Made by a program: the position numbers and the translations under genes. The notes below the pieces were generated by a model, which was not told where the DNA came from, made no database searches, and saw only the letters and a list, made by a program, of their open reading frames with translations. From Alteromonas sp. CI.11.F.A3 (GTDB lineage Bacteria > Pseudomonadota > Gammaproteobacteria > Enterobacterales > Alteromonadaceae), in NCBI RefSeq assembly GCF_032925565.1, contig NZ_CP136708.1, positions 2,914,001-2,978,000 on the forward strand: a stretch of 64,000 bases of DNA, read 5' to 3'. Position 1 is the first letter of the stretch, and each line of letters begins with the position of its first letter. Below, piece after piece: positions 1 to 64,000 of the stretch.

Positions 1-1224
1 TAGTAACTGCGCACCATAAGGCACTAGCCCTTGAAAGCTACAAGAAAAAATATCGAGTAGTGATGCAGTACGACGAGGATCTACCCCGTACTTTTCATTT
101 AAATCGCTCGCAATGGGCCCTGCGGTAACGATGGCAATAGTGTTGTTGGCGGTAGTAATATCTAAAAAGCTGACCAAGCCAGCAATACTAAACTCTGCGC
201 CTTTTTTGCTGGTAACACGTTTGGTTAAACGGTTAATCAGCCAAGTAATTCCGCCGTTCGCGTGCATCAAGGCCACAATACCGCCAATGGTAATAGCAAT
301 CATGGCTAAGTCTTGCATCCATCCCATGCCTTTTTGAATGCTATGCATCATGGTAAGCACAGTGAAACTACCTTGAAGCAATCCAACCACACAGGCACTG
401 GCAATACCCACTGCCAACACAGTAATAACGTTAAAACCGGTTAACGCAAAGCCAATAATGAATAAGTACGGCAATATGCGCCATACATCGTAATCTTTGG
501 TTTCGATAAGCTCAGAGGTATCTACATCGACAAAGACTAACAGCAGTACCAAGGTGGCTAGGCAAGCTGGTAACGCTACCATCAAGTTTGCACGAAATTT
601 ATCTTTAAGCTGTACACCTTGGGTTCGGGTGGCCGCAATTGTGGTGTCTGAAACAAACGACAAGTTATCACCAAACATAGCGCCGCCAACTACTACGCCA
701 AGGGCTAGCTCAACCGGTAAGCCTAAGCTATTTGCCAGCCCTGCCCCTATGGGTGAAAGCGCGGTAATGGTTCCCATTGAAGTCCCCATAGCAAACGAGA
801 TAAAGCAGCAAATCAAAAATAGTCCGGGCAATATCATGGCCGTGGGAACAAATTGTAGTGCCATATTTACCGTCGCATCCCGTGCACCAATATCGATAGT
901 GACCGCGTAAAAAGCGCCAGCAAGGAGGAATATCAGTACCAGTAGAATGATATTTTTATCGCCGCCGCCTTTGCAAAACGTTTGTACTTTTTCTGAGAAG
1001 CTTACCTTTTCGCCTTTAGGGTTTAGGCATAGGCCGTAACCAGCACTAATAAAGAACGCCACCAATATAGGCATAGCGGTAATATCGTTAGTAATAAGGC
1101 CTGTAGCTACCACCAGAACAACAAATAATAAGATGGGAGTTAGACCCATTGGGTTTGGCTTAGGTTGGCTACTTGAATTTAATTGCTGCACAGAAAACTC
1201 GACTTCTTTAATCTGAATGGGCAC
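1..1224 (-). CDS. nhaC: NhaC-family Na+/H+ antiporter (C-terminus cut by window start)
   Basis: The reverse strand from 1224 to base 1 is an open frame of 408 codons with no stop, so the C-terminal end lies outside the window. It encodes a polytopic inner-membrane protein with many hydrophobic segments. Recognisable NhaC stretches include FAMGTSMGTITALSPIGAG, GAMFGDNLSFVSDTTIAA and SFLDITTANNTIAIVTAGPI. The family exchanges Na+ for H+ across the inner membrane. The start is uncertain: a GTG at 1224 gives the longest plausible protein, with no convincing Shine-Dalgarno, and an internal ATG 25 codons on precedes the first membrane segment. The AraC-type regulator upstream lies on the same strand, 156 bp away. 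Confidence 0.85.
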   Translation of the reverse strand, partial: MPIQIKEVEFSVQQLNSSSQPKPNPMGLTPILLFVVLVVATGLITNDITAMPILVAFFISAGYGLCLNPKGEKVSFSEKVQTFCKGGGDKNIILLVLIFLLAGAFYAVTIDIGARDATVNMALQFVPTAMILPGLFLICCFISFAMGTSMGTITALSPIGAGLANSLGLPVELALGVVVGGAMFGDNLSFVSDTTIAATRTQGVQLKDKFRANLMVALPACLATLVLLLVFVDVDTSELIETKDYDVWRILPYLFIIGFALTGFNVITVLAVGIASACVVGLLQGSFTVLTMMHSIQKGMGWMQDLAMIAITIGGIVALMHANGGITWLINRLTKRVTSKKGAEFSIAGLVSFLDITTANNTIAIVTAGPIASDLNEKYGVDPRRTASLLDIFSCSFQGLVPYGAQLL

Positions 1225-1380
1225 GGCGAATAGCCGACGATTATTGTATCTATAAGGCGTTTTACGTATGACTGACTATAAATGAACGAGTCTACACTAG
1301 CGCTTACATTTATAGGTAATTAGACAAATACGCAAAAACGAATGAAAGGATAAAAGGTTTTGCACCCAATGCAAAGTAAA

Positions 1381-2487
1381 TTAACGGGCACGCAGCTCAC
1401 TTGGGGTTAAGCCGGTTAACCGTTTTATTGCACGGCGAAAGTTAGGCAGGTCGGAAAATGCCATTTGAGAGGCGCTTTGTTCGTTGTTTAGTTTTTTAAG
1501 CGCCAGTAATACGATGGCTTGTTGCCGCCGGGCTTCTTCGCTTAACCCTCGGTATGTGTAATTGTGATCGCTCAGCTTTCGTTTTAGCGTTGCGGTACTG
1601 CACCCTAAGCTTTCCGCTAAATCTGCCAACCCTTTTTGCGGCTCACGCAAGGTCTGACTTCTTACATAGTCGAGCAAACTCAAGTTTGATATTACTTGGG
1701 ATTGCTGATAGTCCATACCTCTCTCTGTCTCGCCTAGCGCTTCGCCAAAAGCATCGCCTGTTTTATCATCGGCAAAAGGGAAAGGAATAGTCATACAAGA
1801 TTTGAGTAGGGTTATAGACATCAGCGGCGCATTGAAAGTAACCCGAAGCCCTAGGTAAGTTTCGAAATCTTGAACATTGCGTGGTCTATCAGAATCTATT
1901 GTAAAGCTTAAAGGTAAACGGGTGCCTGTCCACTGCTTCAGTAGGGCTACCAGCATGGACAAATACAACTGGGCAATAAACGGCCAAAGCTTGTGGCTAC
2001 CCTTTTTTTCGCACCCCATGGCGTCTTGTAACACCCATATGTACTTATCTTGTAGAGTGAAGCGCTTGAACGACACCAGAGGAATACTGCTCCAACGCAT
2101 TGCCGTAAGTGCTTCAATCGCCTGCTCAAGGTTTTGGCTACTTTTAATATTGGCTATGTCTTTACGTAGCCATACCCCACCTAAACTTTTACCTATCAAA
2201 AAGCTAACATCGTTACCTTGGCATTGACTTCTTACGTTAGAAAATAAGGCAATACATTGCTTGGCGCTAATGCAGGTATTCATCGTGAGGCTATCCTCAA
2301 AAATGCCCGTGCCACGAAGTATTTTGTCTTTGCTTGCTCCACGGGGAATGGCCACGTCGAGCACCGCATGGACAAGGTGATACGCGGGTATTACCTTGTC
2401 CAACTTAGTCACTGGTGCAGGGGAAAGGACTTGCCCTTGTGTTAGCCCTTGCGTTAACCCTTGTGTCGCCATTGAGCAAGCTATCAC
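1381..2487 (-). CDS. AraC-family transcriptional regulator with arabinose-binding-like N-domain
   Basis: This 368-aa protein has an N-terminal domain like the Arabinose_bd domain of OruR/ArgR-type AraC proteins. Its C-terminal AraC helix-turn-helix pair (about residues 270-365) includes LADLAESLGCSTATLKRKL and ends NFRRAIKRLTGLTPSELRAR. It should be a DNA-binding regulator; its effector is unknown. The GTG start at 2487 overlaps the stop of the upstream GGDEF gene by one base (TAGTG), and an ATG at 2472 is an alternative. The two genes are probably cotranscribed. The N-terminus carries a short threefold repeat (TQGLTQGLTQGQ), unusual for this family, which may be an expanded, non-functional leader. 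Confidence 0.85.
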   Translation of the reverse strand: MIACSMATQGLTQGLTQGQVLSPAPVTKLDKVIPAYHLVHAVLDVAIPRGASKDKILRGTGIFEDSLTMNTCISAKQCIALFSNVRSQCQGNDVSFLIGKSLGGVWLRKDIANIKSSQNLEQAIEALTAMRWSSIPLVSFKRFTLQDKYIWVLQDAMGCEKKGSHKLWPFIAQLYLSMLVALLKQWTGTRLPLSFTIDSDRPRNVQDFETYLGLRVTFNAPLMSITLLKSCMTIPFPFADDKTGDAFGEALGETERGMDYQQSQVISNLSLLDYVRSQTLREPQKGLADLAESLGCSTATLKRKLSDHNYTYRGLSEEARRQQAIVLLALKKLNNEQSASQMAFSDLPNFRRAIKRLTGLTPSELRAR

Positions 2488-3482
2488 TATGCTGCGTTCC
2501 TGCTACCAGGTTTAGTTCCGGGCTTAGTTCCGGGCTTAGTACCGAGAACACTGCCCTTGTTGCTCCCGTCATCGCCTTCGCCCCTATCAACATCTTCAAG
2601 CTGAAGTAGCAAATTCTGCAATGTAGCGGTGAGCGAATATTCCTGACTAAGCGGCGCAACCACTGCTCGCGCGCTGGTATAAATAGCGGCCGTATCTTCC
2701 TTATAGCGAAATGCCACATGGCCAATACTTGCTCTAACTTCCTTTACAATGTCTTGTGCTTCGACTTCATTCACATTGGGCAGTAACAACGCGAATCTAT
2801 CGCCGGCATATCGACAAGCTAAATCTTGTTGTCTTAGGTTCATTACCACCAGCTGCGCAACTTCGTGCAAGTAGCGGTCGCCTTCGGCCTGCCCATAGCG
2901 GTGATTAAAATAAGAAAATTCATTAATGTCGATGATGGCCACATAACCGTTATGTCCAGACGCTTGCAAGGCGGTAACCCGTGATTGCCAGTAATCGCCT
3001 CGATACAACTGAGTGATAGGATCGATTTCTTGGTGGTCTCGGTAGTCCCACTCTCGGCGGCGAAGCTGCAAGTTGATTGCACGCTGCTCTAAATGCCATA
3101 GATAAAGCGCCGCTGTCATAATGATCATGCCAATAGCGGCGGGGATCGACTCAATCATGCTAAGCCACGCGGCAGAGTCGGGGTAACGCAAAAACTCATC
3201 AAGTAAGTCGAGTGTCATTGAAAATAAGAAAAACACTAAGCCCATAATTAACAAGCTGGTGACCTTACCCGGCGGCCGACTGGCCAACACCGCAACAATC
3301 CACCCTAGGGTCAGCAGCACTACACTACCCTCACCCACAATATCTAGCCCAGATATAATGGCGAGCGGCTTGGGGTTGCCAAAGCTCAGGCTCAATGAGC
3401 TTGCCAATGCACAAGTAGCAAAAGTAAAGAAAAGCCAGCCTTTGTGGTGACTAAACTGCGTGGCATTTCGTAACGTAAACAT
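2487..3482 (-). CDS. Membrane-anchored GGDEF-domain protein with degenerate active site
   Basis: The 331-aa protein has four or five hydrophobic segments in roughly the first 135 residues, then a GGDEF domain beginning near DPITQLYRGDYW. The signature reads AGDRF within RYAGDRFALLLPNV instead of GG(D/E)EF, so diguanylate cyclase activity is doubtful. It may act as a c-di-GMP or GTP sensor, or through protein contacts. The C-terminus carries a tandem 4-residue repeat (GTKPGTKPGTKPGS). It overlaps the AraC-type gene by one base, suggesting an operon. It is divergent from the TonB receptor across a 403-bp spacer. Confidence 0.82.
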   Translation of the reverse strand: MFTLRNATQFSHHKGWLFFTFATCALASSLSLSFGNPKPLAIISGLDIVGEGSVVLLTLGWIVAVLASRPPGKVTSLLIMGLVFFLFSMTLDLLDEFLRYPDSAAWLSMIESIPAAIGMIIMTAALYLWHLEQRAINLQLRRREWDYRDHQEIDPITQLYRGDYWQSRVTALQASGHNGYVAIIDINEFSYFNHRYGQAEGDRYLHEVAQLVVMNLRQQDLACRYAGDRFALLLPNVNEVEAQDIVKEVRASIGHVAFRYKEDTAAIYTSARAVVAPLSQEYSLTATLQNLLLQLEDVDRGEGDDGSNKGSVLGTKPGTKPGTKPGSRNAA

Positions 3483-3600
3483 GATGTAGCACTCTTATAG
3501 GTAGCAAACTGTGCTTTTCCTGCAATTACGAATAAAAGTAATTAGGGGCAAGCAGTAGAACAAGACTCAGGAAATATCCCATTTTTAACCTGATTGTCGA

Positions 3601-3716
3601 GGGTCAGTTTGGCTCACCAATGTGACAAATTGGTGGCAGTGCAGCTTTGAATTTAAAAATAACAATAAAATAATTAAACTTATTAGTAAGTTACTAGCGG
3701 GTCAATTTAGCTCACC
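3601..3716 (+). repeat. Pair of 18-bp direct repeats, candidate operators
   Basis: GGGTCAGTTTGGCTCACC at 3601-3618 recurs as GGGTCAATTTAGCTCACC at 3699-3716. They match at 16 of 18 bases and their starts are 98 bp apart. Both lie upstream of the TonB receptor and the Pho-box-like site. Duplicated, conserved elements in a promoter region suggest a regulator binding site, but I cannot name the protein. Confidence 0.45.
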
Positions 3717-3767
3717 TTTCTTTTAATCTGTTCATATTCGCCCTTTCTGCCGGCGTTGATAGTCTTC

Positions 3768-3785
3768 TCGTCATGTAACTGTCAT
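3768..3785 (+). promoter_or_regulatory. Putative PhoB binding site (Pho box)
   Basis: TCGTCAT, a 4-base spacer (GTAA), then CTGTCAT, with an A/T-rich tract after it. The Pho box consensus is two CTGTCAT direct repeats separated by 4 A/T-rich bases; the second half here is perfect and the first matches 5 of 7. It lies 100 bp upstream of the start codon of the TonB receptor, which leads a phytase island, a plausible phosphate-starvation target. Confidence 0.55.
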
Positions 3786-3885
3786 ATCCAATTTTTACCT
3801 TACGTTCTTGCCGTACGTTTTGCCGTATTTTTTACCATTTTTGGGCATCACAAATTATTCACTGCACACTACTTATGGATTAAGA

Positions 3886-6591
3886 ATGAAAATTAAAACC
3901 CGTTATTCTGCGTTACGCATTGCCTGTATTGCTGCGCTTGGCCTTTCACTGTCTCATCAAGCCTTAGCCGCCAATGGCGCCATTACGGGTACACTCAACG
4001 ACGCCGCTGAAGCGCGCGTATACGTAGGCGCTAAAGTTCAACTGGTAGAGCTGAACCTAATCACTGAATCTCGTCGCGACGGTAGCTTTCGCTTCTCGGG
4101 TGTACCAGCGGGTACTTATACCTTAGAGGTTTCTTATTTAGGTGAAGAAACGGTAACGCAGAAAGTTACAGTAAAGGATGATGCAACTGTACGCCCTGCT
4201 ATTGAGGTGGGTGAAGGTGACGAACTTGAAGAATTATTAGTACTAGGTCAACGCAGTAGCCAAGCCAGTGCCATAAACCAACAGCGAGTATCTAATCGCA
4301 TATCTAATGTGGTCTCTGCCGATGCCATAGGTCAATTTCCCGATCAAAACGCCGCTGAGTCATTGCAACGTTTACCTGGCTTGTCGATAGAGCGCGACCA
4401 AGGTGAAGGCCGATTTGTGGGTATTCGCGGTATCGATCCAAATTTAAATAACGTAACCATTAATGGCCTTAACATTCCTTCGCCTGAATCTGGCGTACGC
4501 TCGGTGGCATTAGATGTTATTCCTTCCGAACTCATTCAAACCCTTGAAGTGTCGAAGTCGGTCACCCCTGATATGGATGGAGATGCCATAGGTGGCTCTG
4601 TTGAAGTAACCAGTGTTAGCGCCTTCGACAAACAACAAGACACTGCGAGTATTACCGTACAAGGCAGCCAAAACGATTTGCGTGATGAAGTTAGCCCCAA
4701 AATTTCAGGTACTATTACGCAAAAACTATCGCCAGATTGGGGCGTAGCAGCAGCCTTGTCTTACTTTGACCGAGACTTTGGCTCTGACAACGTAGAAAGC
4801 AACGGCGATGATGAAGTAGAACAACGCCAATACACCATTACCCGAGAGCGTTTAGGGGCAGCGGTTAACCTTGATTACCGCCCAGATTTTAATAACCAGT
4901 ATTACCTTCGCACGCTTTACAGTGAATTTTCAGACGAAGAATACCGGTTAAGCAACACCTTCACGCTAGACGGTGAAGACTCAGAAATTGAGCGTGGCAG
5001 TAAAGACAGAAAAGAAACCCAGAGTATCTTTACGGTAGCCCTTGGCGGTGAACATCAATTACAAACCTGGAAAGCCGACTGGCAATTAGGCTATGCCAAA
5101 TCTGATGAAGATGAGCCAGACGCGCTCTACTATAACTTTGTGACAGAAAACGACAGTATTGATGCCAACTTAAACACTATTCGCCCTGCCATAACACACG
5201 ATGCTGATGCAGTAGATTTATCAACCTATGAGCTTGATGAAATTGCATTTGAAGACAACTACACCAAAGACACTGAAACCAGTTTTAAACTTGATTTGGC
5301 TCGCCCCGTCAACGTTGGCAGCTATATAGGTGAGTTAAAATTAGGAACTAAGTACCGTAGCCGTGAAAAAGACAGAGACAGCAGTATCTTCATTTACGAT
5401 GGTGACTTCGACAATATAGACCCGTCGGACTTTGGTGATAGCTCACCAGACTATTCATTGGGTGATTTTGGCCCCGGGTTGTCTCGTTCAGCTATGCGTG
5501 ATTATTTTACCGCCAACCGCACTGCACTAGAATTGGCTGAACTTGATTCAGAAATTGAATCTAACGGTGCCACCTACGTTAACGAAGAAGACATCTTTGC
5601 CGCTTATATTATGGGTAGTGTTGATATTGATAAGCTTCATATTGTGGCTGGTGTACGCTACGAGCGCACTGATTTCAGTACCTCTGGTATGCGTGTTGAG
5701 CTTATTGAAAATGAAGAAACCGATGTGGAAGATGTGGTAAACACGGTTTGGGAAGCTGAGCGTGATTACGATCATTGGTTACCTAGCATCAATGCGCGCT
5801 ACGCTTTTTCAGATAAGCTTCAACTTCGCGCCGCTTATACCCAAACTATTTCACGGCCTAAATTTGAAGATGTCGCTGCGTTCCAAATTATCGAAAGCAA
5901 AACCGAAGAAGATGACGGCGTATTTGTTACCGAGCGTGAAGCAGAAGTGGGCAACCCAGAGCTTCAACCTTACGAAGCACAAAACCTTGATGTGTCTTTA
6001 GAGTATTACCCTGGGGATATTGGCGTACTGTCAGCCGGTTATTTCTACAAAGATATTGATAACTTTGTAGTGTATGCCGATGTAGCAGGCACTGAAGGTT
6101 GGGAAGACTACGATGAAGCTATTCAAGCAATTAACGGTGAGAGCGCCAGCTTACACGGGCTAGAATTGTCGTGGGTCAAAGCATTCAATAACGGCTTTTT
6201 AGTGGCAGCAAACGCAACCTTCACAGATTCAGACGCTACCACCATTTTAGATGGTGAAAAGTTTGAAACCCAATTACCAAATCAGTCTGACACCATTGGA
6301 AATCTTACCTTTGGCTACGAAGCCAATGACTTTAGCCTGCGCTTAGCCATGACGTACAAAAGTGAAAACTTTGAAGAGATTGACGGTGACATGCTGCGCT
6401 TTGAAGATGAACATGCCCAGTTAGACTTTACTGCTAAGTATTTCATTAACGATGATATGCAGGTGTATTTCAACGCTATCAATATTAATAACGAGCCATT
6501 TTATAATTACTTCGACTCGCGCACTAACAACGCCCAATTTGAAGAATATGGCCGCACTTTTGAACTAGGTTTTACATGGCAAATGCGCTAA
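3886..6591 (+). CDS. TonB-dependent outer-membrane receptor, carboxypeptidase-regulatory-domain type
   Basis: The 901-aa protein starts at ATG 3886, directly before a clear signal peptide (cleavage near QALA|AN). An upstream in-frame ATG would bury that signal. A carboxypeptidase-regulatory-like domain (about residues 30-110) is followed by the plug (ADAIGQFPDQNAAESLQRLP, then IRGIDPNLNNVTING) and a long beta-barrel ending in an aromatic-rich C-terminus (FELGFTWQMR). Receptors of this class import large or scarce ligands through the outer membrane using TonB. The downstream phytase genes and the Pho-box-like element suggest phytate or another organophosphate as substrate, which is inference from context. 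Confidence 0.93.
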   Translation: MKIKTRYSALRIACIAALGLSLSHQALAANGAITGTLNDAAEARVYVGAKVQLVELNLITESRRDGSFRFSGVPAGTYTLEVSYLGEETVTQKVTVKDDATVRPAIEVGEGDELEELLVLGQRSSQASAINQQRVSNRISNVVSADAIGQFPDQNAAESLQRLPGLSIERDQGEGRFVGIRGIDPNLNNVTINGLNIPSPESGVRSVALDVIPSELIQTLEVSKSVTPDMDGDAIGGSVEVTSVSAFDKQQDTASITVQGSQNDLRDEVSPKISGTITQKLSPDWGVAAALSYFDRDFGSDNVESNGDDEVEQRQYTITRERLGAAVNLDYRPDFNNQYYLRTLYSEFSDEEYRLSNTFTLDGEDSEIERGSKDRKETQSIFTVALGGEHQLQTWKADWQLGYAKSDEDEPDALYYNFVTENDSIDANLNTIRPAITHDADAVDLSTYELDEIAFEDNYTKDTETSFKLDLARPVNVGSYIGELKLGTKYRSREKDRDSSIFIYDGDFDNIDPSDFGDSSPDYSLGDFGPGLSRSAMRDYFTANRTALELAELDSEIESNGATYVNEEDIFAAYIMGSVDIDKLHIVAGVRYERTDFSTSGMRVELIENEETDVEDVVNTVWEAERDYDHWLPSINARYAFSDKLQLRAAYTQTISRPKFEDVAAFQIIESKTEEDDGVFVTEREAEVGNPELQPYEAQNLDVSLEYYPGDIGVLSAGYFYKDIDNFVVYADVAGTEGWEDYDEAIQAINGESASLHGLELSWVKAFNNGFLVAANATFTDSDATTILDGEKFETQLPNQSDTIGNLTFGYEANDFSLRLAMTYKSENFEEIDGDMLRFEDEHAQLDFTAKYFINDDMQVYFNAININNEPFYNYFDSRTNNAQFEEYGRTFELGFTWQMR

Positions 6592-6601
6592 TTAGCGCAT
6601 T
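6582..6601 (+). terminator. Hairpin overlapping the TonB receptor stop codon
   Basis: AATGCGCT and AGCGCATT form an 8-bp stem with a 4-base loop that includes part of the receptor stop codon. The downstream T-run is short. It may act with the next hairpin (6671-6691) to limit read-through into the phytase genes or to stabilise the receptor mRNA. Confidence 0.45.
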
Positions 6602-6670
6602 GTTTAATCCGTATTGTAAAACTGTATTCACGTTAAACCCTAAGACGTCATACACCAGCGTTTAAAAAAT

Positions 6671-6691
6671 GGGCGCGCTATAAGCGCGCCC
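6671..6691 (+). terminator. GC-rich hairpin between receptor and phytase genes
   Basis: GGGCGCGCT and AGCGCGCCC form a perfect 9-bp stem with a 3-base loop, followed by TTATTAG. The T-tract is weak, so this may attenuate rather than terminate. It sits 17 bp before the phosphatase remnant. Confidence 0.5.
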
Positions 6692-6708
6692 TTATTAGAG
6701 ATAAGTTC

Positions 6709-6927
6709 ATGCGCGTACTATTGCTTCTTTTTGCCTTTTTGTCACTTACATGCCAAGGGCAAACCACATCACACGATTACTACCAACAACACCACATTAA
6801 TAATCTTGAAGTTCAAGATAATGCTTCTAACTTTTTAGTGGTAGGTGACTGGGGCCGCAACGGCCATTTTTATCAACATAATGTACAAAAGCCTAACGCT
6901 GTAACAAAAGGAACTGGCAATGAATAA
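6709..6927 (+). pseudogene. N-terminal remnant of a purple acid phosphatase
   Basis: This 72-codon frame starts with a lipoprotein-like or secretory signal (LLLLFAFLSLTCQGQ) and contains NFLVVGDWGRNGHFYQ. That stretch matches the first metal-binding motif (GDWG) of tartrate-resistant/purple acid phosphatases. The family is normally about 300 residues or more; here everything after the first motif is missing and a short unrelated tail (KPNAVTKGTGNE) leads to a stop overlapping the phytase start by 8 bp. Residual metal ligands and the active site are absent, so it cannot be a working phosphatase. The phytase Shine-Dalgarno (AAAGGAA) lies inside this frame, so translation of the remnant could couple to phytase. 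Confidence 0.65.
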
Positions 6928-9379
6928 AGTGAATAACAAACTTATAAAATTTGCCATAAAAACAAGTCAATTAGGCTTTTGCTTGGCGGTTATGGCAAGC
7001 GCTAATGCATTTGCATCAAGCTCAACCGACCTTATGCTAACAGAAACAGGTGCTGGTGTTGCTGCTGAATCAGAAACAACGTACGAATTAAACGGCCGGA
7101 CGATAAGCGTAACAATTAGTGAAACTAATGGCTTAACCGTTGCTGATAGCAAGAATATACTTGCGTCGCAAAAAGGCCACTTTGTTGCAGCCGGAAATTA
7201 CCTAATTCCTAACGAATCAGTTGGTGAATCAAGTGCCGAGGCAGAAAGTACCAATGGTCCCTTTATCCAAACCTTAGTGTTTGATATTAATAGCCAACAA
7301 ATACGTAGCTACACAATAGGCACTCAAAATACGTCAAACCACGCCATTAGCATTACCCAAACATCAGCGACTGACGTGAAAGACTCCGAAGCCTTATGTA
7401 GCGCCAAGATAGACGACAAGCTACAGTTCATCAATATAGATGCGTTGGGTATGCTCACCCAATATTTGGCTATACCGGCTAAAAGCGGTAGCGCGCTCAC
7501 GGTTCATCCGCTACGAACACTGGCGATTGGCCCAGGTATAAAAAGCTGTGCGCTTGGGGTGAGCGACCACACACCTAATTTCACCGTTTCTGACGCCAAA
7601 GTTTCTGATGCCGAAACTTCTCACGCAAGAACAAAACATATTGAGCAAACTATTTATTTGGCTGACGAATACGCCGGTGTTTGGGCCATGCCTGCAGATG
7701 AAGAAGCTGAGGTCGAGCGCACGCTCATTTTCAATCAGCCTGACACGCCGGTAGAGGGTGTCGCCACCCTTAATGGGGTTGAGGCACACAAGACGGTTCT
7801 CGCTAGCCTGATTACAAATAGCCCAGATACAAATAGATCGGCTGCAAATAGCTCACGTACAAAAAGCCCTGCTACAACAATTCTAGGTATACAAGAGACG
7901 GTTACTGCTTGGGTAAGCCCGGAACACAGTGGACTTTGGCTACACAACACGTGCGCCACAAACTTCTTTGGCTTTGATAAAGAGATAGCGCCAGAAGATA
8001 TCGTGCTGTGGGTAAAAGGCGATACGGTTCACGCCAACATCTACGATGATAACTCTGGTGGCACGCTTACCACCAACATCACCCAGGCCATTGCAACGCT
8101 AAACAGCTGCCACACAAACCAAGCATCTCTTATCAAGACACCCACCTCTTTTAACGAGACGTCTTTTAACGAGACACCCATGTTAAAAGACACAAATCTC
8201 ACTACAGAGACACCCACCCAAAACGGTGATGTATCCACTAACATCACTAACGAGACACCCATGCTTTCTGCTATAGAACTGAAGCCCATTTATGAAACCG
8301 ATGTGGTGGAGAATTATGGCGATGCAGCAGATGATCCTGCTATTTGGGTAAACAAAAACAACCCGTCTAAAAGCGTGGTGATTGGCACTAACAAAAAAGG
8401 CAGCTTAAATGCCTATAACTTACAAGGTGAGTTGGTTGCATCCCACAAGGTAGGGCGAGTAAATAACGTGGGCGTGGCATATGATTGGGCGCCGCAACAC
8501 GATATCGCGGTGGCCAGTAATCGAAGCAGCAATAGCATGTCGGTCTTTTTTATCGATAAGCAAACGGGCGAGCTAACCTTTAACACCAACATCCCTACCC
8601 CGCTAAACGATATATATGGGCTGTGCGTGTTTTCGATAAATAATCACACCCAAGTATTAGTGAATAGCACAGATGGCCGGTACTTACGCTATTTGTTGAA
8701 CGCGCCAACTGATGTAAATAGTAACGCCATCGCGAAAACTAACACAAACACCTATACCAACAATGCGAGCATGACTGAAAAGGCAGATCATTCTCAGGTT
8801 TCTGCCACCTTAATTCACGACTTTACATTACCGTCTCAACCTGAAGGATGCGTTGTGGACAGTGATGCACAAATTGCCTACTTGGGAGAAGAAGGTGCTG
8901 GCATTTGGGCGTTAGATGTTTCTGAAATAAAAACAATGCCTTCATCAACGCGCGCTAAAGCCGCAAACAAGAATGCTTCAAACAAGCTAATTAACAAGAC
9001 ACCCATGTTTATTATTCCGATTGAATCACCGGTTACCGCAGATGTTGAAGGTTTATCGTTATTTGATGTAGACGGTGTGCGCTATTTAATTGCTTCTAGC
9101 CAAGGCAATAATCAATACGCTGTGTATGAGAGCGAGGCTCCTTATAACTTGGTGGGTATGATAAGCATTGGTGCAAATTATGATAAAGGCATTGATGGCG
9201 TGTCGGAAACCGATGGGCTTGAAACCACAAACGCCAATCTGGGCGGGCCATTTAAAAATGGGCTATTGGTGGTGCAAGATGGAAGAAATGTAATGCCTAG
9301 CCAAAGGCAGAACTTTAAGTTAGTAACAGGTGATGACTTAGCTGATGCAATTCGCTCTCATGTGAGCAATCGTAATTAG
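6920..9379 (+). CDS. Two-domain beta-propeller phytase (3-phytase family), exported
   Basis: The 819-aa protein has a signal peptide (cleavage near NAFA|SSS). An N-terminal degenerate propeller domain (about 40-400) is followed by a canonical beta-propeller phytase domain (about 455-815) with the signature GDAADDPAIWVNKNNPSKS and a later EGLSLF. Beta-propeller phytases use Ca2+ to release phosphate from phytate outside the cytoplasm. The protein is longer than usual: the inter-domain linker (residues 406-447) is built from four in-frame copies of the GACACCCA(T/C) repeat (encoded KTPT, ETPM, ETPT, ETPM), and another copy lies at residues 693-696 (KTPM). Further Asn/Thr/Ser-rich tracts occur near 7800-7870 and 8710-8780. 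A good ribosome site (AAAGGAA) precedes ATG 6920. Confidence 0.9.
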   Translation: MNKVNNKLIKFAIKTSQLGFCLAVMASANAFASSSTDLMLTETGAGVAAESETTYELNGRTISVTISETNGLTVADSKNILASQKGHFVAAGNYLIPNESVGESSAEAESTNGPFIQTLVFDINSQQIRSYTIGTQNTSNHAISITQTSATDVKDSEALCSAKIDDKLQFINIDALGMLTQYLAIPAKSGSALTVHPLRTLAIGPGIKSCALGVSDHTPNFTVSDAKVSDAETSHARTKHIEQTIYLADEYAGVWAMPADEEAEVERTLIFNQPDTPVEGVATLNGVEAHKTVLASLITNSPDTNRSAANSSRTKSPATTILGIQETVTAWVSPEHSGLWLHNTCATNFFGFDKEIAPEDIVLWVKGDTVHANIYDDNSGGTLTTNITQAIATLNSCHTNQASLIKTPTSFNETSFNETPMLKDTNLTTETPTQNGDVSTNITNETPMLSAIELKPIYETDVVENYGDAADDPAIWVNKNNPSKSVVIGTNKKGSLNAYNLQGELVASHKVGRVNNVGVAYDWAPQHDIAVASNRSSNSMSVFFIDKQTGELTFNTNIPTPLNDIYGLCVFSINNHTQVLVNSTDGRYLRYLLNAPTDVNSNAIAKTNTNTYTNNASMTEKADHSQVSATLIHDFTLPSQPEGCVVDSDAQIAYLGEEGAGIWALDVSEIKTMPSSTRAKAANKNASNKLINKTPMFIIPIESPVTADVEGLSLFDVDGVRYLIASSQGNNQYAVYESEAPYNLVGMISIGANYDKGIDGVSETDGLETTNANLGGPFKNGLLVVQDGRNVMPSQRQNFKLVTGDDLADAIRSHVSNRN
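8137..8262 (+). repeat. GACACCCA(T/C) repeat array inside phytase linker, four copies
   Basis: Copies at 8137-8145 (C), 8173-8181 (T), 8209-8217 (C) and 8254-8262 (T), where the letter is the ninth base, are spaced 36, 36 and 45 bp apart. All spacings are multiples of three, so the reading frame is kept. A shortened copy (TTAACGAGAC at 8151-8160, without the ACCCAT end) precedes the second. Confidence 0.9.
8998..9006 (+). repeat. GACACCCAT repeat, single copy in phytase domain
   Basis: The context TTAACAAGACACCCATGTTT matches the extended consensus of the family. It encodes NKTPMF within a loop of the second propeller domain, just after a low-complexity stretch (KAANKNASNKLI). Confidence 0.75.
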
Positions 9380-9424
9380 TAGATGCCTGTTCTCAAACAT
9401 TAAGAAGGACTTGAGTTGTAAAGC

Positions 9425-9454
9425 AAAAGGGTAAGCGGATTGGCTTACCCTTTT
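9425..9454. terminator. Bidirectional rho-independent terminator
   Basis: AAAAGGGTAAGC (9425-9436) pairs with GCTTACCCTTTT (9443-9454) as a 12-bp stem with a 6-base loop, with A-rich and T-rich flanks. It separates the convergent phytase and CBS-domain genes. Confidence 0.85.
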
Positions 9455-9486
9455 TACTTTTAAAATACTTAAAAACACTTCAAACG

Positions 9487-9906
9487 CTAGCTAGCGCGCT
9501 GATAGCCGGATCGAAGTTGTACGTCTATTGCTCGAAGCACTGCCGTTCGGTTAATACTTCCAACCAATACCCCATCGTCGTCAACCACAGGGTAAACGCG
9601 AGGTTTATCTTTAATCAGTAATTGTGCCAGTTCTATTACCGACAGATACGGTTTAATAACCACAACCGGTGCTTTCATTATTTCAGCCACTCGGCAAATC
9701 TGCTCTCGGTAGTAACTTGACGCTATCATTTGAGCAATGCAATCTTGCTCAGACAAAAAACCAATCACTTTACCTTTAATATCAATTACTGGGCCTCCAC
9801 TTTGCCCGCAAGCCAACAAAGCCTCAACGGCTTCGGCCACTGTCATATCCCCATTTAGTTTCACGGGGTGAGTATTCATATAATCACTGACTAGCAACGA
9901 TTCCAT
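9487..9906 (-). CDS. CBS-domain pair protein
   Basis: This 139-aa cytosolic protein consists of two CBS motifs (about residues 8-60 and 75-130; ends of the repeats read VIGFLSEQDCIAQMI and LVGSINRTAVLRAI). CBS pairs bind adenine nucleotides and usually serve as energy or ligand sensors; nothing here shows the partner. A GGAGAG ribosome site precedes ATG 9906. The 252-bp upstream spacer is AT-rich and holds no gene; it should carry this gene's promoter. Confidence 0.85.
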   Translation of the reverse strand: MESLLVSDYMNTHPVKLNGDMTVAEAVEALLACGQSGGPVIDIKGKVIGFLSEQDCIAQMIASSYYREQICRVAEIMKAPVVVIKPYLSVIELAQLLIKDKPRVYPVVDDDGVLVGSINRTAVLRAIDVQLRSGYQRAS

Positions 9907-10158
9907 ATTTCTCTCCCTGCCGCGGCGTCTTTTATAGTTTTATACAGCGTGAAGACGAAACGGCACTGCTTGTTATAGTAATGATGTAACGCAATGTTAT
10001 TTTTTTGTAATCAAATTATTTTTGTTACGCTTTAAGCCTAGTAGACGATGGCTATGACAGCTACTTTTTCTATTCGATTTTACTCACTAAAAACAGATTT
10101 TAAGCAACTGTTTAAACCAAATTGCGCACTTACCACAAATGTCACATAGCATACTGAC

Positions 10159-13100
10159 TTAGGCTGCCTTTAACTCATTCAAAAATACGGCTATCTCGTT
10201 AATCGCATCTGGCAATACACTGTCTATTTCTAGCAACTTTTCATCCTTGGCGAGTCGCTCAATATCACTAAAACGACGCTGCACGATCACAGCGCCAATA
10301 TCACCTGCCATTCCTTTAATGGTATGAGACACCAGTTTAATTTTAGAGACATCTTTGTCGTTTACAGCAGCTTTAATTTCGTCACATTTTCTAGGCACAC
10401 TTTCAATAAACATTTCACATATTTTATCGAATAAAACCTGGTTATTCGCCAACCGTGACAAGGCGCGTGACTTTTCCCAAACGAGTGTATCGCTTCCTTC
10501 TGACGATGATGAAGATACTGAGGAGGGCGAGGATTGCGAGGAAGATGAGGAAGATAAAGAAGATGGAGAAACTGGAAAAGACTCTGTAAAGCCCGATAAC
10601 GCTGCCAAAGCGGGACGATCACTTGCAGATTCGCCATGCCTTACTTGAGTTTCGCCCAGTACTGATTTACCTAAAAATTGCGGGCTGTAGGCAGACTGGA
10701 TCCAATTGATAATTTTAGGCTCTACCATGCTGGCCACTATAGGTTTAGTGACGTAGTCGCTCATGCCTGCTGCAATGCACTTTTCTTTTTCCCCTAACAT
10801 CGCATTGGCTGTCATAGCAATGATGGGAATCTGTTGATGCACTTGCCCTGCGCGGCCATCTCGAATAGCGCTAGTACTCGCATACCCATCCATTATGGGC
10901 ATTTGGCAGTCCATCAAAATACAGTGAAGGTAGTGCCCTTCTTTTTCGCATTCCCTAACAATATCTAACGCCTGTTCACCGTTGCTAGCAATTTTCACCG
11001 AAACGGGCAAATTATCAAGTACCCCTTTCGCCACTTCTATATTAATAGCGTTGTCATCTACTATCAGCACATGAGCCCCAGCAATACTCTCTTTTTCTAT
11101 ATCCGTCGCATTCGATTCTACTTGCTGTGTAGCTTGATTTTCTATTAACTCCGGAGAAGCGCTATCAACTACTTTTAAAAATTCAGATTTCAATAAGGGT
11201 TTTGTTAAAATAGCCGGGGTAAAGTTAGCGTAATACGTGGTTTGCTTTCCAATACTTTGCAACATACAGATGCGAGGAATGGATATTTGCTTCGCCAAGT
11301 TTTCCCAATTTTCGTCTACTACCGACAAAATGGGGTTGTTGTAATCGGTGACGATGACATCAATAGTTTCCCAAGAAACCTCTTCGAAAGACACGATGTC
11401 GGTATAGGTTTCTACACTGCTGCCACCTTCGCTAGTGATTAAGGTATTAATGTTTTGTGCAAGCGGTGGATACTGAGCAAACACAGCTAAACGCAAACCG
11501 TCCATTTTATTAGATAACGCCAAGTTTTGCTGACTATCAGCGGAAGTCGCATCCTCTACCGCAACCCAAAATGAAAAGACACTTCCTTGGCCTTGCGTGG
11601 AAGAAAAGTCGATATCTCCGCCCAACAATACACTAAGTTGCTTGCAGATAGATAAACCCAGCCCCGTGCCGCCAAATCGTGTAGCAACAGAAGCATCTGC
11701 TTGGGTAAACGCGGTAAAAAGCTTTGACTGGTGCTCTTTGGCGATACCGATACCTGTGTCGGTTATCGACACATGAAGCTGGGCTTTGTCCTCGTCACTG
11801 CCTCTAAGTGATGCAGTAAGCGCCACATGCCCCCGTTCGGTAAATTTGATGGCATTATTCACCAAGTTGCTAATAATCTGAGAAACACGATGTGGATCTG
11901 ACACCAAGGTTTCAGCTTTTAACCCCGTGGTATCGACAAGGAATTCTAAGCCTTTGTTATGGGCTCTTACTGCCAGTGAAGAAGATAAGGTTTCTATTAA
12001 GTTGACTGGATTAAACGCTTGCACGTTTAAATCTAATTTCCCCGCTTCAATTTTTGACATATCTAGTATGTCATTAATTAACACACTTAAATTGTTACAA
12101 CTCACATCCATCATAGCTGCAAGTTGTTCAGCCTTAGAAGACAGAGGCTGGCGCTTTAACAAATTGAGCGACCCGACTATACCGTTTAATGGGGTTCGCA
12201 TTTCATGGCTGATACTGGAGATAAACGCACTTTTCACCTGACTTGCCTGCTGCGCTTCATCACGTGCTTCGGCCAGTTCCTTAGTGCGACTCTGTACCTT
12301 TTCTTCAAGCGCTAAGTTGTTTTTCTCAATAGCCCGTTGGGTGTTACGTTGCTCGGTAATATCGCGTAAAACCACTGCCACACCAGAGTATTGACTTTGT
12401 TCGCCCCAGATAGGAGACACAGTAACCGCTAAACAATTTTCAATACCTGAGGTTTGTTTATACAAAATTTCATCCTGAAAATAGCCGGTTTGCGTAATTT
12501 CAGCATTAAGATATTTGTCCCACGATATTGGACGTATCGACTCAAATGAACTGTAGTGATGCCCTAAAATAGTTGAACTTGGTAGCCTAAATAACCGCTC
12601 TGCGGCCATATTCCAACTTTTCACTATGCCTGTATTATCCATACTGACTATGGCGTCACTAGACCCGGCCACAATAGCGGCAGATTCTCCTCGCGCTTCT
12701 GCCAGCTCATAACTTTTAGCGGCATTTCTATGAAAAAACAGCAGTACCGCAGCAAACAAAAGAGACATTGCCAAAAGAAAGCCATAAACCGCCAATCGTC
12801 TTTCATTCATTAAATTGGTAATCGTTTTTGCCGGTATAGCAAGATGCACGTAAATAAATTTTTGGCTCGGTGAGCTACTTACAATGACTCTTCGACTTGC
12901 TACGTATATCTCACTTTTCTTCCCATCTATGCGATTTATTAACGGGCGAACCCCTTCAGATAAAGGGGATGAAAATTCAGTATGCCACGTTACTTCAGGC
13001 GACAAGTCTTTGCTAAAACTAAAGTTTTTTTCTGGGTGATAAATGAAATAGCCTTCATCATCAGTAAGGTAAAGTTGTTGAGGAAAAGATACAAACTGCT

Positions 13101-13788
13101 TCATACCAACTAACGCTACGGCCGTATTGACGTTCATAATTATAAAACCGAATCTATCACCATTACCTCTAAAAATAGGTAAAGAAAGACGGATTACAGG
13201 CTTATAAGGAAACTCGACTTTGCCGTATTCTCTATTTAGACTGATGCCTGACATGTACAGTTCGTTTCGAGATAACTTTGCACTTTCTTTGTAATAATCT
13301 CTTGTGCCCTTTTTTTGCAGATCTACGCTATCTATCGCCGCTATTTTTAAACCGTCTCTTTCAACCCGTACCAGCTCTTTTCCATCATCTTCGACACTGA
13401 TAATTCGAAGTTGGTCAACTTCTTCATTATTTTCCAAAAAGGCAATAAAAATGGTTTCTATACGCCTTTTCCACACCGAAATGGAGGTATTTTCTAGTGG
13501 ATCTAGGCCATCATTTTCAATCGCTCGGGGGATACCTGATATGGGAGGCGTGGCGTGCAAAAACTTTAAATTATCGGCATATTGTGCAGCTTGACGATGG
13601 GTATAACCTTCTATCTCAAATGTGCGTTGATTAAGCTCGGATGACACTTCATCTAAAACGCTCTGCGAAAGGTTGCTTTCGAATAAAAGAGCAACAATCA
13701 TAGTGACAAGAGCGGCCACAACAACAACGAAACCAAGCACCTTTTGGGAGTACTTTACTCCCAATTTATGTTTTATAACCGCTGCCAA
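10159..13788 (-). CDS. Hybrid sensor histidine kinase with two receivers and HPt (BarA/ArcB-like layout)
   Basis: The 1209-aa inner-membrane kinase has a first membrane helix (about residues 18-38), a periplasmic Cache-like sensor region, a second helix (about 338-358) and a PAS domain (about 370-485). The dimerisation domain has His528 (SSISHEMRTPLNG) and the ATPase domain has DTGIGIAKEH and GTGLGLSICK. A first receiver is degenerate, keeping an Asp (VTDYNNP) and Lys (LTKPL) but lacking the acidic pair. The second receiver is intact (LIVDDNAIN, Asp960 in LMDCQMP, TKP). A Ser-rich linker leads to an HPt domain with His1155 (SHTIKGMAGD). Phosphate would pass His-Asp-His to an unlinked response regulator. 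The start appears to be TTG at 13788, without a strong ribosome site. Confidence 0.92.
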   Translation of the reverse strand: MAAVIKHKLGVKYSQKVLGFVVVVAALVTMIVALLFESNLSQSVLDEVSSELNQRTFEIEGYTHRQAAQYADNLKFLHATPPISGIPRAIENDGLDPLENTSISVWKRRIETIFIAFLENNEEVDQLRIISVEDDGKELVRVERDGLKIAAIDSVDLQKKGTRDYYKESAKLSRNELYMSGISLNREYGKVEFPYKPVIRLSLPIFRGNGDRFGFIIMNVNTAVALVGMKQFVSFPQQLYLTDDEGYFIYHPEKNFSFSKDLSPEVTWHTEFSSPLSEGVRPLINRIDGKKSEIYVASRRVIVSSSPSQKFIYVHLAIPAKTITNLMNERRLAVYGFLLAMSLLFAAVLLFFHRNAAKSYELAEARGESAAIVAGSSDAIVSMDNTGIVKSWNMAAERLFRLPSSTILGHHYSSFESIRPISWDKYLNAEITQTGYFQDEILYKQTSGIENCLAVTVSPIWGEQSQYSGVAVVLRDITEQRNTQRAIEKNNLALEEKVQSRTKELAEARDEAQQASQVKSAFISSISHEMRTPLNGIVGSLNLLKRQPLSSKAEQLAAMMDVSCNNLSVLINDILDMSKIEAGKLDLNVQAFNPVNLIETLSSSLAVRAHNKGLEFLVDTTGLKAETLVSDPHRVSQIISNLVNNAIKFTERGHVALTASLRGSDEDKAQLHVSITDTGIGIAKEHQSKLFTAFTQADASVATRFGGTGLGLSICKQLSVLLGGDIDFSSTQGQGSVFSFWVAVEDATSADSQQNLALSNKMDGLRLAVFAQYPPLAQNINTLITSEGGSSVETYTDIVSFEEVSWETIDVIVTDYNNPILSVVDENWENLAKQISIPRICMLQSIGKQTTYYANFTPAILTKPLLKSEFLKVVDSASPELIENQATQQVESNATDIEKESIAGAHVLIVDDNAINIEVAKGVLDNLPVSVKIASNGEQALDIVRECEKEGHYLHCILMDCQMPIMDGYASTSAIRDGRAGQVHQQIPIIAMTANAMLGEKEKCIAAGMSDYVTKPIVASMVEPKIINWIQSAYSPQFLGKSVLGETQVRHGESASDRPALAALSGFTESFPVSPSSLSSSSSSQSSPSSVSSSSSEGSDTLVWEKSRALSRLANNQVLFDKICEMFIESVPRKCDEIKAAVNDKDVSKIKLVSHTIKGMAGDIGAVIVQRRFSDIERLAKDEKLLEIDSVLPDAINEIAVFLNELKAA

Positions 13789-13953
13789 GGTAAATACATT
13801 CCAATTATCTGATATACATTAAAAACTAGTTTTAGATTTACAGATTGGCAAGTAATAGATTAAATTCGTTTTGAATAGCTAGGTTTGGTATTCAAACCCA
13901 CGCAGTGTACACTGCCAGCATGATGACACTTATTCAAAAATGTAACCTAGAAC

Positions 13954-15387
13954 ATGCACGAACCTAGCTTTCTTTGGTACGATTTCGAAACATTCGGTAC
14001 CAGTGGTCAAAAAGATTTACCTTGTCAGTTCGCCGCTATTAGAACCGATTTGGATTTTAATATTATTGGTAAGCCCATTAATATTATGAGCGCCATTGCT
14101 AACGATTACTTGCCCCACCCTGAAGCCTGTTTGGTTACCGGTATTACGCCTCAACAAACCTTACGTGACGGCTCGAACGAAGCTGATTTTGCCAAACGTA
14201 TTTATGAAGAAATGTCGACCCCCAACACCTGTAGTTTGGGGTTTAATAGCATACGCTTCGATGATGAAGTCGCTCGTTTCTTGTTTTACCGAAACTTCTA
14301 TGACCCTTATTCCAGAGAATGGCGAAATGGAAACAGCCGATGGGATATTATAGATTTAGCGCGAGCATGCTATGCACTTCGCCCTGATGGCATAAACTGG
14401 CCAACTCGTGACGATGGTACGCCTAGCTTCAAGCTAGAACACTTAACCAAAGAAAACGGCATAAGTCATGAGAACGCTCACGATGCATTAAGTGACGTTC
14501 ATGCCACTATTGCACTAGCAAAGCTGATTAAAGAAAAGCAGCCTAGATTATTCGAATACGCTTATTCGCTTCGTAGTAAGCATAATGTGGCTAACCAATT
14601 TGATTTAACCAAGCCTTCCGTACTGTTGCATATTTCTGCTAAGTTGCCTGCTAGCCAAGGGTGTTGTACGTGGATAATGCCTGTTGCTAAGCACCCTACC
14701 AACAGTAACACGATTATTGCCGTAGACTTATCAAAGCCTATCGATAGCTTGCTTAACGATTCTCCTGAAGAGATAAAAACCAAACTTTACGCCCGCTACG
14801 AGCCTGGCAATGATGCCAATAGTCTGCGCCCTGGGTTAAAGCTCATTCATATTAATCGCTCTCCTTTTGTGACTACTGCAAAAGCAATGACTGAAGATAA
14901 CGCGCATAGATTAGGGTTAGACAGAGATGCTTGTCTTGAAAATTACCGTATTTTGGCGCAAAAGCGTGACTTGGGCATGAAGTTGTCAAAAGTATATGAA
15001 AGCGACGCAGACGATAAAGAGCAAGATATCGATCATGCGCTTTATAGCGGTGGCTTTTTAAGCACCGAAGATCGTCATTGGTGCGACAAAGTGCTGGAAT
15101 CAAGCCCAGAACAATTAGGCGCCTTCGCTGAAGACACTCAGCATGTAGGCCTTAGGGCTTTATTGTTTAGATATAGAGCGCGTAACTACCCGTCTACGCT
15201 TACCTATGATGAAACTTTGAAGTGGCAACGACACCGCCAAGAGCGTTTAACCGACTCCACTTCGCCAGCATCAATTACGCTTGAGCATTATATGAGCACG
15301 TTAGAGCGCCTTGCTCATGAGCATGTTGATAACCCCGAAAAACAAGCGATATTAAGAGCATTATTTCAATATGCCGAAAACCTTTGA
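13954..15387 (+). CDS. sbcB: Exodeoxyribonuclease I
   Basis: The 477-aa protein carries the DEDDh exonuclease domain. WYDFETFG supplies Asp10 and Glu12, and ENAHDALSDVHATIALAKLI supplies the third block with catalytic His and Asp. The C-terminal SH3-like and helical regions fit ExoI (about 475 residues in enterobacteria). It degrades single-stranded DNA 3' to 5' and works in mismatch repair and recombination. The gene is divergent from the histidine kinase with a 165-bp spacer. Confidence 0.96.
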   Translation: MHEPSFLWYDFETFGTSGQKDLPCQFAAIRTDLDFNIIGKPINIMSAIANDYLPHPEACLVTGITPQQTLRDGSNEADFAKRIYEEMSTPNTCSLGFNSIRFDDEVARFLFYRNFYDPYSREWRNGNSRWDIIDLARACYALRPDGINWPTRDDGTPSFKLEHLTKENGISHENAHDALSDVHATIALAKLIKEKQPRLFEYAYSLRSKHNVANQFDLTKPSVLLHISAKLPASQGCCTWIMPVAKHPTNSNTIIAVDLSKPIDSLLNDSPEEIKTKLYARYEPGNDANSLRPGLKLIHINRSPFVTTAKAMTEDNAHRLGLDRDACLENYRILAQKRDLGMKLSKVYESDADDKEQDIDHALYSGGFLSTEDRHWCDKVLESSPEQLGAFAEDTQHVGLRALLFRYRARNYPSTLTYDETLKWQRHRQERLTDSTSPASITLEHYMSTLERLAHEHVDNPEKQAILRALFQYAENL

Positions 15388-15523
15388 CGGGACGCAACGA
15401 ATCGCATTACATTAAACTTATGTCTAATGCATTACTGTAATCACAATAATGCATAAACACGCTTAAGTCTGCAGCGTTAAGGTCGATATTGACTATAGAA
15501 AAGTAAGCAAGACTGCTCAAAGG

Positions 15524-17191
15524 ATGAATGTAGTAATGAACGGCGTAACCATAAGCTTTGATAAAACAAGAACCCATATTAACCTGACGCTGAACCCTTC
15601 AGAGTTTTCTAAAGAAATAGATATACGCCAAGTGAAAACGGAGTTAGCAACCGGTGAAACTAAACGTTTATATGTTTCAGATGCGGCTTTAAAATCGGCT
15701 TGCGATACTGCTAATCATTACTTCAAAACCGGTGATAATACCCTGGTCCAAGAGCGAGTTGGTGAGAGAAGGAACGCTGAAATAGAGTTTCGTATTCCTG
15801 AAGACGCAATGACAGCCAATCTTGTGATCACGTCGCCCTACGGTGGTAAATCGCCCACGTTAAATACCATTAAGTCTTTAGCCTTAAAAAACAATATTCA
15901 TCGAGGTCTTGGCACTCGAGTTATCGAAGCCATGTTGATGGAAGCACGAAAATCACCTCCTGGCACCATTATTGAGCGGACAGTAGCAAAAGGCCTACCT
16001 GCTAGGAATGGACGTTCATCGCGATTTATTCCTCTAGTGCCTAATGCACTTGAACGTATATTGAAACCGCAAACCAACGAAGGTGAGCGGGTTGATATGC
16101 GAAACCTAGGTGAGGTTATCTGCGTTAAAGTAGACACCCCTGTACTTCGCAGAACTGAGCCTACCCTTGGCAGAAGTGGCTTCGATGTGCGCGGTAGCAA
16201 GCTACCTCCTGTTCCTGGTGAATGGGTAGAGTTTCGCAAAGGCACTGGCACCGTTCAAGCCGATGACGATCAAAATTTACTGATGTCAGCCATTGCAGGT
16301 ATGCCTAAATACCAAGACCAAACCATGAATATCGACGATACCTATATTTGTAACGGGGTTAATGTGGGTACTGGTCACGTAAATTATGAAGGCGCAGTGC
16401 TGGTTAATGGCGACGTGACGGAAAAAATGCAAATAAAAGCAGAAGGCGACGTTACCATAAACGGTTTTGTAGAGTCTGCTCACATTGAGTCTGGTGGCGA
16501 TATAATTATCACCGAAGGCGCTATGGGGAAAGTGAATGACAGTGCGGGTGAATTCAACTGCCACCTTATAGCGAAAGGCAGTATTCACGTTCAGCATGGT
16601 CAAGGGATCGAAATTCAATGTTCGGGCAATATTACCGTTGGCCGTCAACTAGCTTACAGTAAGCTCCATTGTGGTGGCGCCGTTATTGTGGGTCAAATAG
16701 ATAAGCCTATGGGTAACTTGTTTGCTTGCGATATTGTAAGCCAAGATAGAATAGAGGCTGGCACCCTTGGTGCGGTATCTGGCAGCATGCTTAAGGTTGA
16801 TTTTAGCCCAGGCTTTGCACAACTACTTGAACGCAAAGATGCGTTAGACGAACTTGTTCGCCAACTTCGCGAAAACAACAGCAAGCACAAAGAAAAAATT
16901 GATATTTTGAAAAGTAAAAAAGTGCCTAAAGAACTTAAAACAAAAGTGACTGAGGCCCTTGAAATGTTCAATAACGAGAATGCATTGCTTGATTGGATTG
17001 AAATGAAAGTGCTGGAAATTAACGATGCGAAAGTTCAGTACCAACAAGATATTAAGCTTATTGCCAATAAGAAGCTCTACCCTGGTGTAACAGCGAAATT
17101 GAACAATCGTAATTGGCGCTCAGAGCGTGAGTATGAAAGAGCCCACATTCATTATGATTCTCATCAATGGCATTACGAACCTATCATCTAA
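15524..17191 (+). CDS. FapA/DUF342-family protein
   Basis: The 555-aa protein matches the FapA (DUF342) family: a variable N-terminal third, then a repetitive beta-helix-like core (INGFVESAHIESGGDIIITEG, then QCSGNITVGRQLAYSKLHCG), then a coiled coil (about residues 430-510, rich in Lys, Glu and Leu). The family includes flagellar-assembly-related proteins, but no flagellar gene is nearby, so function is unassigned. Two starts are possible, ATG 15524 and ATG 15536; the AAAGG ribosome site sits closest to the first. Confidence 0.82.
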   Translation: MNVVMNGVTISFDKTRTHINLTLNPSEFSKEIDIRQVKTELATGETKRLYVSDAALKSACDTANHYFKTGDNTLVQERVGERRNAEIEFRIPEDAMTANLVITSPYGGKSPTLNTIKSLALKNNIHRGLGTRVIEAMLMEARKSPPGTIIERTVAKGLPARNGRSSRFIPLVPNALERILKPQTNEGERVDMRNLGEVICVKVDTPVLRRTEPTLGRSGFDVRGSKLPPVPGEWVEFRKGTGTVQADDDQNLLMSAIAGMPKYQDQTMNIDDTYICNGVNVGTGHVNYEGAVLVNGDVTEKMQIKAEGDVTINGFVESAHIESGGDIIITEGAMGKVNDSAGEFNCHLIAKGSIHVQHGQGIEIQCSGNITVGRQLAYSKLHCGGAVIVGQIDKPMGNLFACDIVSQDRIEAGTLGAVSGSMLKVDFSPGFAQLLERKDALDELVRQLRENNSKHKEKIDILKSKKVPKELKTKVTEALEMFNNENALLDWIEMKVLEINDAKVQYQQDIKLIANKKLYPGVTAKLNNRNWRSEREYERAHIHYDSHQWHYEPII

Positions 17192-17222
17192 AGCGCTAAT
17201 ATTTAATTCGCTCACGCCTAAG

Positions 17223-17268
17223 ACGCTAATACTTACGACATAAGGCAAGATGTAAAGAGTATTAGCGT
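17223..17268. terminator. Inverted repeat between convergent genes, probable terminator
   Basis: ACGCTAATACT (17223-17233) is perfectly inverted as AGTATTAGCGT (17258-17268) around a 24-base loop. A related direct copy, GCGCTAATA, begins near 17193. It separates the FapA gene from the convergent GGDEF gene. The loop is long for an intrinsic terminator. Confidence 0.5.
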
Positions 17269-17304
17269 TTACTGCAGCAGGCTAGACGGCGCTTTCGTTG
17301 CTCG

Positions 17305-18774
17305 TTAGTCTGCTACTGATACCTTTGCGATCCCTAACCTTTTTGAGTGATACAACGCTTTCGTTGTGCGCTCAAACCAATCGGTGAAGTTTTCACTTTC
17401 TTTTAGTTCGGCCAAGCCCGCACTGACTTGCATTTTTGAATTGTTGGTAAGCACGTCTTGGTCGATACATTCTACTAATCGGTCAGCGAGAACACGCCCT
17501 GCATCTAAGGCAGTTTGTGGACATAAAATGATGAACTGCTCACCGGTGAAGCGTGACACAATGTCTACTTCTCTTACGGTCGCAAGACATTGAGACGCCA
17601 CCTGCTTTAAAATATTTTCTCTATCGAACTCGCTTAACTCACCCCGACAATCGCGCTTAACCTCAATCTCCACAACAATTAACGATGCGGTTGTATGAAA
17701 ACGGTGGAAGCGAGAAATTTCTTCTTCTGCTTTTTGAATCATGTGATTACGGTTGTAAAGCCCCGTCAGCGTATCATGGGCTGACAAAAATTCTAGGGTA
17801 CGATTTCTGTCTAGCAACGTCGTTTGCAACGATTCTATTTCATCATTCTTCTGCTTCGTTAAACGTTTAAATTGTGAAACGGTTCTATTGCGCCATACTA
17901 AGCAAACAATGGCCAGCAATACGAAACACGTAGTTACCACGAGTTTGAAGTAATCCCGCTCATAACGGACCTGAACGTTATTCCACTGCTTATAAATATC
18001 AACCTTTCGGTTCTCTGGAATGGTTGCAATGGCCGTGTTTAAAATAGGGATAATATCGCGAGAAGATTTGTTAACGCCAAACGCAAGTGAGTCGAACGGT
18101 TCGGCATAACCCACAATGCTGACATTATCTACCTTTTGGTTATTAATAAGCGTATTGACACTTAATAATGATCCCACCATAACGTCGATGTCTCCCCTTG
18201 CCAATTCAGCAAGCCCTTCACTTTCCGTTTGTACAAGCTTGAGTCTTAACTCTGGATAATGCCTAGATATGTATTCTACTTGCCTGTAACCCTTCACTAC
18301 CCCAACGGTTCTATGGCCAATGCCTGCGTAACCTTGCAAAATAGGCGTGCCTGAACGGGCAACTAAAATATTTGGTGCTTCAAAGTATGGCGTGGAGAAA
18401 TCGAGAAACTGTTTTCTAAAGTCAGAAACATTCAGCATAGAGATGACTTGGCAGGTACCTTGCTGTACGTACGCCAAACTTTGTTCCCATGACTGAGTTG
18501 GCACAAGCTTGAAGGTTAAGCCAGAGAGCTCAGCAATAGTGTGAATGTAGTCGGCAGAAATACCAACATGGTTATTATTTCGTATAGCTTCGTAAGGTGC
18601 CCAGTCGGGATCGACACAATACGTCACCTCACGAGGAGCCGTGTTATTCATCGATTGCGGTTGAGAAACATTCTGTTGAAGCGCTTGTGCTGCTATTTCC
18701 ACTGAGTAAGGAAGCGTAAGCAAAATTGCAAAGAAGACAAGGCGTAAACACCTGAAAGAAATCAAAAAGACCAC
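17305..18774 (-). CDS. Periplasmic solute-binding sensor fused to GGDEF domain
   Basis: The 489-aa protein has a signal/anchor, a family-3 solute-binding domain (about residues 45-275; VTYCVDPDWAPYEAI, then ELARGDIDVMVGSLL), one transmembrane helix (YFKLVVTTCFVLLAIVCLVW), a short coiled coil and a GGDEF domain from DTLTGLYNRNHM. The signature is TGEQF in place of GGEEF, so cyclase activity is uncertain although the frame is otherwise complete. It would sense an amino-acid-like ligand in the periplasm. The longest frame starts at GTG 18774; TTG 18765 is better spaced from AGGTGG and is an alternative. Confidence 0.88.
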   Translation of the reverse strand: MVFLISFRCLRLVFFAILLTLPYSVEIAAQALQQNVSQPQSMNNTAPREVTYCVDPDWAPYEAIRNNNHVGISADYIHTIAELSGLTFKLVPTQSWEQSLAYVQQGTCQVISMLNVSDFRKQFLDFSTPYFEAPNILVARSGTPILQGYAGIGHRTVGVVKGYRQVEYISRHYPELRLKLVQTESEGLAELARGDIDVMVGSLLSVNTLINNQKVDNVSIVGYAEPFDSLAFGVNKSSRDIIPILNTAIATIPENRKVDIYKQWNNVQVRYERDYFKLVVTTCFVLLAIVCLVWRNRTVSQFKRLTKQKNDEIESLQTTLLDRNRTLEFLSAHDTLTGLYNRNHMIQKAEEEISRFHRFHTTASLIVVEIEVKRDCRGELSEFDRENILKQVASQCLATVREVDIVSRFTGEQFIILCPQTALDAGRVLADRLVECIDQDVLTNNSKMQVSAGLAELKESENFTDWFERTTKALYHSKRLGIAKVSVAD

Positions 18775-19095
18775 CTAAATACAAATACGTAAAATGCGAA
18801 AAATCGCAAACAAGAGTATCTAACTTAGCGCCTGCAAATGCAACATCGGTCTAAACTAAAAAATCACGATACCAGCACATTCAGCCAAAATTTGGGCAAT
18901 GTAGCGGCCATTTCGCTTCATAGTTACTAAATGCCGATATAACAGTTTAAAAGTTCGACATTTTTAAATAATAAAACGAACCTATGCAGCGACACAGAAT
19001 GAACGCTCTATAGCAATAATTAAAACACAAACGGCACCGGTTTGCGGTGCCATTTACTAATAAGTCATGCTTTTTTTGACATCAATCAAGCTTGC
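18775..19095. other. 321-bp spacer without genes
   Basis: The AT-rich spacer lies upstream of the solute-binding/GGDEF gene and downstream of the thiolase gene, both on the minus strand. It holds the thiolase terminator (19033-19051) and must carry the promoter of the GGDEF gene. I saw no other structure. Confidence 0.6.
19033..19051 (-). terminator. Terminator of the thiolase gene
   Basis: GGCACCG and CGGTGCC form a 7-bp stem with a 5-base loop. On the minus strand it is followed by a T-rich run (GTTTGTGTTTTA). It is 45 bp past the thiolase stop. Confidence 0.7.
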
Positions 19096-20271
19096 TTATA
19101 GCATTTCAACGGCAAGCGCTACACCTTCCCCACCACCAATACATAAAGAGGCGATGCCTTTTTTCGCTTTCTTTTGGTTAAGCGCATGCAGCAAGGTAAC
19201 TAGAATTCTCGCACCCGACGCACCAATGGGGTGGCCAAGCGCACATGCGCCGCCTTTTACATTCACTTTTCGCTCGTCTAATCCCAGTTTTTTCACAGCC
19301 AACATGGTTACCATGGCAAAAGCTTCATTAATTTCGAACAGGTCGACTTCATCTTTAGACCAACCTGCTTTTGAGAGCACATTTTCCATCGCGCCAACCG
19401 GTGCTACCGTGAAATTTTCTGGTTCTATAGAATGCGTGGCATGGGCCACCACTTTAGCTAGCGGCGTCAATCCCAACGCTTGCGCTTTAGATTCGCTCAT
19501 CACTAATAAAGCCGCTGCACCATCTGATATAGAGCTAGAGTTTGCTGCGGTTACTGTGCCATCCTTTTTGAACGCAGGGCGAAGTGATGGAATTTTTTCA
19601 GGGCGAGCTGAACCTGGACCTTCATCAGTATCAACGACTACATCGCCTTTACGTCCAGAAATAGTCACGTTTACTATTTCGTCTTTGAAACTGCCGCTGT
19701 TAATCGCTTCATTAGCTTTTGAAAGCGAGCTTAGTGCAAATTCATCCATTTGAGTGCGCGTAATATTTTCAGCATCGGCAGTATCTTGAGCAAAACACCC
19801 CATTGCTTTTCCGTCATAAGCATTTTCAAGGCCATCCAACATCATATGGTCGAGTACCTGTCCGTGCCCCATACGATAGCCTGTTCGTGCTTTTGGCAAC
19901 ATATAAGGCGCATTGCTCATACTTTCAAACCCACCCGCTACAACGACTTCAGCACTACCTGCTTTAATTAAATCGTGCGCCAGCATGACCGCTTTTAAAC
20001 CCGAGCCACACACCTTGTTAATGGTGGTTACGCCAGCACTAAGAGGAAGACCAGCACCTAATGAGGCCTGACGAGCTGGTGCCTGACCTAAGCCCGCAGG
20101 CAATACACACCCCATTATTACTTCGTCTATTTGGCTTACATCCAATGTGTCGCACACCGACTTAATGGCAGTGGAACCTAGTTCGGTGGCGGCTACTCCA
20201 GATAGACTGCCATTGAAGCCCCCCATTGGTGTGCGCTTTGCTGCTACGATCACTACTGTTTCATTACTCAT
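19096..20271 (-). CDS. atoB: Acetyl-CoA C-acetyltransferase (thiolase II)
   Basis: The roughly 390-aa thiolase has the acyl-enzyme Cys88 in NKVCGSGLKAV, the His in NEAFA and the C-terminal catalytic Cys in GGACALGHPIGASGAR. It cleaves acetoacetyl-CoA to two acetyl-CoA, or runs in reverse. Divergent placement from liuRABCDE suggests it serves the end of leucine breakdown, where HMG-CoA lyase releases acetoacetate and acetyl-CoA. No CoA transferase for acetoacetate is in the window. The ATG at 20271 has AGGAG 8 bases upstream; a GTG 3 bases earlier is possible. Confidence 0.95.
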   Translation of the reverse strand: MSNETVVIVAAKRTPMGGFNGSLSGVAATELGSTAIKSVCDTLDVSQIDEVIMGCVLPAGLGQAPARQASLGAGLPLSAGVTTINKVCGSGLKAVMLAHDLIKAGSAEVVVAGGFESMSNAPYMLPKARTGYRMGHGQVLDHMMLDGLENAYDGKAMGCFAQDTADAENITRTQMDEFALSSLSKANEAINSGSFKDEIVNVTISGRKGDVVVDTDEGPGSARPEKIPSLRPAFKKDGTVTAANSSSISDGAAALLVMSESKAQALGLTPLAKVVAHATHSIEPENFTVAPVGAMENVLSKAGWSKDEVDLFEINEAFAMVTMLAVKKLGLDERKVNVKGGACALGHPIGASGARILVTLLHALNQKKAKKGIASLCIGGGEGVALAVEML

Positions 20272-20342
20272 CACTCGAACTCCTAACCACTTGTAATTTT
20301 TGGAATAATATTCAACTAACTTTACTTTCGTATAAAAATGTA

Positions 20343-20351
20343 GACACCCAT
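20343..20351 (+). repeat. GACACCCAT repeat in atoB-liuR spacer
   Basis: This single copy (context GTAGACACCCATGTTTAGATAA) lies in the 267-bp divergent promoter region, about 60 bp upstream of the LiuR-type operator. It matches the extended family consensus after the core (ATGTTTA). Confidence 0.75.
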
Positions 20352-20407
20352 GTTTAGATAAGCGAACTATCTCACATATGAAAAATTGACGTTAGCAAAA
20401 TGTTACT

Positions 20408-20444
20408 TTACCTTAACGTAAAAGGTAATTAACGTTAACGTAAA
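20408..20444 (+). promoter_or_regulatory. Candidate LiuR operator
   Basis: TTACCTT (20408-20414) is inverted as AAGGTAA (20422-20428) around a 7-base spacer. The decamer TTAACGTAAA occurs twice (20413-20422 and 20435-20444), 22 bp apart. The cluster lies about 95 bp upstream of liuR, a MerR-family gene, between divergently read genes of one pathway. MerR-family regulators bind palindromes in stretched promoters, so this is the most likely LiuR site. The assignment is inference. Confidence 0.55.
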
Positions 20445-20538
20445 CCTCAATATATTTAGTGTCAAGAATCCCCTTCTATTAAGGGAACGTCTTTTGTAAA
20501 CGGCATAAGACAACGACATAAGGCCAAAGGTACGTGTT

Positions 20539-20946
20539 ATGAATAACAACGAGAAAGAGTCGGTATTCGCTATAGGTGAACTGGCAAAAGAGTTCGATAT
20601 AACTCACCGATCCATTCGCTTTTATGAAGAGCAAGGGCTGCTTAGCCCCAAGCGTACCGGGCAGAACCGTGTGTATGACAACAAAGATAGAGTGAGACTA
20701 ATGCTCATTCTTAGAGGGAAACGATTGGGGTTTTCCTTAGCTGAAGTTAAAACCTTATTCGAAATGTACGACACCAACGCCAATTCCGCCGTTCAACTAG
20801 GCACTATGTTGGAAATGACCGCACAAAAACGCGCTGTACTTCATCAGCAGCTTGAAGATATTCAAAGCTTGATGCAAGAACTCGATGAAGTAGAAGCACG
20901 ATGCCGTGAAGAGCTAGCGGAATTAGAACAAGGAAAAATTGCATGA
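20539..20946 (+). CDS. liuR: MerR-family regulator of leucine/isovalerate degradation
   Basis: The 135-aa protein has an N-terminal MerR winged helix ([20 protein letters not shown], then [17 protein letters not shown]) and a C-terminal coiled-coil dimerisation helix. Lying first in the liu operon, it corresponds to LiuR, which controls branched-chain amino-acid and fatty-acid breakdown in many proteobacteria. Its TGA overlaps the ATG of liuA (ATGA), indicating translational coupling. Confidence 0.92.
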
Positions 20947-22112
20947 ATACCTCTTACCCTACACTGAACTTTGATCTTGGCGAAGATATTGATTTATTGC
21001 GCGATCAAGTCTTTCAATTTGCACAAAATGAAATTGCGCCCTTAGCGGAAGAAGCAGACGCTAATAATCAATTCCCCAATGCATTATGGCCCAAGTTAGG
21101 TGAAATGGGATTGTTGGGTGTTACCGTATCAGAGCAATATGGTGGTGCCGATATGGGTTATTTAGCCCATACCATAGCAATGGAAGAAGTGAGCCGAGCA
21201 TCTGCGGGGATTGGCCTGAGCTATGGTGCTCATTCTAATTTGTGCGTAAACCAAATTTTTAGAAACGGAAACGACGAACAGAGAGAGAAATATCTACCCA
21301 AATTAGTGTCGGGTGAACACATTGGTGCGTTAGCCATGAGTGAGCCTAATGCGGGTTCAGATGTAGTGAGCATGAAATTACGTGCTGAAAAACGCGGTGA
21401 TAAATATATCTTAAACGGCAACAAAATGTGGATCACCAATGGTCCAGATGCCCATACCTTTGTCATTTACGCTAAAACAGACCCACAAGCCGGCCCCAAA
21501 GGGATCACCGCATTTATTGTGGAACATGATTTCCCTGGCTTTACCCGTGCACAAAAGCTCGACAAATTAGGCATGCGTTCTTCAAACACCTGTGAACTTG
21601 TGTTTCAAGACTGTGAAGTACCTGCAGCAAATATTCTAGGTAAAGAAGGCGAAGGCGTACGGGTATTAATGAGCGGGCTAGATTACGAGCGCTTAGTATT
21701 GTCAGGAGGTCCGTTAGGCATTATGCAAGCCTGCATGGACGTGGTTGTCCCCTATATTCATGACAGAGAGCAATTTGGACAATCTATTGGTCAATTTCAA
21801 CTTGTTCAGGGCAAAGTTGCCGATATGTATACCCAAATGAACGCCGCCAGAGCGTATGTGTATACCGTTGCAAAATCTTGCGACCGCGGTGATACCACCC
21901 GAAAAGACGCCGCGGGTGCCATTTTATATTCTGCAGAATTAGCCACCAAGATGGCCTTAGATGCCATTCAGCTTTTAGGCGGTAATGGCTACATTAACGA
22001 ATACTCCACTGGCAGATTATTAAGAGATGCCAAGTTATATGAAATTGGGGCGGGTACTTCAGAAATTCGCCGAATGCTTATTGGTCGCGAACTGTTCAAC
22101 GAATCAAAATAA
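20943..22112 (+). CDS. liuA: Isovaleryl-CoA dehydrogenase
   Basis: The 389-aa acyl-CoA dehydrogenase contains [16 protein letters not shown] and [34 protein letters not shown] holds the Glu used as catalytic base by isovaleryl-CoA dehydrogenases, which separates them from short-chain relatives. The C-terminus has [20 protein letters not shown]. It oxidises isovaleryl-CoA to 3-methylcrotonyl-CoA and passes electrons to ETF. Second gene of the liu operon, overlapping liuR by 4 bases. Confidence 0.95.
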
Positions 22113-22187
22113 AAACGCGCTCACATTTAACGACAGACTGCGCAGTCTTAGTCATTTCTAAGCTGCGCTGAACAATCAGGAGGGGGT

Positions 22188-23795
22188 ATGCCCGTTCTAC
22201 GTTCAAAGATAAATACAAAATCAGACACCTTTGTTGCCAACGCGCAGCATATGCAAGCACAAGTAAACGACTTGGTTGCAAAGATAGAACAAGTTTCAAT
22301 GGGTGGCGGTGCACAAGCTGCCCAGCGCCATCAATCTCGTGGAAAATTACTTCCCCGAGACAGAATTAACGCCTTAATTGACGACAACACACCCTTTTTG
22401 GAAATAGGTCAATTGGCGGCGTGGGAAGTGTACGACGATTATGTACCTTGCGCGGGTGTAGTTGCCGGTATTGGCTGTGTGTCGGGTGTAGAGTGCATGA
22501 TAGTTGCTAACGATGCCACGGTAAAAGGCGGCAGTTACTATCCGCTTACCGTGAAAAAACACTTACGCGCACAAACTATTGCAGAAGAAAACAACCTTCC
22601 GTGTATTTACTTGGTAGATTCAGGTGGTGCTAACCTACCCTATCAAGATGAAGTGTTTCCTGACAAAGAACACTTTGGCCGCATTTTCTTTAACCAAGCC
22701 AATATGTCGGCAAAGAATATTCCGCAAATTGCGGTGGTGATGGGTTCATGCACCGCTGGCGGCGCTTATGTACCCGCCATGGCGGACGAAAGCATCATTG
22801 TAAAAGAACAAGCCACCATCTTTTTGGGTGGACCACCTCTGGTGAAAGCCGCGACAGGTGAAGTAGTAAGCGCCGAAGAGCTTGGAGGTGGTGATGTGCA
22901 TACCCGTATTTCAGGGGTGGCAGACCAATTAGCGAATAACGATCATCACGCGCTATCCCTTGCTAGAAATGCGGTTTCTAGGCTTAACCGTACCAAAAAT
23001 GTCGCGTTAGATGTGGCAAAGCCAAAGCCACCTCGTTTCGATGCCAAAGAAATTTACGGCATTGTGCCTGCCGATTCGAAGCAGACTTACGATGTAAGAG
23101 AAATCATCGCTCGAGTAGTCGATGATTCAGATTTTGATGAATTCAAACCTTTATATGGCACTACGTTAGTCTGCGGTTTTGCGCGCATCTTCGGCTATCC
23201 TGTGGGCATTATCGGCAATAATGGCATATTGTTCGGCGAAAGTGCGCTTAAAGGCGCACATTTCGTTGAATTGTGCGCAATGCGTAAAATACCCCTCGTA
23301 TTTTTACAAAACATCACCGGTTTTATGGTGGGAAAACAGTACGAACATGGCGGGATAGCTAAACACGGTGCCAAAATGGTGACCGCCGTTGCATGTGCCC
23401 AAGTACCAAAAATCACCATTCTAATTGGCGGGAGTTTTGGTGCAGGAAACTACGGAATGTGTGGCCGTGGGTACGACCCAAGATTCTTATTCATGTGGCC
23501 TAATGCCCGCATATCGGTAATGGGCGGCGAACAAGCCGCTGGCGTATTGGCCCAAGTGAAGCGAGATCAAAAAGAACGTGCAGGTGAAACTTGGACCGAC
23601 GAGCAAGAACACGCCATCAAACAACCGGTCATCGACACCTACGAAAAACAAGGACACCCATATTATGCCTCGGCCAGGTTATGGGACGATGGCGTCATCG
23701 ACCCTGCTGACACCCGCACGGTGTTAGGTCTTTCGTTATCTGCGGCATTAAATCAACCTATACCCGACACCCGCTTCGGTGTCTTTCGTATGTAG
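22188..23795 (+). CDS. liuB: Methylcrotonyl-CoA carboxylase, carboxyltransferase (beta) subunit
   Basis: The 535-aa carboxyltransferase includes [40 protein letters not shown] and [20 protein letters not shown], all typical of the MCC beta chain. It carries the carboxyl group from biotin on LiuD to 3-methylcrotonyl-CoA. GGAGGGGG precedes ATG 22188. A 75-bp gap separates it from liuA. A GACACCCAT match at 23653-23661 encodes the family-conserved QGHPYYAS, so I regard it as coincidental. Confidence 0.96.
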
Positions 23796-23811
23796 TTTGA
23801 GGGGAATTATT

Positions 23812-24606
23812 ATGGAACAAGCTGTTACTTATCACGTAGACGAAAGAAATGTTGCCCTTATTACGCTTAACCGCGCAGACAAACACAATGCATTTAACGA
23901 TGACATGATTGCCACCTTAACCCAGCTATTTACGCGGGCCGGCAACGACAGCAGCATTCGTGCAGTAGTGCTGCAAGGTGAAGGGAAAAGTTTTAGCGCG
24001 GGTGCAGACCTTGAGTGGATGAAGCGCATGGCAGGTTTTGATGAAGCAAAAAATCACGCCGATGCGATGACGCTAGCTACCATGCTGCACACCTTATACA
24101 CCTTGCCCAAGCCTACTATTGCGCGAGTGCAAGGAGCAGCGTTTGGCGGCGCGGTAGGGCTTATCGCCTGCTGTGACATTGCCATTGGTAGCAAATTAAG
24201 TAAGTTCTGTTTAAGCGAAGTAAAAATAGGCCTTATTCCCGCCACTATTAGCCCTTACGTGATAGAAGCTATGGGCGCACGGGTTTGCAGACGTTACTTT
24301 CAAACAGCAGAAGTCTTTTCTGCCCGCCGAGCAAGACGTTTAGGTTTACTTAGCGAAGCCGTGACCGAAGATGAACTGGATAGCACGATAGACGATATTA
24401 TTCGCCAAATTTTAAAGAATGGGCCTGTGGCAGTATCGCACGCTAAAGCCTTAGTGCAGCAAGTTGCCAATGCGCCTGTTAATGCTGAATTGCTTGATGA
24501 TACAAGTAAGCAAATTGCCAAAATAAGAACCTCGAAAGAAGGTCAGGAAGGTTTGGGGGCTTTCATCGAAAAACGTACCCCAGCGTGGCAGGAGAAACTA
24601 GCATGA
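23812..24606 (+). CDS. liuC: Methylglutaconyl-CoA hydratase
   Basis: This crotonase-family protein of 264 aa starts at ATG 23812, behind a GAGGGGA ribosome site; the longer frame overlapping liuB lacks support. It contains the oxyanion-hole regions GKSFSAGADLEWMKRMA and GAAFGGAVGLIACCDIAI. In the pathway it hydrates 3-methylglutaconyl-CoA to HMG-CoA. Its TGA overlaps the start of liuD (ATGA at 24603-24606). Confidence 0.93.
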   Translation: MEQAVTYHVDERNVALITLNRADKHNAFNDDMIATLTQLFTRAGNDSSIRAVVLQGEGKSFSAGADLEWMKRMAGFDEAKNHADAMTLATMLHTLYTLPKPTIARVQGAAFGGAVGLIACCDIAIGSKLSKFCLSEVKIGLIPATISPYVIEAMGARVCRRYFQTAEVFSARRARRLGLLSEAVTEDELDSTIDDIIRQILKNGPVAVSHAKALVQQVANAPVNAELLDDTSKQIAKIRTSKEGQEGLGAFIEKRTPAWQEKLA

Positions 24607-26708
24607 TTAAAAAGTTACTGATTGCCAATCGCGGCGAAATTGCATGCCGCGTGATGCGCACAGCGAAAGCCATGGGTATACAAACGGTGGCGGTTTATTC
24701 AGACGCCGACGTAAAAGCCTTGCATGTTTTACAGGCGGATGAAGCGGTTTATTTAGGCCCTGCTCCCTCTAAAGATAGCTATTTGCGCGGCACTGCAATT
24801 ATTGAATATGCCAAGAAACTTGGTGTAGATGCCATTCATCCGGGCTATGGTTTTTTATCTGAAAATGCCGAATTTGCTAAAGCATGTGCCGCGCATAACA
24901 TTATATTTGTGGGCCCTCCTGCATCGGCCATAGAAGCCATGGGGTCTAAATCTGCAGCTAAGAAAATTATGGAAGCCGCTGGCGTACCTTTAGTACCTGG
25001 CTATCATGGTGATGACCAAGACGAAGCTACCTTGAAGCAAGCCAGCGATGCCATGGGCTATCCTGTATTACTTAAAGCTGCTGCCGGCGGTGGTGGTAAA
25101 GGCATGCGCCAAGTGTGGAAAGAAAGTGAGTTTTCGGCCGCGCTAAGTGCAGCTAAAAGAGAGTCTATGGCTAGCTTTGGCGATGAGCATATGTTGGTTG
25201 AAAAGTACCTCACTCGCCCTCGCCATGTTGAGATACAAGTTTTCTGTGACACCCATGGTAATGGTGTGTATTTATTTGAACGTGACTGCTCAGTACAGCG
25301 ACGTCACCAAAAGGTGATAGAAGAAGCACCTGCGCCTAATTTTCCTTCCAATATTCGCCAGCAAATGGGTGAAGCGGCATTGCAAGCAGCCAAAGCGATT
25401 AATTATGTAGGTGCAGGAACCGTTGAGTTCTTGTATGACGAAGACGGCTCGTTCTATTTCATGGAAATGAATACTCGATTGCAAGTAGAGCACCCTGTGA
25501 CGGAAATGATTACCGGTGAAGATTTGGTTCGCTGGCAGCTTGATGTAGCAGAAGGTAAAACGCTACCCAAAACCCAATCAGAATTAACGTTAACGGGACA
25601 CGCATTCGAAGCCCGCATTTACGCCGAAGATCCCAACAATGATTTTCTGCCCGCCAGCGGCACGCTCTCGCTTATCAAGACACCCATGTTATCAACCTCG
25701 ACTTCCTATCAAAATAGTCAGTCGCTTAACGAGACGCTTAACGAGACACCCACGTTATCTAGTCAAAATTCAGCGAGTAAAGTGCGTATTGATACCGGCG
25801 TGCAGCAAGGTGATGACATCAGTGTTTATTACGATCCGATGATATCTAAACTTGTCGTTTGGGGTGAAAATAGAGAGGCTGCGTTAAAACAACTAGTTAG
25901 TGCGCTTAAGCAGTATCATATTGACGGCGTGACCACGAATATAGATTTTCTTATCGACGTGGCTTCAAGTACACCTTTCAGTAAAGCTGAACTCACCACA
26001 ACGTTTATTGATAAATACGCTGACATTTTGTTCAACAACCAGAGCCAATCAGTAGATGTCGAGCTTCCTGCAATAGCACTTTTGTCTGTACTTTCACGCA
26101 ATCAAGGTACAGCGAAGATTTATTCACTACCATCACCTTGGGGAATTATAGGCTCATGGCGCCCCAACATGGGATATCAAGAGTCCCTGTCCGTTATGGT
26201 GAATGATGAAGTTCACTCACTCACAATAAGACATATTGCCGAATCAGGTAATACTTTGAATCAAAAGGCCATTTCTCTTAAGGTAAATACAGATAGCGAA
26301 GATATTGAGGTAACGGGTCATATTGTTGGTGATAAGTTAATTGCTTCTGTAGAGGGTGTAAGGCGTACATATCATTTCTCGAACAATGAAGGGCAATTTG
26401 GCTTGTTTGGACAAGATTCGCACTGTCACTTTAAGGTCTTAGCACCTGATATGGGAGATGACGACGACAGCCATAATGCTGCAAGCTTAGATGCGCCCAT
26501 GAATGGTACCGTAGTGGCTCATTTGGTTGCGGTTGGTGCTAGCGTAAAAAAAGATGCACCGTTACTTATTATGGAAGCCATGAAAATGGAGCACAGTATT
26601 ACTGCGCCTTGCGACGGTGTAGTGCGTGGCTATTTTTATCAACCTGGTGAATTGGTAGATGGCGGCTCAGTGCTGATTGATTTCGATTCTGACTCAAAAG
26701 GTGAATGA
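24603..26708 (+). CDS. liuD: Methylcrotonyl-CoA carboxylase, biotin-carboxylase (alpha) subunit, with repeat insertion
   Basis: The 701-aa protein has a biotin-carboxylase domain (about residues 1-445; [17 protein letters not shown] loop [30 protein letters not shown]) and a C-terminal biotinyl domain with EAMKMEHS. It carboxylates its own biotin using ATP and bicarbonate for LiuB. It is longer than the usual 650-670 residues. An insert of about 30 residues lies between PASGTLSLI and [20 protein letters not shown], where relatives have a short loop. Two copies of the GACACCCA(T/C) repeat (25679, 25745) and a partial copy build the insert in frame. The loop position suggests that the enzyme still folds. 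Confidence 0.95.
25679..25753 (+). repeat. GACACCCA(T/C) repeats inserted in frame in liuD
   Basis: Copies at 25679-25687 (T) and 25745-25753 (C) are 66 bp (22 codons) apart. The second is preceded by a tandem CTTAACGAGACG / CTTAACGAGACA (about 25725-25748), the composite form also seen at 8151-8181 and 27702-27732. The encoded peptide starts IKTPML and ends [11 protein letters not shown]. Confidence 0.9.
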
Positions 26709-27667
26709 GTGTGGAAAAATCTATGAAGACACCCACCATAAATTCGGCCACTAAGCCAACGACTCACTTTCCTTCGAAAGTGAGTATCGTGGAGGTTGGT
26801 GCCCGTGACGGGCTACAAAATGAAAAGGCGGTTCTTAGCGCGAAGGACAAAATACGCCTCGTCAATTTGCTCAGTGCCAGTGGTTTGAAACGTATTGAAG
26901 CTGGCAGCTTTGTTTCTCCCAAGTGGGTTCCCCAAATGGCAGATTCTGACGAAGTTTTCGAAGGAATTAGTCGGGTAAAAGAGGTTGTTTATTCAGCCTT
27001 AACCCCTAACCTAAAAGGGTTTGAAGCTGCGTTAGCTGTGGGCGTAGACGAAGTTGCTATATTTGGCGCTGCGTCTGAGTCTTTTTCCCAAAAGAATATA
27101 AACTGCTCAATCAGTGAAAGCTTAAAACGCTTCGAGCCTGTCATTGCAGCTGCAAATACGCATAAAATTCCAGTTAGAGGCTACGTGTCTTGTGTGATGG
27201 GCTGCCCTTATGAAGGACAAATCGCCAGCGAGTCGGTAGCGCTAGTTTCAAAGGCGTTACATGACATGGGCTGCTACGAAATTTCACTTGGCGATACCAT
27301 TGGAACCGGCACTCCTGCATCTACGGCTCGTTTACTCGAACACGTTTGCCAGCATGTACCTGGTGCCGACTTAGCCGTTCATTTTCACGACACTTATGGC
27401 CAAGCACTAGTCAATATCTACACCGCATTACAATACGGCATATTGAATATAGACAGCGCGGTTGCAGGGCTTGGTGGCTGCCCATATGCTAAAGGTGCTA
27501 GCGGAAATGTGGCGACGGAAGACGTTCTATATATGCTAAATGGACTCGGAATTGAAACTGACGTGAGTATGGATAGGCTGCTTGTTGCTACTGAATTCAT
27601 CTCTTCTGTTTTGGACAGAAAACCAGTGTCTAAAGTAGCTAATGCATTGCTTGCCAAGAAAAACTAA
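26705..27667 (+). CDS. liuE: Hydroxymethylglutaryl-CoA lyase
   Basis: The 320-aa lyase has the TIM-barrel start [13 protein letters not shown], the metal-binding region [15 protein letters not shown] and the catalytic loop [14 protein letters not shown] with its Cys. It splits HMG-CoA into acetoacetate and acetyl-CoA, the last liu step. It starts at ATG 26705, overlapping the liuD stop by 3 bases; ATG 26723 is an alternative. The first ~25 residues ([20 protein letters not shown]) precede the conserved domain and contain a repeat copy at 26728, so the N-terminal extension may be repeat-derived. Confidence 0.95.
26728..26736 (+). repeat. GACACCCAC repeat at liuE N-terminus
   Basis: The copy GAAGACACCCACCATAAA lies in the start region of liuE and encodes KTPT, the same residues as at other in-frame copies. 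Confidence 0.7.
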
Positions 27668-27701
27668 TTTCAGGTTTTGTAGGGCTAGGTGCTAACAAAA
27701 T

Positions 27702-27801
27702 GCTAACTAGACGCTGTTAACTAGACACCCATCATTTAGGTGAGGGAGCTAAAGAGAACTATCAAGACCCCCATAGTAAAAGTCCACTAACCAGACACTC
27801 A
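27702..27801 (+). repeat. Repeat array between liuE and the RAYT gene
   Basis: One exact GACACCCAT copy (27724-27732) is followed by variants GACCCCCAT (27766-27774) and GACACTCAC (27793-27801), all in the same orientation, 42 and 27 bp apart. The first is preceded by a partial copy (GCTAACTAGACGC, then TGTTAACTAGACA), the composite form. The array ends about 97 bp before the transposase gene. The 230-bp spacer has no evident terminator for liuE. Confidence 0.75.
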
Positions 27802-27897
27802 CAATAAAATAGAAAGTTAATTCGATTAATTCACGCCTAAAATACAGGTTCATGAATGGTTATTGATTGCTACCATGGTTCTATATGAAATTACTGG

Positions 27898-28887
27898 ATG
27901 TTAACCGTGCCGCAATCAAGACGCAGCCAAATTAACCTTGCTGATACACCCTATTATCACTGTGTTTCACGCTGCGTCAGACAATGCTACCTATGCGGTG
28001 TTGATCAACACTCAGGAAAGAGCTTTGAACATCGAAGAGGCTGGGTCGAGCGTCGCTTACTAGAGTTAGCTTCGGTGTACTCCATTGATATTTGCGCCTA
28101 TGCGGTAATGAGCAATCACGTTCATGTGGTACTACACGTTGATAAAAAAAGTGCCAATGCCTGGAGCATAGATCAAGTGCTAACCCAATGGCACCGTATC
28201 CATAAAGGCACCCTGCTTACCCAAAGGTATCTTAAGGGTGAGCGCCTCTCTGATGCCGAAATAAAAACAGTAGCCGATACCGCTGAAGTTTACCGCCGTC
28301 GCCTGTATGACATTAGTTGGTTTATGCGAAACCTCAATGAATTCATTGCTAGGGCAGCTAATACGGAGGACGAATGCACAGGGCGATTTTGGGAAGGTAG
28401 ATTTAAATCTCAAGCTTTATTGAATGATAGCGCCCTACTTTCCTGTATGGCCTACGTAGATCTAAACCCCGTTAGAGCCAATATAGCGACAACCCCTGAA
28501 AACTCTAGGTACACCAGTATTTACTCACGTTTACAGGCACTGAAAGGCAATTCGAAGATCTCTGCCTTACTACCCTTTTCAGGTGAACGTAATCAACGCG
28601 ATATTAAAGAAATACCTATTAGACTGACTGATTACCTTGTACTCGTTGATACAACGGGAAGAATCATTCGTGATGACAAACCTGGTTATATTAATAGCAA
28701 TTACGCCCCAATACTATCTCGGTTAGGGATAAGTCAGGTTCACTGGCAGACACTTACAACCCGCTTTGAAAAGTTGTTTAGTTATGCGGCAGGCTGTGAA
28801 ACTACAATGAGGGGATTTAAGCAAAATACCAACAGGCAGCGCGCAAGGGGGATAAAAAACGCAAAATTACTTTCCAGCGCCTGTTAA
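27898..28887 (+). CDS. REP-associated tyrosine transposase (RAYT), Y1/HUH family
   Basis: The 329-aa protein belongs to the IS200-like Y1 transposase family in its RAYT form. It has the N-terminal TPYYHCVSRCVRQCYLCGVD, the HUH metal motif in VMSNHVHVVLHVD, then GRFWEGRFKSQALL and MAYVDLNPVRANIA with the candidate catalytic Tyr. Such proteins nick single-stranded DNA at REP-type repeats and are single-copy, vertically kept genes rather than insertion sequences. ATG 27898 is the longest start; GTG 27907 (giving MPQSRRSQINL) fits the family better. No transposon ends or target duplications are seen. Instead, arrays of the GACACCCAT repeat lie on both sides. A hairpin (ATACCC/GGGTAT, 28887-28911) follows the stop. 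Confidence 0.9.
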   Translation: MLTVPQSRRSQINLADTPYYHCVSRCVRQCYLCGVDQHSGKSFEHRRGWVERRLLELASVYSIDICAYAVMSNHVHVVLHVDKKSANAWSIDQVLTQWHRIHKGTLLTQRYLKGERLSDAEIKTVADTAEVYRRRLYDISWFMRNLNEFIARAANTEDECTGRFWEGRFKSQALLNDSALLSCMAYVDLNPVRANIATTPENSRYTSIYSRLQALKGNSKISALLPFSGERNQRDIKEIPIRLTDYLVLVDTTGRIIRDDKPGYINSNYAPILSRLGISQVHWQTLTTRFEKLFSYAAGCETTMRGFKQNTNRQRARGIKNAKLLSSAC

Positions 28888-29437
28888 TACCCATCTTCTG
28901 TTTACGGGTATGAGTTAGGTGGCAAAAAAACCTTATTCATTAACCTATATTTATCTTAAAAAGCCGATACCTAGTCCTTTCTTAGCCATAATACTGCGGC
29001 TTTATAATCCACTTTTCAGACCACCTAAGTAGCCTTATCCCAACCAAAATATTTGCAGAGCAAAGCGCCTGGTAAATTTCTAGTTCTGCGCGGCTAATAG
29101 AGCTATTAAGACACCCATCGTATCTAATTGAGAGTTATCGAGGCACCCACCATATCTACTTGAGTAAGAATGAGACTCATGTCTATATTAGGGTGGGTGT
29201 CCCTCGAATCTCTCGAATCTTTTTGTTTCTCTTACTACTTCAGTTAAAATTTAAATATGGGTGTCTTCGTAAAATCAGTTAAAATTTAAATATGGGTGTC
29301 TTCGTAAAATCAGATAGCCTTATAAATTAAAACTACCCTAATCCCGTTCTTATGATGGATGTCCCGTTAATTCTATACTTACTATGATGGGTGTCTTGAT
29401 AACTCGAGTCTCGTGATAACTAGTAACAACTCTCGAC
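28888..29437. repeat. Repeat-rich 550-bp intergenic region downstream of RAYT
   Basis: The region separates the convergent RAYT and GGDEF-EAL genes and has no gene. On the RAYT side the copies read GACACCCAT (29110-29118) and GGCACCCAC (29142-29150). On the other side they read GTGGGTGTC (29193), ATGGGTGTC (29257, 29292, 29387) and the variant ATGGATGTC (29355). Orientation thus flips between 29150 and 29193. A perfect 35-bp tandem duplication covers 29241-29310. A CCCTCGAATC, then TCTCGAATC short duplication lies at about 29201-29219. Confidence 0.85.
29241..29310 (+). repeat. Perfect 35-bp tandem duplication containing the repeat core
   Basis: Units 29241-29275 and 29276-29310 are identical, each with one ATGGGTGTC. 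The unit begins CAGTTAAAATTTAAAT and ends TTCGTAAAAT. A third CAG follows, consistent with slippage or unequal crossing-over. Confidence 0.9.
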
Positions 29438-32071
29438 TCAAGCAGGTTCCCGATTACCGCTTAGCGCCAACCATGCCTCGTTAGCTTCCCAGGTAGTTAA
29501 CCATTGAGAAACTTTATTAGCCGGCATAGGCTTGGCTATGCCATAGCCTTGCGCTAACTCACAACCCAAGCGGACAAGGGCAACGCCATGCTCAACCGAC
29601 TCTACGCCTTCCGCAATTACTTCTCGTTTAAATGTCTTTGCCAATCCAACCACACCTTCAACAATCGCTAAGTCATCGGTGTCGTCTAACATATCTCGCA
29701 CGAAGCTCTGGTCAATTTTGATTAAGTAAGCTGGCAAACGTTTCAGATAAGTAAGTGATGAGTAACCAGTACCAAAGTCATCTAAAGCAAAGCTCACCCC
29801 TAAATCGTGACACGCATTCATTGTCGAAGATACTTGGAAGGTATCTTGCAACGCACTGGTTTCCAGAATTTCTAGCTCTAAATAACCTGGGTCTACGTCA
29901 GGGTGAGCCGCTAACAGTGTTTCTAACCGAGAGGTAAAGTTGTCCTGCTGCAATTGATGTGCGCTAATATTCACACTTACGGGTAATAAAATACCGAGTT
30001 TCTGCCAGTGCGAAATTTGTGTTAAAGCGGCATCAATAACCCACTCTCCCACTTGCAAGCTGATACAGTGACCTTCAATAATAGGCAAAAATTCTAGCGG
30101 AGGAATTAGACCACTTTCGGGATGCTCCCAGCGAATCAAAGCTTCTACGCCAATGACTTCACCGGAACTCATATTCACCTTAGGCTGGTAGTGTAAGACA
30201 AATTCATTTCGATCCAAGGCAACACGCACATTATCAATGCTTTTATTATAAGTGTTAATCGCGTTATCTTGCTCTAAGTCGAACTGATGAAATCGGTTCT
30301 TACCTCCTTGCTTTGCAACGTACATGGCTTGGTCCGCATGCCGTATCAACTGATCAGCATCTACGTTATCTTGAGGAAAGACAGTGACTCCAATACTCGC
30401 TGATACTTGCATCACCGCATCGGCAACATTGACGGGTGCAGAGGCAGATTTAAGAAGTCGATTTAAAACGTGCTCACAGTCACTGAACTCATTCAGGTTA
30501 ACCATGATTATAATGAATTCGTCACCACCAATGCGCGCAATTGTGTCACCCGCTCTCAAGCTAGCTTTTAAGCCATTTGAGACCTCAACCAAAAACTGAT
30601 CACCGATATTGTGTCCGTAGTTATCGTTAATCGCTTTAAAACCATCTAAATCCATAAATGCGACAGCTAAGGAATTTTGTTGTAACTGACTGTGCTTAAT
30701 GGCTTGATTGAGGCGCTTAGCAAGCAAAACTCTGTTAGGTAAGTTGGTAAGCAGGTCATAATGAGCTATCCGTTCTAACTTGCCTTCATTGAGCTTAATT
30801 TCTGATATATCGGTTGAAAGCGACACATAGTGTTGAACCTGTCCCTCCTCGTCTTTAACTGCACTAATTGTGACCATTTCAGGATAAATTTCACCGTCCT
30901 TACGACGATTCCAAATCTCCCCTCTCCAGTTTCCATCAGTGTTCAGCGTATCCCACATGTTTTTATAAAACTGTGCAGCGTGACGGCCCGACTGAAGAAT
31001 TCTAGGGTTTTTCCCCAGCACTTCCAATTTGCTGTAGCCGGTGATACGGCACAGCGTATCATTCACTTCAATAATCGTGGCTGAGGCGTCGGTAATAATT
31101 ATGCCTTCGTTCGCATGAGTGAATACGCTGGCTGCACGCTTTAATGTCTCTTCGGAACGATTTTTTTCGATAGCGATACTCGCTAAACTGGCAGTCTGCT
31201 CAATTAGCGCAAGATCAGCATCAGAAGGGTAATTAATACTAGAGTGATAAATAGCGAAAGTGCCAAGCACTGCGCCCTGTGTAGAACGAATGGGTTCAGA
31301 CCAACAGGCACCTAAATTAGCCCGTTCAGCTAACGCTTTAAAATTTTTCCAGTAAGGATGAGTTTGAATATCTGCAACGATGACACGTTCGTTAGTAAAC
31401 GCCGCTGTGCCGCAAGAACCTACGCCACTACCTATTTCAACGCCATCGATAGCGTCGACATAAAAATTTGGAAGGCTTGCTCCAGTTTCACTGCGTAAAT
31501 GACTCCCAGACTCGTCGAGAAGTAAGATACTGCACATCATTTCCGGATTATTAAGCTCAACCACACTGACAATGGCATTCAAAACCACCTTTAGAGGTTC
31601 TCCGTTGGTAATGAGCTCTAAAACTTCACTACGAGTAGTTTCTCTTAACTCATTCTGCCTGCGTTTTGTCACATCACGAATTACACCAACAATAAAGCGC
31701 CTGTTGTTACGGTCGATAAATCGGCTTAATTTAACCAGTACTACACTTGCTTTATTGCCTTTTCCTTTCAGGGCTTGCTCTATAACTTTATCTTCCCCAG
31801 TTTCTAACACTTGCTTGTCGCTCTGCGCTAGCTTCACCAATTCTTGTGGGTAGATTTTATCGGAGAAAGTTTTTCCAATAAGCTTTTTTCGAGAAACGTT
31901 CACAAGCTCACAAAAAGCATTGTTAGCAACTAAAAGCTTACCCTCTCCGTCTTTAATAAATACGGGGTCAACTGATATATCTAAAAACGCGTTAAGATAA
32001 CCCTCTAATTCCTCAGGATCCTTAACTGGCAAGCCTACCGATTCATTTTGTAGTTGGTGTTTATAAGACAT
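29438..32071 (-). CDS. PAS-GAF-PAS-GGDEF-EAL c-di-GMP signalling protein
   Basis: The protein of about 877 aa has no membrane segment. It contains a PAS (about 25-140), a GAF (about 150-305; GVGSCGTAAFTNERVIVADI), a second PAS with PAC (about 310-430), an intact GGDEF motif (RIGGDEFIIIM) and an EAL domain with GVEALIRWEHPESGL and LDDFGTGYSSLTYLK. Both c-di-GMP synthesis and hydrolysis motifs are kept, so the net activity cannot be read from sequence. The frame extends to a TTG at 32083, but ATG 32071 is the more likely start. Its 3' side faces the repeat array. Confidence 0.93.
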   Translation of the reverse strand: MSYKHQLQNESVGLPVKDPEELEGYLNAFLDISVDPVFIKDGEGKLLVANNAFCELVNVSRKKLIGKTFSDKIYPQELVKLAQSDKQVLETGEDKVIEQALKGKGNKASVVLVKLSRFIDRNNRRFIVGVIRDVTKRRQNELRETTRSEVLELITNGEPLKVVLNAIVSVVELNNPEMMCSILLLDESGSHLRSETGASLPNFYVDAIDGVEIGSGVGSCGTAAFTNERVIVADIQTHPYWKNFKALAERANLGACWSEPIRSTQGAVLGTFAIYHSSINYPSDADLALIEQTASLASIAIEKNRSEETLKRAASVFTHANEGIIITDASATIIEVNDTLCRITGYSKLEVLGKNPRILQSGRHAAQFYKNMWDTLNTDGNWRGEIWNRRKDGEIYPEMVTISAVKDEEGQVQHYVSLSTDISEIKLNEGKLERIAHYDLLTNLPNRVLLAKRLNQAIKHSQLQQNSLAVAFMDLDGFKAINDNYGHNIGDQFLVEVSNGLKASLRAGDTIARIGGDEFIIIMVNLNEFSDCEHVLNRLLKSASAPVNVADAVMQVSASIGVTVFPQDNVDADQLIRHADQAMYVAKQGGKNRFHQFDLEQDNAINTYNKSIDNVRVALDRNEFVLHYQPKVNMSSGEVIGVEALIRWEHPESGLIPPLEFLPIIEGHCISLQVGEWVIDAALTQISHWQKLGILLPVSVNISAHQLQQDNFTSRLETLLAAHPDVDPGYLELEILETSALQDTFQVSSTMNACHDLGVSFALDDFGTGYSSLTYLKRLPAYLIKIDQSFVRDMLDDTDDLAIVEGVVGLAKTFKREVIAEGVESVEHGVALVRLGCELAQGYGIAKPMPANKVSQWLTTWEANEAWLALSGNREPA

Positions 32072-32186
32072 ACTTGAAACCAAACTTGATTACTAAAGCC
32101 ATGTTCGCCCAATATCGACTGAGATATAAACTGGGCTCCAGAAATGCAATCACAGTAATTCGCAAAGCGCTTAACCCCCTCTTCTC

Positions 32187-33347
32187 TTATTTTTCTTCTG
32201 GTAATATAAGCGTAGTACAAATAGCCACGGTCAGCATTGCTGCCATAATATACACCACTGAAAAGTCGATAAACGACGATACAATTGCGTACAACCCACC
32301 AAACCCAATCAAGATCAGACCTATAGCTGTGTTTGAAAAACCAACTAATTCAGTCCGGTCTTGACCATCTTTAATATCTAGGCTGTAAGTTTTACGCCCT
32401 GTTCGTACGCCGGCATGAGCTATTGAAAGAATAAAAAACAAACCTGCAGACAGCCACAAACTTTCAGGCTCCATAGCAAGTAAGCCAGCACAAGCAATTA
32501 ACGCCAAGACTCCTGACAACTGAAGGGTGAATCGAGCACTCTTATCTGCAATCTTTCCCCATAGAAACGAAGAAAGCATTGACGCTAGGGCTTGTGCAGC
32601 AAGATAAAAAGGAAGCAAAGATTTCGCGTTTTGCGAACTTTCCAACATGAAATATGGCGCGACTAGCGCAGAGTGAACAAACAGCCCCCGAACAAAAACG
32701 AATCGATATACTGTGTTGTCAAAACGCCAGTTAAACAACGACTTATTTTGAGACTCTTCTATTTCAACATGGGTTTTTATCGAAAACATTAAAAGTAGCG
32801 TGATACAAAATGCAAGTGCTGATGAAGCTAGCAAAATGAAGATTGAATAGCCTTCAAGCTCTTTTTCAAAATACACAAGAGGAACTGCAGCGCATAATGT
32901 CATCACACCCGACGCAGTAGATGCTAAACCGACTAACTTGCCTCGTTCACCTTTTTGACTAACATCCGCTTCCATGTCTTTTACGGTAAGCGAACTAGCA
33001 GAGCGGCCTAAACTTAGAAACACCAGTGATGCGAGTATAATCAACCCCGCCACAGAACCTTCGGTGACAAGTGCGGCAGCTAACATTGTACATATTGCCG
33101 AGATTTGTATGGCCATACCTAGCCGCCAAACATGGTGCCTAGCGCTCTTTTTGCGTAAATACACACCAATTAACGCTTGGGGCAACAATGCGCCAGATTC
33201 GCGAATTGGCACAAGCCACATCACCATCCAGCTAGGAGCTCCTAAGGAAATGAGTAGTGCAGGTAATGTGGTTTTTGCAGATGCTAGTAAGTCGGCTAAT
33301 TTATTAAAAGCTAGACCCACTATTAGGCGGCGTTTATTTCCCGACAT
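32187..33347 (-). CDS. MFS transporter
   Basis: This roughly 386-aa protein has about 12 hydrophobic segments and the MFS layout. An N-terminal region (LPQALIGVYLRKKSARHHVW) looks like the cytosolic loop 2-3, and the repeated half begins near residue 210. Substrate is not evident. ATG 33347 has GGGAAAGAG upstream; ATG 33362 has no ribosome site. It is upstream of, and on the same strand as, the GGDEF-EAL gene, with 115 bp between. Confidence 0.8.
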   Translation of the reverse strand: MSGNKRRLIVGLAFNKLADLLASAKTTLPALLISLGAPSWMVMWLVPIRESGALLPQALIGVYLRKKSARHHVWRLGMAIQISAICTMLAAALVTEGSVAGLIILASLVFLSLGRSASSLTVKDMEADVSQKGERGKLVGLASTASGVMTLCAAVPLVYFEKELEGYSIFILLASSALAFCITLLLMFSIKTHVEIEESQNKSLFNWRFDNTVYRFVFVRGLFVHSALVAPYFMLESSQNAKSLLPFYLAAQALASMLSSFLWGKIADKSARFTLQLSGVLALIACAGLLAMEPESLWLSAGLFFILSIAHAGVRTGRKTYSLDIKDGQDRTELVGFSNTAIGLILIGFGGLYAIVSSFIDFSVVYIMAAMLTVAICTTLILPEEK

Positions 33348-33953
33348 GCTCTTTCCCAACATGAATTAACACAATTACGATTGTTGCTATCCAACAAACC
33401 AACCGCTGATTACTTTAGCGTTACTTAACGGACTTTGTACGAAATAAACCCAAAACTCGATCACGCTGTGTTCAATGGCAATATATCTTACTAACACACT
33501 GAATAACCCTAACAATTAGGCCAATTTAAAATACAAATCTAAACGTGTCAGCCTTAGGACAGACTTAGCGAGACACCCATCATAAACTAACTATTTCACA
33601 ACTCACTTAACTACAACCATCAGTGTTACTTAGAACTTCACCTTATCTGCTTCACGCTAACATGGGTGTCTCTGTAAAAACATTATCGAGTGAACGATAA
33701 CGTGGGTGTCCTGGTAACACGCTCAAAATCATGGGTGTCTCGTTTACTCTTGTGAGCCGACCTAATCATGGGTGTCTTCATAACGCCAATAACACCATCT
33801 AGCTGCACTTTAAATTCCATTCATCTGATTTCTATCGTCCAAAATGAAAAAAGCCAAGTACGCTTTGGAAAATTTCCATATCAGCAAACTCAGCTTAGTC
33901 AGAAGTTAAAATCATTTGACACTTTTGCGCTGCGCAAAAGCTTATCGAGGTTA
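33348..33953. repeat. Repeat-rich intergenic region, five copies
   Basis: This stretch of about 600 bp has no gene. It contains GACACCCAT at 33572-33580, then ATGGGTGTC at 33662, 33731 and 33768 and GTGGGTGTC at 33702, the latter four spaced 40, 29 and 37 bp. The four read GACACCCAT on the strand of the preceding gene (the minus-strand SRPBCC gene). A hairpin lies at 33922-33940. The part from 33363 to 33571 should include the MFS promoter; nothing else is seen there. Confidence 0.8.
33922..33940 (-). terminator. Hairpin downstream of SRPBCC gene
   Basis: CTTTTGCGC and GCGCAAAAG are perfectly inverted around one base, so the real loop must open some pairs. It lies 14 bp past the minus-strand stop, but no T-run follows. 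Possible terminator or mRNA-end stabiliser. Confidence 0.45.
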
Positions 33954-34487
33954 CTAGCCTTTATTCTCTACAACCGTTTTTAAGTTTTCTAATCCCATTT
34001 CGAAATCTGGGCCTATCATGCCGTCCATCATCAGTACAAAGTAGCGACTGATGATGTTGTTACCTACGTCACCTGAGTCAACCCAGGTTACTTTAGTAGC
34101 CTCGCCCGCAGGTGAAATTACCAATGAGCCTGTTGAACCCATTTCCCATTCTGGAAAAGCCAATGAGTAAACCACCTTTTTATTGTGTTCTAAGTCGGTA
34201 ATTTTCATTTCCCCATTGCCTTCCGTCACGCTTCTCCACGATGACATCATTCCAATAGCTCTATCTGGCCCAGAGTAATCGATTTCCATACTAGGGTCGC
34301 GTTGGAACCACACCCCCCAGTTTTGCCATGCCCGCAAATCGACAACATCAGGATAAATCTCTTCAGGCTGCGCATTAATCAAAATACTTCTTTCTACTTT
34401 GTATTGCTGTGGAAGGAACAGCCCAACCACGACTACCAAAGCAATCAGTACGCCCACACCTAAAACTATCTTCTTTAAAACTGCCAT
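33954..34487 (-). CDS. SRPBCC-family protein (polyketide-cyclase/START-like)
   Basis: The 177-aa protein has an N-terminal membrane anchor (IVLGVGVLIALVVVVGLFLP), then an SRPBCC-type domain with QQYKVERSILINAQPEEIYP. This fold binds hydrophobic ligands; no catalytic residue or ligand can be named. Family neighbours are often annotated as polyketide cyclases. It lies 44 bp downstream of the nucleoside hydrolase on the same strand and may be cotranscribed. Confidence 0.8.
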   Translation of the reverse strand: MAVLKKIVLGVGVLIALVVVVGLFLPQQYKVERSILINAQPEEIYPDVVDLRAWQNWGVWFQRDPSMEIDYSGPDRAIGMMSSWRSVTEGNGEMKITDLEHNKKVVYSLAFPEWEMGSTGSLVISPAGEATKVTWVDSGDVGNNIISRYFVLMMDGMIGPDFEMGLENLKTVVENKG

Positions 34488-34531
34488 CTAAAACTCCATG
34501 ATAATCACATAGGATTAGAAATATATAACAA

Positions 34532-35503
34532 TTATTTAACAAATGGCACTGGTGATTGACAAAACTCTCCGCTTAAATAGTGAATTACCATTTCGCGCAC
34601 ATAGTCTGCTTCCACATTAGACACCCAAGAAATTTGGCTTCCTGAGTTTGCGCAAAGATAGGTTTGACCGGCATTCGGTGTGGTAGTGCTTACCGCAACC
34701 TGACCGGTTTCAATACGTAGCTTGTTATCTGGCAAGGCTAAAACGCAGGTAGAAAGAATGTCCCATAAAAAATACGTAAATTCATAAGATGGGATAGACG
34801 TTACCGTAGACGCCCAGAATTGACCAGACAGGTCTGAAACCGGCGTATTTGCTGCAGCAAGTTGCTGCAAAAAATCCCAACTAACTGGCAAATCGTTGGT
34901 GGCATCTAAAGGTACTAATAGCAGATTTACGCCACTATCTACCAATGCTTTAGTCGCCCTAGGATCCCAATAAGCATTCCATTCGGCTGAACCGTCATGA
35001 TCGTGCATCGCCACATTACCTTTGACCTTTACGGCCCCTCCCATCCACACCACTTTTTGTACCTTATCTACAAGATCTGGACTTTGTGTTAACGCGGCGG
35101 CTAAGTTTGTAGCCGGGCCTGTCATTAATACAGTGACAGGCTCGGCTGCACGAGTTAATGCGCTTTGCATCCAATCATGTGCGGCCTTGGTTTCTACCTT
35201 CACTTCATCATGAGACGTACGCAGCATCGTAGGTGTAGCGTGGCACATTTTAGGTTGAGCACGCCATTCAGGCGGAAATGGGTTGGGGCCTGTTAATTGC
35301 CCTACACTCACAGGAATATGGGAATTGCCCGTTAATGTAAGAATTTTGCGAGTACTCAATAAAGCATCATCAGGGTAGCAGTCGGCCGGCGTAATAGTTA
35401 CACCTACCACATTTATATTAGGCAAACGCAGCAAAAGTATTAGCGATAACAAATCGTCAATACCACCATCGTGGTCAAAAATAACTGGGGTAGTAGAAGA
35501 CAT
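34532..35503 (-). CDS. Nucleoside hydrolase (inosine-uridine preferring family)
   Basis: This roughly 323-aa protein carries the Ca2+-binding N-terminal motif as VIFDHDGGIDDLLSL, slightly changed from the common DTDPGxDD, and MTGPATNLAAAL in the second conserved region. The family hydrolyses the N-glycosidic bond of ribonucleosides. The start is placed at ATG 35503, preceded by AAGGG; an upstream in-frame ATG at 35548 would add 15 residues without homology. No purine salvage gene is adjacent. Confidence 0.88.
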   Translation of the reverse strand: MSSTTPVIFDHDGGIDDLLSLILLLRLPNINVVGVTITPADCYPDDALLSTRKILTLTGNSHIPVSVGQLTGPNPFPPEWRAQPKMCHATPTMLRTSHDEVKVETKAAHDWMQSALTRAAEPVTVLMTGPATNLAAALTQSPDLVDKVQKVVWMGGAVKVKGNVAMHDHDGSAEWNAYWDPRATKALVDSGVNLLLVPLDATNDLPVSWDFLQQLAAANTPVSDLSGQFWASTVTSIPSYEFTYFLWDILSTCVLALPDNKLRIETGQVAVSTTTPNAGQTYLCANSGSQISWVSNVEADYVREMVIHYLSGEFCQSPVPFVK

Positions 35504-35722
35504 AAAAAATCCCTTAAGAAAAAATAACGTTTTTTTTACATAGTTCATTAAAACGCCATGGCATTATATTTATTCTTGTGTAATATGAAGTTAGGTTATC
35601 ACAAAACCTAATTTCCAGGGCAATATTCTACTTACAAAGCCCTAGTGCAATCGGTATGAATTACGGTTTTACACATTCATCGACACCGCAAAATTGTGTC
35701 TTAAAAAATGGAGAACGAGGAC

Positions 35723-36997
35723 ATGGCAGATCAGAGTTCACGCTATATTAGTAATCTGACTCGCGATACCTACGCACTGATATTAGCTGGAGGACGAGGG
35801 TCGCGCTTACATGAATTAACAACATGGCGCGCAAAGCCAGCGCTCTATTTTGGTGGTAAGTTTAGAATTATCGATTTTCCGCTATCTAATTGTATTAATT
35901 CAGGCATTAGACGCGTTGGCGTAGTAACCCAGTATAAGTCTCATTCGTTAATAAGACATTTAGTTCGCGGCTGGGGGCATTTCAAGAAGGAACTCGGTGA
36001 GTCAGTAGAAATATTACCCGCATCTCAACGATTTTCAGATAGTTGGTATGAAGGTACCGCCGATGCGGTATTCCAAAATATCGACATTATTCGAGACGAA
36101 CTCCCCAAATACGTAATGATATTATCTGGCGACCACATCTATCGCATGGATTACGGTACTATGCTGGCTCGTCATGTTGAAAGTGGCGCCAAAATGACCG
36201 TGTCATGTATGTCGGTTCCTATCGAAGAAGCTGCGGGGTCGTTTGGCGTTATGTCGGTAGACGAAAATTACCGTATTAACGGCTTTGCTGAAAAACCTGA
36301 ACACCCTGCTCCGTTACCTGGCGACGATACTCGTTGTTTAGCATCTATGGGCAACTATGTTTTCGATACAGAATTTCTTTTCGAACAATTACGAAGAGAC
36401 GCTGAAACCTCTGGCTCACAGCGTGATTTTGGTAAAGACATTATTCCGTCCATTATTAAAGACAACCCGGTGTATGCGTTTGAATTTGAAAACTCTGAAG
36501 GTGGAGATGCCTACTGGCGCGATGTAGGTACCATTGATTCATTTTGGGAAGCCAATATGGAAATGGTGGCGCCGGTGCCACAACTTAATCTGTACGATCA
36601 AAAGTGGCCCATCTGGACCTACCAAGAACAGTTGCCCCCTGCAAAATTTGTATGGGAAGACCACGACAGGCGCGGTGAAGCGATTAATTCGGTTGTCTCT
36701 GGCGGCTGTATTATTTCGGGTTCAACCCTTCGCGGCACAATTTGCTTCTCGAACGTAAGGGTGCACTCGTACGGGCTTATAGAAGATGCGGTAATTTTGC
36801 CAGATGTGGAAATTATGCGTCACTGTAAGTTAAGAAAAGTACTGCTTGATAGAGGCTGTGTTATTCCAGAAGGCACCGTCATTGGTTACAACCATGATGA
36901 TGACAGAGCTCGAGGATTCCGTGTTTCTGAAAAAGGCGTGGTGTTAGTGACAAGAGAAATGCTAGGCCAACCTGTTGGCGGCCTATCCCCTACCTAA
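35723..36997 (+). CDS. glgC: Glucose-1-phosphate adenylyltransferase
   Basis: The roughly 424-aa ADP-glucose pyrophosphorylase has the N-terminal nucleotidyl-transferase motif [35 protein letters not shown], and a C-terminal left-handed helix region ([20 protein letters not shown]). It makes ADP-glucose for glycogen synthesis. GGAG/GAGG motifs lie just before ATG 35723; an ATG at 35708 is also in frame. No other glycogen gene is nearby, which is unusual since glgC often sits in a glg cluster. It ends 2 bp before the convergent hydrolase gene. Confidence 0.97.
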
Positions 36998-36999
36998 AG

Positions 37000-37803
37000 C
37001 TAGCTATTCCATTTTGAAATAGTGGTTGAAATGAGTTCAGCCACTGCTTCAGGATGTTCTAGAGGGAACATATGCCCACCTTTAAATTCAGTATGATCAA
37101 TAGCGTTATGCTGAATTAATCTTTCGTACATAGTCGGTCTGCACACCGCGCCATCTTTAGCGGTTACCAGCAATGCTGGGCACTTCAACTTGCCTTTATA
37201 TTTACCTAGATTATGCGGCACATTGCGAAATAACGACGCTTCTACCTCGGCCTTAAATGTTAAAGATGTCAGCTCACCTTTAGTGTGTGTTACATGCTTA
37301 ACATAATCACGAATACATCGTTTATCCATATTACGAAACAGCGCCTTTCCTTGAAAATACGCTTCCATATCAGTATGAGATGGCCATTGAGTATTTCGCG
37401 TTTCAGCTAACTTCGCTGGCGTTAGTTTATTGATTAACGGTGTCTTTTTCGCGAACCGAAAAAAGTAGCTCATAGGCCCCATCACTAACGGAGGGTCAAG
37501 CATAATAAGCCCACGGAACAAACTAGGTTCTTCGCAGGCTGCCATGTAAGAAATTACCGCACCGAAGGAATGCCCTACCGCATAAACGCCTCTACTGTCT
37601 GTGTTTTCGGCTTTTACGTGTTTTATAAGCTCATTAACTTGATTGCGCCAGTTAGCATTTACGGGTAACTGAGGATCGTGACCAAACCTGTCCACATGAA
37701 TACGGTGAAAGTGCTCGGGTAATGAAGAAAAAAGCGCATTATAACTACCAGCAGGAAATCCATTTGCATGGGCAAAGTGAAAACTAATATCGGTTTTCGA
37801 CAA
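37000..37803 (-). CDS. Alpha/beta hydrolase
   Basis: The 267-aa protein has an alpha/beta-hydrolase fold with the nucleophile elbow VGHSFGAVISYMA and a C-terminal His in GGHMFPLEHPEAV. The oxyanion region reads FAHANGFPAGSYNALF. Substrate is not identifiable. Its end faces glgC with 2 bp between them. Confidence 0.87.
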   Translation of the reverse strand: MSKTDISFHFAHANGFPAGSYNALFSSLPEHFHRIHVDRFGHDPQLPVNANWRNQVNELIKHVKAENTDSRGVYAVGHSFGAVISYMAACEEPSLFRGLIMLDPPLVMGPMSYFFRFAKKTPLINKLTPAKLAETRNTQWPSHTDMEAYFQGKALFRNMDKRCIRDYVKHVTHTKGELTSLTFKAEVEASLFRNVPHNLGKYKGKLKCPALLVTAKDGAVCRPTMYERLIQHNAIDHTEFKGGHMFPLEHPEAVAELISTTISKWNS

Positions 37804-37870
37804 TGAAATACTCCTTCACGAAAAACAGCATCAAAGCTAAATGTAGCAATGGCAAAGAGGGGAAAAATAA

Positions 37871-37892
37871 GGGCTGGTAAACCAGCCCTTAA
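37871..37892 (-). terminator. Rho-independent terminator of the MFS gene
   Basis: AAGGGCTGGT (37871-37880) and ACCAGCCCTT (37883-37892) form a 10-bp stem with a 2-base loop. On the minus strand ATTTTTC follows. It is 35 bp past the MFS stop at 37927. Confidence 0.85.
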
Positions 37893-37926
37893 TTACAACA
37901 ACATGTTAATTATGAACGAGATAGTA

Positions 37927-39246
37927 CTACAGCCCTCTCGACTCCGCCATCTCCCAATCTTTAACAATCTTAGTACTGGTCCATAAGAACACAATAATAG
38001 AAAGCGCGTATGGCACAATCAAATACAGTAAAGACTGACGAAGCGCTTCAACTTCACCCATTGAAGGCACTAATGCTTGGCTAATAATACCAGTAATCGT
38101 TGGCCCGCCACCCAATGCAATAATATTCAAAACAAAGAAGAATAATGCAGTAGACATAGCACGAACGTTAATAGGTGCAAGGGTTTGCGCCATGGCAAAG
38201 CTTGGGCCTAAATACGAACCACTGGTAAACAGTAAGAAGGTCATTAGCCCTACAGATAGCCATAAGTCGTTAACCTGAAGCGAGAAATACAACGCTGGTA
38301 CACCAATAATGAGCGCAATAGCAGGTAACAAGGCATACGCTTTCTTGTTTTGTTTACCCCATCTATCAGCGATATAGCCGCCAAGCCACACGCCTAATGC
38401 ATAAGCAGAACCATTGATAATACCGAACGCAATGAGCAACTGCGTGATATCTAACCCTGCAAAGGCACGTACATAGTAATCGATGATCCAAGTCGAAATG
38501 GCATAGTTACCGAACGAGCCAAAAGAAATACCCAACGCCATTCCCCACCACGTGGGTATCTTCAATAAAGTTTTAAGTGAAGCTGACACACTAGCCTTTT
38601 CAGTGTCATCAGTTTTTACTGACTCCGTACGTTTCGGCTCTTTTACCGTAAACTTCAGCAATAACGCTAATATTACGCCCGGTAAGCCCACACTTATCAT
38701 TACGGTGCGCCAATCAGCGGAACCGCCTTGAAGGAAAAATGCAGAAGCAAAGAATGCCAACATTACACCAAACGGAATACCTAAAGAGTAAATAGCCAAT
38801 GCGCCTGCACGCTTTTCTTTAGGAAACAGGTCGGAAATAATACTGTGTGAAGGTGGGCTGCCTCCAGCTTCACCAATGCCCACACCAATTCTGGCAAGCG
38901 CCAGTTGCGTGTAGTTCATGGCAAGCCCTGAGGCGGCGGTAAAGCCACTCCATAGGGTGAGCGAGATAGCAATGATATTCACGCGACTATACCGATCTGC
39001 AAGCCACGCAATAGGAATGCCCACCACGGTGTAAAGAATGGCGAAATAAACGCCCTTTAATAAGCCTAACTGCGCATCATCTAAACCCAAATCAGCTTTA
39101 ATGAAGGGAGAAAGGATGCCTATGATTTGTCTATCTATAAAATTAAATGCATAAACCAGCGTAAGTATCACTAACACATAATTTCTGTAGGCGCGGGAAG
39201 TATCCGCTTTCTCTACTGGTGCCGTTTGAACCTGACTATGGGCCAT
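37927..39246 (-). CDS. Spinster-type MFS transporter
   Basis: The 439-aa protein has 12 predicted helices. FNFIDRQIIGILSPFIKADL, IPIAWLADRYSR and GVGIGEAGGSPPSHSIISDL mark the spinster-like MFS subfamily common in Sphingomonads and Alteromonads. Substrate is unknown. It is divergent from the thioesterase gene with a 170-bp spacer. Confidence 0.9.
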   Translation of the reverse strand: MAHSQVQTAPVEKADTSRAYRNYVLVILTLVYAFNFIDRQIIGILSPFIKADLGLDDAQLGLLKGVYFAILYTVVGIPIAWLADRYSRVNIIAISLTLWSGFTAASGLAMNYTQLALARIGVGIGEAGGSPPSHSIISDLFPKEKRAGALAIYSLGIPFGVMLAFFASAFFLQGGSADWRTVMISVGLPGVILALLLKFTVKEPKRTESVKTDDTEKASVSASLKTLLKIPTWWGMALGISFGSFGNYAISTWIIDYYVRAFAGLDITQLLIAFGIINGSAYALGVWLGGYIADRWGKQNKKAYALLPAIALIIGVPALYFSLQVNDLWLSVGLMTFLLFTSGSYLGPSFAMAQTLAPINVRAMSTALFFFVLNIIALGGGPTITGIISQALVPSMGEVEALRQSLLYLIVPYALSIIVFLWTSTKIVKDWEMAESRGL

Positions 39247-39416
39247 ATCATTCCCTTTAAATTCAATGAAAACTTAGTCTACGCGGCAGGTTAAAAGATT
39301 GACAACTTATTGTTACTTATTTGTAAATATAAAAAGGAATGTTAGCCTAGGCTTTCTGTTAGCTTGAGCTTAAGGTAGGATATCAACACCTTTACTCATC
39401 AGACCAGACAAACAGC

Positions 39417-40232
39417 ATGACGGTAGACGAGCTTTTAACGCTTTCTTCTTTAGAGGCACTTTCTGACAATGAATGGAAAGTAGATAACCTTATTATTCCC
39501 AGTACTTGGGCGCAAGGGCGTACAGCATTCGGCGGTATTTCAGCAGGCATGGCGTACAGCGCTATTCGCCAAAAAGTCAGTGAGGAACGCGTGCTGCGTT
39601 CATTTACCACTAACTTTGTTGGGCCGCTCTCGCCAGACACCCCATTTTCAATTGAAGTAACCTTGTTGCGTGAAGGCAAAAACGTATCTCAATATACCGC
39701 TCATATAAAACAAAATGGGAAAAGCTGCGTGTTTGTGCAGGCGTGCTTTGGTATTGGTAGAAAGTCAGGCATTAAGGTTGAGAACAAAGATACCCACGAT
39801 ATGGCAGTGCCAACTAAAGGCAAGTTTATACCGCAGATTCCAAAGGTTACGCCCAAGTTTTTACGCCATTTCGATTTAGCTATTGATCAAGGGGGTATCC
39901 CCTTTACCCGTAAAAAGACCAGCGTTTACCACGGACATATGCGCTTTAAAAAGCCACCAGCGAAAATCACCGACGCACATATCATTACCATGATTGATGC
40001 TTGGCCGCCTACGCTATTACAAATGATGAAATTGCCTGCCCCGGCAAGTACTGTTAGTTGGAACTTAGAATTTATCCACCCACATAAGCAAGTTGCCCCC
40101 ACAGACTGGTTTGCATACCAAGCACATACTCGTCAGGCAGAAGATGGCTATGGTCACACTGAGGCGACTATTTGGGATAAAGACAATGAAGTTATCGCGA
40201 TCAGTCGTCAAACCGTGGCAATTTTTGATTAA
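39417..40232 (+). CDS. Acyl-CoA thioesterase (TesB-like, double hotdog)
   Basis: The 271-aa protein resembles the thioesterase family with two hotdog domains: STWAQGRTAFGGISAGMAYS in the first and LEFIHPHKQVAPTDWFAYQA in the second. The family hydrolyses acyl-CoA to free acid and CoA. ATG 39417 is the start. Confidence 0.86.
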   Translation: MTVDELLTLSSLEALSDNEWKVDNLIIPSTWAQGRTAFGGISAGMAYSAIRQKVSEERVLRSFTTNFVGPLSPDTPFSIEVTLLREGKNVSQYTAHIKQNGKSCVFVQACFGIGRKSGIKVENKDTHDMAVPTKGKFIPQIPKVTPKFLRHFDLAIDQGGIPFTRKKTSVYHGHMRFKKPPAKITDAHIITMIDAWPPTLLQMMKLPAPASTVSWNLEFIHPHKQVAPTDWFAYQAHTRQAEDGYGHTEATIWDKDNEVIAISRQTVAIFD

Positions 40233-40299
40233 TTTGACTGTGAGTGTTGGACTAGAAGATTAGCTAGAAAGGCACTTTGGAATAAATTCTGAAATGAAG

Positions 40300-40332
40300 G
40301 GGCGTACTGCTTAAAGCAGAACGCCCTTTTTT
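40300..40332. terminator. Rho-independent terminator between convergent genes
   Basis: GGGCGT and ACGCCC pair, with an inner CTGC/GCAG stem separated by an A-A mismatch, followed by TTTTTT on the plus strand. It serves the thioesterase gene; the HDOD gene ends 3 bp away on the other strand. Confidence 0.8.
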
Positions 40333-40334
40333 CA

Positions 40335-41180
40335 TTAATAAAGCATAAAGGCGTTTGGATTGAACAGGGAGATAACTGAAATACACTGCAGGTTAGTGAT
40401 ATCTAATGCATCTTCTAAGTCGTCACGATTAAGCGACAGGCTTTCATGCAATTCAGGCTTTAGGTTATTGTAGCTAGGGTAAATTTCTGAATTTACGTTG
40501 TCTAGCGCCAAAACGTATGACAACTGAAGTATTTGCTCTTCATATTCTGAAGTGTTGCTACTATCGCCGTGTATTTTTGCAATGGGATTATAAATGCTTT
40601 CAGGAATACCCCACTCTTTAATGATGCCCGCAGACACGTTCGTAAAAGTATAACCCAACACACCGGCTTGTAATTCAGCTGGGCTTACTCTTGCGTTAAA
40701 CGCCTGACAACGTTTTGCGCTATCTGGCAACATGGCCACCACCACCAGCTCACCAATATTATGCAGTAAACCCGCAACAAATAAGCGTTCAGGCTCTCTG
40801 ATATTTCGCATTTCAGCAAAGTATTTTGCTAGAAGGCCGCAAGAAACACTTTGCTCCCAAAATTTATCTAAGTCGATAACTTGGCCATCGACCTCTTTAA
40901 ACGCTTGGCTAACACCAAATGCAAGTGCTAGGTCGTACGTAGAGCGCGTACCTACTACTTGTAGCGCTTTAGTGATGGTATCTATTTTATTAGGAAAACG
41001 GTACAACGCCGAATTTGCTACTCTTAACAGCTGTGTAGCTAACGATGGGTCAAAAGAAATGATGTCGGCAATGTCGTCTATATTAGATGCGCCGTCATCC
41101 ATGCAAGCTTTTAAACGCGTTACCGAGTCGGGCAGCACAAACAACGTGCTCGCATTACTAATAATATCTTGTAGGGTCAT
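40335..41180 (-). CDS. HDOD-domain protein
   Basis: The 281-aa protein is one HDOD domain with FDPSLATQLLRVANSALYRF and VAGLLHNIGELVV. The metal-binding His-Asp pair of true HD enzymes is changed to His-Asn, as in HDOD proteins, so it probably acts in signalling rather than hydrolysis. No other domain is present. Confidence 0.9.
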   Translation of the reverse strand: MTLQDIISNASTLFVLPDSVTRLKACMDDGASNIDDIADIISFDPSLATQLLRVANSALYRFPNKIDTITKALQVVGTRSTYDLALAFGVSQAFKEVDGQVIDLDKFWEQSVSCGLLAKYFAEMRNIREPERLFVAGLLHNIGELVVVAMLPDSAKRCQAFNARVSPAELQAGVLGYTFTNVSAGIIKEWGIPESIYNPIAKIHGDSSNTSEYEEQILQLSYVLALDNVNSEIYPSYNNLKPELHESLSLNRDDLEDALDITNLQCISVISLFNPNAFMLY

Positions 41181-41547
41181 TTAGGTATACGCTCCTGATA
41201 TAACCTACTCTATTTAGAAGAGTGGCGTTTAGCAATCACGCCAAGAAATAAAAACTGTAACTATCAAACAAGATTAGCTTTTTCGCTGATAGCTACATTA
41301 TAGCGCGATTATTTAGCCTAGCTAATCGGAATTCATTATCTTTCGTATAGTATGCAATAAATTAACATACATTTAATGCAGCCCTAATAGGGGTACCCCC
41401 CAATATTTGGGTAATTTTTCAAAAATTCCTGTTGATAATAGAGTTTCATTTTCTTTATTTCCCGCTGTGCTACTATTTCGCGCTTTACACATTCAAGCAC
41501 AGGTAACTATGTTACAGAGAATGTTACAAGGCATGTCAAAAGGCATA
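41181..41547. other. 367-bp spacer between HDOD gene and glycosyltransferase
   Basis: The spacer lies between divergent genes. It holds a short palindrome (GGGGTACCCC, 41390-41399) and AT-rich sequence that should contain two promoters. The frame upstream of ATG 41548 is open but looks non-coding. Nothing else is seen. Confidence 0.5.
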
Positions 41548-42900
41548 ATGCAGGTAGTAGTCATTGGCTATGTGTGGCCTGAACCCAACTCCTCCGCCGC
41601 TGGCCAAAATATGCTGGCTCTGATTAATCAGTTTCTTAGCCTCGGCCATAGCGTGACTTTTATGACCGCAGCCGCTGACAGTGTTCATAAAGCTGACCTA
41701 AGTAATTTGGGCGTAAGCAGCGAAGCGGTAGCACTTAATTGCAGTAGCTTTAATGAGCGCATCGCTCAACTGCAGCCTGATGTGGTTGTTTTCGACCGTT
41801 ACATGACCGAAGAGCAATTTTCGTGGCGAGTAAAAGACGCCTGCCCTCGTGCTATTCGTATATTAAACACCGAAGATTTACACAGTTTGCGACAAGCTAG
41901 GCACGACGCCGTTAAAACACAAGACAATGCACTGCGAGCAAACAAAGAGACCGTGACCTCTCCTCTTTTAACGAACATTGCCAGCGCTGCGAAAGAGGCT
42001 GATTACAATACGCCTTTGGCACAACGGGAAATTGCCGCTATTTTACGTTGCGATCTTACGTTGGTCATTTCTCGCACCGAGTATGCTCTGCTGACGAACC
42101 ATTATCAGGTGCCAGCCAAACAACTTTATTACCATCCGCTCAATGTAGCGACAGTAGATGGCGGGATACCTAATTTTGAAAAACGTACCGACATTGTCAC
42201 TATTGGCAATTTTCGTCATGCGCCAAATTGGGATTCAGTGCTACAGCTAAAGCAAACCGTATGGCCTGCTATTAAAAAGGCACTCCCTCAGGCTAATTTA
42301 CATATTTATGGTGCCTACCCGCCAAAAAAAGCAACGCAGTTGCACAACCCAAAGAGTGGATTTTACTTAGATGGCTGGGCCGACAATGCACACGATGTTA
42401 TTGCTAACGCGCGGCTGCTTATTGCGCCTCTGCGCTTTGGTGCAGGTATTAAAGGCAAAATACTAGAAGCTATGCGATGTGAAACCCCTACCCTTACTAC
42501 ATGGGTAGGCGCTGAAGGTATTGCTGATGTAAATTCATCCGCCGCGCGGTTAACGTCAAATACTTCACTTCATATCACGGAAGAAGCAGCAAATAGCCCT
42601 ACTCAGCCTGCATGGGGCGGCGCGATTTGCGACACCGCAGAAGATTTTGCCGAGCACGCGGTTAGGCTTTACAACAATGAAGAGGAATGGGCGTTAGCAA
42701 GTAAGTTAGGCGTAGCGTTGTTCAACACTTTTGAAGATGACAAAGAAAGCGAAACCTTGGCGGAGCGAGTGTCCATCATGGCTAGCGATGTAGAGGCCCA
42801 TCGCAAGCACCTGTTTCTACAAGGGCTACTATGGCATCAGACCTTGAATGCGAGCAAGTACATGTCGCAGTGGATTGAAGCTAAAAACCAACACTTATAG
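41548..42900 (+). CDS. Glycosyltransferase, GT4/GT1-like
   Basis: The protein is about 450 aa. The N-terminal Rossmann fold starts MQVVVIGYVWPEPNSSAAGQ. The C-terminal nucleotide-sugar domain has GWADNAHDVIANARLLIAPL and GAGIKGKILEAMRCETPTLT, as in GT4 transferases. Donor and acceptor are unknown. ATG 41548 has AAAAGG 5 bases upstream and begins at the fold; the open frame extends to 41407 but its first 47 residues lack family features. It overlaps sufE by 6 bases, tail to tail. Confidence 0.86.
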   Translation: MQVVVIGYVWPEPNSSAAGQNMLALINQFLSLGHSVTFMTAAADSVHKADLSNLGVSSEAVALNCSSFNERIAQLQPDVVVFDRYMTEEQFSWRVKDACPRAIRILNTEDLHSLRQARHDAVKTQDNALRANKETVTSPLLTNIASAAKEADYNTPLAQREIAAILRCDLTLVISRTEYALLTNHYQVPAKQLYYHPLNVATVDGGIPNFEKRTDIVTIGNFRHAPNWDSVLQLKQTVWPAIKKALPQANLHIYGAYPPKKATQLHNPKSGFYLDGWADNAHDVIANARLLIAPLRFGAGIKGKILEAMRCETPTLTTWVGAEGIADVNSSAARLTSNTSLHITEEAANSPTQPAWGGAICDTAEDFAEHAVRLYNNEEEWALASKLGVALFNTFEDDKESETLAERVSIMASDVEAHRKHLFLQGLLWHQTLNASKYMSQWIEAKNQHL

Positions 42901-43299
42901 CGTATTTAAGCGTCGCAAAACACTTAAGATACCATTGCCCCTAGACTGACTTAAATGACGCTGCAAATTGCACGCGTTCATGTATTGCTCAAAGTCGTAA
43001 GCCTTTCTTTGTTCATCGGAAAGGCTATTCGCTTTTTCTAACAGTACCGCCAATACACCGCGAATAATCTTACTGGGTGAATAAGCTGCAATAACAAGGT
43101 CGCCAGTGCCTTGTGAAGGCGTACATGCTACCCACACTTTACTTTCACAACCAGGTACCAATGCATCTTCAGTGCGTGACGACTCTGGTAAAGCAATCAA
43201 TTGCTTACCAGCGAGCATGATGGCGCGAGTTGCGCCATCCCAACCTTTAGCCGCAGCCACAGTTTGCCCCAGCATTAACAGATGCGTAGAGTCTGTCAT
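42895..43299 (-). CDS. SufE/CsdE-family cysteine-desulfurase partner
   Basis: The 134-aa protein is the length of SufE and has Cys51 in VPGCESKVW, the conserved sulfur-accepting position. The family takes persulfide from SufS/CsdA-type cysteine desulfurases and passes it to the scaffold. No desulfurase gene is next to it, so SufE versus CsdE cannot be decided. Confidence 0.9.
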   Translation of the reverse strand: MTDSTHLLMLGQTVAAAKGWDGATRAIMLAGKQLIALPESSRTEDALVPGCESKVWVACTPSQGTGDLVIAAYSPSKIIRGVLAVLLEKANSLSDEQRKAYDFEQYMNACNLQRHLSQSRGNGILSVLRRLNTL

Positions 43300-43374
43300 C
43301 GCTTAGATTCTGTCATCGCATAAGCTACAGCGGTGGATGTCATAACTAGGCATTTGTAAAACAGAGCCCAACAG

Positions 43375-43779
43375 TTAAGCACTTGCATCTGCGCTAAATT
43401 CTGCGCTTAGCTCTTCTGCTGTCATGACTAGGTTTTCGGCATCAGCAGAGGTAGGAAACATAACCAACTCCACACCATTTTTAGTTAAGCCTGGTAACCA
43501 CGTTTCAGTAAACTCATCAAATGGCACTGCCACACACGTACCTGTAATTTGATTATCGTCTAACCAAGCTTGCGCTAAGTTATTGTGAGGAAATACTGGC
43601 AGTCGAGTACTATCGTTGTCTTCCAGCATGACAAAGCCTTCTGTACCTTGAATCAACCAAATTTCTTTCGCTTTGGGTACGTAGCTGATCACTAGCATTT
43701 GTCGGTCTTCAGCAGACAAACTTTTAGCTTGCGCTAGCACAGTGTCGTTCAGGGTGGCAGTTACAGTATCTGGAAACAC
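43375..43779 (-). CDS. DUF2750-like protein
   Basis: The 134-aa protein resembles DUF2750: an aromatic core (KEIWLIQGTEGFVML), an Asp/Trp region (AQAWLDDN) and a C-terminal stretch TWLPGLTKNGVELVMFPT. Function is unknown. It starts with GTG 43779 (AAGG 9 bases upstream). It lies 75 bp before sufE on the same strand. Confidence 0.6.
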   Translation of the reverse strand: MFPDTVTATLNDTVLAQAKSLSAEDRQMLVISYVPKAKEIWLIQGTEGFVMLEDNDSTRLPVFPHNNLAQAWLDDNQITGTCVAVPFDEFTETWLPGLTKNGVELVMFPTSADAENLVMTAEELSAEFSADASA

Positions 43780-44073
43780 AAAAATTTACCTTATTATTTA
43801 GGAGGCACCGATAAGAGGCGCCAAGTATACCCTTTGCATGCTGCCGCGCCAAATACCAGAGACGATTTAATCTTATAAAGACAGTGAACATTCAAGTTGA
43901 AAACATGGCCCGCGACTAATATTATTGCACGCTATATTATGTAACCTTAGCTTCTGTTTTACGCTTTGGTTGCAAAACGCACTCCACATGCTCCTTGTCA
44001 GTTAGCAATCTGCATTTCTTGGTAGTACCGTTCATCCGCCTTTTATTAATAAAAACGCAAAGTTTAGAGCTTC

Positions 44074-44751
44074 ATGCAAAACCTATTTAGTGACCTAAAA
44101 GAAAAAACGCATAACAAACATGTCGAATTAGAGCACAGTGCACCCTTTGCACTTTTTCATAACATGATGGGTAATAGCGCCAGTGAAACCCAACACGAAC
44201 ATCGAGAAAATTATCATAATGTGCTCTGCGTTATGCGAGAGTTCCACCAGCATTGCATGTGGGTTATCAACGATGCAGTTAAGAAGTATCCCGCGCTTGT
44301 GCCCTTATCGCAGCAGTTCGAAGCCCAAGCAGTTTTAATTGCCCTTGATAACGACTTAACGGTATTGAACTCAAATAGCGCAAAGTGCATAACTGAATTA
44401 CAAAACGTTGACGTGCCAAGTTTTGAAACCGCACTGTCTGCCGCTATTTCAGCGATGTATGTGTGGCTAGGATCGTCTATGGGCGCTAATATTATTAGCC
44501 GCAGGCTAAGTAAAACAGACTACGATTTTCCTACTCATTACTATCAATCGATGGCAATACAAGCCAAAGCGTGGCCCGAATTTAAGCAAGAAGTTGCGCG
44601 TTTATTACCCATAATAATTGAAGCCAGCAAAGCAGAAACTTACATTGGCGAAACGCTAAGCGATGCTATTATTAACGATGCTAATCTTTGGTTTGAGCAT
44701 CTTATTTTATTAGGAAAAAGCACAAGTTTGCCACCACAGACATTAAGTTAA
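44074..44751 (+). CDS. Heme-oxygenase-like protein
   Basis: The 225-aa protein resembles bacterial (BphO-type) heme oxygenases. The N-terminal LKEKTHNKHVELEHSAPF would supply the proximal-His region, and MYVWLGSSMGANIISRRL matches the distal-helix glycine motif. Typical enzymes open heme to biliverdin, iron and CO. No bacteriophytochrome or iron-uptake gene is next to it, so the role is open. Divergence from canonical sequences is considerable. Confidence 0.68.
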   Translation: MQNLFSDLKEKTHNKHVELEHSAPFALFHNMMGNSASETQHEHRENYHNVLCVMREFHQHCMWVINDAVKKYPALVPLSQQFEAQAVLIALDNDLTVLNSNSAKCITELQNVDVPSFETALSAAISAMYVWLGSSMGANIISRRLSKTDYDFPTHYYQSMAIQAKAWPEFKQEVARLLPIIIEASKAETYIGETLSDAIINDANLWFEHLILLGKSTSLPPQTLS

Positions 44752-44800
44752 ACCCAGCATTCTGTTAGAATTCCTTTAATCCGTATTTTAAGAAGCTCTT

Positions 44801-45610
44801 ATGAAAGTAATCTCATTTAATATCAATGGCATTCGTGCCCGTCTTCACCAACTTCAAGCATTAATAGATGCGCATGAGCCGGATATTATTGGCTTGCAAG
44901 AAATTAAAGTTCACAACGAACAATTTCCGGTAGAAGCAGTTGAAGCGATGGGATACCACGTTTATTTTCATGGCCAAAAAAGTCACTACGGCGTGGCATT
45001 TTTAGCGAAAAAAGAGCCTGAGTCTGTGCTTATGGGCTTCCCTACCGATGAAGAAGATGCACAGCGTCGCATGATCATCCTGAAAACCACTGACAACGAC
45101 GGCCAGCCTGTAACCGTATTAAATGGTTACTTCCCACAAGGCGAAAACGAAAAGCACGAAACCAAATATCCAGCAAAACGTAAGTTTTATAAAGATTTGA
45201 TGACTTATCTGGACACCCACCATACTCCTGATGAGAATGTCATCGTAATGGGTGATGTGAACATCTCGCATACCGATTCAGATATTGGTATTGGCGAAGA
45301 AAACAAAAAGCGCTGGTTGCGTACCGGTAAATGCAGTTTTCTACCCGAAGAAAGAGAATGGCTCAACACATTGATGGATTGGGGTTTTGAAGACAGCTTT
45401 AGAACGTTAAATCCAGATACAACCGACAGGTATTCGTGGTTCGATTATCGTTCAAAAGGGTTTAATGATAATCGTGGCCTTCGTATTGATCTTATTTTGG
45501 CAACTGCACCTATTCATAAACGACTGAATGATGCCGGAATAGATTATGAACTTCGCGGTATTGAAAAGCCGTCGGATCATGCACCAATTTGGGCTACTTA
45601 CAGTAAATAG
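44801..45610 (+). CDS. xthA: Exodeoxyribonuclease III
   Basis: The 269-aa enzyme of the EEP family has [16 protein letters not shown] with the metal-binding Glu, [15 protein letters not shown] and SDHAPIW. It cleaves AP sites and degrades duplex DNA 3' to 5'. A GACACCCAC match at 45212-45220 encodes DTHHTP, which appears native to the protein. Confidence 0.96.
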
Positions 45611-45649
45611 TAAATAATAAATGTTCCGTAATTATCAATCGGAGTGTAT

Positions 45650-46291
45650 GTGACAACGCTACAGTGGCTTGGCCTAACTTTATATTGTTTAACCCTAGTT
45701 GGGGTTATTAAACAAATTTCTGTTGTAGGCCTAATGGGTGACAAACACCAACAGCACCTGCTGTTTGGTAGTGCTGCTGCGTTGTTCGCGTTCTGGATCT
45801 TCAAAGTGGGTATTTTTGAAGGGCTAGATGTTCACTTTGTTGGCTTAAGTGTGGTTACACTTATGCTCGGGTTTAGATACGCAATTCTAGCTGGAACCCT
45901 CGCTCTGCTGGGCGCTACCGCCGCTGGTTTTGCGCAGTGGCAAACCTTAGGAATTAATGGCGTATTAGGGGTAATGCTTCCTGTCGCGGTAACCTACTTC
46001 GTTTATTTATTGTCGTTTCATCACCTGCCTCGCCAACTTTTCGTTTATATTTTTGTGTGCGCTTTCTTTCCAGGCGCACTTAGCATCGCCCTTAAAACAG
46101 GCGCTCTTGCCGGTTATTATTTTGTTGAAGGCATTTACACGTGGGATGTTATTTACGACAACTTCGTACTGCTTATTCCACTATTAGTATTTCCAGAAGC
46201 CCTGCTTAACGGTATGGCAATTACGCTACTCGTCATCTATCAGCCCACCTGGGTTTACACCTTCCACGACAAATTTTATTTCGACAATTAA
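45650..46291 (+). CDS. CbiM-like energy-coupling-factor transporter permease
   Basis: The roughly 213-aa membrane protein has several helices and the CbiM-like stretch SVVTLMLGFRYAILAGTLAL. CbiM-family proteins are substrate-capture components for cobalt or nickel in ECF-type uptake, and no partner ATPase or transmembrane unit is next to it. GTG 45650 has GGAG 5 bases upstream; GTG 45644 overlaps that site and is less likely. The repeat array begins 17 bp after the stop. Confidence 0.72.
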   Translation: MTTLQWLGLTLYCLTLVGVIKQISVVGLMGDKHQQHLLFGSAAALFAFWIFKVGIFEGLDVHFVGLSVVTLMLGFRYAILAGTLALLGATAAGFAQWQTLGINGVLGVMLPVAVTYFVYLLSFHHLPRQLFVYIFVCAFFPGALSIALKTGALAGYYFVEGIYTWDVIYDNFVLLIPLLVFPEALLNGMAITLLVIYQPTWVYTFHDKFYFDN

Positions 46292-46596
46292 ATAAAACCA
46301 TAAACAAGACACCCATGTTTATCTCACCCTTAATATTATCGAGACACCCATCTTTAGAACCTTGGTAATTTGAAAGAGATTTACATGGACACCCATGCTA
46401 ACCAACACCCAACTGATGTTAATTACAGACCACCTTATTATTACTAATCATAAGCTTACTAATATTACACTCGTAACTTTTTGGCATTATCATTATAAAG
46501 ACACCCACGTTTGCAATCTTAAAAATTACCAGGACACCCACCCTATATTGATAAGCATAAAGATGGGCGCCTCATTGATTCTGGTGTTGAATAAAC

Positions 46597-46704
46597 ATGG
46601 GTGTCTTGATAAGAGAATGCCGAAATAACATGGGTGTATTGATAAGAGAATACCGAAATAACATGGGTGTCCTGATAAGAGGATACCGAAATAACATGGG
46701 TGTC
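46597..46704 (+). repeat. 33-bp tandem repeat, three full copies and a partial fourth
   Basis: Units begin at 46597, 46630, 46663 and 46696, each with ATGGGTGTC (46630 ends A instead of C) followed by TTGATAA or CTGATAA and a GAATACCGAAATAAC-like tail. The period is a multiple of three, so an open frame encodes an 11-residue repeat (MGVLIRECRNN). A real peptide is unlikely, since this is a repeat array. Confidence 0.9.
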
Positions 46705-46721
46705 TTGATAATTACGGGCAC

Positions 46722-46750
46722 AAAAAAACCGCCTGGTTGGCGGTTTTTTT
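46722..46750. terminator. Bidirectional rho-independent terminator
   Basis: AAAAAAACCGCC (46722-46733) and GGCGGTTTTTTT (46739-46750) pair around a 5-base loop. It is 34 bp from the phosphoribosyltransferase stop. A repeat copy follows directly (46751), so the repeat abuts the terminator. Confidence 0.88.
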
Positions 46751-46783
46751 ATGGGTGTCTTTGTAAAAAGCTAGCGCGTAGCC

Positions 46784-47350
46784 TTACTTTTTATCGAACA
46801 AGATATCCATAACATCGGCAAGTTCACCTTTGCCTTCGCGAATTTCTTCTTCGCTTAAACCAGCGATTTCATGTGGGAATACTAACCACTCGTCACTTTC
46901 GTTCACATAGTAGTCAGGCACGATGTCGGTCGTGTTGTTCTGAGGCTTGTACCAAGGGCATGCAATACGAATGTCTTTTGGCATGTTTAAACGCATCAAT
47001 TTGCGAATTTGCTGAATAAGCGCATCAACACTGCGGCCTGAATCAAAAACATCATCAACAATAAGTAGCTTATGTTCTGCGTCAGCGTTTTCTACTAGGT
47101 AGTGCAAACCGTGAACACGAATTTCTTTAGATTGCTTATTAATGCCATAGTAAGAAGAAGTACGTACCGCAATGTGGTCGGTAGAATAGTCTTTAAACTC
47201 AAAATATTCTTGTACCGCTATGCCGATAGGTGCTCCACCGCGCCAAATACCAATGATGAAATCGGGGCGAAACCCGTCATCATACACCTTTGCTGCTAAA
47301 CGAAAGGAATCCTGAAGCAACGCTTGCGAGGTGATAAAATTCTTGTTCAT
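46784..47350 (-). CDS. Phosphoribosyltransferase (purine-salvage type)
   Basis: The 188-aa protein has the PRPP-binding motif LLIVDDVFDSGRSVDAL and the N-terminal FIIGIWRGGAPIGI. This type transfers ribose-5-phosphate to purine bases (hypoxanthine or guanine). Which base it prefers is not visible. It ends near the repeat array. Confidence 0.88.
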   Translation of the reverse strand: MNKNFITSQALLQDSFRLAAKVYDDGFRPDFIIGIWRGGAPIGIAVQEYFEFKDYSTDHIAVRTSSYYGINKQSKEIRVHGLHYLVENADAEHKLLIVDDVFDSGRSVDALIQQIRKLMRLNMPKDIRIACPWYKPQNNTTDIVPDYYVNESDEWLVFPHEIAGLSEEEIREGKGELADVMDILFDKK

Positions 47351-47426
47351 GACGTCTCACTGGCCGAAATTTAAAGACCGCGATTATAGTGAATTTCGCC
47401 GCAATTTGCACGGCAATTTCACTAAC

Positions 47427-48641
47427 TTATTCGTTTTGAAGTGCTTGCGAAGGTTGCGTTTTCATGGCACGCCTAGCAGGGTAAATACTCGCCACAATAC
47501 AAAGCAACAGTGAAAATAGCGTGACAGAAACTATTTGCAGCCAGTGCATATCAATGGGTAACCCCTGCCCGTCTGACGACAACGCAATAGGCACATTAAG
47601 CAAACTCATGACAGGGTTTAACAGTAAAGTAATAACCACACCTGCAACTAATCCAATACCCGCGCCTTTAACACCATTAAACAGCCCGTTTAAAACAAAT
47701 ACCGTCATAATGGTGCTAGGTAACATGCCTTGGGTTTGTAATACCGCAATATCGCCCTGCTTTTCCGACACCACCATCACCAAAGACGAAACTAAATTAA
47801 ACGCGGCTACGGCAATAATTAACAACAGCATTAAGAACATCATGTTCTTTTCCATTTTTACTGCATCGAACAAGGGGCCTTGTCGCTCACGCCATGTTCG
47901 TACCGTCAAATCCGCGTCAACAATAGGCTTCAGTGTGTCTTGATACAAAAAAGCATCATCTAAAAATAACCTGGTAGCTGTGTTCTTGCCCGATACATCT
48001 CGCAATAGCCGGTTCACATCATCAAGCTGCATATAAATAACTTTGTCATCCATTTGCGAGCCCATATCGAACACACCTGAAATAGTCACCAACCGTTGGC
48101 TTGGCATACGGCCAAATGGGGTGTACACGCTGGCACCCGCCACCATTACTCGAAGTTTGTCGCCGGCCCGCACATTTAATTGCATAGAAAGGGCACGGCC
48201 AATAATAGCGTTGTAACTACCTGCCGTGAGGCTATCAAAACTACCCTGCTGCATCTCGTGAGCTACCATGGTGTGCTGCGTCATGCTATCGGCTTGCACG
48301 CCATGTAACTGTACACCACGTAAGTCTGAGCGAGACTGCACTACCGCTTCGGCTTCTCGAAACGGCATGCTTGCCACCACATTGGGCAAACTCATTGCAA
48401 AGCTTTCTTCAACAGGCGCATTAATTTCAATATGCGGCACTATGCCCAAAATGCGTTGTTTTAATTGAGCCTCAAAGCCGTTCATTACCGAAAGCACAAT
48501 AATGAGCGCCGTTAGGCCAAGAGCAATACCGGCTACCGAAAAGCGATTGATAAAGGAAACAAAGCTATTTTGGCTAGACGACTGTGCCGGGCCAGATTTC
48601 GCATACCGATAAGCAATAAATGCGGGAAGAGGGAAATACAT
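47427..48641 (-). CDS. LolC/LolE-type lipoprotein-releasing permease
   Basis: The 404-aa membrane protein has the FtsX-like layout: one N-terminal helix (RFSVAGIALGLTALIIVLSV), a large periplasmic domain and three C-terminal helices ending RRAMKTQPSQALQNE. LolCDE releases lipoproteins from the inner membrane. The lolD ATPase and second permease are absent here, unlike the usual lolCDE operon, so this may be an isolated copy or part of a split locus. Confidence 0.85.
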   Translation of the reverse strand: MYFPLPAFIAYRYAKSGPAQSSSQNSFVSFINRFSVAGIALGLTALIIVLSVMNGFEAQLKQRILGIVPHIEINAPVEESFAMSLPNVVASMPFREAEAVVQSRSDLRGVQLHGVQADSMTQHTMVAHEMQQGSFDSLTAGSYNAIIGRALSMQLNVRAGDKLRVMVAGASVYTPFGRMPSQRLVTISGVFDMGSQMDDKVIYMQLDDVNRLLRDVSGKNTATRLFLDDAFLYQDTLKPIVDADLTVRTWRERQGPLFDAVKMEKNMMFLMLLLIIAVAAFNLVSSLVMVVSEKQGDIAVLQTQGMLPSTIMTVFVLNGLFNGVKGAGIGLVAGVVITLLLNPVMSLLNVPIALSSDGQGLPIDMHWLQIVSVTLFSLLLCIVASIYPARRAMKTQPSQALQNE

Positions 48642-48745
48642 AATGCGCGCTTAGTCCAAAGGTGTGATGACGGGGCAATCTCAAAATAGTAAAGTGCGTA
48701 TACTACGTGTAAGCTACTGGCCGTACAAGATAAGTGGCGGGAGAT

Positions 48746-49348
48746 ATGATGGAAAACCTAAGCCTAGAAGAAAAAAAAGCCCAGTTCGATGAGTATTTCT
48801 CTATTCAACACAGCGTTAATATTAACGTGAAACCACTGGCTGAAGGTGAATCCGTGCCTTCTGAAGCGGGTTTAGAGCAAGCCATGCCCTACGCATTTCG
48901 CGTGGCCAGCGAAATGGCTAGCATTGAAGCCCAAGCACTTCGCCCGTTACGCCATTTAAGCGATCACGCTGAATCCTTGGCTGAATATCTAAATCACCAA
49001 GCCCGCAAAATAGATTTGATGATGTCATTTATTTTGCACCAACAAGATGAACCAGATCATCGTTTTAGCACAATAAAGCTCGGGGGCGGTGGCGTTATTA
49101 TTAAAAGCCCAACCACCATGGACATTGGCAGCCAAGCTGAACTGAAATTATTTCTTGATACCGAAGCGGCCGCCATCTTTTGCTATGGGGAAGTTATTAC
49201 TTGCGAGAATGTCGAGGATAGCTACCATATAGCTTTTGTTTTCAATAGCATCCGAGAGCAAGATCAAGAATTGCTTGTTCGTGCCAGCTTGCATCTGCAA
49301 ACGCAGCAACTTAAAAAGCGCGCGCAAGATAAGGCTTCGGGAGCCTAA
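48746..49348 (+). CDS. PilZ-domain protein
   Basis: The protein of about 200 aa carries a PilZ-like beta-barrel in its C-terminal half (KLGGGGVIIKSPTTMDIGSQ, CYGEVITCENVEDSYHIAFV), with an N-terminal helical region. PilZ domains bind c-di-GMP; the RxxxR and D/NxSxxG motifs are not clearly visible, so binding is uncertain. GGGAG is close to ATG 46-48 of the 48700s (48746), with ATG 48749 also possible. It precedes mfd by 99 bp. Confidence 0.7.
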   Translation: MMENLSLEEKKAQFDEYFSIQHSVNINVKPLAEGESVPSEAGLEQAMPYAFRVASEMASIEAQALRPLRHLSDHAESLAEYLNHQARKIDLMMSFILHQQDEPDHRFSTIKLGGGGVIIKSPTTMDIGSQAELKLFLDTEAAAIFCYGEVITCENVEDSYHIAFVFNSIREQDQELLVRASLHLQTQQLKKRAQDKASGA

Positions 49349-49447
49349 CGCTAAAATAAAAGCTAGAAAATAGAAGTCAGAAGACCAAAGCCAGAAAACA
49401 AAAGCCCAGCAACACATTTAAATTGAATAAGTAGTTTATAGGACGAC

Positions 49448-52400
49448 ATGACAGCAACTCTTTTATCTTTGCCTTTGCCGACCCAGAAAAAATCTGCCTC
49501 TGTACAAGACCACAAACATTGGGGTCAGTTACAAGGCAGCAGCGCTGCACTGTGCATTACGCAAGCACAAGCCCAATACAATGGCCCTATTGTGCTGGTG
49601 ACAGCCGACACACCCTCGGCGCTAAAACTAGAAAAAGAGTTGGCGTTTTTCATGCCTGGTGGCCAAGCAGGTGAATCCAATGTACCTATTACCGTATTCC
49701 CCGATTGGGAAACCCTGCCCTACGATTCGTTTTCACCGCACCAAGATATTGTTTCGCAGCGCTTAGAAACCTTATTTCGCTTTACCCAGCAGGTAAACGG
49801 TATTTTCATTGTGCCGGTAAACACGTTAATGCAACGGTTGGCACCTACCGATTACCTCGCAAAATACTTGTTGATGCTGAATAAGGGAGACACCCTTGAT
49901 AGAGACCAATTCAGACGCAACTTAGAGCAAGCTGGCTATTTACACGTTAGTCAGGTTATGAGCCACAGTGAATTTTCAGTGCGTGGCAGTATTATCGACC
50001 TATTCCCTATGGGTAGCGATAAGCCGTTTCGAATTGATTTGTTCGATGACGAAGTAGACTCTATTCGTTTTTTCGATACTGAAACCCAGCGTTCGGGCGA
50101 TGCGGTAGAAAAAATAAAGCTGCTACCTGCTCGTGAATTCCCCACTGACAAAGAATCTATTACGCTTTTCCGTCAGCGCTTTTTAGAAAAGTTTGATGCA
50201 AACAACGCCTCAGAGTCGGTGTTTTCACAAGTGACTAAAGGCACCATGCCAAGCGGTGTGGAATACTACTTACCGCTGTTTTTTGATAAAACCGCCACGC
50301 TGTTCGATTACTTGCACCCTAAAAGCGTATTGTTATTACACGGCGATGTGCAAGAGGCCAGCGAGTTTTTCTGGGCCGATATTCAAGAGCGTTACGAACA
50401 GCACAGATACAACCCCGCTAGGCCTTTGCTGCCACCTGAAGATTTATTTCTACCTATCAATATCCTATTCGGTGAAATTAAACAGTGGCCGCGGGTAACC
50501 CTTTCAAAAGAAATCATTGAAGAAAAGCCGGGTAGCTTTAATTTAGGTTGTGACAAGCTTGACGACATTGCCATTAACACCCAAAAGAAAGTACCTGCAG
50601 AGCAATTAATTGCCACGGTAAACAATGCCAAAAAGCGCGGCGCTAAAGTGCTCTTTTGCGCAGAAACCCAAGGTCGCCGTGAAGGGCTGCTAACCGTACT
50701 GCAAAAGGCGGGCATTAAGCCCAAAGCCGCTGAATCATTTAACACCTTTATTAGTGCCAGCGACAACATAGGCATTACGGTGGGCATGGTTGAAAATAGC
50801 TTTAACTGGCGAAGTGATAGTGGCGAGTTGTTGTTTATTACCGAAACCGAGCTATTAGGCCATAAGGTTAGCCAGCGTAGGCTTCGCGATAAACGCACGG
50901 CTACCGACGAAAGCGCCATTATTCGTAATTTGGCCGAGCTTACTACTGGCCAACCCGTAGTGCACTTAGATCATGGTGTGGGCCGTTACATTGGCATGCA
51001 AACCCTTGATGCTGGCGGCGTGACCACGGAATACTTGTGCATTGAATACGCTAAACAAGCCAAATTATATGTGCCTGTAGCCTCGCTTCACCTAATTTCG
51101 AGGTACACGGGCGGCGATGCCGATCATGCTCCGCTTAATTCTCTAGGCTCTGATGCATGGAGCAAAGCAAAACAAAAAGCGGCTGAAAAAGTACGCGACG
51201 TAGCCGCTGAATTACTTGATGTATACGCACGCCGTGCCGCCAAGCCAGGTTTTGCCTACAATATTGATTGGGACGACTACCAAAAATTCTCCGACAGCTT
51301 CCCGTTTGAAGAAACGCCCGATCAAGCGCAAGCTATTGCGGCGGTTATTCATGACATGGGTAGCCCACAAGCCATGGACAGATTGGTATGTGGTGATGTA
51401 GGTTTTGGTAAAACTGAAGTGGCCATGCGCGCAGCGTTTTTAGCCGCGAACCAAGGCAAACAAGTGGCTATTTTGGTGCCCACTACCCTACTTGCTCAAC
51501 AGCATCATGAAAACTTTAAAGATCGCTTTGCCGCATGGCCGTTTGAAATTGAAGTGATGAGCCGATTTGTTAGCGCCAAAGGTCAGAAAGAAACCATGCA
51601 GCGCCTAAGCGAAGGCAAAGTAGATATTGTAGTCGGTACGCATAAGCTATTGTCGAACGACATTAAATTTAGCGATTTGGGCTTAGTAATAATAGACGAA
51701 GAGCACCGCTTCGGAGTTCGCCAGAAAGAGAAGCTAAAATCGCTTCGTGCTGATGTAGATATTCTTACTCTTACTGCCACGCCAATTCCTCGTACGTTGA
51801 ACATGGCCATGTCGGGCATGCGCGATTTATCGATTATTGCTACCGCGCCAGCAAGACGTTTATCAATTAAAACCTTTGTACAACAACGCAATAAAGCCAC
51901 GATACGTGAAGCGATAATGCGGGAAATTCTACGTGGTGGGCAGGTGTATTTCCTTCACAACGAAGTAGATAGCATTGCCAGAACCGCCGAAGAAATTGCC
52001 GAAATTGTACCTGAAGCGCGCATTGCCATGGGCCACGGCCAAATGCGCGAGCGTGAACTTGAAAATGTAATGAGCGACTTCTACCACCAGCGCTACAACG
52101 TGTTGGTGTGTACCACCATTATTGAAACTGGTATTGATGTACCCAGTGCTAATACCATCATAATGGACAGGGCCGATCATTTAGGCTTAGCCCAATTACA
52201 CCAATTACGTGGGCGTGTGGGGCGTTCGCATCATCAAGCTTATGCGTATTTGTTAACACCGCATCCTAAGCGTATGACTAAAGATGCCGCTAAGCGACTA
52301 GACGCCATTTCTAAACTTGAAGATTTAGGCGCAGGTTTTGCGCTAGCCACCCACGACCTTGAAATTCGTGGTGCAGGTGAACTACTGGGCGATGACCAAT

Positions 52401-52954
52401 CTGGCCAAATTGCCAGCATTGGCTTTAGCCTTTACATGGACATGCTAGATAGAGCGGTAACATCACTAAAAGAAGGTAAAGAGCCTTCGCTAGACGATGC
52501 CATGGCAGGCCACACCGAAGTAGAGCTTCGCATTCCTGCCCTACTGCCCGATGATTATATTGCCGATGTTAATACCAGGCTGTCGCTATATAAACGTTTA
52601 GCCAGCTGTAAAAACCAAGACGATATAGACGAATTCCAAGTAGAATGTATCGACCGTTTTGGTTTGCTACCAGAACCCGCTAAAAACTTAGTTGAAGTAG
52701 CTGAAATAAAAATAAAAGCAGAAGCTATTGGCGTGCTTAAAGTAGACTTGTCAGCACAAGGCGGTACCATAGAGTTTACAGATACCACCAAGGTTGACCC
52801 TGGCTATATTATTCAGCTTGTGCAAACTAAGCCAAATACCTTCAAATTTGAAGGCAGCCAAAAACTACGATTAGTAAAACAGACTGATACTGCAAAAGCG
52901 CGCATTGCGTTTATTAGCGATATCATTGCCGACCTTGCAAAGGAGTCGCGATAA
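49448..52954 (+). CDS. mfd: Transcription-repair coupling factor
   Basis: The 1168-aa protein has UvrB-like N-terminal modules, an RNA-polymerase-interacting region (HLDHGVGRYIGMQ) and superfamily-2 translocase motifs CGDVGFGKTEVAMRAAF (Walker A), IIDEEHRFGVRQKEKL and LTATPIPRTLNMAMSG. It ends in a TRCF domain. Mfd removes stalled RNA polymerase and recruits UvrA. Length agrees with the family. The csiV gene follows immediately, a common arrangement. Confidence 0.98.
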   Translation: MTATLLSLPLPTQKKSASVQDHKHWGQLQGSSAALCITQAQAQYNGPIVLVTADTPSALKLEKELAFFMPGGQAGESNVPITVFPDWETLPYDSFSPHQDIVSQRLETLFRFTQQVNGIFIVPVNTLMQRLAPTDYLAKYLLMLNKGDTLDRDQFRRNLEQAGYLHVSQVMSHSEFSVRGSIIDLFPMGSDKPFRIDLFDDEVDSIRFFDTETQRSGDAVEKIKLLPAREFPTDKESITLFRQRFLEKFDANNASESVFSQVTKGTMPSGVEYYLPLFFDKTATLFDYLHPKSVLLLHGDVQEASEFFWADIQERYEQHRYNPARPLLPPEDLFLPINILFGEIKQWPRVTLSKEIIEEKPGSFNLGCDKLDDIAINTQKKVPAEQLIATVNNAKKRGAKVLFCAETQGRREGLLTVLQKAGIKPKAAESFNTFISASDNIGITVGMVENSFNWRSDSGELLFITETELLGHKVSQRRLRDKRTATDESAIIRNLAELTTGQPVVHLDHGVGRYIGMQTLDAGGVTTEYLCIEYAKQAKLYVPVASLHLISRYTGGDADHAPLNSLGSDAWSKAKQKAAEKVRDVAAELLDVYARRAAKPGFAYNIDWDDYQKFSDSFPFEETPDQAQAIAAVIHDMGSPQAMDRLVCGDVGFGKTEVAMRAAFLAANQGKQVAILVPTTLLAQQHHENFKDRFAAWPFEIEVMSRFVSAKGQKETMQRLSEGKVDIVVGTHKLLSNDIKFSDLGLVIIDEEHRFGVRQKEKLKSLRADVDILTLTATPIPRTLNMAMSGMRDLSIIATAPARRLSIKTFVQQRNKATIREAIMREILRGGQVYFLHNEVDSIARTAEEIAEIVPEARIAMGHGQMRERELENVMSDFYHQRYNVLVCTTIIETGIDVPSANTIIMDRADHLGLAQLHQLRGRVGRSHHQAYAYLLTPHPKRMTKDAAKRLDAISKLEDLGAGFALATHDLEIRGAGELLGDDQSGQIASIGFSLYMDMLDRAVTSLKEGKEPSLDDAMAGHTEVELRIPALLPDDYIADVNTRLSLYKRLASCKNQDDIDEFQVECIDRFGLLPEPAKNLVEVAEIKIKAEAIGVLKVDLSAQGGTIEFTDTTKVDPGYIIQLVQTKPNTFKFEGSQKLRLVKQTDTAKARIAFISDIIADLAKESR

Positions 52955-52955
52955 C

Positions 52956-54608
52956 ATGAGGTTTTTTCGTTGGAGCCCACTACTTGCTGTATTGGCTTCT
53001 ACCCCGTTGTTGGCAGATGACGACTGGTGGTTTGATGTTGAAGTTATTGTTTTTGACAGAAAGGTGGCAATGTCTGCTCTTGAAGAGCAGTTTGATTTAG
53101 CCGACTCTTTAGCCATACCCGCCACAGATGCCGATGTAATAGGTGCGGTTATAACCCCAGATATCAGCATGCTTAAACAAGGCATTGCAGTTTGTGGTGA
53201 GACCAACACCCTAAAATGGCCTGAATTTGATTACTTTGCGAGTACCACTAGCGAAGTGAATACGCAATCTGGCCAATTAAATGGCCAATTAGCTGGGCAA
53301 GCAACGGGTATTAAGCCAGACACAGCTTATACAAACCAAACCCAAACCACTCAAACTAACTTCGCCGATGAGCTAAACGCACTGTCATCGAAGGGCTCTC
53401 AGTCATTCACGGATGCTCAAGCATTAACGGATGACTTATCAAATGATGGCTTATCGCCAGAAGAAATAGCCGCTCATTGGGTCGCGTTTTTAGGGTTAGA
53501 TGAAACTGAAACTATTAGCGTACCGAACCAGCCGTATTGTGTGGAGCATAAGCCTTGGTTGAGTTATTACGACAGTAAATGGCATATTCATCGACCAGAC
53601 AACCGCTTACCAGCCCCAAAAGAGCTACCAATTACGCCTGAAGGCAGCGACTGGCCTTTGGCCAGCCATGCCCATTTATTGACGAAGGACGCACAAGAAA
53701 TGTCGTCGTTGTCGCGTCAAATTAGGCAAAATCGCGACCTAACGCGCTTGCTACACGTTACTTGGCGTCAGCCGGTAAAATTCGGTAAAGACAAAGCCTT
53801 TAATGTACGTCTTTTTGCCGGTAACAACTTTTCCGATGAGTTCGATCAAGACGGCGTTCAGCGCCCACCCGAGCCACCTTTGCGCTTTGGTAACTCCGCG
53901 TCAATCTCTGACAGCTCTGGCTCAAACCGCTTTGATGAAAACAGCTATCAGAATTTGGAAGACAAAATCCAGCGTCTTGATGCTAGCTCTGGTTCTGGAA
54001 ACTCTGGTTCTGGAAACTCTAGTTCTGGAAACTTAAGTTATACTCGCTCAGCAGGCGAATTAGATGAAAGCCAAGGTTACACCCAACAGCTTTCATCAAA
54101 TACCGCTACTACAGACACCATGACCAGTGATTTCTTTTATGATTTAGATGCACGGCTTGCTAGCCCCTCACCTATTTTGTTTGAAGATTTACTGGCGTTA
54201 GATAACGCCGATGTGGTGGATGATGCAGATGAAAGCAATATAAGCGCCGCATTTCGTGCGCCTATTTGGAAAGTAGACGGCAACATGAAAGTATTTTTGA
54301 AATACATAAACCGCGTGCCCTATTTGCATATTGATAGCGAGCTTTTTTATCGCCAACCTATTCCTATTAATGGGCAAACCGCTACTAGCTTAGCCCCCTC
54401 TATTAGCAGTACGGACAATAGCGTAATCAGCGATGCTAATGCTAACAATGCTACCGCCAATGCTTCGCCGGAATATCAATTAGTATCGTTACCCTTTAGT
54501 GAGCAACGACGCGTTATCAGTAATCAGCTTCATTACTTTGATCACCCTTTGTTTGGCATGGTAGTGCAAATTCGCCGTTACAAACGCCCTAGCGCGCCCG
54601 AAGAGTAA
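52956..54608 (+). CDS. csiV: CsiV-family periplasmic protein
   Basis: The 550-aa protein starts at ATG 52956, one base after the mfd stop, with a signal peptide (MRFFRWSPLLAVLASTPLLA). The start of the mature protein (DDDWWFDVEVIVFDR) matches CsiV, a periplasmic protein implicated in cell-wall integrity in Vibrio. The C-terminal part (QRRVISNQLHYFDHPLFGMV) is family-typical. The central section is long and low in complexity, including a threefold SGSGN-type repeat (about 53985-54035). Confidence 0.85.
   Translation: MRFFRWSPLLAVLASTPLLADDDWWFDVEVIVFDRKVAMSALEEQFDLADSLAIPATDADVIGAVITPDISMLKQGIAVCGETNTLKWPEFDYFASTTSEVNTQSGQLNGQLAGQATGIKPDTAYTNQTQTTQTNFADELNALSSKGSQSFTDAQALTDDLSNDGLSPEEIAAHWVAFLGLDETETISVPNQPYCVEHKPWLSYYDSKWHIHRPDNRLPAPKELPITPEGSDWPLASHAHLLTKDAQEMSSLSRQIRQNRDLTRLLHVTWRQPVKFGKDKAFNVRLFAGNNFSDEFDQDGVQRPPEPPLRFGNSASISDSSGSNRFDENSYQNLEDKIQRLDASSGSGNSGSGNSSSGNLSYTRSAGELDESQGYTQQLSSNTATTDTMTSDFFYDLDARLASPSPILFEDLLALDNADVVDDADESNISAAFRAPIWKVDGNMKVFLKYINRVPYLHIDSELFYRQPIPINGQTATSLAPSISSTDNSVISDANANNATANASPEYQLVSLPFSEQRRVISNQLHYFDHPLFGMVVQIRRYKRPSAPEE
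53987..54032 (+). repeat. 15-bp tandem repeat encoding SGSGN in csiV
   Basis: TCTGGTTCTGGAAAC is repeated about three times (the third has AGT for GGT), giving an SGSGN SGSGN SSSGN tract in frame within the variable centre of the protein. Confidence 0.85.
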
Positions 54609-54657
54609 GCTTCAGAAAACATTTCTGAGAGTAAAAAACTAAGGACTACATACCAGC

Positions 54658-55173
54658 ATGAAAATTTATACCCGCTCGGGTGACAAAGGCAGTACCCAAA
54701 TATATGCCGACAAGCCAGTAAGAGTTGAAAAGGATGATGCAGTAGTACAAAGCTACGGTGATATTGATGAACTTAACAGCCACTTGGGTTTGTTGGCTGC
54801 GATGGTAGCGGTGCATTTAAAAGAAGATCTTTACGCTATTCAACGTAACTTGTTTCAAGCAGGCTTTGCTATTTCAGCCAGTTCTACCCTAACGCAAGAC
54901 GATATTACTAAGCTTGAAAGTGATATTGATAAGATGACAGCCACTTTAGGCCCGCAAACGACATTTGTACTACCGGGTGGCAGTAAAGCCGCTGCGCAAA
55001 GCCATGTATGCCGTGCCGTTTGCCGACGCGCAGAACGTGCGGTTATCGTACTGACTAAACATTACGATGTACCCGCTGTAGTACCCGCTTATTTAAACAG
55101 GTTGTCTGACTACTTGTTCACCTTCGCCCGCTTTTTAAATGCCGAAGCCGGGTTCGACGAAGTAGCCGTGTAA
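54658..55173 (+). CDS. Cob(I)alamin adenosyltransferase, PduO type
   Basis: The 171-aa protein begins KIYTRSGDKGSTQIYADK, has YGDIDELNSHLGLL and ends with VPAYLNRLSDYLFTFARFLN, all PduO-type markers. It converts cob(I)alamin to adenosylcobalamin. It lies downstream of csiV on the same strand, with a 49-bp spacer. Confidence 0.95.
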   Translation: MKIYTRSGDKGSTQIYADKPVRVEKDDAVVQSYGDIDELNSHLGLLAAMVAVHLKEDLYAIQRNLFQAGFAISASSTLTQDDITKLESDIDKMTATLGPQTTFVLPGGSKAAAQSHVCRAVCRRAERAVIVLTKHYDVPAVVPAYLNRLSDYLFTFARFLNAEAGFDEVAV

Positions 55174-55188
55174 ACACGGCTAACGCTT

Positions 55189-55238
55189 CACGTTTTTCAC
55201 GTTTTTCACGTTTTTCACGTTTTTCACGTTTTTCACGT
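55189..55238. repeat. 9-bp tandem repeat, five copies plus a partial
   Basis: CACGTTTTT starts at 55189, 55198, 55207, 55216 and 55225, with a truncated sixth at 55234. It lies between the adenosyltransferase and the convergent carrier gene. The identical copies suggest recent slippage. Confidence 0.95.
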
Positions 55239-55306
55239 CTGGGATATTAGCGCCAATTAAACGCTAAACAATGGCTAAATAACGCTTATCTGTTCAGATA
55301 AGAAAA

Positions 55307-56698
55307 CTAGGTGCGTGTTAATAGCACCCCAGCGGTAACCACAAACGCCACAATAATATTTAGCACTATGCCCTCCCGCACCATGGTTTTCACCGTAAGC
55401 TCACCACTGCTATACACAATTGCATTTACCGGCGTTGCTACTGGCATCATAAACGCGCAGCTAGCGCTAATGGCAGCAGGCATCATGAGAATAAGCGGAT
55501 CGACATCTATTGCCACGGCCGCGCTGGCTAAAATAGGCATTAGTAACGTGGCAGTGGCCGTATTTGAAGTAATTTCGGTTACAAAGCTTACTGATAAACA
55601 CAGCACTAACACCAATAAGAACAAAGGTAACACCGCTAACCCCGTCAAGCCTTGGCCTAATAACTCGCTTAATCCCGACGCCGAAAAAGCTTGCGCTAAG
55701 CAAATCCCCCCAGCAAACACCAACAACATACCCCATGGAATTTGCTGCGCGGTATTCCAATCAAGCAAGTAACCTTGTTTGCTACCCGTAGCAGTAGGTT
55801 CGCGCTCGCCATTTGGAATAACACACATTAGCACTACCCCTGCCAAGGCAATGGTGCTGTCGCCCACAAAATCCATACCGAACCATGCTGTCCAATATGG
55901 CCTAAATACCCACGCCATCGCCACAAAAGTAAACACACCCAGCACACGGGCCTCTGCACTTCGCCAAGGGCCAACATCGGGTAACCCGCCTGTTTTCTCG
56001 CCTTTTAAATGCCGAGTTAACCACAGCGCCATTAACGGCAATGCCACCAACACAATAGGCACACCCGTTTTCATCCAGTTGATAAAACTAATTTCTGTGC
56101 CTGTGGTGTGCTGATACACACTCATAAAAATGATATTCGGTGGTGTGCCAATAGGCGTACCCACGCCGCCCACACTGGCCGCATAAGCAATACCCAGTAA
56201 CACTGCCACACCCAGTTTGGGCGAGTTAGACGCATGAATAATGGCAAGAGCGATAGGAAGAAGCATAAGCGTGGTGGCAGTATTTGAAATCCACATACTT
56301 AAAATAGCAGAGGTAAACATAAAGCCAAAAACCAGCCTGCGTGCACTGTTAGCGCCCGTTAACTGAATAAGGTACACCGCTAACCGCTTATGTACCCCCG
56401 ATTTCTCTAGCGACTTAGACAACATAAACGCCCCCATCAGTAACAAGATAACGTGGTTACCTAGCGCCGATGCTGCGTCTTGATAGCTAATAACCCCCGC
56501 CATAGGAAAGGCGAAGAAGGGAATGAGTGCGGGCAGCGCTATGTGCAGCGCTTCGGTAACCCACAACATGGCCACCAGCACGGTAATGGCCGCACTAATG
56601 GCCATAATATGTGACAGGCCTACAAACAACAGCACTCCATACAGAGCAACTGCGCTAACCAAGGATATTATTATTAGTTTCGGTTTAACCGATTCCAT
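55307..56698 (-). CDS. DASS-family (SLC13-like) anion/dicarboxylate symporter
   Basis: The 463-aa protein has about a dozen membrane segments. It carries the two Ser-Asn-Thr signatures (ILSMWISNTATTLMLLP and TEITSNTATATLLMPILA) of DASS carriers, and GVGTPIGTPPNIIF. Members import sulfate or C4-dicarboxylates with Na+. Substrate is not clear. Its first 14 bases overlap the 3' end of nagZ. Confidence 0.9.
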   Translation of the reverse strand: MESVKPKLIIISLVSAVALYGVLLFVGLSHIMAISAAITVLVAMLWVTEALHIALPALIPFFAFPMAGVISYQDAASALGNHVILLLMGAFMLSKSLEKSGVHKRLAVYLIQLTGANSARRLVFGFMFTSAILSMWISNTATTLMLLPIALAIIHASNSPKLGVAVLLGIAYAASVGGVGTPIGTPPNIIFMSVYQHTTGTEISFINWMKTGVPIVLVALPLMALWLTRHLKGEKTGGLPDVGPWRSAEARVLGVFTFVAMAWVFRPYWTAWFGMDFVGDSTIALAGVVLMCVIPNGEREPTATGSKQGYLLDWNTAQQIPWGMLLVFAGGICLAQAFSASGLSELLGQGLTGLAVLPLFLLVLVLCLSVSFVTEITSNTATATLLMPILASAAVAIDVDPLILMMPAAISASCAFMMPVATPVNAIVYSSGELTVKTMVREGIVLNIIVAFVVTAGVLLTRT

Positions 56699-57773
56699 AG
56701 CGCGACAACACCTTTAATGCGTTTTTATAAGCTGCACTGGCATGCACAGCTGGTTTGCGCCCATAAAGTGAGGTTAAAGCCTCGAAAGAATTCGTTGAAT
56801 GAGGCAACGCATCTACAATAGATTCTGCCCCTTTCGGGTTGTTACATGCCAATACCATATGGCAACCTGCCGACAACGCAGCCATAGCACGGTCGACATA
56901 ATTTCCGGCAACACTGGCACCATGCATAGATAGGTCGTCAGAGAACACTGCACCGTTAAAACCCAAGTCTTGCTTTAATATTTTTTGTAACCAATGCTCG
57001 GAAAAACCGGCTGGCTTGCTATCAACTTGAGAATAAATAACGTGCGCTGGCATTACACCATCTAGCAACTGTTTAGAAATTAATCTTTCAAAAACAACCA
57101 TATCAGTTTGTTTAATTTCTTCAAGCGCTCTTTCGTCTATAGGTAATGCCACATGAGAATCTGGCGCCACACTGCCATGCCCTGGAAAATGCTTACCAAT
57201 GGCAGGCATATCGGCCACCTGCAACCCTTCTATTAGCGCGGTGGCTAAGGGAATAACCTTTTCTGCGGTTTCGGCAAATGCTCTATCGCCAATAACTTTC
57301 GATACACCATTAATATCAAGCACGGGCGCAAAACTAAAATCGATGCCTATCTGCTTTAGTTCATGCGCCATAATTGTGCCGCAAGCCTTAGCCAATGCTA
57401 GCGTGGCGTCGTTTACGTTAGCTTGGTTAGTATTATCCATTGCGGTGCGGTCGTACTCTTTACCTGCCGCATGCGCGTCTACCAACGCGGTTAATTCACC
57501 CATAGCAGGCAATGCAGTAAAGCCATTACGAAAGCGTTGTACTCTGCCCCCTTCGTGATCTACCGCTATTAACAAGGGCTTATTCGCACTTTCTCGAATT
57601 TCTTTTACCAACTGAGTAAGCTGTTCGCCATCGTAATAATTACGGCTAAATAGTATGACCCCGCCCACTACAGGATGGGCTAGTTTTTCTCTCTCTTCAG
57701 GCAATAAACGCTCTGCCTGACAATCTAGCATTAACGGGCCCATCGTGTTTCTCGCAAACGTGTCATAAAACAT
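56685..57773 (-). CDS. nagZ: Beta-N-acetylhexosaminidase
   Basis: The GH3 enzyme has the catalytic Asp in FSDDLSMHGA, the KHFPGHGSVAPDSH loop and VDHEGGRVQRFRNGF. NagZ removes GlcNAc from anhydromuropeptides in the cytosol during cell-wall recycling. Most relatives start at MGPLMLD (here ATG 57743); GTG 57776 and ATG 57773 add about ten residues and have a weak GAAG site. It overlaps the DASS gene and is divergent from the penicillin-acylase-type gene. Confidence 0.95.
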   Translation of the reverse strand: MFYDTFARNTMGPLMLDCQAERLLPEEREKLAHPVVGGVILFSRNYYDGEQLTQLVKEIRESANKPLLIAVDHEGGRVQRFRNGFTALPAMGELTALVDAHAAGKEYDRTAMDNTNQANVNDATLALAKACGTIMAHELKQIGIDFSFAPVLDINGVSKVIGDRAFAETAEKVIPLATALIEGLQVADMPAIGKHFPGHGSVAPDSHVALPIDERALEEIKQTDMVVFERLISKQLLDGVMPAHVIYSQVDSKPAGFSEHWLQKILKQDLGFNGAVFSDDLSMHGASVAGNYVDRAMAALSAGCHMVLACNNPKGAESIVDALPHSTNSFEALTSLYGRKPAVHASAAYKNALKVLSRYGIG

Positions 57774-57829
57774 CACTTCAAATTTGTAGATAGTGTGGTT
57801 AGGATAGAGAAAAAAATGGAGTAATACAC

Positions 57830-60352
57830 GTGTTAAATTGGATTAAGTGGTTGGTTTTAGGTGCAATTGCATTAGTCGTTTTAGCACTAGGTGGTGTGTA
57901 TATGGCGTTGCACTTAAGTTTACCCACATTAGACGGTAACCACGCCACGTCTCGCATTACCGCGCCCGCTACCCTTGCCCGCGACAATATGGGCCATGCA
58001 GTAGTAAATGCACAAGATAAATTCGACGCCGCTTATGCCCTAGGCTTTGCCCACGGCCAAGACCGTTTCTTTCAAATGGATTTACAACGACGCAGTGCGT
58101 CGGGCCGCTTAGCAGAATGGGTAGGCGATGTGGCGCTAGAGATTGATAAAAACGCCCGCTTCCACCAGTTCTCAACACGGGCTGTAAAAGTTTTCGACAG
58201 CCTACCATTAACCCATAAGCAACTGCTGGTTAGTTACTCTCATGGTGTAAATGCTGCGCTTGACGAATATACCGTACCGCCTTTTGAATACATTGCAGCA
58301 GGGTTAACACTAACGCCTTGGCAGCCCACCGACAGTATTTTGGTGGCCTACAGCATGTATTTAGATTTACAAGGCGGGCAAATTGAAATTGATTTGGCGC
58401 GCACGGCACTAAAAGAAACCTACGGCACGCCCTTATATAACTTCATCACCCAGCCTAGCCGTTATCAAGCGGCATTAGATGGCAGTGAGTTAGCGCTTTA
58501 CCACGCCGACGTACCGGCTTACCCCATATTGCCAGAGAATACATTACCCAAGCCTGCTTCTACTGAGTCTAATTCGACAGAGCCAAGCCCTTCTGAGTCT
58601 AATTCAACGGAGCCAAGTCCTTCTGAGCCAAGCCCTTCTGGGCAGGCCCCAACACCTAGTGGCGATATTGATGATTCGGTGCCACCTATAACAGCAGAAA
58701 TATCACTACAAACCTACAACGCAGAAGAACTGCCTGACATAGGCAGTAATAACTGGGCAGTTACCGGTAACCTTACCGCTACTGGAAGTGGTTTGCTGGC
58801 TAACGATATGCACCTAGGTTTGCGCGTGCCTATTATTTGGTATCGCACTCAACTGAATTACAAAGACACAACACAAGCCACCTCAAACGAAGGTCAAAGC
58901 TTTGGTTTGTCGAGCACCAACGCATCGGTTACAAACGTGTCGGTAACTGGCGTATCACTTCCTGGCTTGCCTGGCGTAATCGTTGGTACTAATAACAAAG
59001 TGGCTTGGGGCTTCACCAATGCCAACTTAGATAACCTTGATTGGATAGCACTTGCCGACGACACACCTACCCAAATGGTAGATGAAGTCATAGTAAGCAA
59101 AGAGGTATCGCATACCTACACCTTAGAGCTTAGCGAGTATGGCCCCGTTAAACACGTTAACGGTAAACGTTACGCATTAAATTGGGTGGCACATCATCCT
59201 TTTGCGGTAAACCTTGCCATTGTTGATTTGGGTACAGCCAACAACGTTGATGATGCTATTGCCGTTGGCAAAGACATTGCTATACCTACCCAAAACATGG
59301 TGATAGTTGATGATTCTGGCAGCGCAGCATGGTTACCCGGCGGCGCAGTAATGAACAGAGAACAGGCTTCATTTACCGCCATTGACGAAAACACCATTAC
59401 CCAAACTGCCCCCACTCGCGCCACCAACCTTCCAGTAGTGAAAAACCCAAGCAGTAACAGAATATGGACAGCCAATGCACGGGTGATTTCCGCCGATGAT
59501 GTAGCAAGGTTAGGTGATGGCGGCTATGCCCTTGGCGCTAGAGGCCAGCAAATAAGAGAGCGTTTATTCGAAAAAGACACATTCAACGAAAACGACTTTT
59601 ACGCCATTCAGCTAGACAACCATGCGCAATTTTTGCTTCCATGGCAGCAGTTGTTGTCAGGCCTGTTACTTAACGACAACATTGAATTTAAAGCCGATCT
59701 TGCCTATTTGCGTAAATGGGGCGAATGCGCGTGCGAAGACTCTGTAGGTTACACTCTGGTAAAACATTTCCGCAAAGAAGTGGTAAGCCAGCTATTTGGA
59801 AACATACTCAATAGCATTGATAGCCAAGGCGTACAGAGCCGTTCGTTACTGCGCGGTATAGAGCCTGCGGTATGGCAACTTATTCATACCCAACCCGACA
59901 GTTGGCTACCAGAAGGCACCACCTCTTTTGATGACCTACTTGTAGATGCCTATAGGAAAGCCAAACATTCGCTGTTAGATAAATACTCGCCAGTTGAAGC
60001 TAATATGGAAGACTTACGTTGGGGCAGCGTCAATGCACTTACTGTGAAGCATCCGTTTTCAAAACAAATTCCCTTTGTGGGGCATAAGTTAAATATGGAC
60101 ACGGTAGAAGGGTTTGGCGATACCTATATGCCAGCGGTACAGTCTGCTACTTTTGGGGCTTCTGAACGCTTTTTTGTAAGTCCAGGTCATTTAGATGATG
60201 CTATTTTAACGCTGCCGGGAGCACAGTCTGGCCATCCACTGTCGCCATTTTTTAAAACGGGGTTTAGTGATTACGCCACACAAGCGGCCACCCCATTATT
60301 ACCGGGCAAACGTGTTCATTTACGCCAATGGTATCCGAAGGACGAAGGGTAA
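57830..60352 (+). CDS. Penicillin-acylase-family Ntn hydrolase
   Basis: The 840-aa protein has an N-terminal membrane anchor (WLVLGAIALVVLALGGVYMA). The alpha-part begins ITAPATLARDNMGHAVVNA, with DAAYALGFAHGQDRFFQMDL. The nucleophile is Ser306 in IGSNNWAVTG, the N-terminus of the beta-subunit after self-cleavage. GH of the family hydrolyse amide bonds in acyl-homoserine lactones or beta-lactams; the substrate is unknown. The linker just before the cleavage site is expanded by an in-frame Ser/Glu/Pro repeat (about residues 244-275). GTG 57830 is the start, with GGAG 8 bases upstream. Confidence 0.92.
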   Translation: MLNWIKWLVLGAIALVVLALGGVYMALHLSLPTLDGNHATSRITAPATLARDNMGHAVVNAQDKFDAAYALGFAHGQDRFFQMDLQRRSASGRLAEWVGDVALEIDKNARFHQFSTRAVKVFDSLPLTHKQLLVSYSHGVNAALDEYTVPPFEYIAAGLTLTPWQPTDSILVAYSMYLDLQGGQIEIDLARTALKETYGTPLYNFITQPSRYQAALDGSELALYHADVPAYPILPENTLPKPASTESNSTEPSPSESNSTEPSPSEPSPSGQAPTPSGDIDDSVPPITAEISLQTYNAEELPDIGSNNWAVTGNLTATGSGLLANDMHLGLRVPIIWYRTQLNYKDTTQATSNEGQSFGLSSTNASVTNVSVTGVSLPGLPGVIVGTNNKVAWGFTNANLDNLDWIALADDTPTQMVDEVIVSKEVSHTYTLELSEYGPVKHVNGKRYALNWVAHHPFAVNLAIVDLGTANNVDDAIAVGKDIAIPTQNMVIVDDSGSAAWLPGGAVMNREQASFTAIDENTITQTAPTRATNLPVVKNPSSNRIWTANARVISADDVARLGDGGYALGARGQQIRERLFEKDTFNENDFYAIQLDNHAQFLLPWQQLLSGLLLNDNIEFKADLAYLRKWGECACEDSVGYTLVKHFRKEVVSQLFGNILNSIDSQGVQSRSLLRGIEPAVWQLIHTQPDSWLPEGTTSFDDLLVDAYRKAKHSLLDKYSPVEANMEDLRWGSVNALTVKHPFSKQIPFVGHKLNMDTVEGFGDTYMPAVQSATFGASERFFVSPGHLDDAILTLPGAQSGHPLSPFFKTGFSDYATQAATPLLPGKRVHLRQWYPKDEG
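58561..58653 (+). repeat. In-frame repeat in penicillin-acylase linker
   Basis: A unit of 36 bp beginning GAGTCTAATTC is present about twice, followed by shorter GAGCCAAGCCCTTCT-type copies, encoding SNSTEPSPSE and EPSPSG. Because the linker is normally trimmed on maturation, expansion here should be tolerated. Confidence 0.85.
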
Positions 60353-60384
60353 GAAGATAACGAAGAAGGAAAAAGGATAACACC

Positions 60385-60855
60385 ATGACCCCAGCAGTTA
60401 CCCTATTAAAGAAAAAGCGCATTGCACATACTATTTTAAAATACGATCACGACAGCAATGCGCCCTCTTATGGCCTAGAAGCAGCAGATAAACTAAACCT
60501 TGAACCACGTTCGGTATTTAAAACGCTGGTTGTGTGCGATGAAACCAATAAGCTAGCTGTGGCGCTAGTGCCCGTAAACACAACGCTGAGCGAAAAAAAG
60601 CTGGCAAAGATATTAGGTGTTAAAAAAATCACTATGGCCCCTAGCGAGACCGTGGTTGCCACTACCGGATATTTATTAGGTGGAGTAAGCCCATTAGGGC
60701 AGAAAAAACGCTTGGTAACTGTGTTGCACGAAAGCGCGTTAGCTTTCGACGTAATTTATGTTAGTGCAGGTAAACGGGGGTTAGAGCTAGAAATAGCGCC
60801 GCAACACATTATTAGCTTAACGCAAGCCAAAGCCGCAGAGATTGCGGCGGGGTAA
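60385..60855 (+). CDS. ybaK: YbaK-like aminoacyl-tRNA deacylase
   Basis: The 156-aa protein matches YbaK/EbsC: SYGLEAADKLNLEPRSVFKT and GYLLGGVSPLGQKKRLVTVL. The family removes Cys mischarged on tRNA(Pro). GAAGG precedes the start, and it lies 32 bp downstream of the penicillin-acylase-family gene on the same strand. Confidence 0.94.
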   Translation: MTPAVTLLKKKRIAHTILKYDHDSNAPSYGLEAADKLNLEPRSVFKTLVVCDETNKLAVALVPVNTTLSEKKLAKILGVKKITMAPSETVVATTGYLLGGVSPLGQKKRLVTVLHESALAFDVIYVSAGKRGLELEIAPQHIISLTQAKAAEIAAG

Positions 60856-60856
60856 C

Positions 60857-60884
60857 AAAGTAAGGTTATCGTTAACCTTACTTT
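60857..60884. terminator. Bidirectional hairpin terminator
   Basis: AAAGTAAGGTTA (60857-60868) and TAACCTTACTTT (60873-60884) pair as a 12-bp stem around TCGT. It lies between ybaK and the convergent small membrane protein gene; the T-tract is interrupted. Confidence 0.65.
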
Positions 60885-60935
60885 AAACCTTAATTTTCAA
60901 AGTTACTTTTAGCCTTCTTTTAGCTTTGTATTTAC

Positions 60936-61526
60936 TTATTTAGGCTCGTCTATGGTGAGCGACAGCGAGTCACCCTCGGCACGTGCTAACCAGCGTTGCT
61001 TCGCTTCATTCAATGCCGCTTCACTGGGCGGCGTTGTGCCCGATATAGCAGAGGCCATTTGAACAATAATAGCATCACGCTTTTCAAGCAACGCTTCTGT
61101 ACGTTCGTATAAATCGTAGGCTTCAGGGTATTCTTCTTTTAAATTACCCATATCTTTCAACGCGTAATAACGCGCTTCAAACGCTTCGTTAAACAGCTGA
61201 CGTTTAGCGTTAAACACCACGTAATCGTGAGCTTGTTGCGAACCTAAGTATTCAATATGTGTTTGCGCTAAATAGCCTGCTTTGGCAACCACTTGCGCTT
61301 GTTCCATCCACGTATTAATGGCTTCTTCGTCGCCATTTTTAACGGCCTCTTTAACCCCAGCTTGTAAATCACTGGCGTGCAGAATTTCCATTAAGGTAAT
61401 AACAGGAACTTGTGCCGACGCTTGATCGCGCTGATTAGTATCTTCCGCTAAATAAACAAACCAACCTGCAACGGCAAAAACAATACACATGAAAACAGCA
61501 ACAATAATGAGAAGCGCTTTAACCAC
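60936..61526 (-). CDS. Conserved hypothetical single-pass membrane protein
   Basis: The 196-aa protein has one N-terminal helix (VKALLIIVAVFMCIVFAVAGWFVYL) followed by a largely helical, charged domain with no family I recognise. GTG 61526 is favoured because GGAGG lies 5 bases upstream; an ATG 13 codons earlier has no ribosome site. The protein ends near the ybaK terminator. Confidence 0.7.
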   Translation of the reverse strand: MVKALLIIVAVFMCIVFAVAGWFVYLAEDTNQRDQASAQVPVITLMEILHASDLQAGVKEAVKNGDEEAINTWMEQAQVVAKAGYLAQTHIEYLGSQQAHDYVVFNAKRQLFNEAFEARYYALKDMGNLKEEYPEAYDLYERTEALLEKRDAIIVQMASAISGTTPPSEAALNEAKQRWLARAEGDSLSLTIDEPK

Positions 61527-61595
61527 ACTTTCCTCCAGACATAATGAAAAGAAACGCAGCAACAAGGTTACTGGTTTTTAAAAAGGCAATACAAA

Positions 61596-61619
61596 AAAGA
61601 GCGAGTTGCCCCGCTCTTT
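61596..61619 (-). terminator. Rho-independent terminator after ihfA
   Basis: AAAGAGCG and CGCTCTTT form an 8-bp stem with an 8-base loop. On the minus strand TTTTTTGT follows. It is 26 bp past the ihfA stop, ending the pheT-ihfA transcription unit. Confidence 0.85.
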
Positions 61620-61644
61620 CATAAGTATTGTAACGACCGGTAGA

Positions 61645-61944
61645 TTACTGGTCGATAGGTGAAGAGTTTTCTACGCGACTCTTCAATTTCTGACCCGGGC
61701 GGAAAGTTACCACCCGACGCGCTTTAATAGGAATGTCTTCACCGGTTTTAGGGTTCCGGCCCGGACGTTCATTTTTATCACGCAAGTCGAAGTTGCCAAA
61801 ACCTGACAGTTTTACTTGCTCACCAGCTTCTAAAGCGCCTTTTATCTCTTCGAAAAAAAGCTCTACCAGATCTTTAGCATCACGTTTGTTAATGCCTAAC
61901 TTTTCGAATAGGTGTTCAGCCATCTCGGCTTTGGTCAATGCCAT
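61645..61944 (-). CDS. ihfA: Integration host factor alpha subunit
   Basis: The 99-aa DNA-bending protein starts [20 protein letters not shown] and has the HU/IHF beta-ribbon [20 protein letters not shown]. It forms a heterodimer with IhfB. It follows pheT directly with 3 bp between, the usual gammaproteobacterial order. Confidence 0.98.
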
Positions 61945-61947
61945 AGT

Positions 61948-64000
61948 TTACTCTCTTAACGCGGCCTCAAACTCAGATTCCAGACCTTTAACCACAGTAT
62001 CTACAGCCTGCTGAATTTCAGCTTCTTCCAAGGTTTTTTCCGGATCTTGTAAGTGAAGTGACAATGCAAGGCTCTTGTAACCAGGTTCAATTCCCTTGCC
62101 TTTGTACACGTCAAACAAGTTTAAGCCAACTAGTTGATTTACGCCAATTTCTTCTATGTAAGAAAGAATATTTCCTACACTCACTTCATCTTTAACCGTA
62201 ATAGCAATATCACGGCGGTTCGATGGGAAGCGGGATACAGGCGCAGCAGACGGTAATTTGCGTGCAGTTACAGCTTCAACTTCAAGCTCGAACACAAAAA
62301 CGCGACCATTAACACCCAATACCTTCGTAAACTGCGGGTGTATAGCACCAATATAGCCAACTTCTTCATCATTAAGCAAAATTTTTGCAGTCATACCCGG
62401 ATGCAACGCACTATGTTGGGCACTTACAAAACTAAACTCACCCGTTTTACCGGTTAGCGCTAGTAAAGCCTCTACATCTGCCTTTGCATCGAAGAAATCA
62501 ACTGGGTTGTCGCCTAAATCCCAGTGCTCTTCGTTACGACGCCCTGCTACTACACCACCAATAACCTGCTGTTGCAATACACCATTAGGCGTATCTTGTT
62601 GAGGTATAAAGCGTAATCCTGTTTCAAAAAGACGTACTCTGCCCTGTTGACGCTTTTGGTTGTAAGCTGTTGCACCTAATAGGCCAGGCCACAAGCTAAC
62701 GCGCATCACAGACATGTCTGATGAAATAGGATGCGGCAATACCATGCTCTTCGCATCGGGAAATAGCGCGCTTTGAATTTTAGGGTCGACGAACGAGTAT
62801 GTAATCGCTTCATTATAGCCACGGCTTAATAATAACGACTTCATCGAGTTAACCGACAACACAGCTTCTTGTGAAGGCAACATAGATAACGCAGCCGTTG
62901 GCGCAACATGTGGAATGTTGTTATAGCCATACACACGCGCTACTTCTTCTATCAAGTCTTCTTCAATGGCAATGTCAAAACGATAACTTGGCGCCTTCGC
63001 TTCCCAACCTTCATTGGTTTGGACAACGTTTAAGCCAAGACGTTCAAGAATTTCAAGTACTTGAGCGTCGTCTATGGTTATACCCAACACGCGGGCTAAA
63101 CGATCACGTCGAAGTAAAACACTGGCTTGTTTAGGAAGTTTGTCTTCTTCACACGCTTCAGCCACTGGGCCTGCTTCACCACCGCATATCTCTAAAATAA
63201 GGGCTGTTGCGCGCTCCATGGCGTTACGCTGAAGTTGTGAATCTACGCCACGCTCATAGCGGTGCGACGCATCAGTATGCAAACCGTACTGACGTGCGCG
63301 GCCCATAATGGCATCGCGGCTGAAAAACGCACTTTCTAGCAAGATATCTTTGGTTTCTGTATTTACACCTGAATGTAAACCACCAAAAATACCTGCCATG
63401 GCTAATGCTTTGTTGTCGTCAGCAATCACTAAGGTATCGTCGTTAAGTTTAGCTTCGGTTTCATCTAGCAACGTAAGGGTTTCACCCTTATTCGCCATAC
63501 GCACGTTTACACTGCCTTCAATTGAAGCAAGGTTAAACGCGTGCATTGGTTGACCAAGCTCTAACAGAATAAAGTTAGTGACATCAACAATAGGGTCGAT
63601 ACTGCGAATACCACAGCGGCGAAGCTTTTCGCTTAACCATAGCGGCGTAGCAGCAGCTACGTTCACATTACGCAGCACTCGGCCTACATAACGTGGGCAC
63701 GCTTCTGGGGCGCTCAAGTTAATCGTAATGCTGTCGTCAATGGTAGCAGCCACAGGGCTAATAGCCGGTTCGCATACATCTAGGTTGTTTAACACACCCA
63801 CTTCGCGGGCAATACCACGAATACCCAAGCAGTCTGCTCGGTTCGGGGTTAAATCTACTTCAATAGACGTATCGTCTAGGTCTAGGTAATCACGAATGTT
63901 GGTGCCTACTGGGGCATCGGCTGGCAATTCAATAATGCCATCGTGATCGTCGCTAATACCTAGCTCGGAAAAACTACACAACATGCCCATAGAAGGCTCG
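61948..64000 (-). CDS. pheT: Phenylalanyl-tRNA synthetase beta chain (N-terminus cut by window end)
   Basis: The open frame runs off the window at 64000, so the first ~100-115 residues are missing. The present part begins [20 protein letters not shown], in a region that matches E. coli PheT after its N-terminal tRNA-binding-like domain. B3/4 ([20 protein letters not shown]), B5 and C-terminal FDX-ACB ([11 protein letters not shown]) are present. With PheS it charges tRNA(Phe). Confidence 0.97.

Follow-up and report, generated by a model that had tools for sequence, protein, structure and literature searches.

The question raised by this locus is why one short sequence, GACACCCAT, recurs so often in the window, the whole stretch of 64,000 nucleotides of Alteromonas DNA that was analysed. 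Exact copies on both strands of the window amount to 23, against a mean of 0.30 and a maximum of 2 in 100 dinucleotide shuffles, which rules out a chance origin and bears out the earlier note, where the repeat had been placed far above chance. The 21 exact copies counted there are these 23 less those at 23653 and 25248, both in reading frames; likewise, its eight copies ending in C are the nine occurrences of GACACCCAC (8137, 8209, 25745, 26728, 29193, 33702, 45212, 46500 and 46533) less the one at 45212, which lies within a reading frame. The one- and two-base variants reported there were also recovered (27766, 27794, 29142, 29355 and 46630), and the five clusters and the extended form agree with its description, the logo of 144 sites from four species reading tTA.caA, then GACACCC, then Atg.Ta. 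No named family had been known for this core, and no paper naming it was found in searches of the open-licence PMC literature; Rfam returned nothing at gathering scores in the window and nothing up to E=1 for positions 28880-29480.

The window contains a gene for a RAYT-like HUH/tyrosine transposase of 329 amino acids (27898..28887, + strand), recognised from its motifs and the alignment of its homologues. Upstream of it, 104-174 bp before the start, a + strand tip cluster (27717..27802) holds GACACCCAT at 27724 and the variants GACCCCCAT at 27766 and GACACTCAC at 27794. Between the RAYT gene and an EAL-domain gene, the downstream cluster (29103..29402) has sites on the + strand at 29110 and 29142 (a variant) and on the - strand at 29193, 29257, 29292, 29355 (a variant) and 29387, with an exact 35-bp tandem unit at 29240-29313. 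Two other intergenic clusters were found, one at 33565..33783 (+ strand 33572; - strand 33662, 33702, 33731 and 33768), which is a net insertion of several hundred bp compared with relatives, and one at 46301..46766 (+ strand 46308, 46343, 46388, 46500 and 46533; - strand 46597, 46630, a variant, 46663, 46696 and 46751), which contains a 33-bp tandem unit at 46594-46711.

Copies also lie in coding sequences. A phytase-like gene (6920-9379) carries a + strand cluster at 8130..8262 (8137, 8173, 8209 and 8254), found in the relatives G062 and G010 and, in part, G033, and a single + strand copy at 8998..9006. In liuD (24585-26708), two + strand copies (25679 and 25745, within 25672..25753) lie inside an in-frame insertion, which is 27 residues long here and 23 residues long in three sister species, whereas 14 others lack it; a 12-bp duplication is present within liuD of the window's species. 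Relatives with orthologous sites devoid of copies, which the earlier note had proposed to look for, exist for the 33.6 kb cluster, the 46.5 kb cluster and liuD.

Three matches are ordinary sequence. That at 20343..20351 (+) differs by one A-to-G change from most aligned relatives, which read AACAC(C/T) in the same promoter-like stretch, and it was rejected as an insertion. The copy at 23653..23661 (+) in liuB occurs only in the window's species among four, the three sisters having GACATCC, and the one at 25248..25256 (+) in the liuD coding sequence uses the same codons in four species. Of the singletons described earlier, 20343 is thus lost, whereas 8998 and the + strand GACACCCAC near the liuE start (26728..26736) sit as described and are conserved in four species. 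A few of the sites given in the earlier note are coding or promoter sequence.

At the scale of the genome (4.66 Mb), the word "dispersed" proved unsuited, as 61 copies of GACACCCAT were counted against 45 of the reversed motif. The 38 copies in the other 4.6 Mb are close to the reversed-motif level, while 36 of the 61 have one of eight full-length RAYT genes within 20 kb, in neighbourhoods that make up 6.3% of the genome. A genome-wide repeat family is thereby ruled out. The earlier note would have abandoned its claim had the genome-wide count been near chance; this is so outside RAYT neighbourhoods, but the clusters near RAYT genes remain, and the near-chance count elsewhere means local deposition rather than chance. 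Among seven RAYT loci, six show clear local clusters, with two different tips, and the seventh is weak. Within 20 kb, GACACCCA occurs 33, 19, 14, 14 and 12 times at five loci, although the reversed control, too, is raised at the 1.963 Mb locus (6 within 20 kb). The 2.624 Mb locus has 10 copies of GACAGGCA and one of GACACCCA; the near flanks of the 3.199 Mb gene are devoid of a tip, and GACAGTCA occurs around it in only 2 copies within 4 kb and 7 within 20 kb.

The association with the gene, which the earlier note had suspected, was strongly supported by comparing 32 Alteromonas genomes, of 40 looked at, for the presence of RAYT at the liu locus of the window. All 14 RAYT-bearing genomes contain 25-56 copies of GACACCCA in 38-60 kb, whereas 17 of the 18 RAYT-free genomes contain 0-4 and one (G020) contains 18; the reversed motif occurs 0-5 times in the same comparison. 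Between -30 and +20 kb, pooled density in these 14 genomes is 0.35-1.72/kb, with only 0.01 at -15 to -10 kb, against 0-0.08/kb in the 17. Separately, G052, a genome devoid of RAYT with 38 loose matches, was rejected as a counterexample: the matches are 38 identical copies of a different sequence, TTATCGAGAAACACATGTT, most of them 139 bases from the end of a contig.

These data bear on the possibility that the sites are bound by a host regulator or a nucleoid protein in the liu region, with RAYT as a bystander. The liu operon does lie in the middle, and interspecies conservation appears higher for the core than for the spacers (0.96-1.00 versus 0.61-0.82) in the three intergenic clusters to the right of the gene. 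Nevertheless, the sites are missing from 17 of 18 genomes that have the same genes without RAYT, the motif clusters at other RAYT loci with different neighbouring genes, another RAYT uses GACAGGCA, and the repeats are arrays inserted into coding and intergenic DNA, so that this explanation is very unlikely.

The repeat is the end of the element that encodes RAYT. In one Paraglaciecola chathamensis genome, the left homology of four RAYT copies begins precisely at GACACCCA; the right end of element homology is blurrier. Across RAYT loci, GACACCC was observed upstream on the + strand in 39 of 78 and on the - strand in 3 of 78, and downstream on the - strand in 30 of 80 and on the + strand in none of 80. 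The comparison of this 7-mer in opposite orientation, which tests the same thing a second time, was not used as a control. One identical 8-mer of the form G.CA..CA, a pattern chosen after the data were seen, is inverted on both sides of the gene at 53 of 80 loci, as opposed to 0/80 for each of seven control patterns. The remaining 27 show no matched tip pair, though other repeats occur locally at several of these loci; at the window's own gene, the adjoining tips are partly degenerate. Each neighbourhood matches its gene, since 0.5-4 kb from RAYT loci the own tip reaches 0.195/kb versus 0.029/kb for other tips. Past 4 kb, no excess is seen at the named GACACCCA loci (9 copies versus 11.1 for other tips), so the 20-30 kb reach of the window locus is not typical of all.

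It is likely, from the ensemble of these observations, that the sites, whether solitary or in tandem, are copies of the terminal tip, the 8-mer GACACCCA, of the element encoding the RAYT at 27898-28887. This 8-mer would be one form of G.CA..CA, a tip shared across the family and standing inverted on either side of such genes. At the tip, the transposase probably binds and cuts single-stranded DNA, which it then rejoins nearby; rejoining close by would make copies collect around the gene, often as convergent tip pairs first and tandem arrays later, and the in-frame insertion in liuD would represent tips copied and expanded near their own gene. Convergent pairs outnumber divergent ones by 12 to 0 in the window's own clade and by 36 to 6 in the G024 group; these counts are not independent. 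The flanks outside and inside the tip are complementary at offset 0, with z=5.3 on the left and 2.6 on the right. A simple hairpin at every site is unsupported, 8 of 10 folded sites being no better than shuffles and 2 better, but inverted pairs of sites are present.

Alternatively, replication slippage and local duplication alone could have multiplied one or a few insertions, the protein having no later role. The perfect 33-bp and 35-bp units, the duplication in liuD and the gain or loss of units inside clusters between sister species are in keeping with this, and slippage probably acts inside arrays. As it cannot put one tip at separate genes up to 20-30 kb away and leaves opposite orientations and locus-specific tips unexplained, it is quite unlikely to account for the whole. 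No transposition event was seen, and the four closest species show only such unit gain or loss within clusters, with no new cluster place. Comparison with the nearest relative, G062, gave no clean empty site of the whole element: the stretch corresponding to the 2.624 Mb RAYT differs in content, and no match to the flank of the RAYT pair at 0.30 Mb was obtained there.

The protein shows the HUH motif and the single tyrosine in Y---NP of RAYT / TnpAY1 class 2, and H74, H76, Y186 and YV.LNP are invariant among 39 aligned homologues. Its scores are below the cut-offs of Pfam Y1_Tnp (19.8 bits, cut-off 23) and NCBIfam REP_Tyr_transpos (41.8 bits, cut-off 80). The AlphaFold2 model has a mean pLDDT of 84.9 and a pTM of 0.87. 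PHROGs gave no match, and a PDB sequence search gave nothing convincing (best E 0.042, an unrelated protein). Judged by published features, it is a candidate member of TnpAY1 subclass 2.3, in keeping with its length (near 325 aa), WE, YVDLNP, prevalence in Alteromonadales and several diverged copies per genome (PMC6006769). It differs in its HuH motif, for which the published consensus is NHYH, with NHVH here and NHTH commonest in the alignment. For subclasses 2.1 and 2.3, neither automatic nor manual search found REP-like sequences (Quentin et al. 2018, PMC6006769); in contrast, a tip repeat was found here.

This bears on whether an ordinary RAYT with a canonical REP/REPIN population could account for the sites. 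As with RAYT groups 2 and 3 (Nunvar 2010; Bertels), a RAYT-type protein is accompanied by gene-cognate repeats that form clusters and inverted pairs and are commoner where the gene is present, and local REP accumulation near rayt genes was described in three marine gammaproteobacteria and Thauera (PMC2817692). However, the site logos contain no GT[AG]G foot (GTAG or GTGG), 8 of the 10 folded sites are without a stable hairpin, what is conserved is the 8-mer, the copies are as a rule local at the loci tested, genome-wide spread is absent from the window's genome, and the protein appears to fit a subclass reported without REPs (PMC6006769). This reading is already disfavoured and highly improbable.

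TIRtrons (Di Nocera et al. 2013, PMC3733652) come close, with a tyrosine transposase gene (TIRYT) flanked by inverted tips, as at the 53 loci above, and with solitary, paired and grouped tip copies elsewhere in the genome. The sequence GGGGWSAS, which is common to some TIRtrons and not all, differs from TGGGTGTC or TGGGTGGC here by two mismatches in eight when compared by eye; the text consulted mentions neither Alteromonas nor Marinomonas, and 20 of the 26 TIRtron examples belong to subclass 2.1 according to PMC6006769. With IS200/IS605 the element shares a predicted HUH/tyrosine catalysis, and the complementarity of its flanks recalls guide-target pairing, but its tips are inverted where IS200/IS605 has different hairpin ends, and a strong subterminal hairpin was not found at single folded sites. 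RAYT/REP and TIRtron kinds are already known, and the present element is a variant of them.

The crowding of repeats, confined in this marine bacterium to some tens of kilobases around tip-matching transposase-like genes, suggests that a little-studied enzyme group makes or keeps a local repeat neighbourhood. It is conceivable, though rather doubtful, that the RAYT and its 40-odd local sites form a standing, selected and domesticated chromosome domain, for example linked to replication or single-strand handling and with a sharp end at +20 kb by mfd, in which intact tips are kept only while the matching RAYT is present and each lineage has its own G.CA..CA address, rather than mere mobile-element debris. 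Decay of the cores following RAYT loss is suggestive only, being strong in the raw alignment and weak once a strict alignment filter is applied.

A tyrosine transposase subclass believed repeat-free would gain a cognate repeat, in-frame protein insertions such as that of liuD would find an explanation, and local versus global spread of REP-like elements becomes testable. The tip offers a readable code, with G.CA..CA constant and the inner bases variable, changing with the protein lineage. On the RAYT tree (n=61), the GA/GC version of the tip changes 4 times, against a mean of 17.0 and a minimum of 12 after shuffling; no single RAYT residue clearly accounts for this difference. At least two tip versions stand side by side in one genome, which makes protein-DNA specificity testable.

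The repeat GACACCCAT was found 23 times on both strands of the window, while 100 shuffles gave a mean of 0.30 and a maximum of 2, so that the excess over chance reported in the earlier note was confirmed there. The related form GACACCCAC has nine copies in the window, plus several variants differing by one base. The family had also been called dispersed, which does not hold at genome scale. The whole genome (4.66 Mb) contains 61 GACACCCAT versus 45 copies of the reversed motif used as control, placing GACACCCAT near background outside the window, and 36 of the 61 are no more than 20 kb away from a full-length RAYT gene; the neighbourhoods of the eight such genes amount to 6.3% of the genome. 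Without the window, 13 of 38 copies fall in RAYT neighbourhoods representing 5.5% of the genome (binomial p 6e-8, computed on clustered sites that are not independent). Three sites were rejected as members: 20343, previously listed as a singleton copy, is a single changed base within a promoter-like stretch; at 23653 the three sister species (G062, G010 and G033) read GACATCC; and 25248 is coding sequence common to all four species.

The repeat is identical to the tip of the RAYT element. In four RAYT copies of Paraglaciecola chathamensis, upstream homology starts exactly at GACACCCA, the 8-mer tip, and the sequence before it is unrelated; the right end is less sharp than the left. Across 80 named RAYT loci, taken from the top of 592 confirmed matches, GACACCC was observed upstream on the + strand in 39/78 and on the - strand in 3/78, and downstream on the - strand in 30/80 and on the + strand in 0/80, the reversed motif scoring 5/78 and 1/80 on these tip strands. 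A like pattern was seen for GCCACCC (18/78 upstream, 21/80 downstream). Loci with a tip in both flanks were GACACCC on both sides in 26 cases, GCCACCC on both sides in 18 and mixed in one, and the version changes 4 times on a RAYT tree of 61 rows (200 shuffles: mean 17.0, minimum 12). Loci with neither version carry other local repeats, GACAGGCA, GACAGTCA and GCCAGCCA. The pattern G.CA..CA, fixed only after other local repeats had been seen, gives an identical 8-mer on both sides in 53/80 loci, versus 0/80 for each of seven altered patterns; among the eight tip versions, those from single loci may be due to chance.

The product of the window's transposase gene (27898-28887, + strand) has 329 aa and gives signals for Pfam Y1_Tnp and for NCBIfam REP_Tyr_transpos, both under the respective cut-offs. 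Its relatives number thousands, many called RayT (8000 candidates scored, 120 listed), and the HUH histidines and the YVDLNP tyrosine do not vary across 39 sequences. Judging by how its relatives are named, the host is an Alteromonas. By length, WE, YVDLNP and host range the predicted protein fits TnpAY1 subclass 2.3 as described in PMC6006769, but it reads NHVH where that subclass has NHYH; for subclasses 2.1 and 2.3 the same paper lists no REP-like sequences. IS-like expansion of the gene family was noticed in two other genomes, with 47 RAYT matches in G057 and 20 in G026. In the genome under study, two full RAYT genes lie together with partial copies inside 10 kb at C1:296648-305100, and 16 GACACCCA are found within 4 kb; this looks like a recent local expansion.

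The comparison of genomes with and without the gene that had been proposed was run at the liu locus, present in 40/40 genomes of the genus set. It took 32 of them (G002, G005, G006, G011, G016, G017, G023 and G034 were left out, some for short contigs), GACACCCA being counted within 30 kb of liuD with 20-60 kb of sequence available per genome. RAYT is present in 14/32, 2.1-2.5 kb from the liuD midpoint, each with 25-56 GACACCCA; of the 18 genomes without it, 17 have 0-4 and one, G020, has 18. The reversed control gave 0-5 copies per genome. Counted in 5-kb bins, tip density in the 14 RAYT-bearing genomes is 0.35-1.72 per kb between -30 and +20 kb, apart from the bin at -15 to -10 kb (0.01), and falls to 0.02 and 0.00 in the bins past +20 kb; the genomes without RAYT, 17 when G020 is set aside, have 0-0.08. 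The right edge, where density goes from 1.72 to 0.02 at +20 kb in the 14 genomes, lies at 46784-49448, adjoining mfd. The liu-locus RAYT is probably one old resident, since the gene in the genome under study, that in Alteromonas sp. IB21 and L051 form one group in the tree (SH-aLRT 97), although these three rows have long branches.

RAYT genes and repeats are associated locally and by matching version. Between 0.5 and 4 kb from RAYT, 69 copies of the own tip were counted over 354 kb, a density of 0.195 per kb versus 0.029 for other tips; at 4-10 kb the values are 0.044 and 0.032, and GACACCCA loci show no excess of own tip there (9 vs 11.1). In the genome under study, five RAYT loci have 33, 14, 19, 14 and 12 GACACCCA within 20 kb, and the reversed control amounts to 6 at the 1.963 Mb locus. 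Within the same distance, the 2.624 Mb RAYT has 10 GACAGGCA versus 1 GACACCCA, and the 3.199 Mb RAYT has 7 GACAGTCA, 2 of them within 4 kb; no tip was found in the near flanks of the latter. Site flanks distinguish five loci: for 56/93 GACACCCA sites the locus assigned was the correct one (mean 19.6 and maximum 32 after shuffling). Ordinary REPs gathering near rayt genes are already on record in PMC2817692, and locality itself is therefore not new.

Net insertion is seen in liuD and at the 33.6 and 46.5 kb clusters, and orthologous sites without it, which the earlier note had proposed to look for, exist. In liuD (24585-26708), an in-frame insertion of 69-81 bp specific to the species group holds two tips and adds 27 residues here and 23 in the three sister species; it is absent in 14 other species (18 proteins compared, DNA of 12), and a 12-bp duplication within it is found in this species only among the four. 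At the 33.6 kb cluster, the four species have an intergenic region of 563-717 bp that holds 5-9 copies. None of the 25 other genomes compared has a copy there; the region spans 36-228 bp in 23 of them, and 334 bp and 1028 bp in the other two. The intergenic region of the 46.5 kb cluster (467-667 bp, 9-13 copies) measures 23-172 bp in nine of 24 other genomes, 337 bp in a tenth, and has 2.7-4.6 kb of different content in the remaining 14. Cluster places are the same in the four species, with units gained and lost and tandem units of 33 and 35 bp. Neighbouring copies within 160 bp face each other 12 times and face away 0 times in this clade, and 36 and 6 times in the G024 group, counts that are not independent between species. 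Taken together, the data show that repeat and gene are associated, that repeat and element tip are identical, that tip versions match their genes, that net insertion took place and that copies stay local. By inference, the HUH protein would cut single strands at the tip and join them nearby, and tandem growth might proceed by slippage or repeated action. REPIN theory is treated in PMC8049555.

In the three intergenic clusters right of RAYT, identity between species is 0.96-1.00 for the core 8-mer versus 0.61-0.82 for the spacer, a difference that array alignment can inflate. With a strict flank filter, cores were intact in 5/7, 10/14 and 6/12 versus 0.43, 0.38 and 0.34 for random 7-mers, on small numbers. 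In G020, an Alteromonas with 18-19 tips near liu (contig C26:10001-90000, L160-L163), no RAYT or remnant was found at the liu locus. It keeps 15/38 aligned cores of G060, versus 40/44 in the more distant, RAYT-bearing G013 (paired comparison 16 to 1, p 3e-4). Under the strict filter, 12/20 cores are kept in G020 versus 75/85 pooled over four species that are not independent (Fisher p 0.006); paired tests gave p 0.07-0.25. Judging from this single lineage, the alignments are suggestive of core decay after RAYT loss.

When single sites were folded as DNA, 8/10 behaved like shuffles, and 8173 and 46308 folded better; three facing pairs form stems (z -2.7, -1.1 and -1.5). Compared across loci, the flank outside the tip (TTA..) is complementary to the flank inside (..TAA) at offset 0, with 0.518 versus 0.385 shuffled at left ends (n=56, z 5.3) and z 2.6 at right ends (n=51); other offsets gave z -3.9 to 0.9 on the left and -3.4 to 2.1 on the right. 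Such complementarity is compatible with a weak dyad and also with guide-target pairing of the IS200/IS605 kind (PMC8266576). In another genome, G052, one identical sequence, TTATCGAGAAACACATGTT, recurs 38 times, in most cases 139 bases away from the end of a contig; this is a different repeat and probably a mobile element located at assembly breaks.
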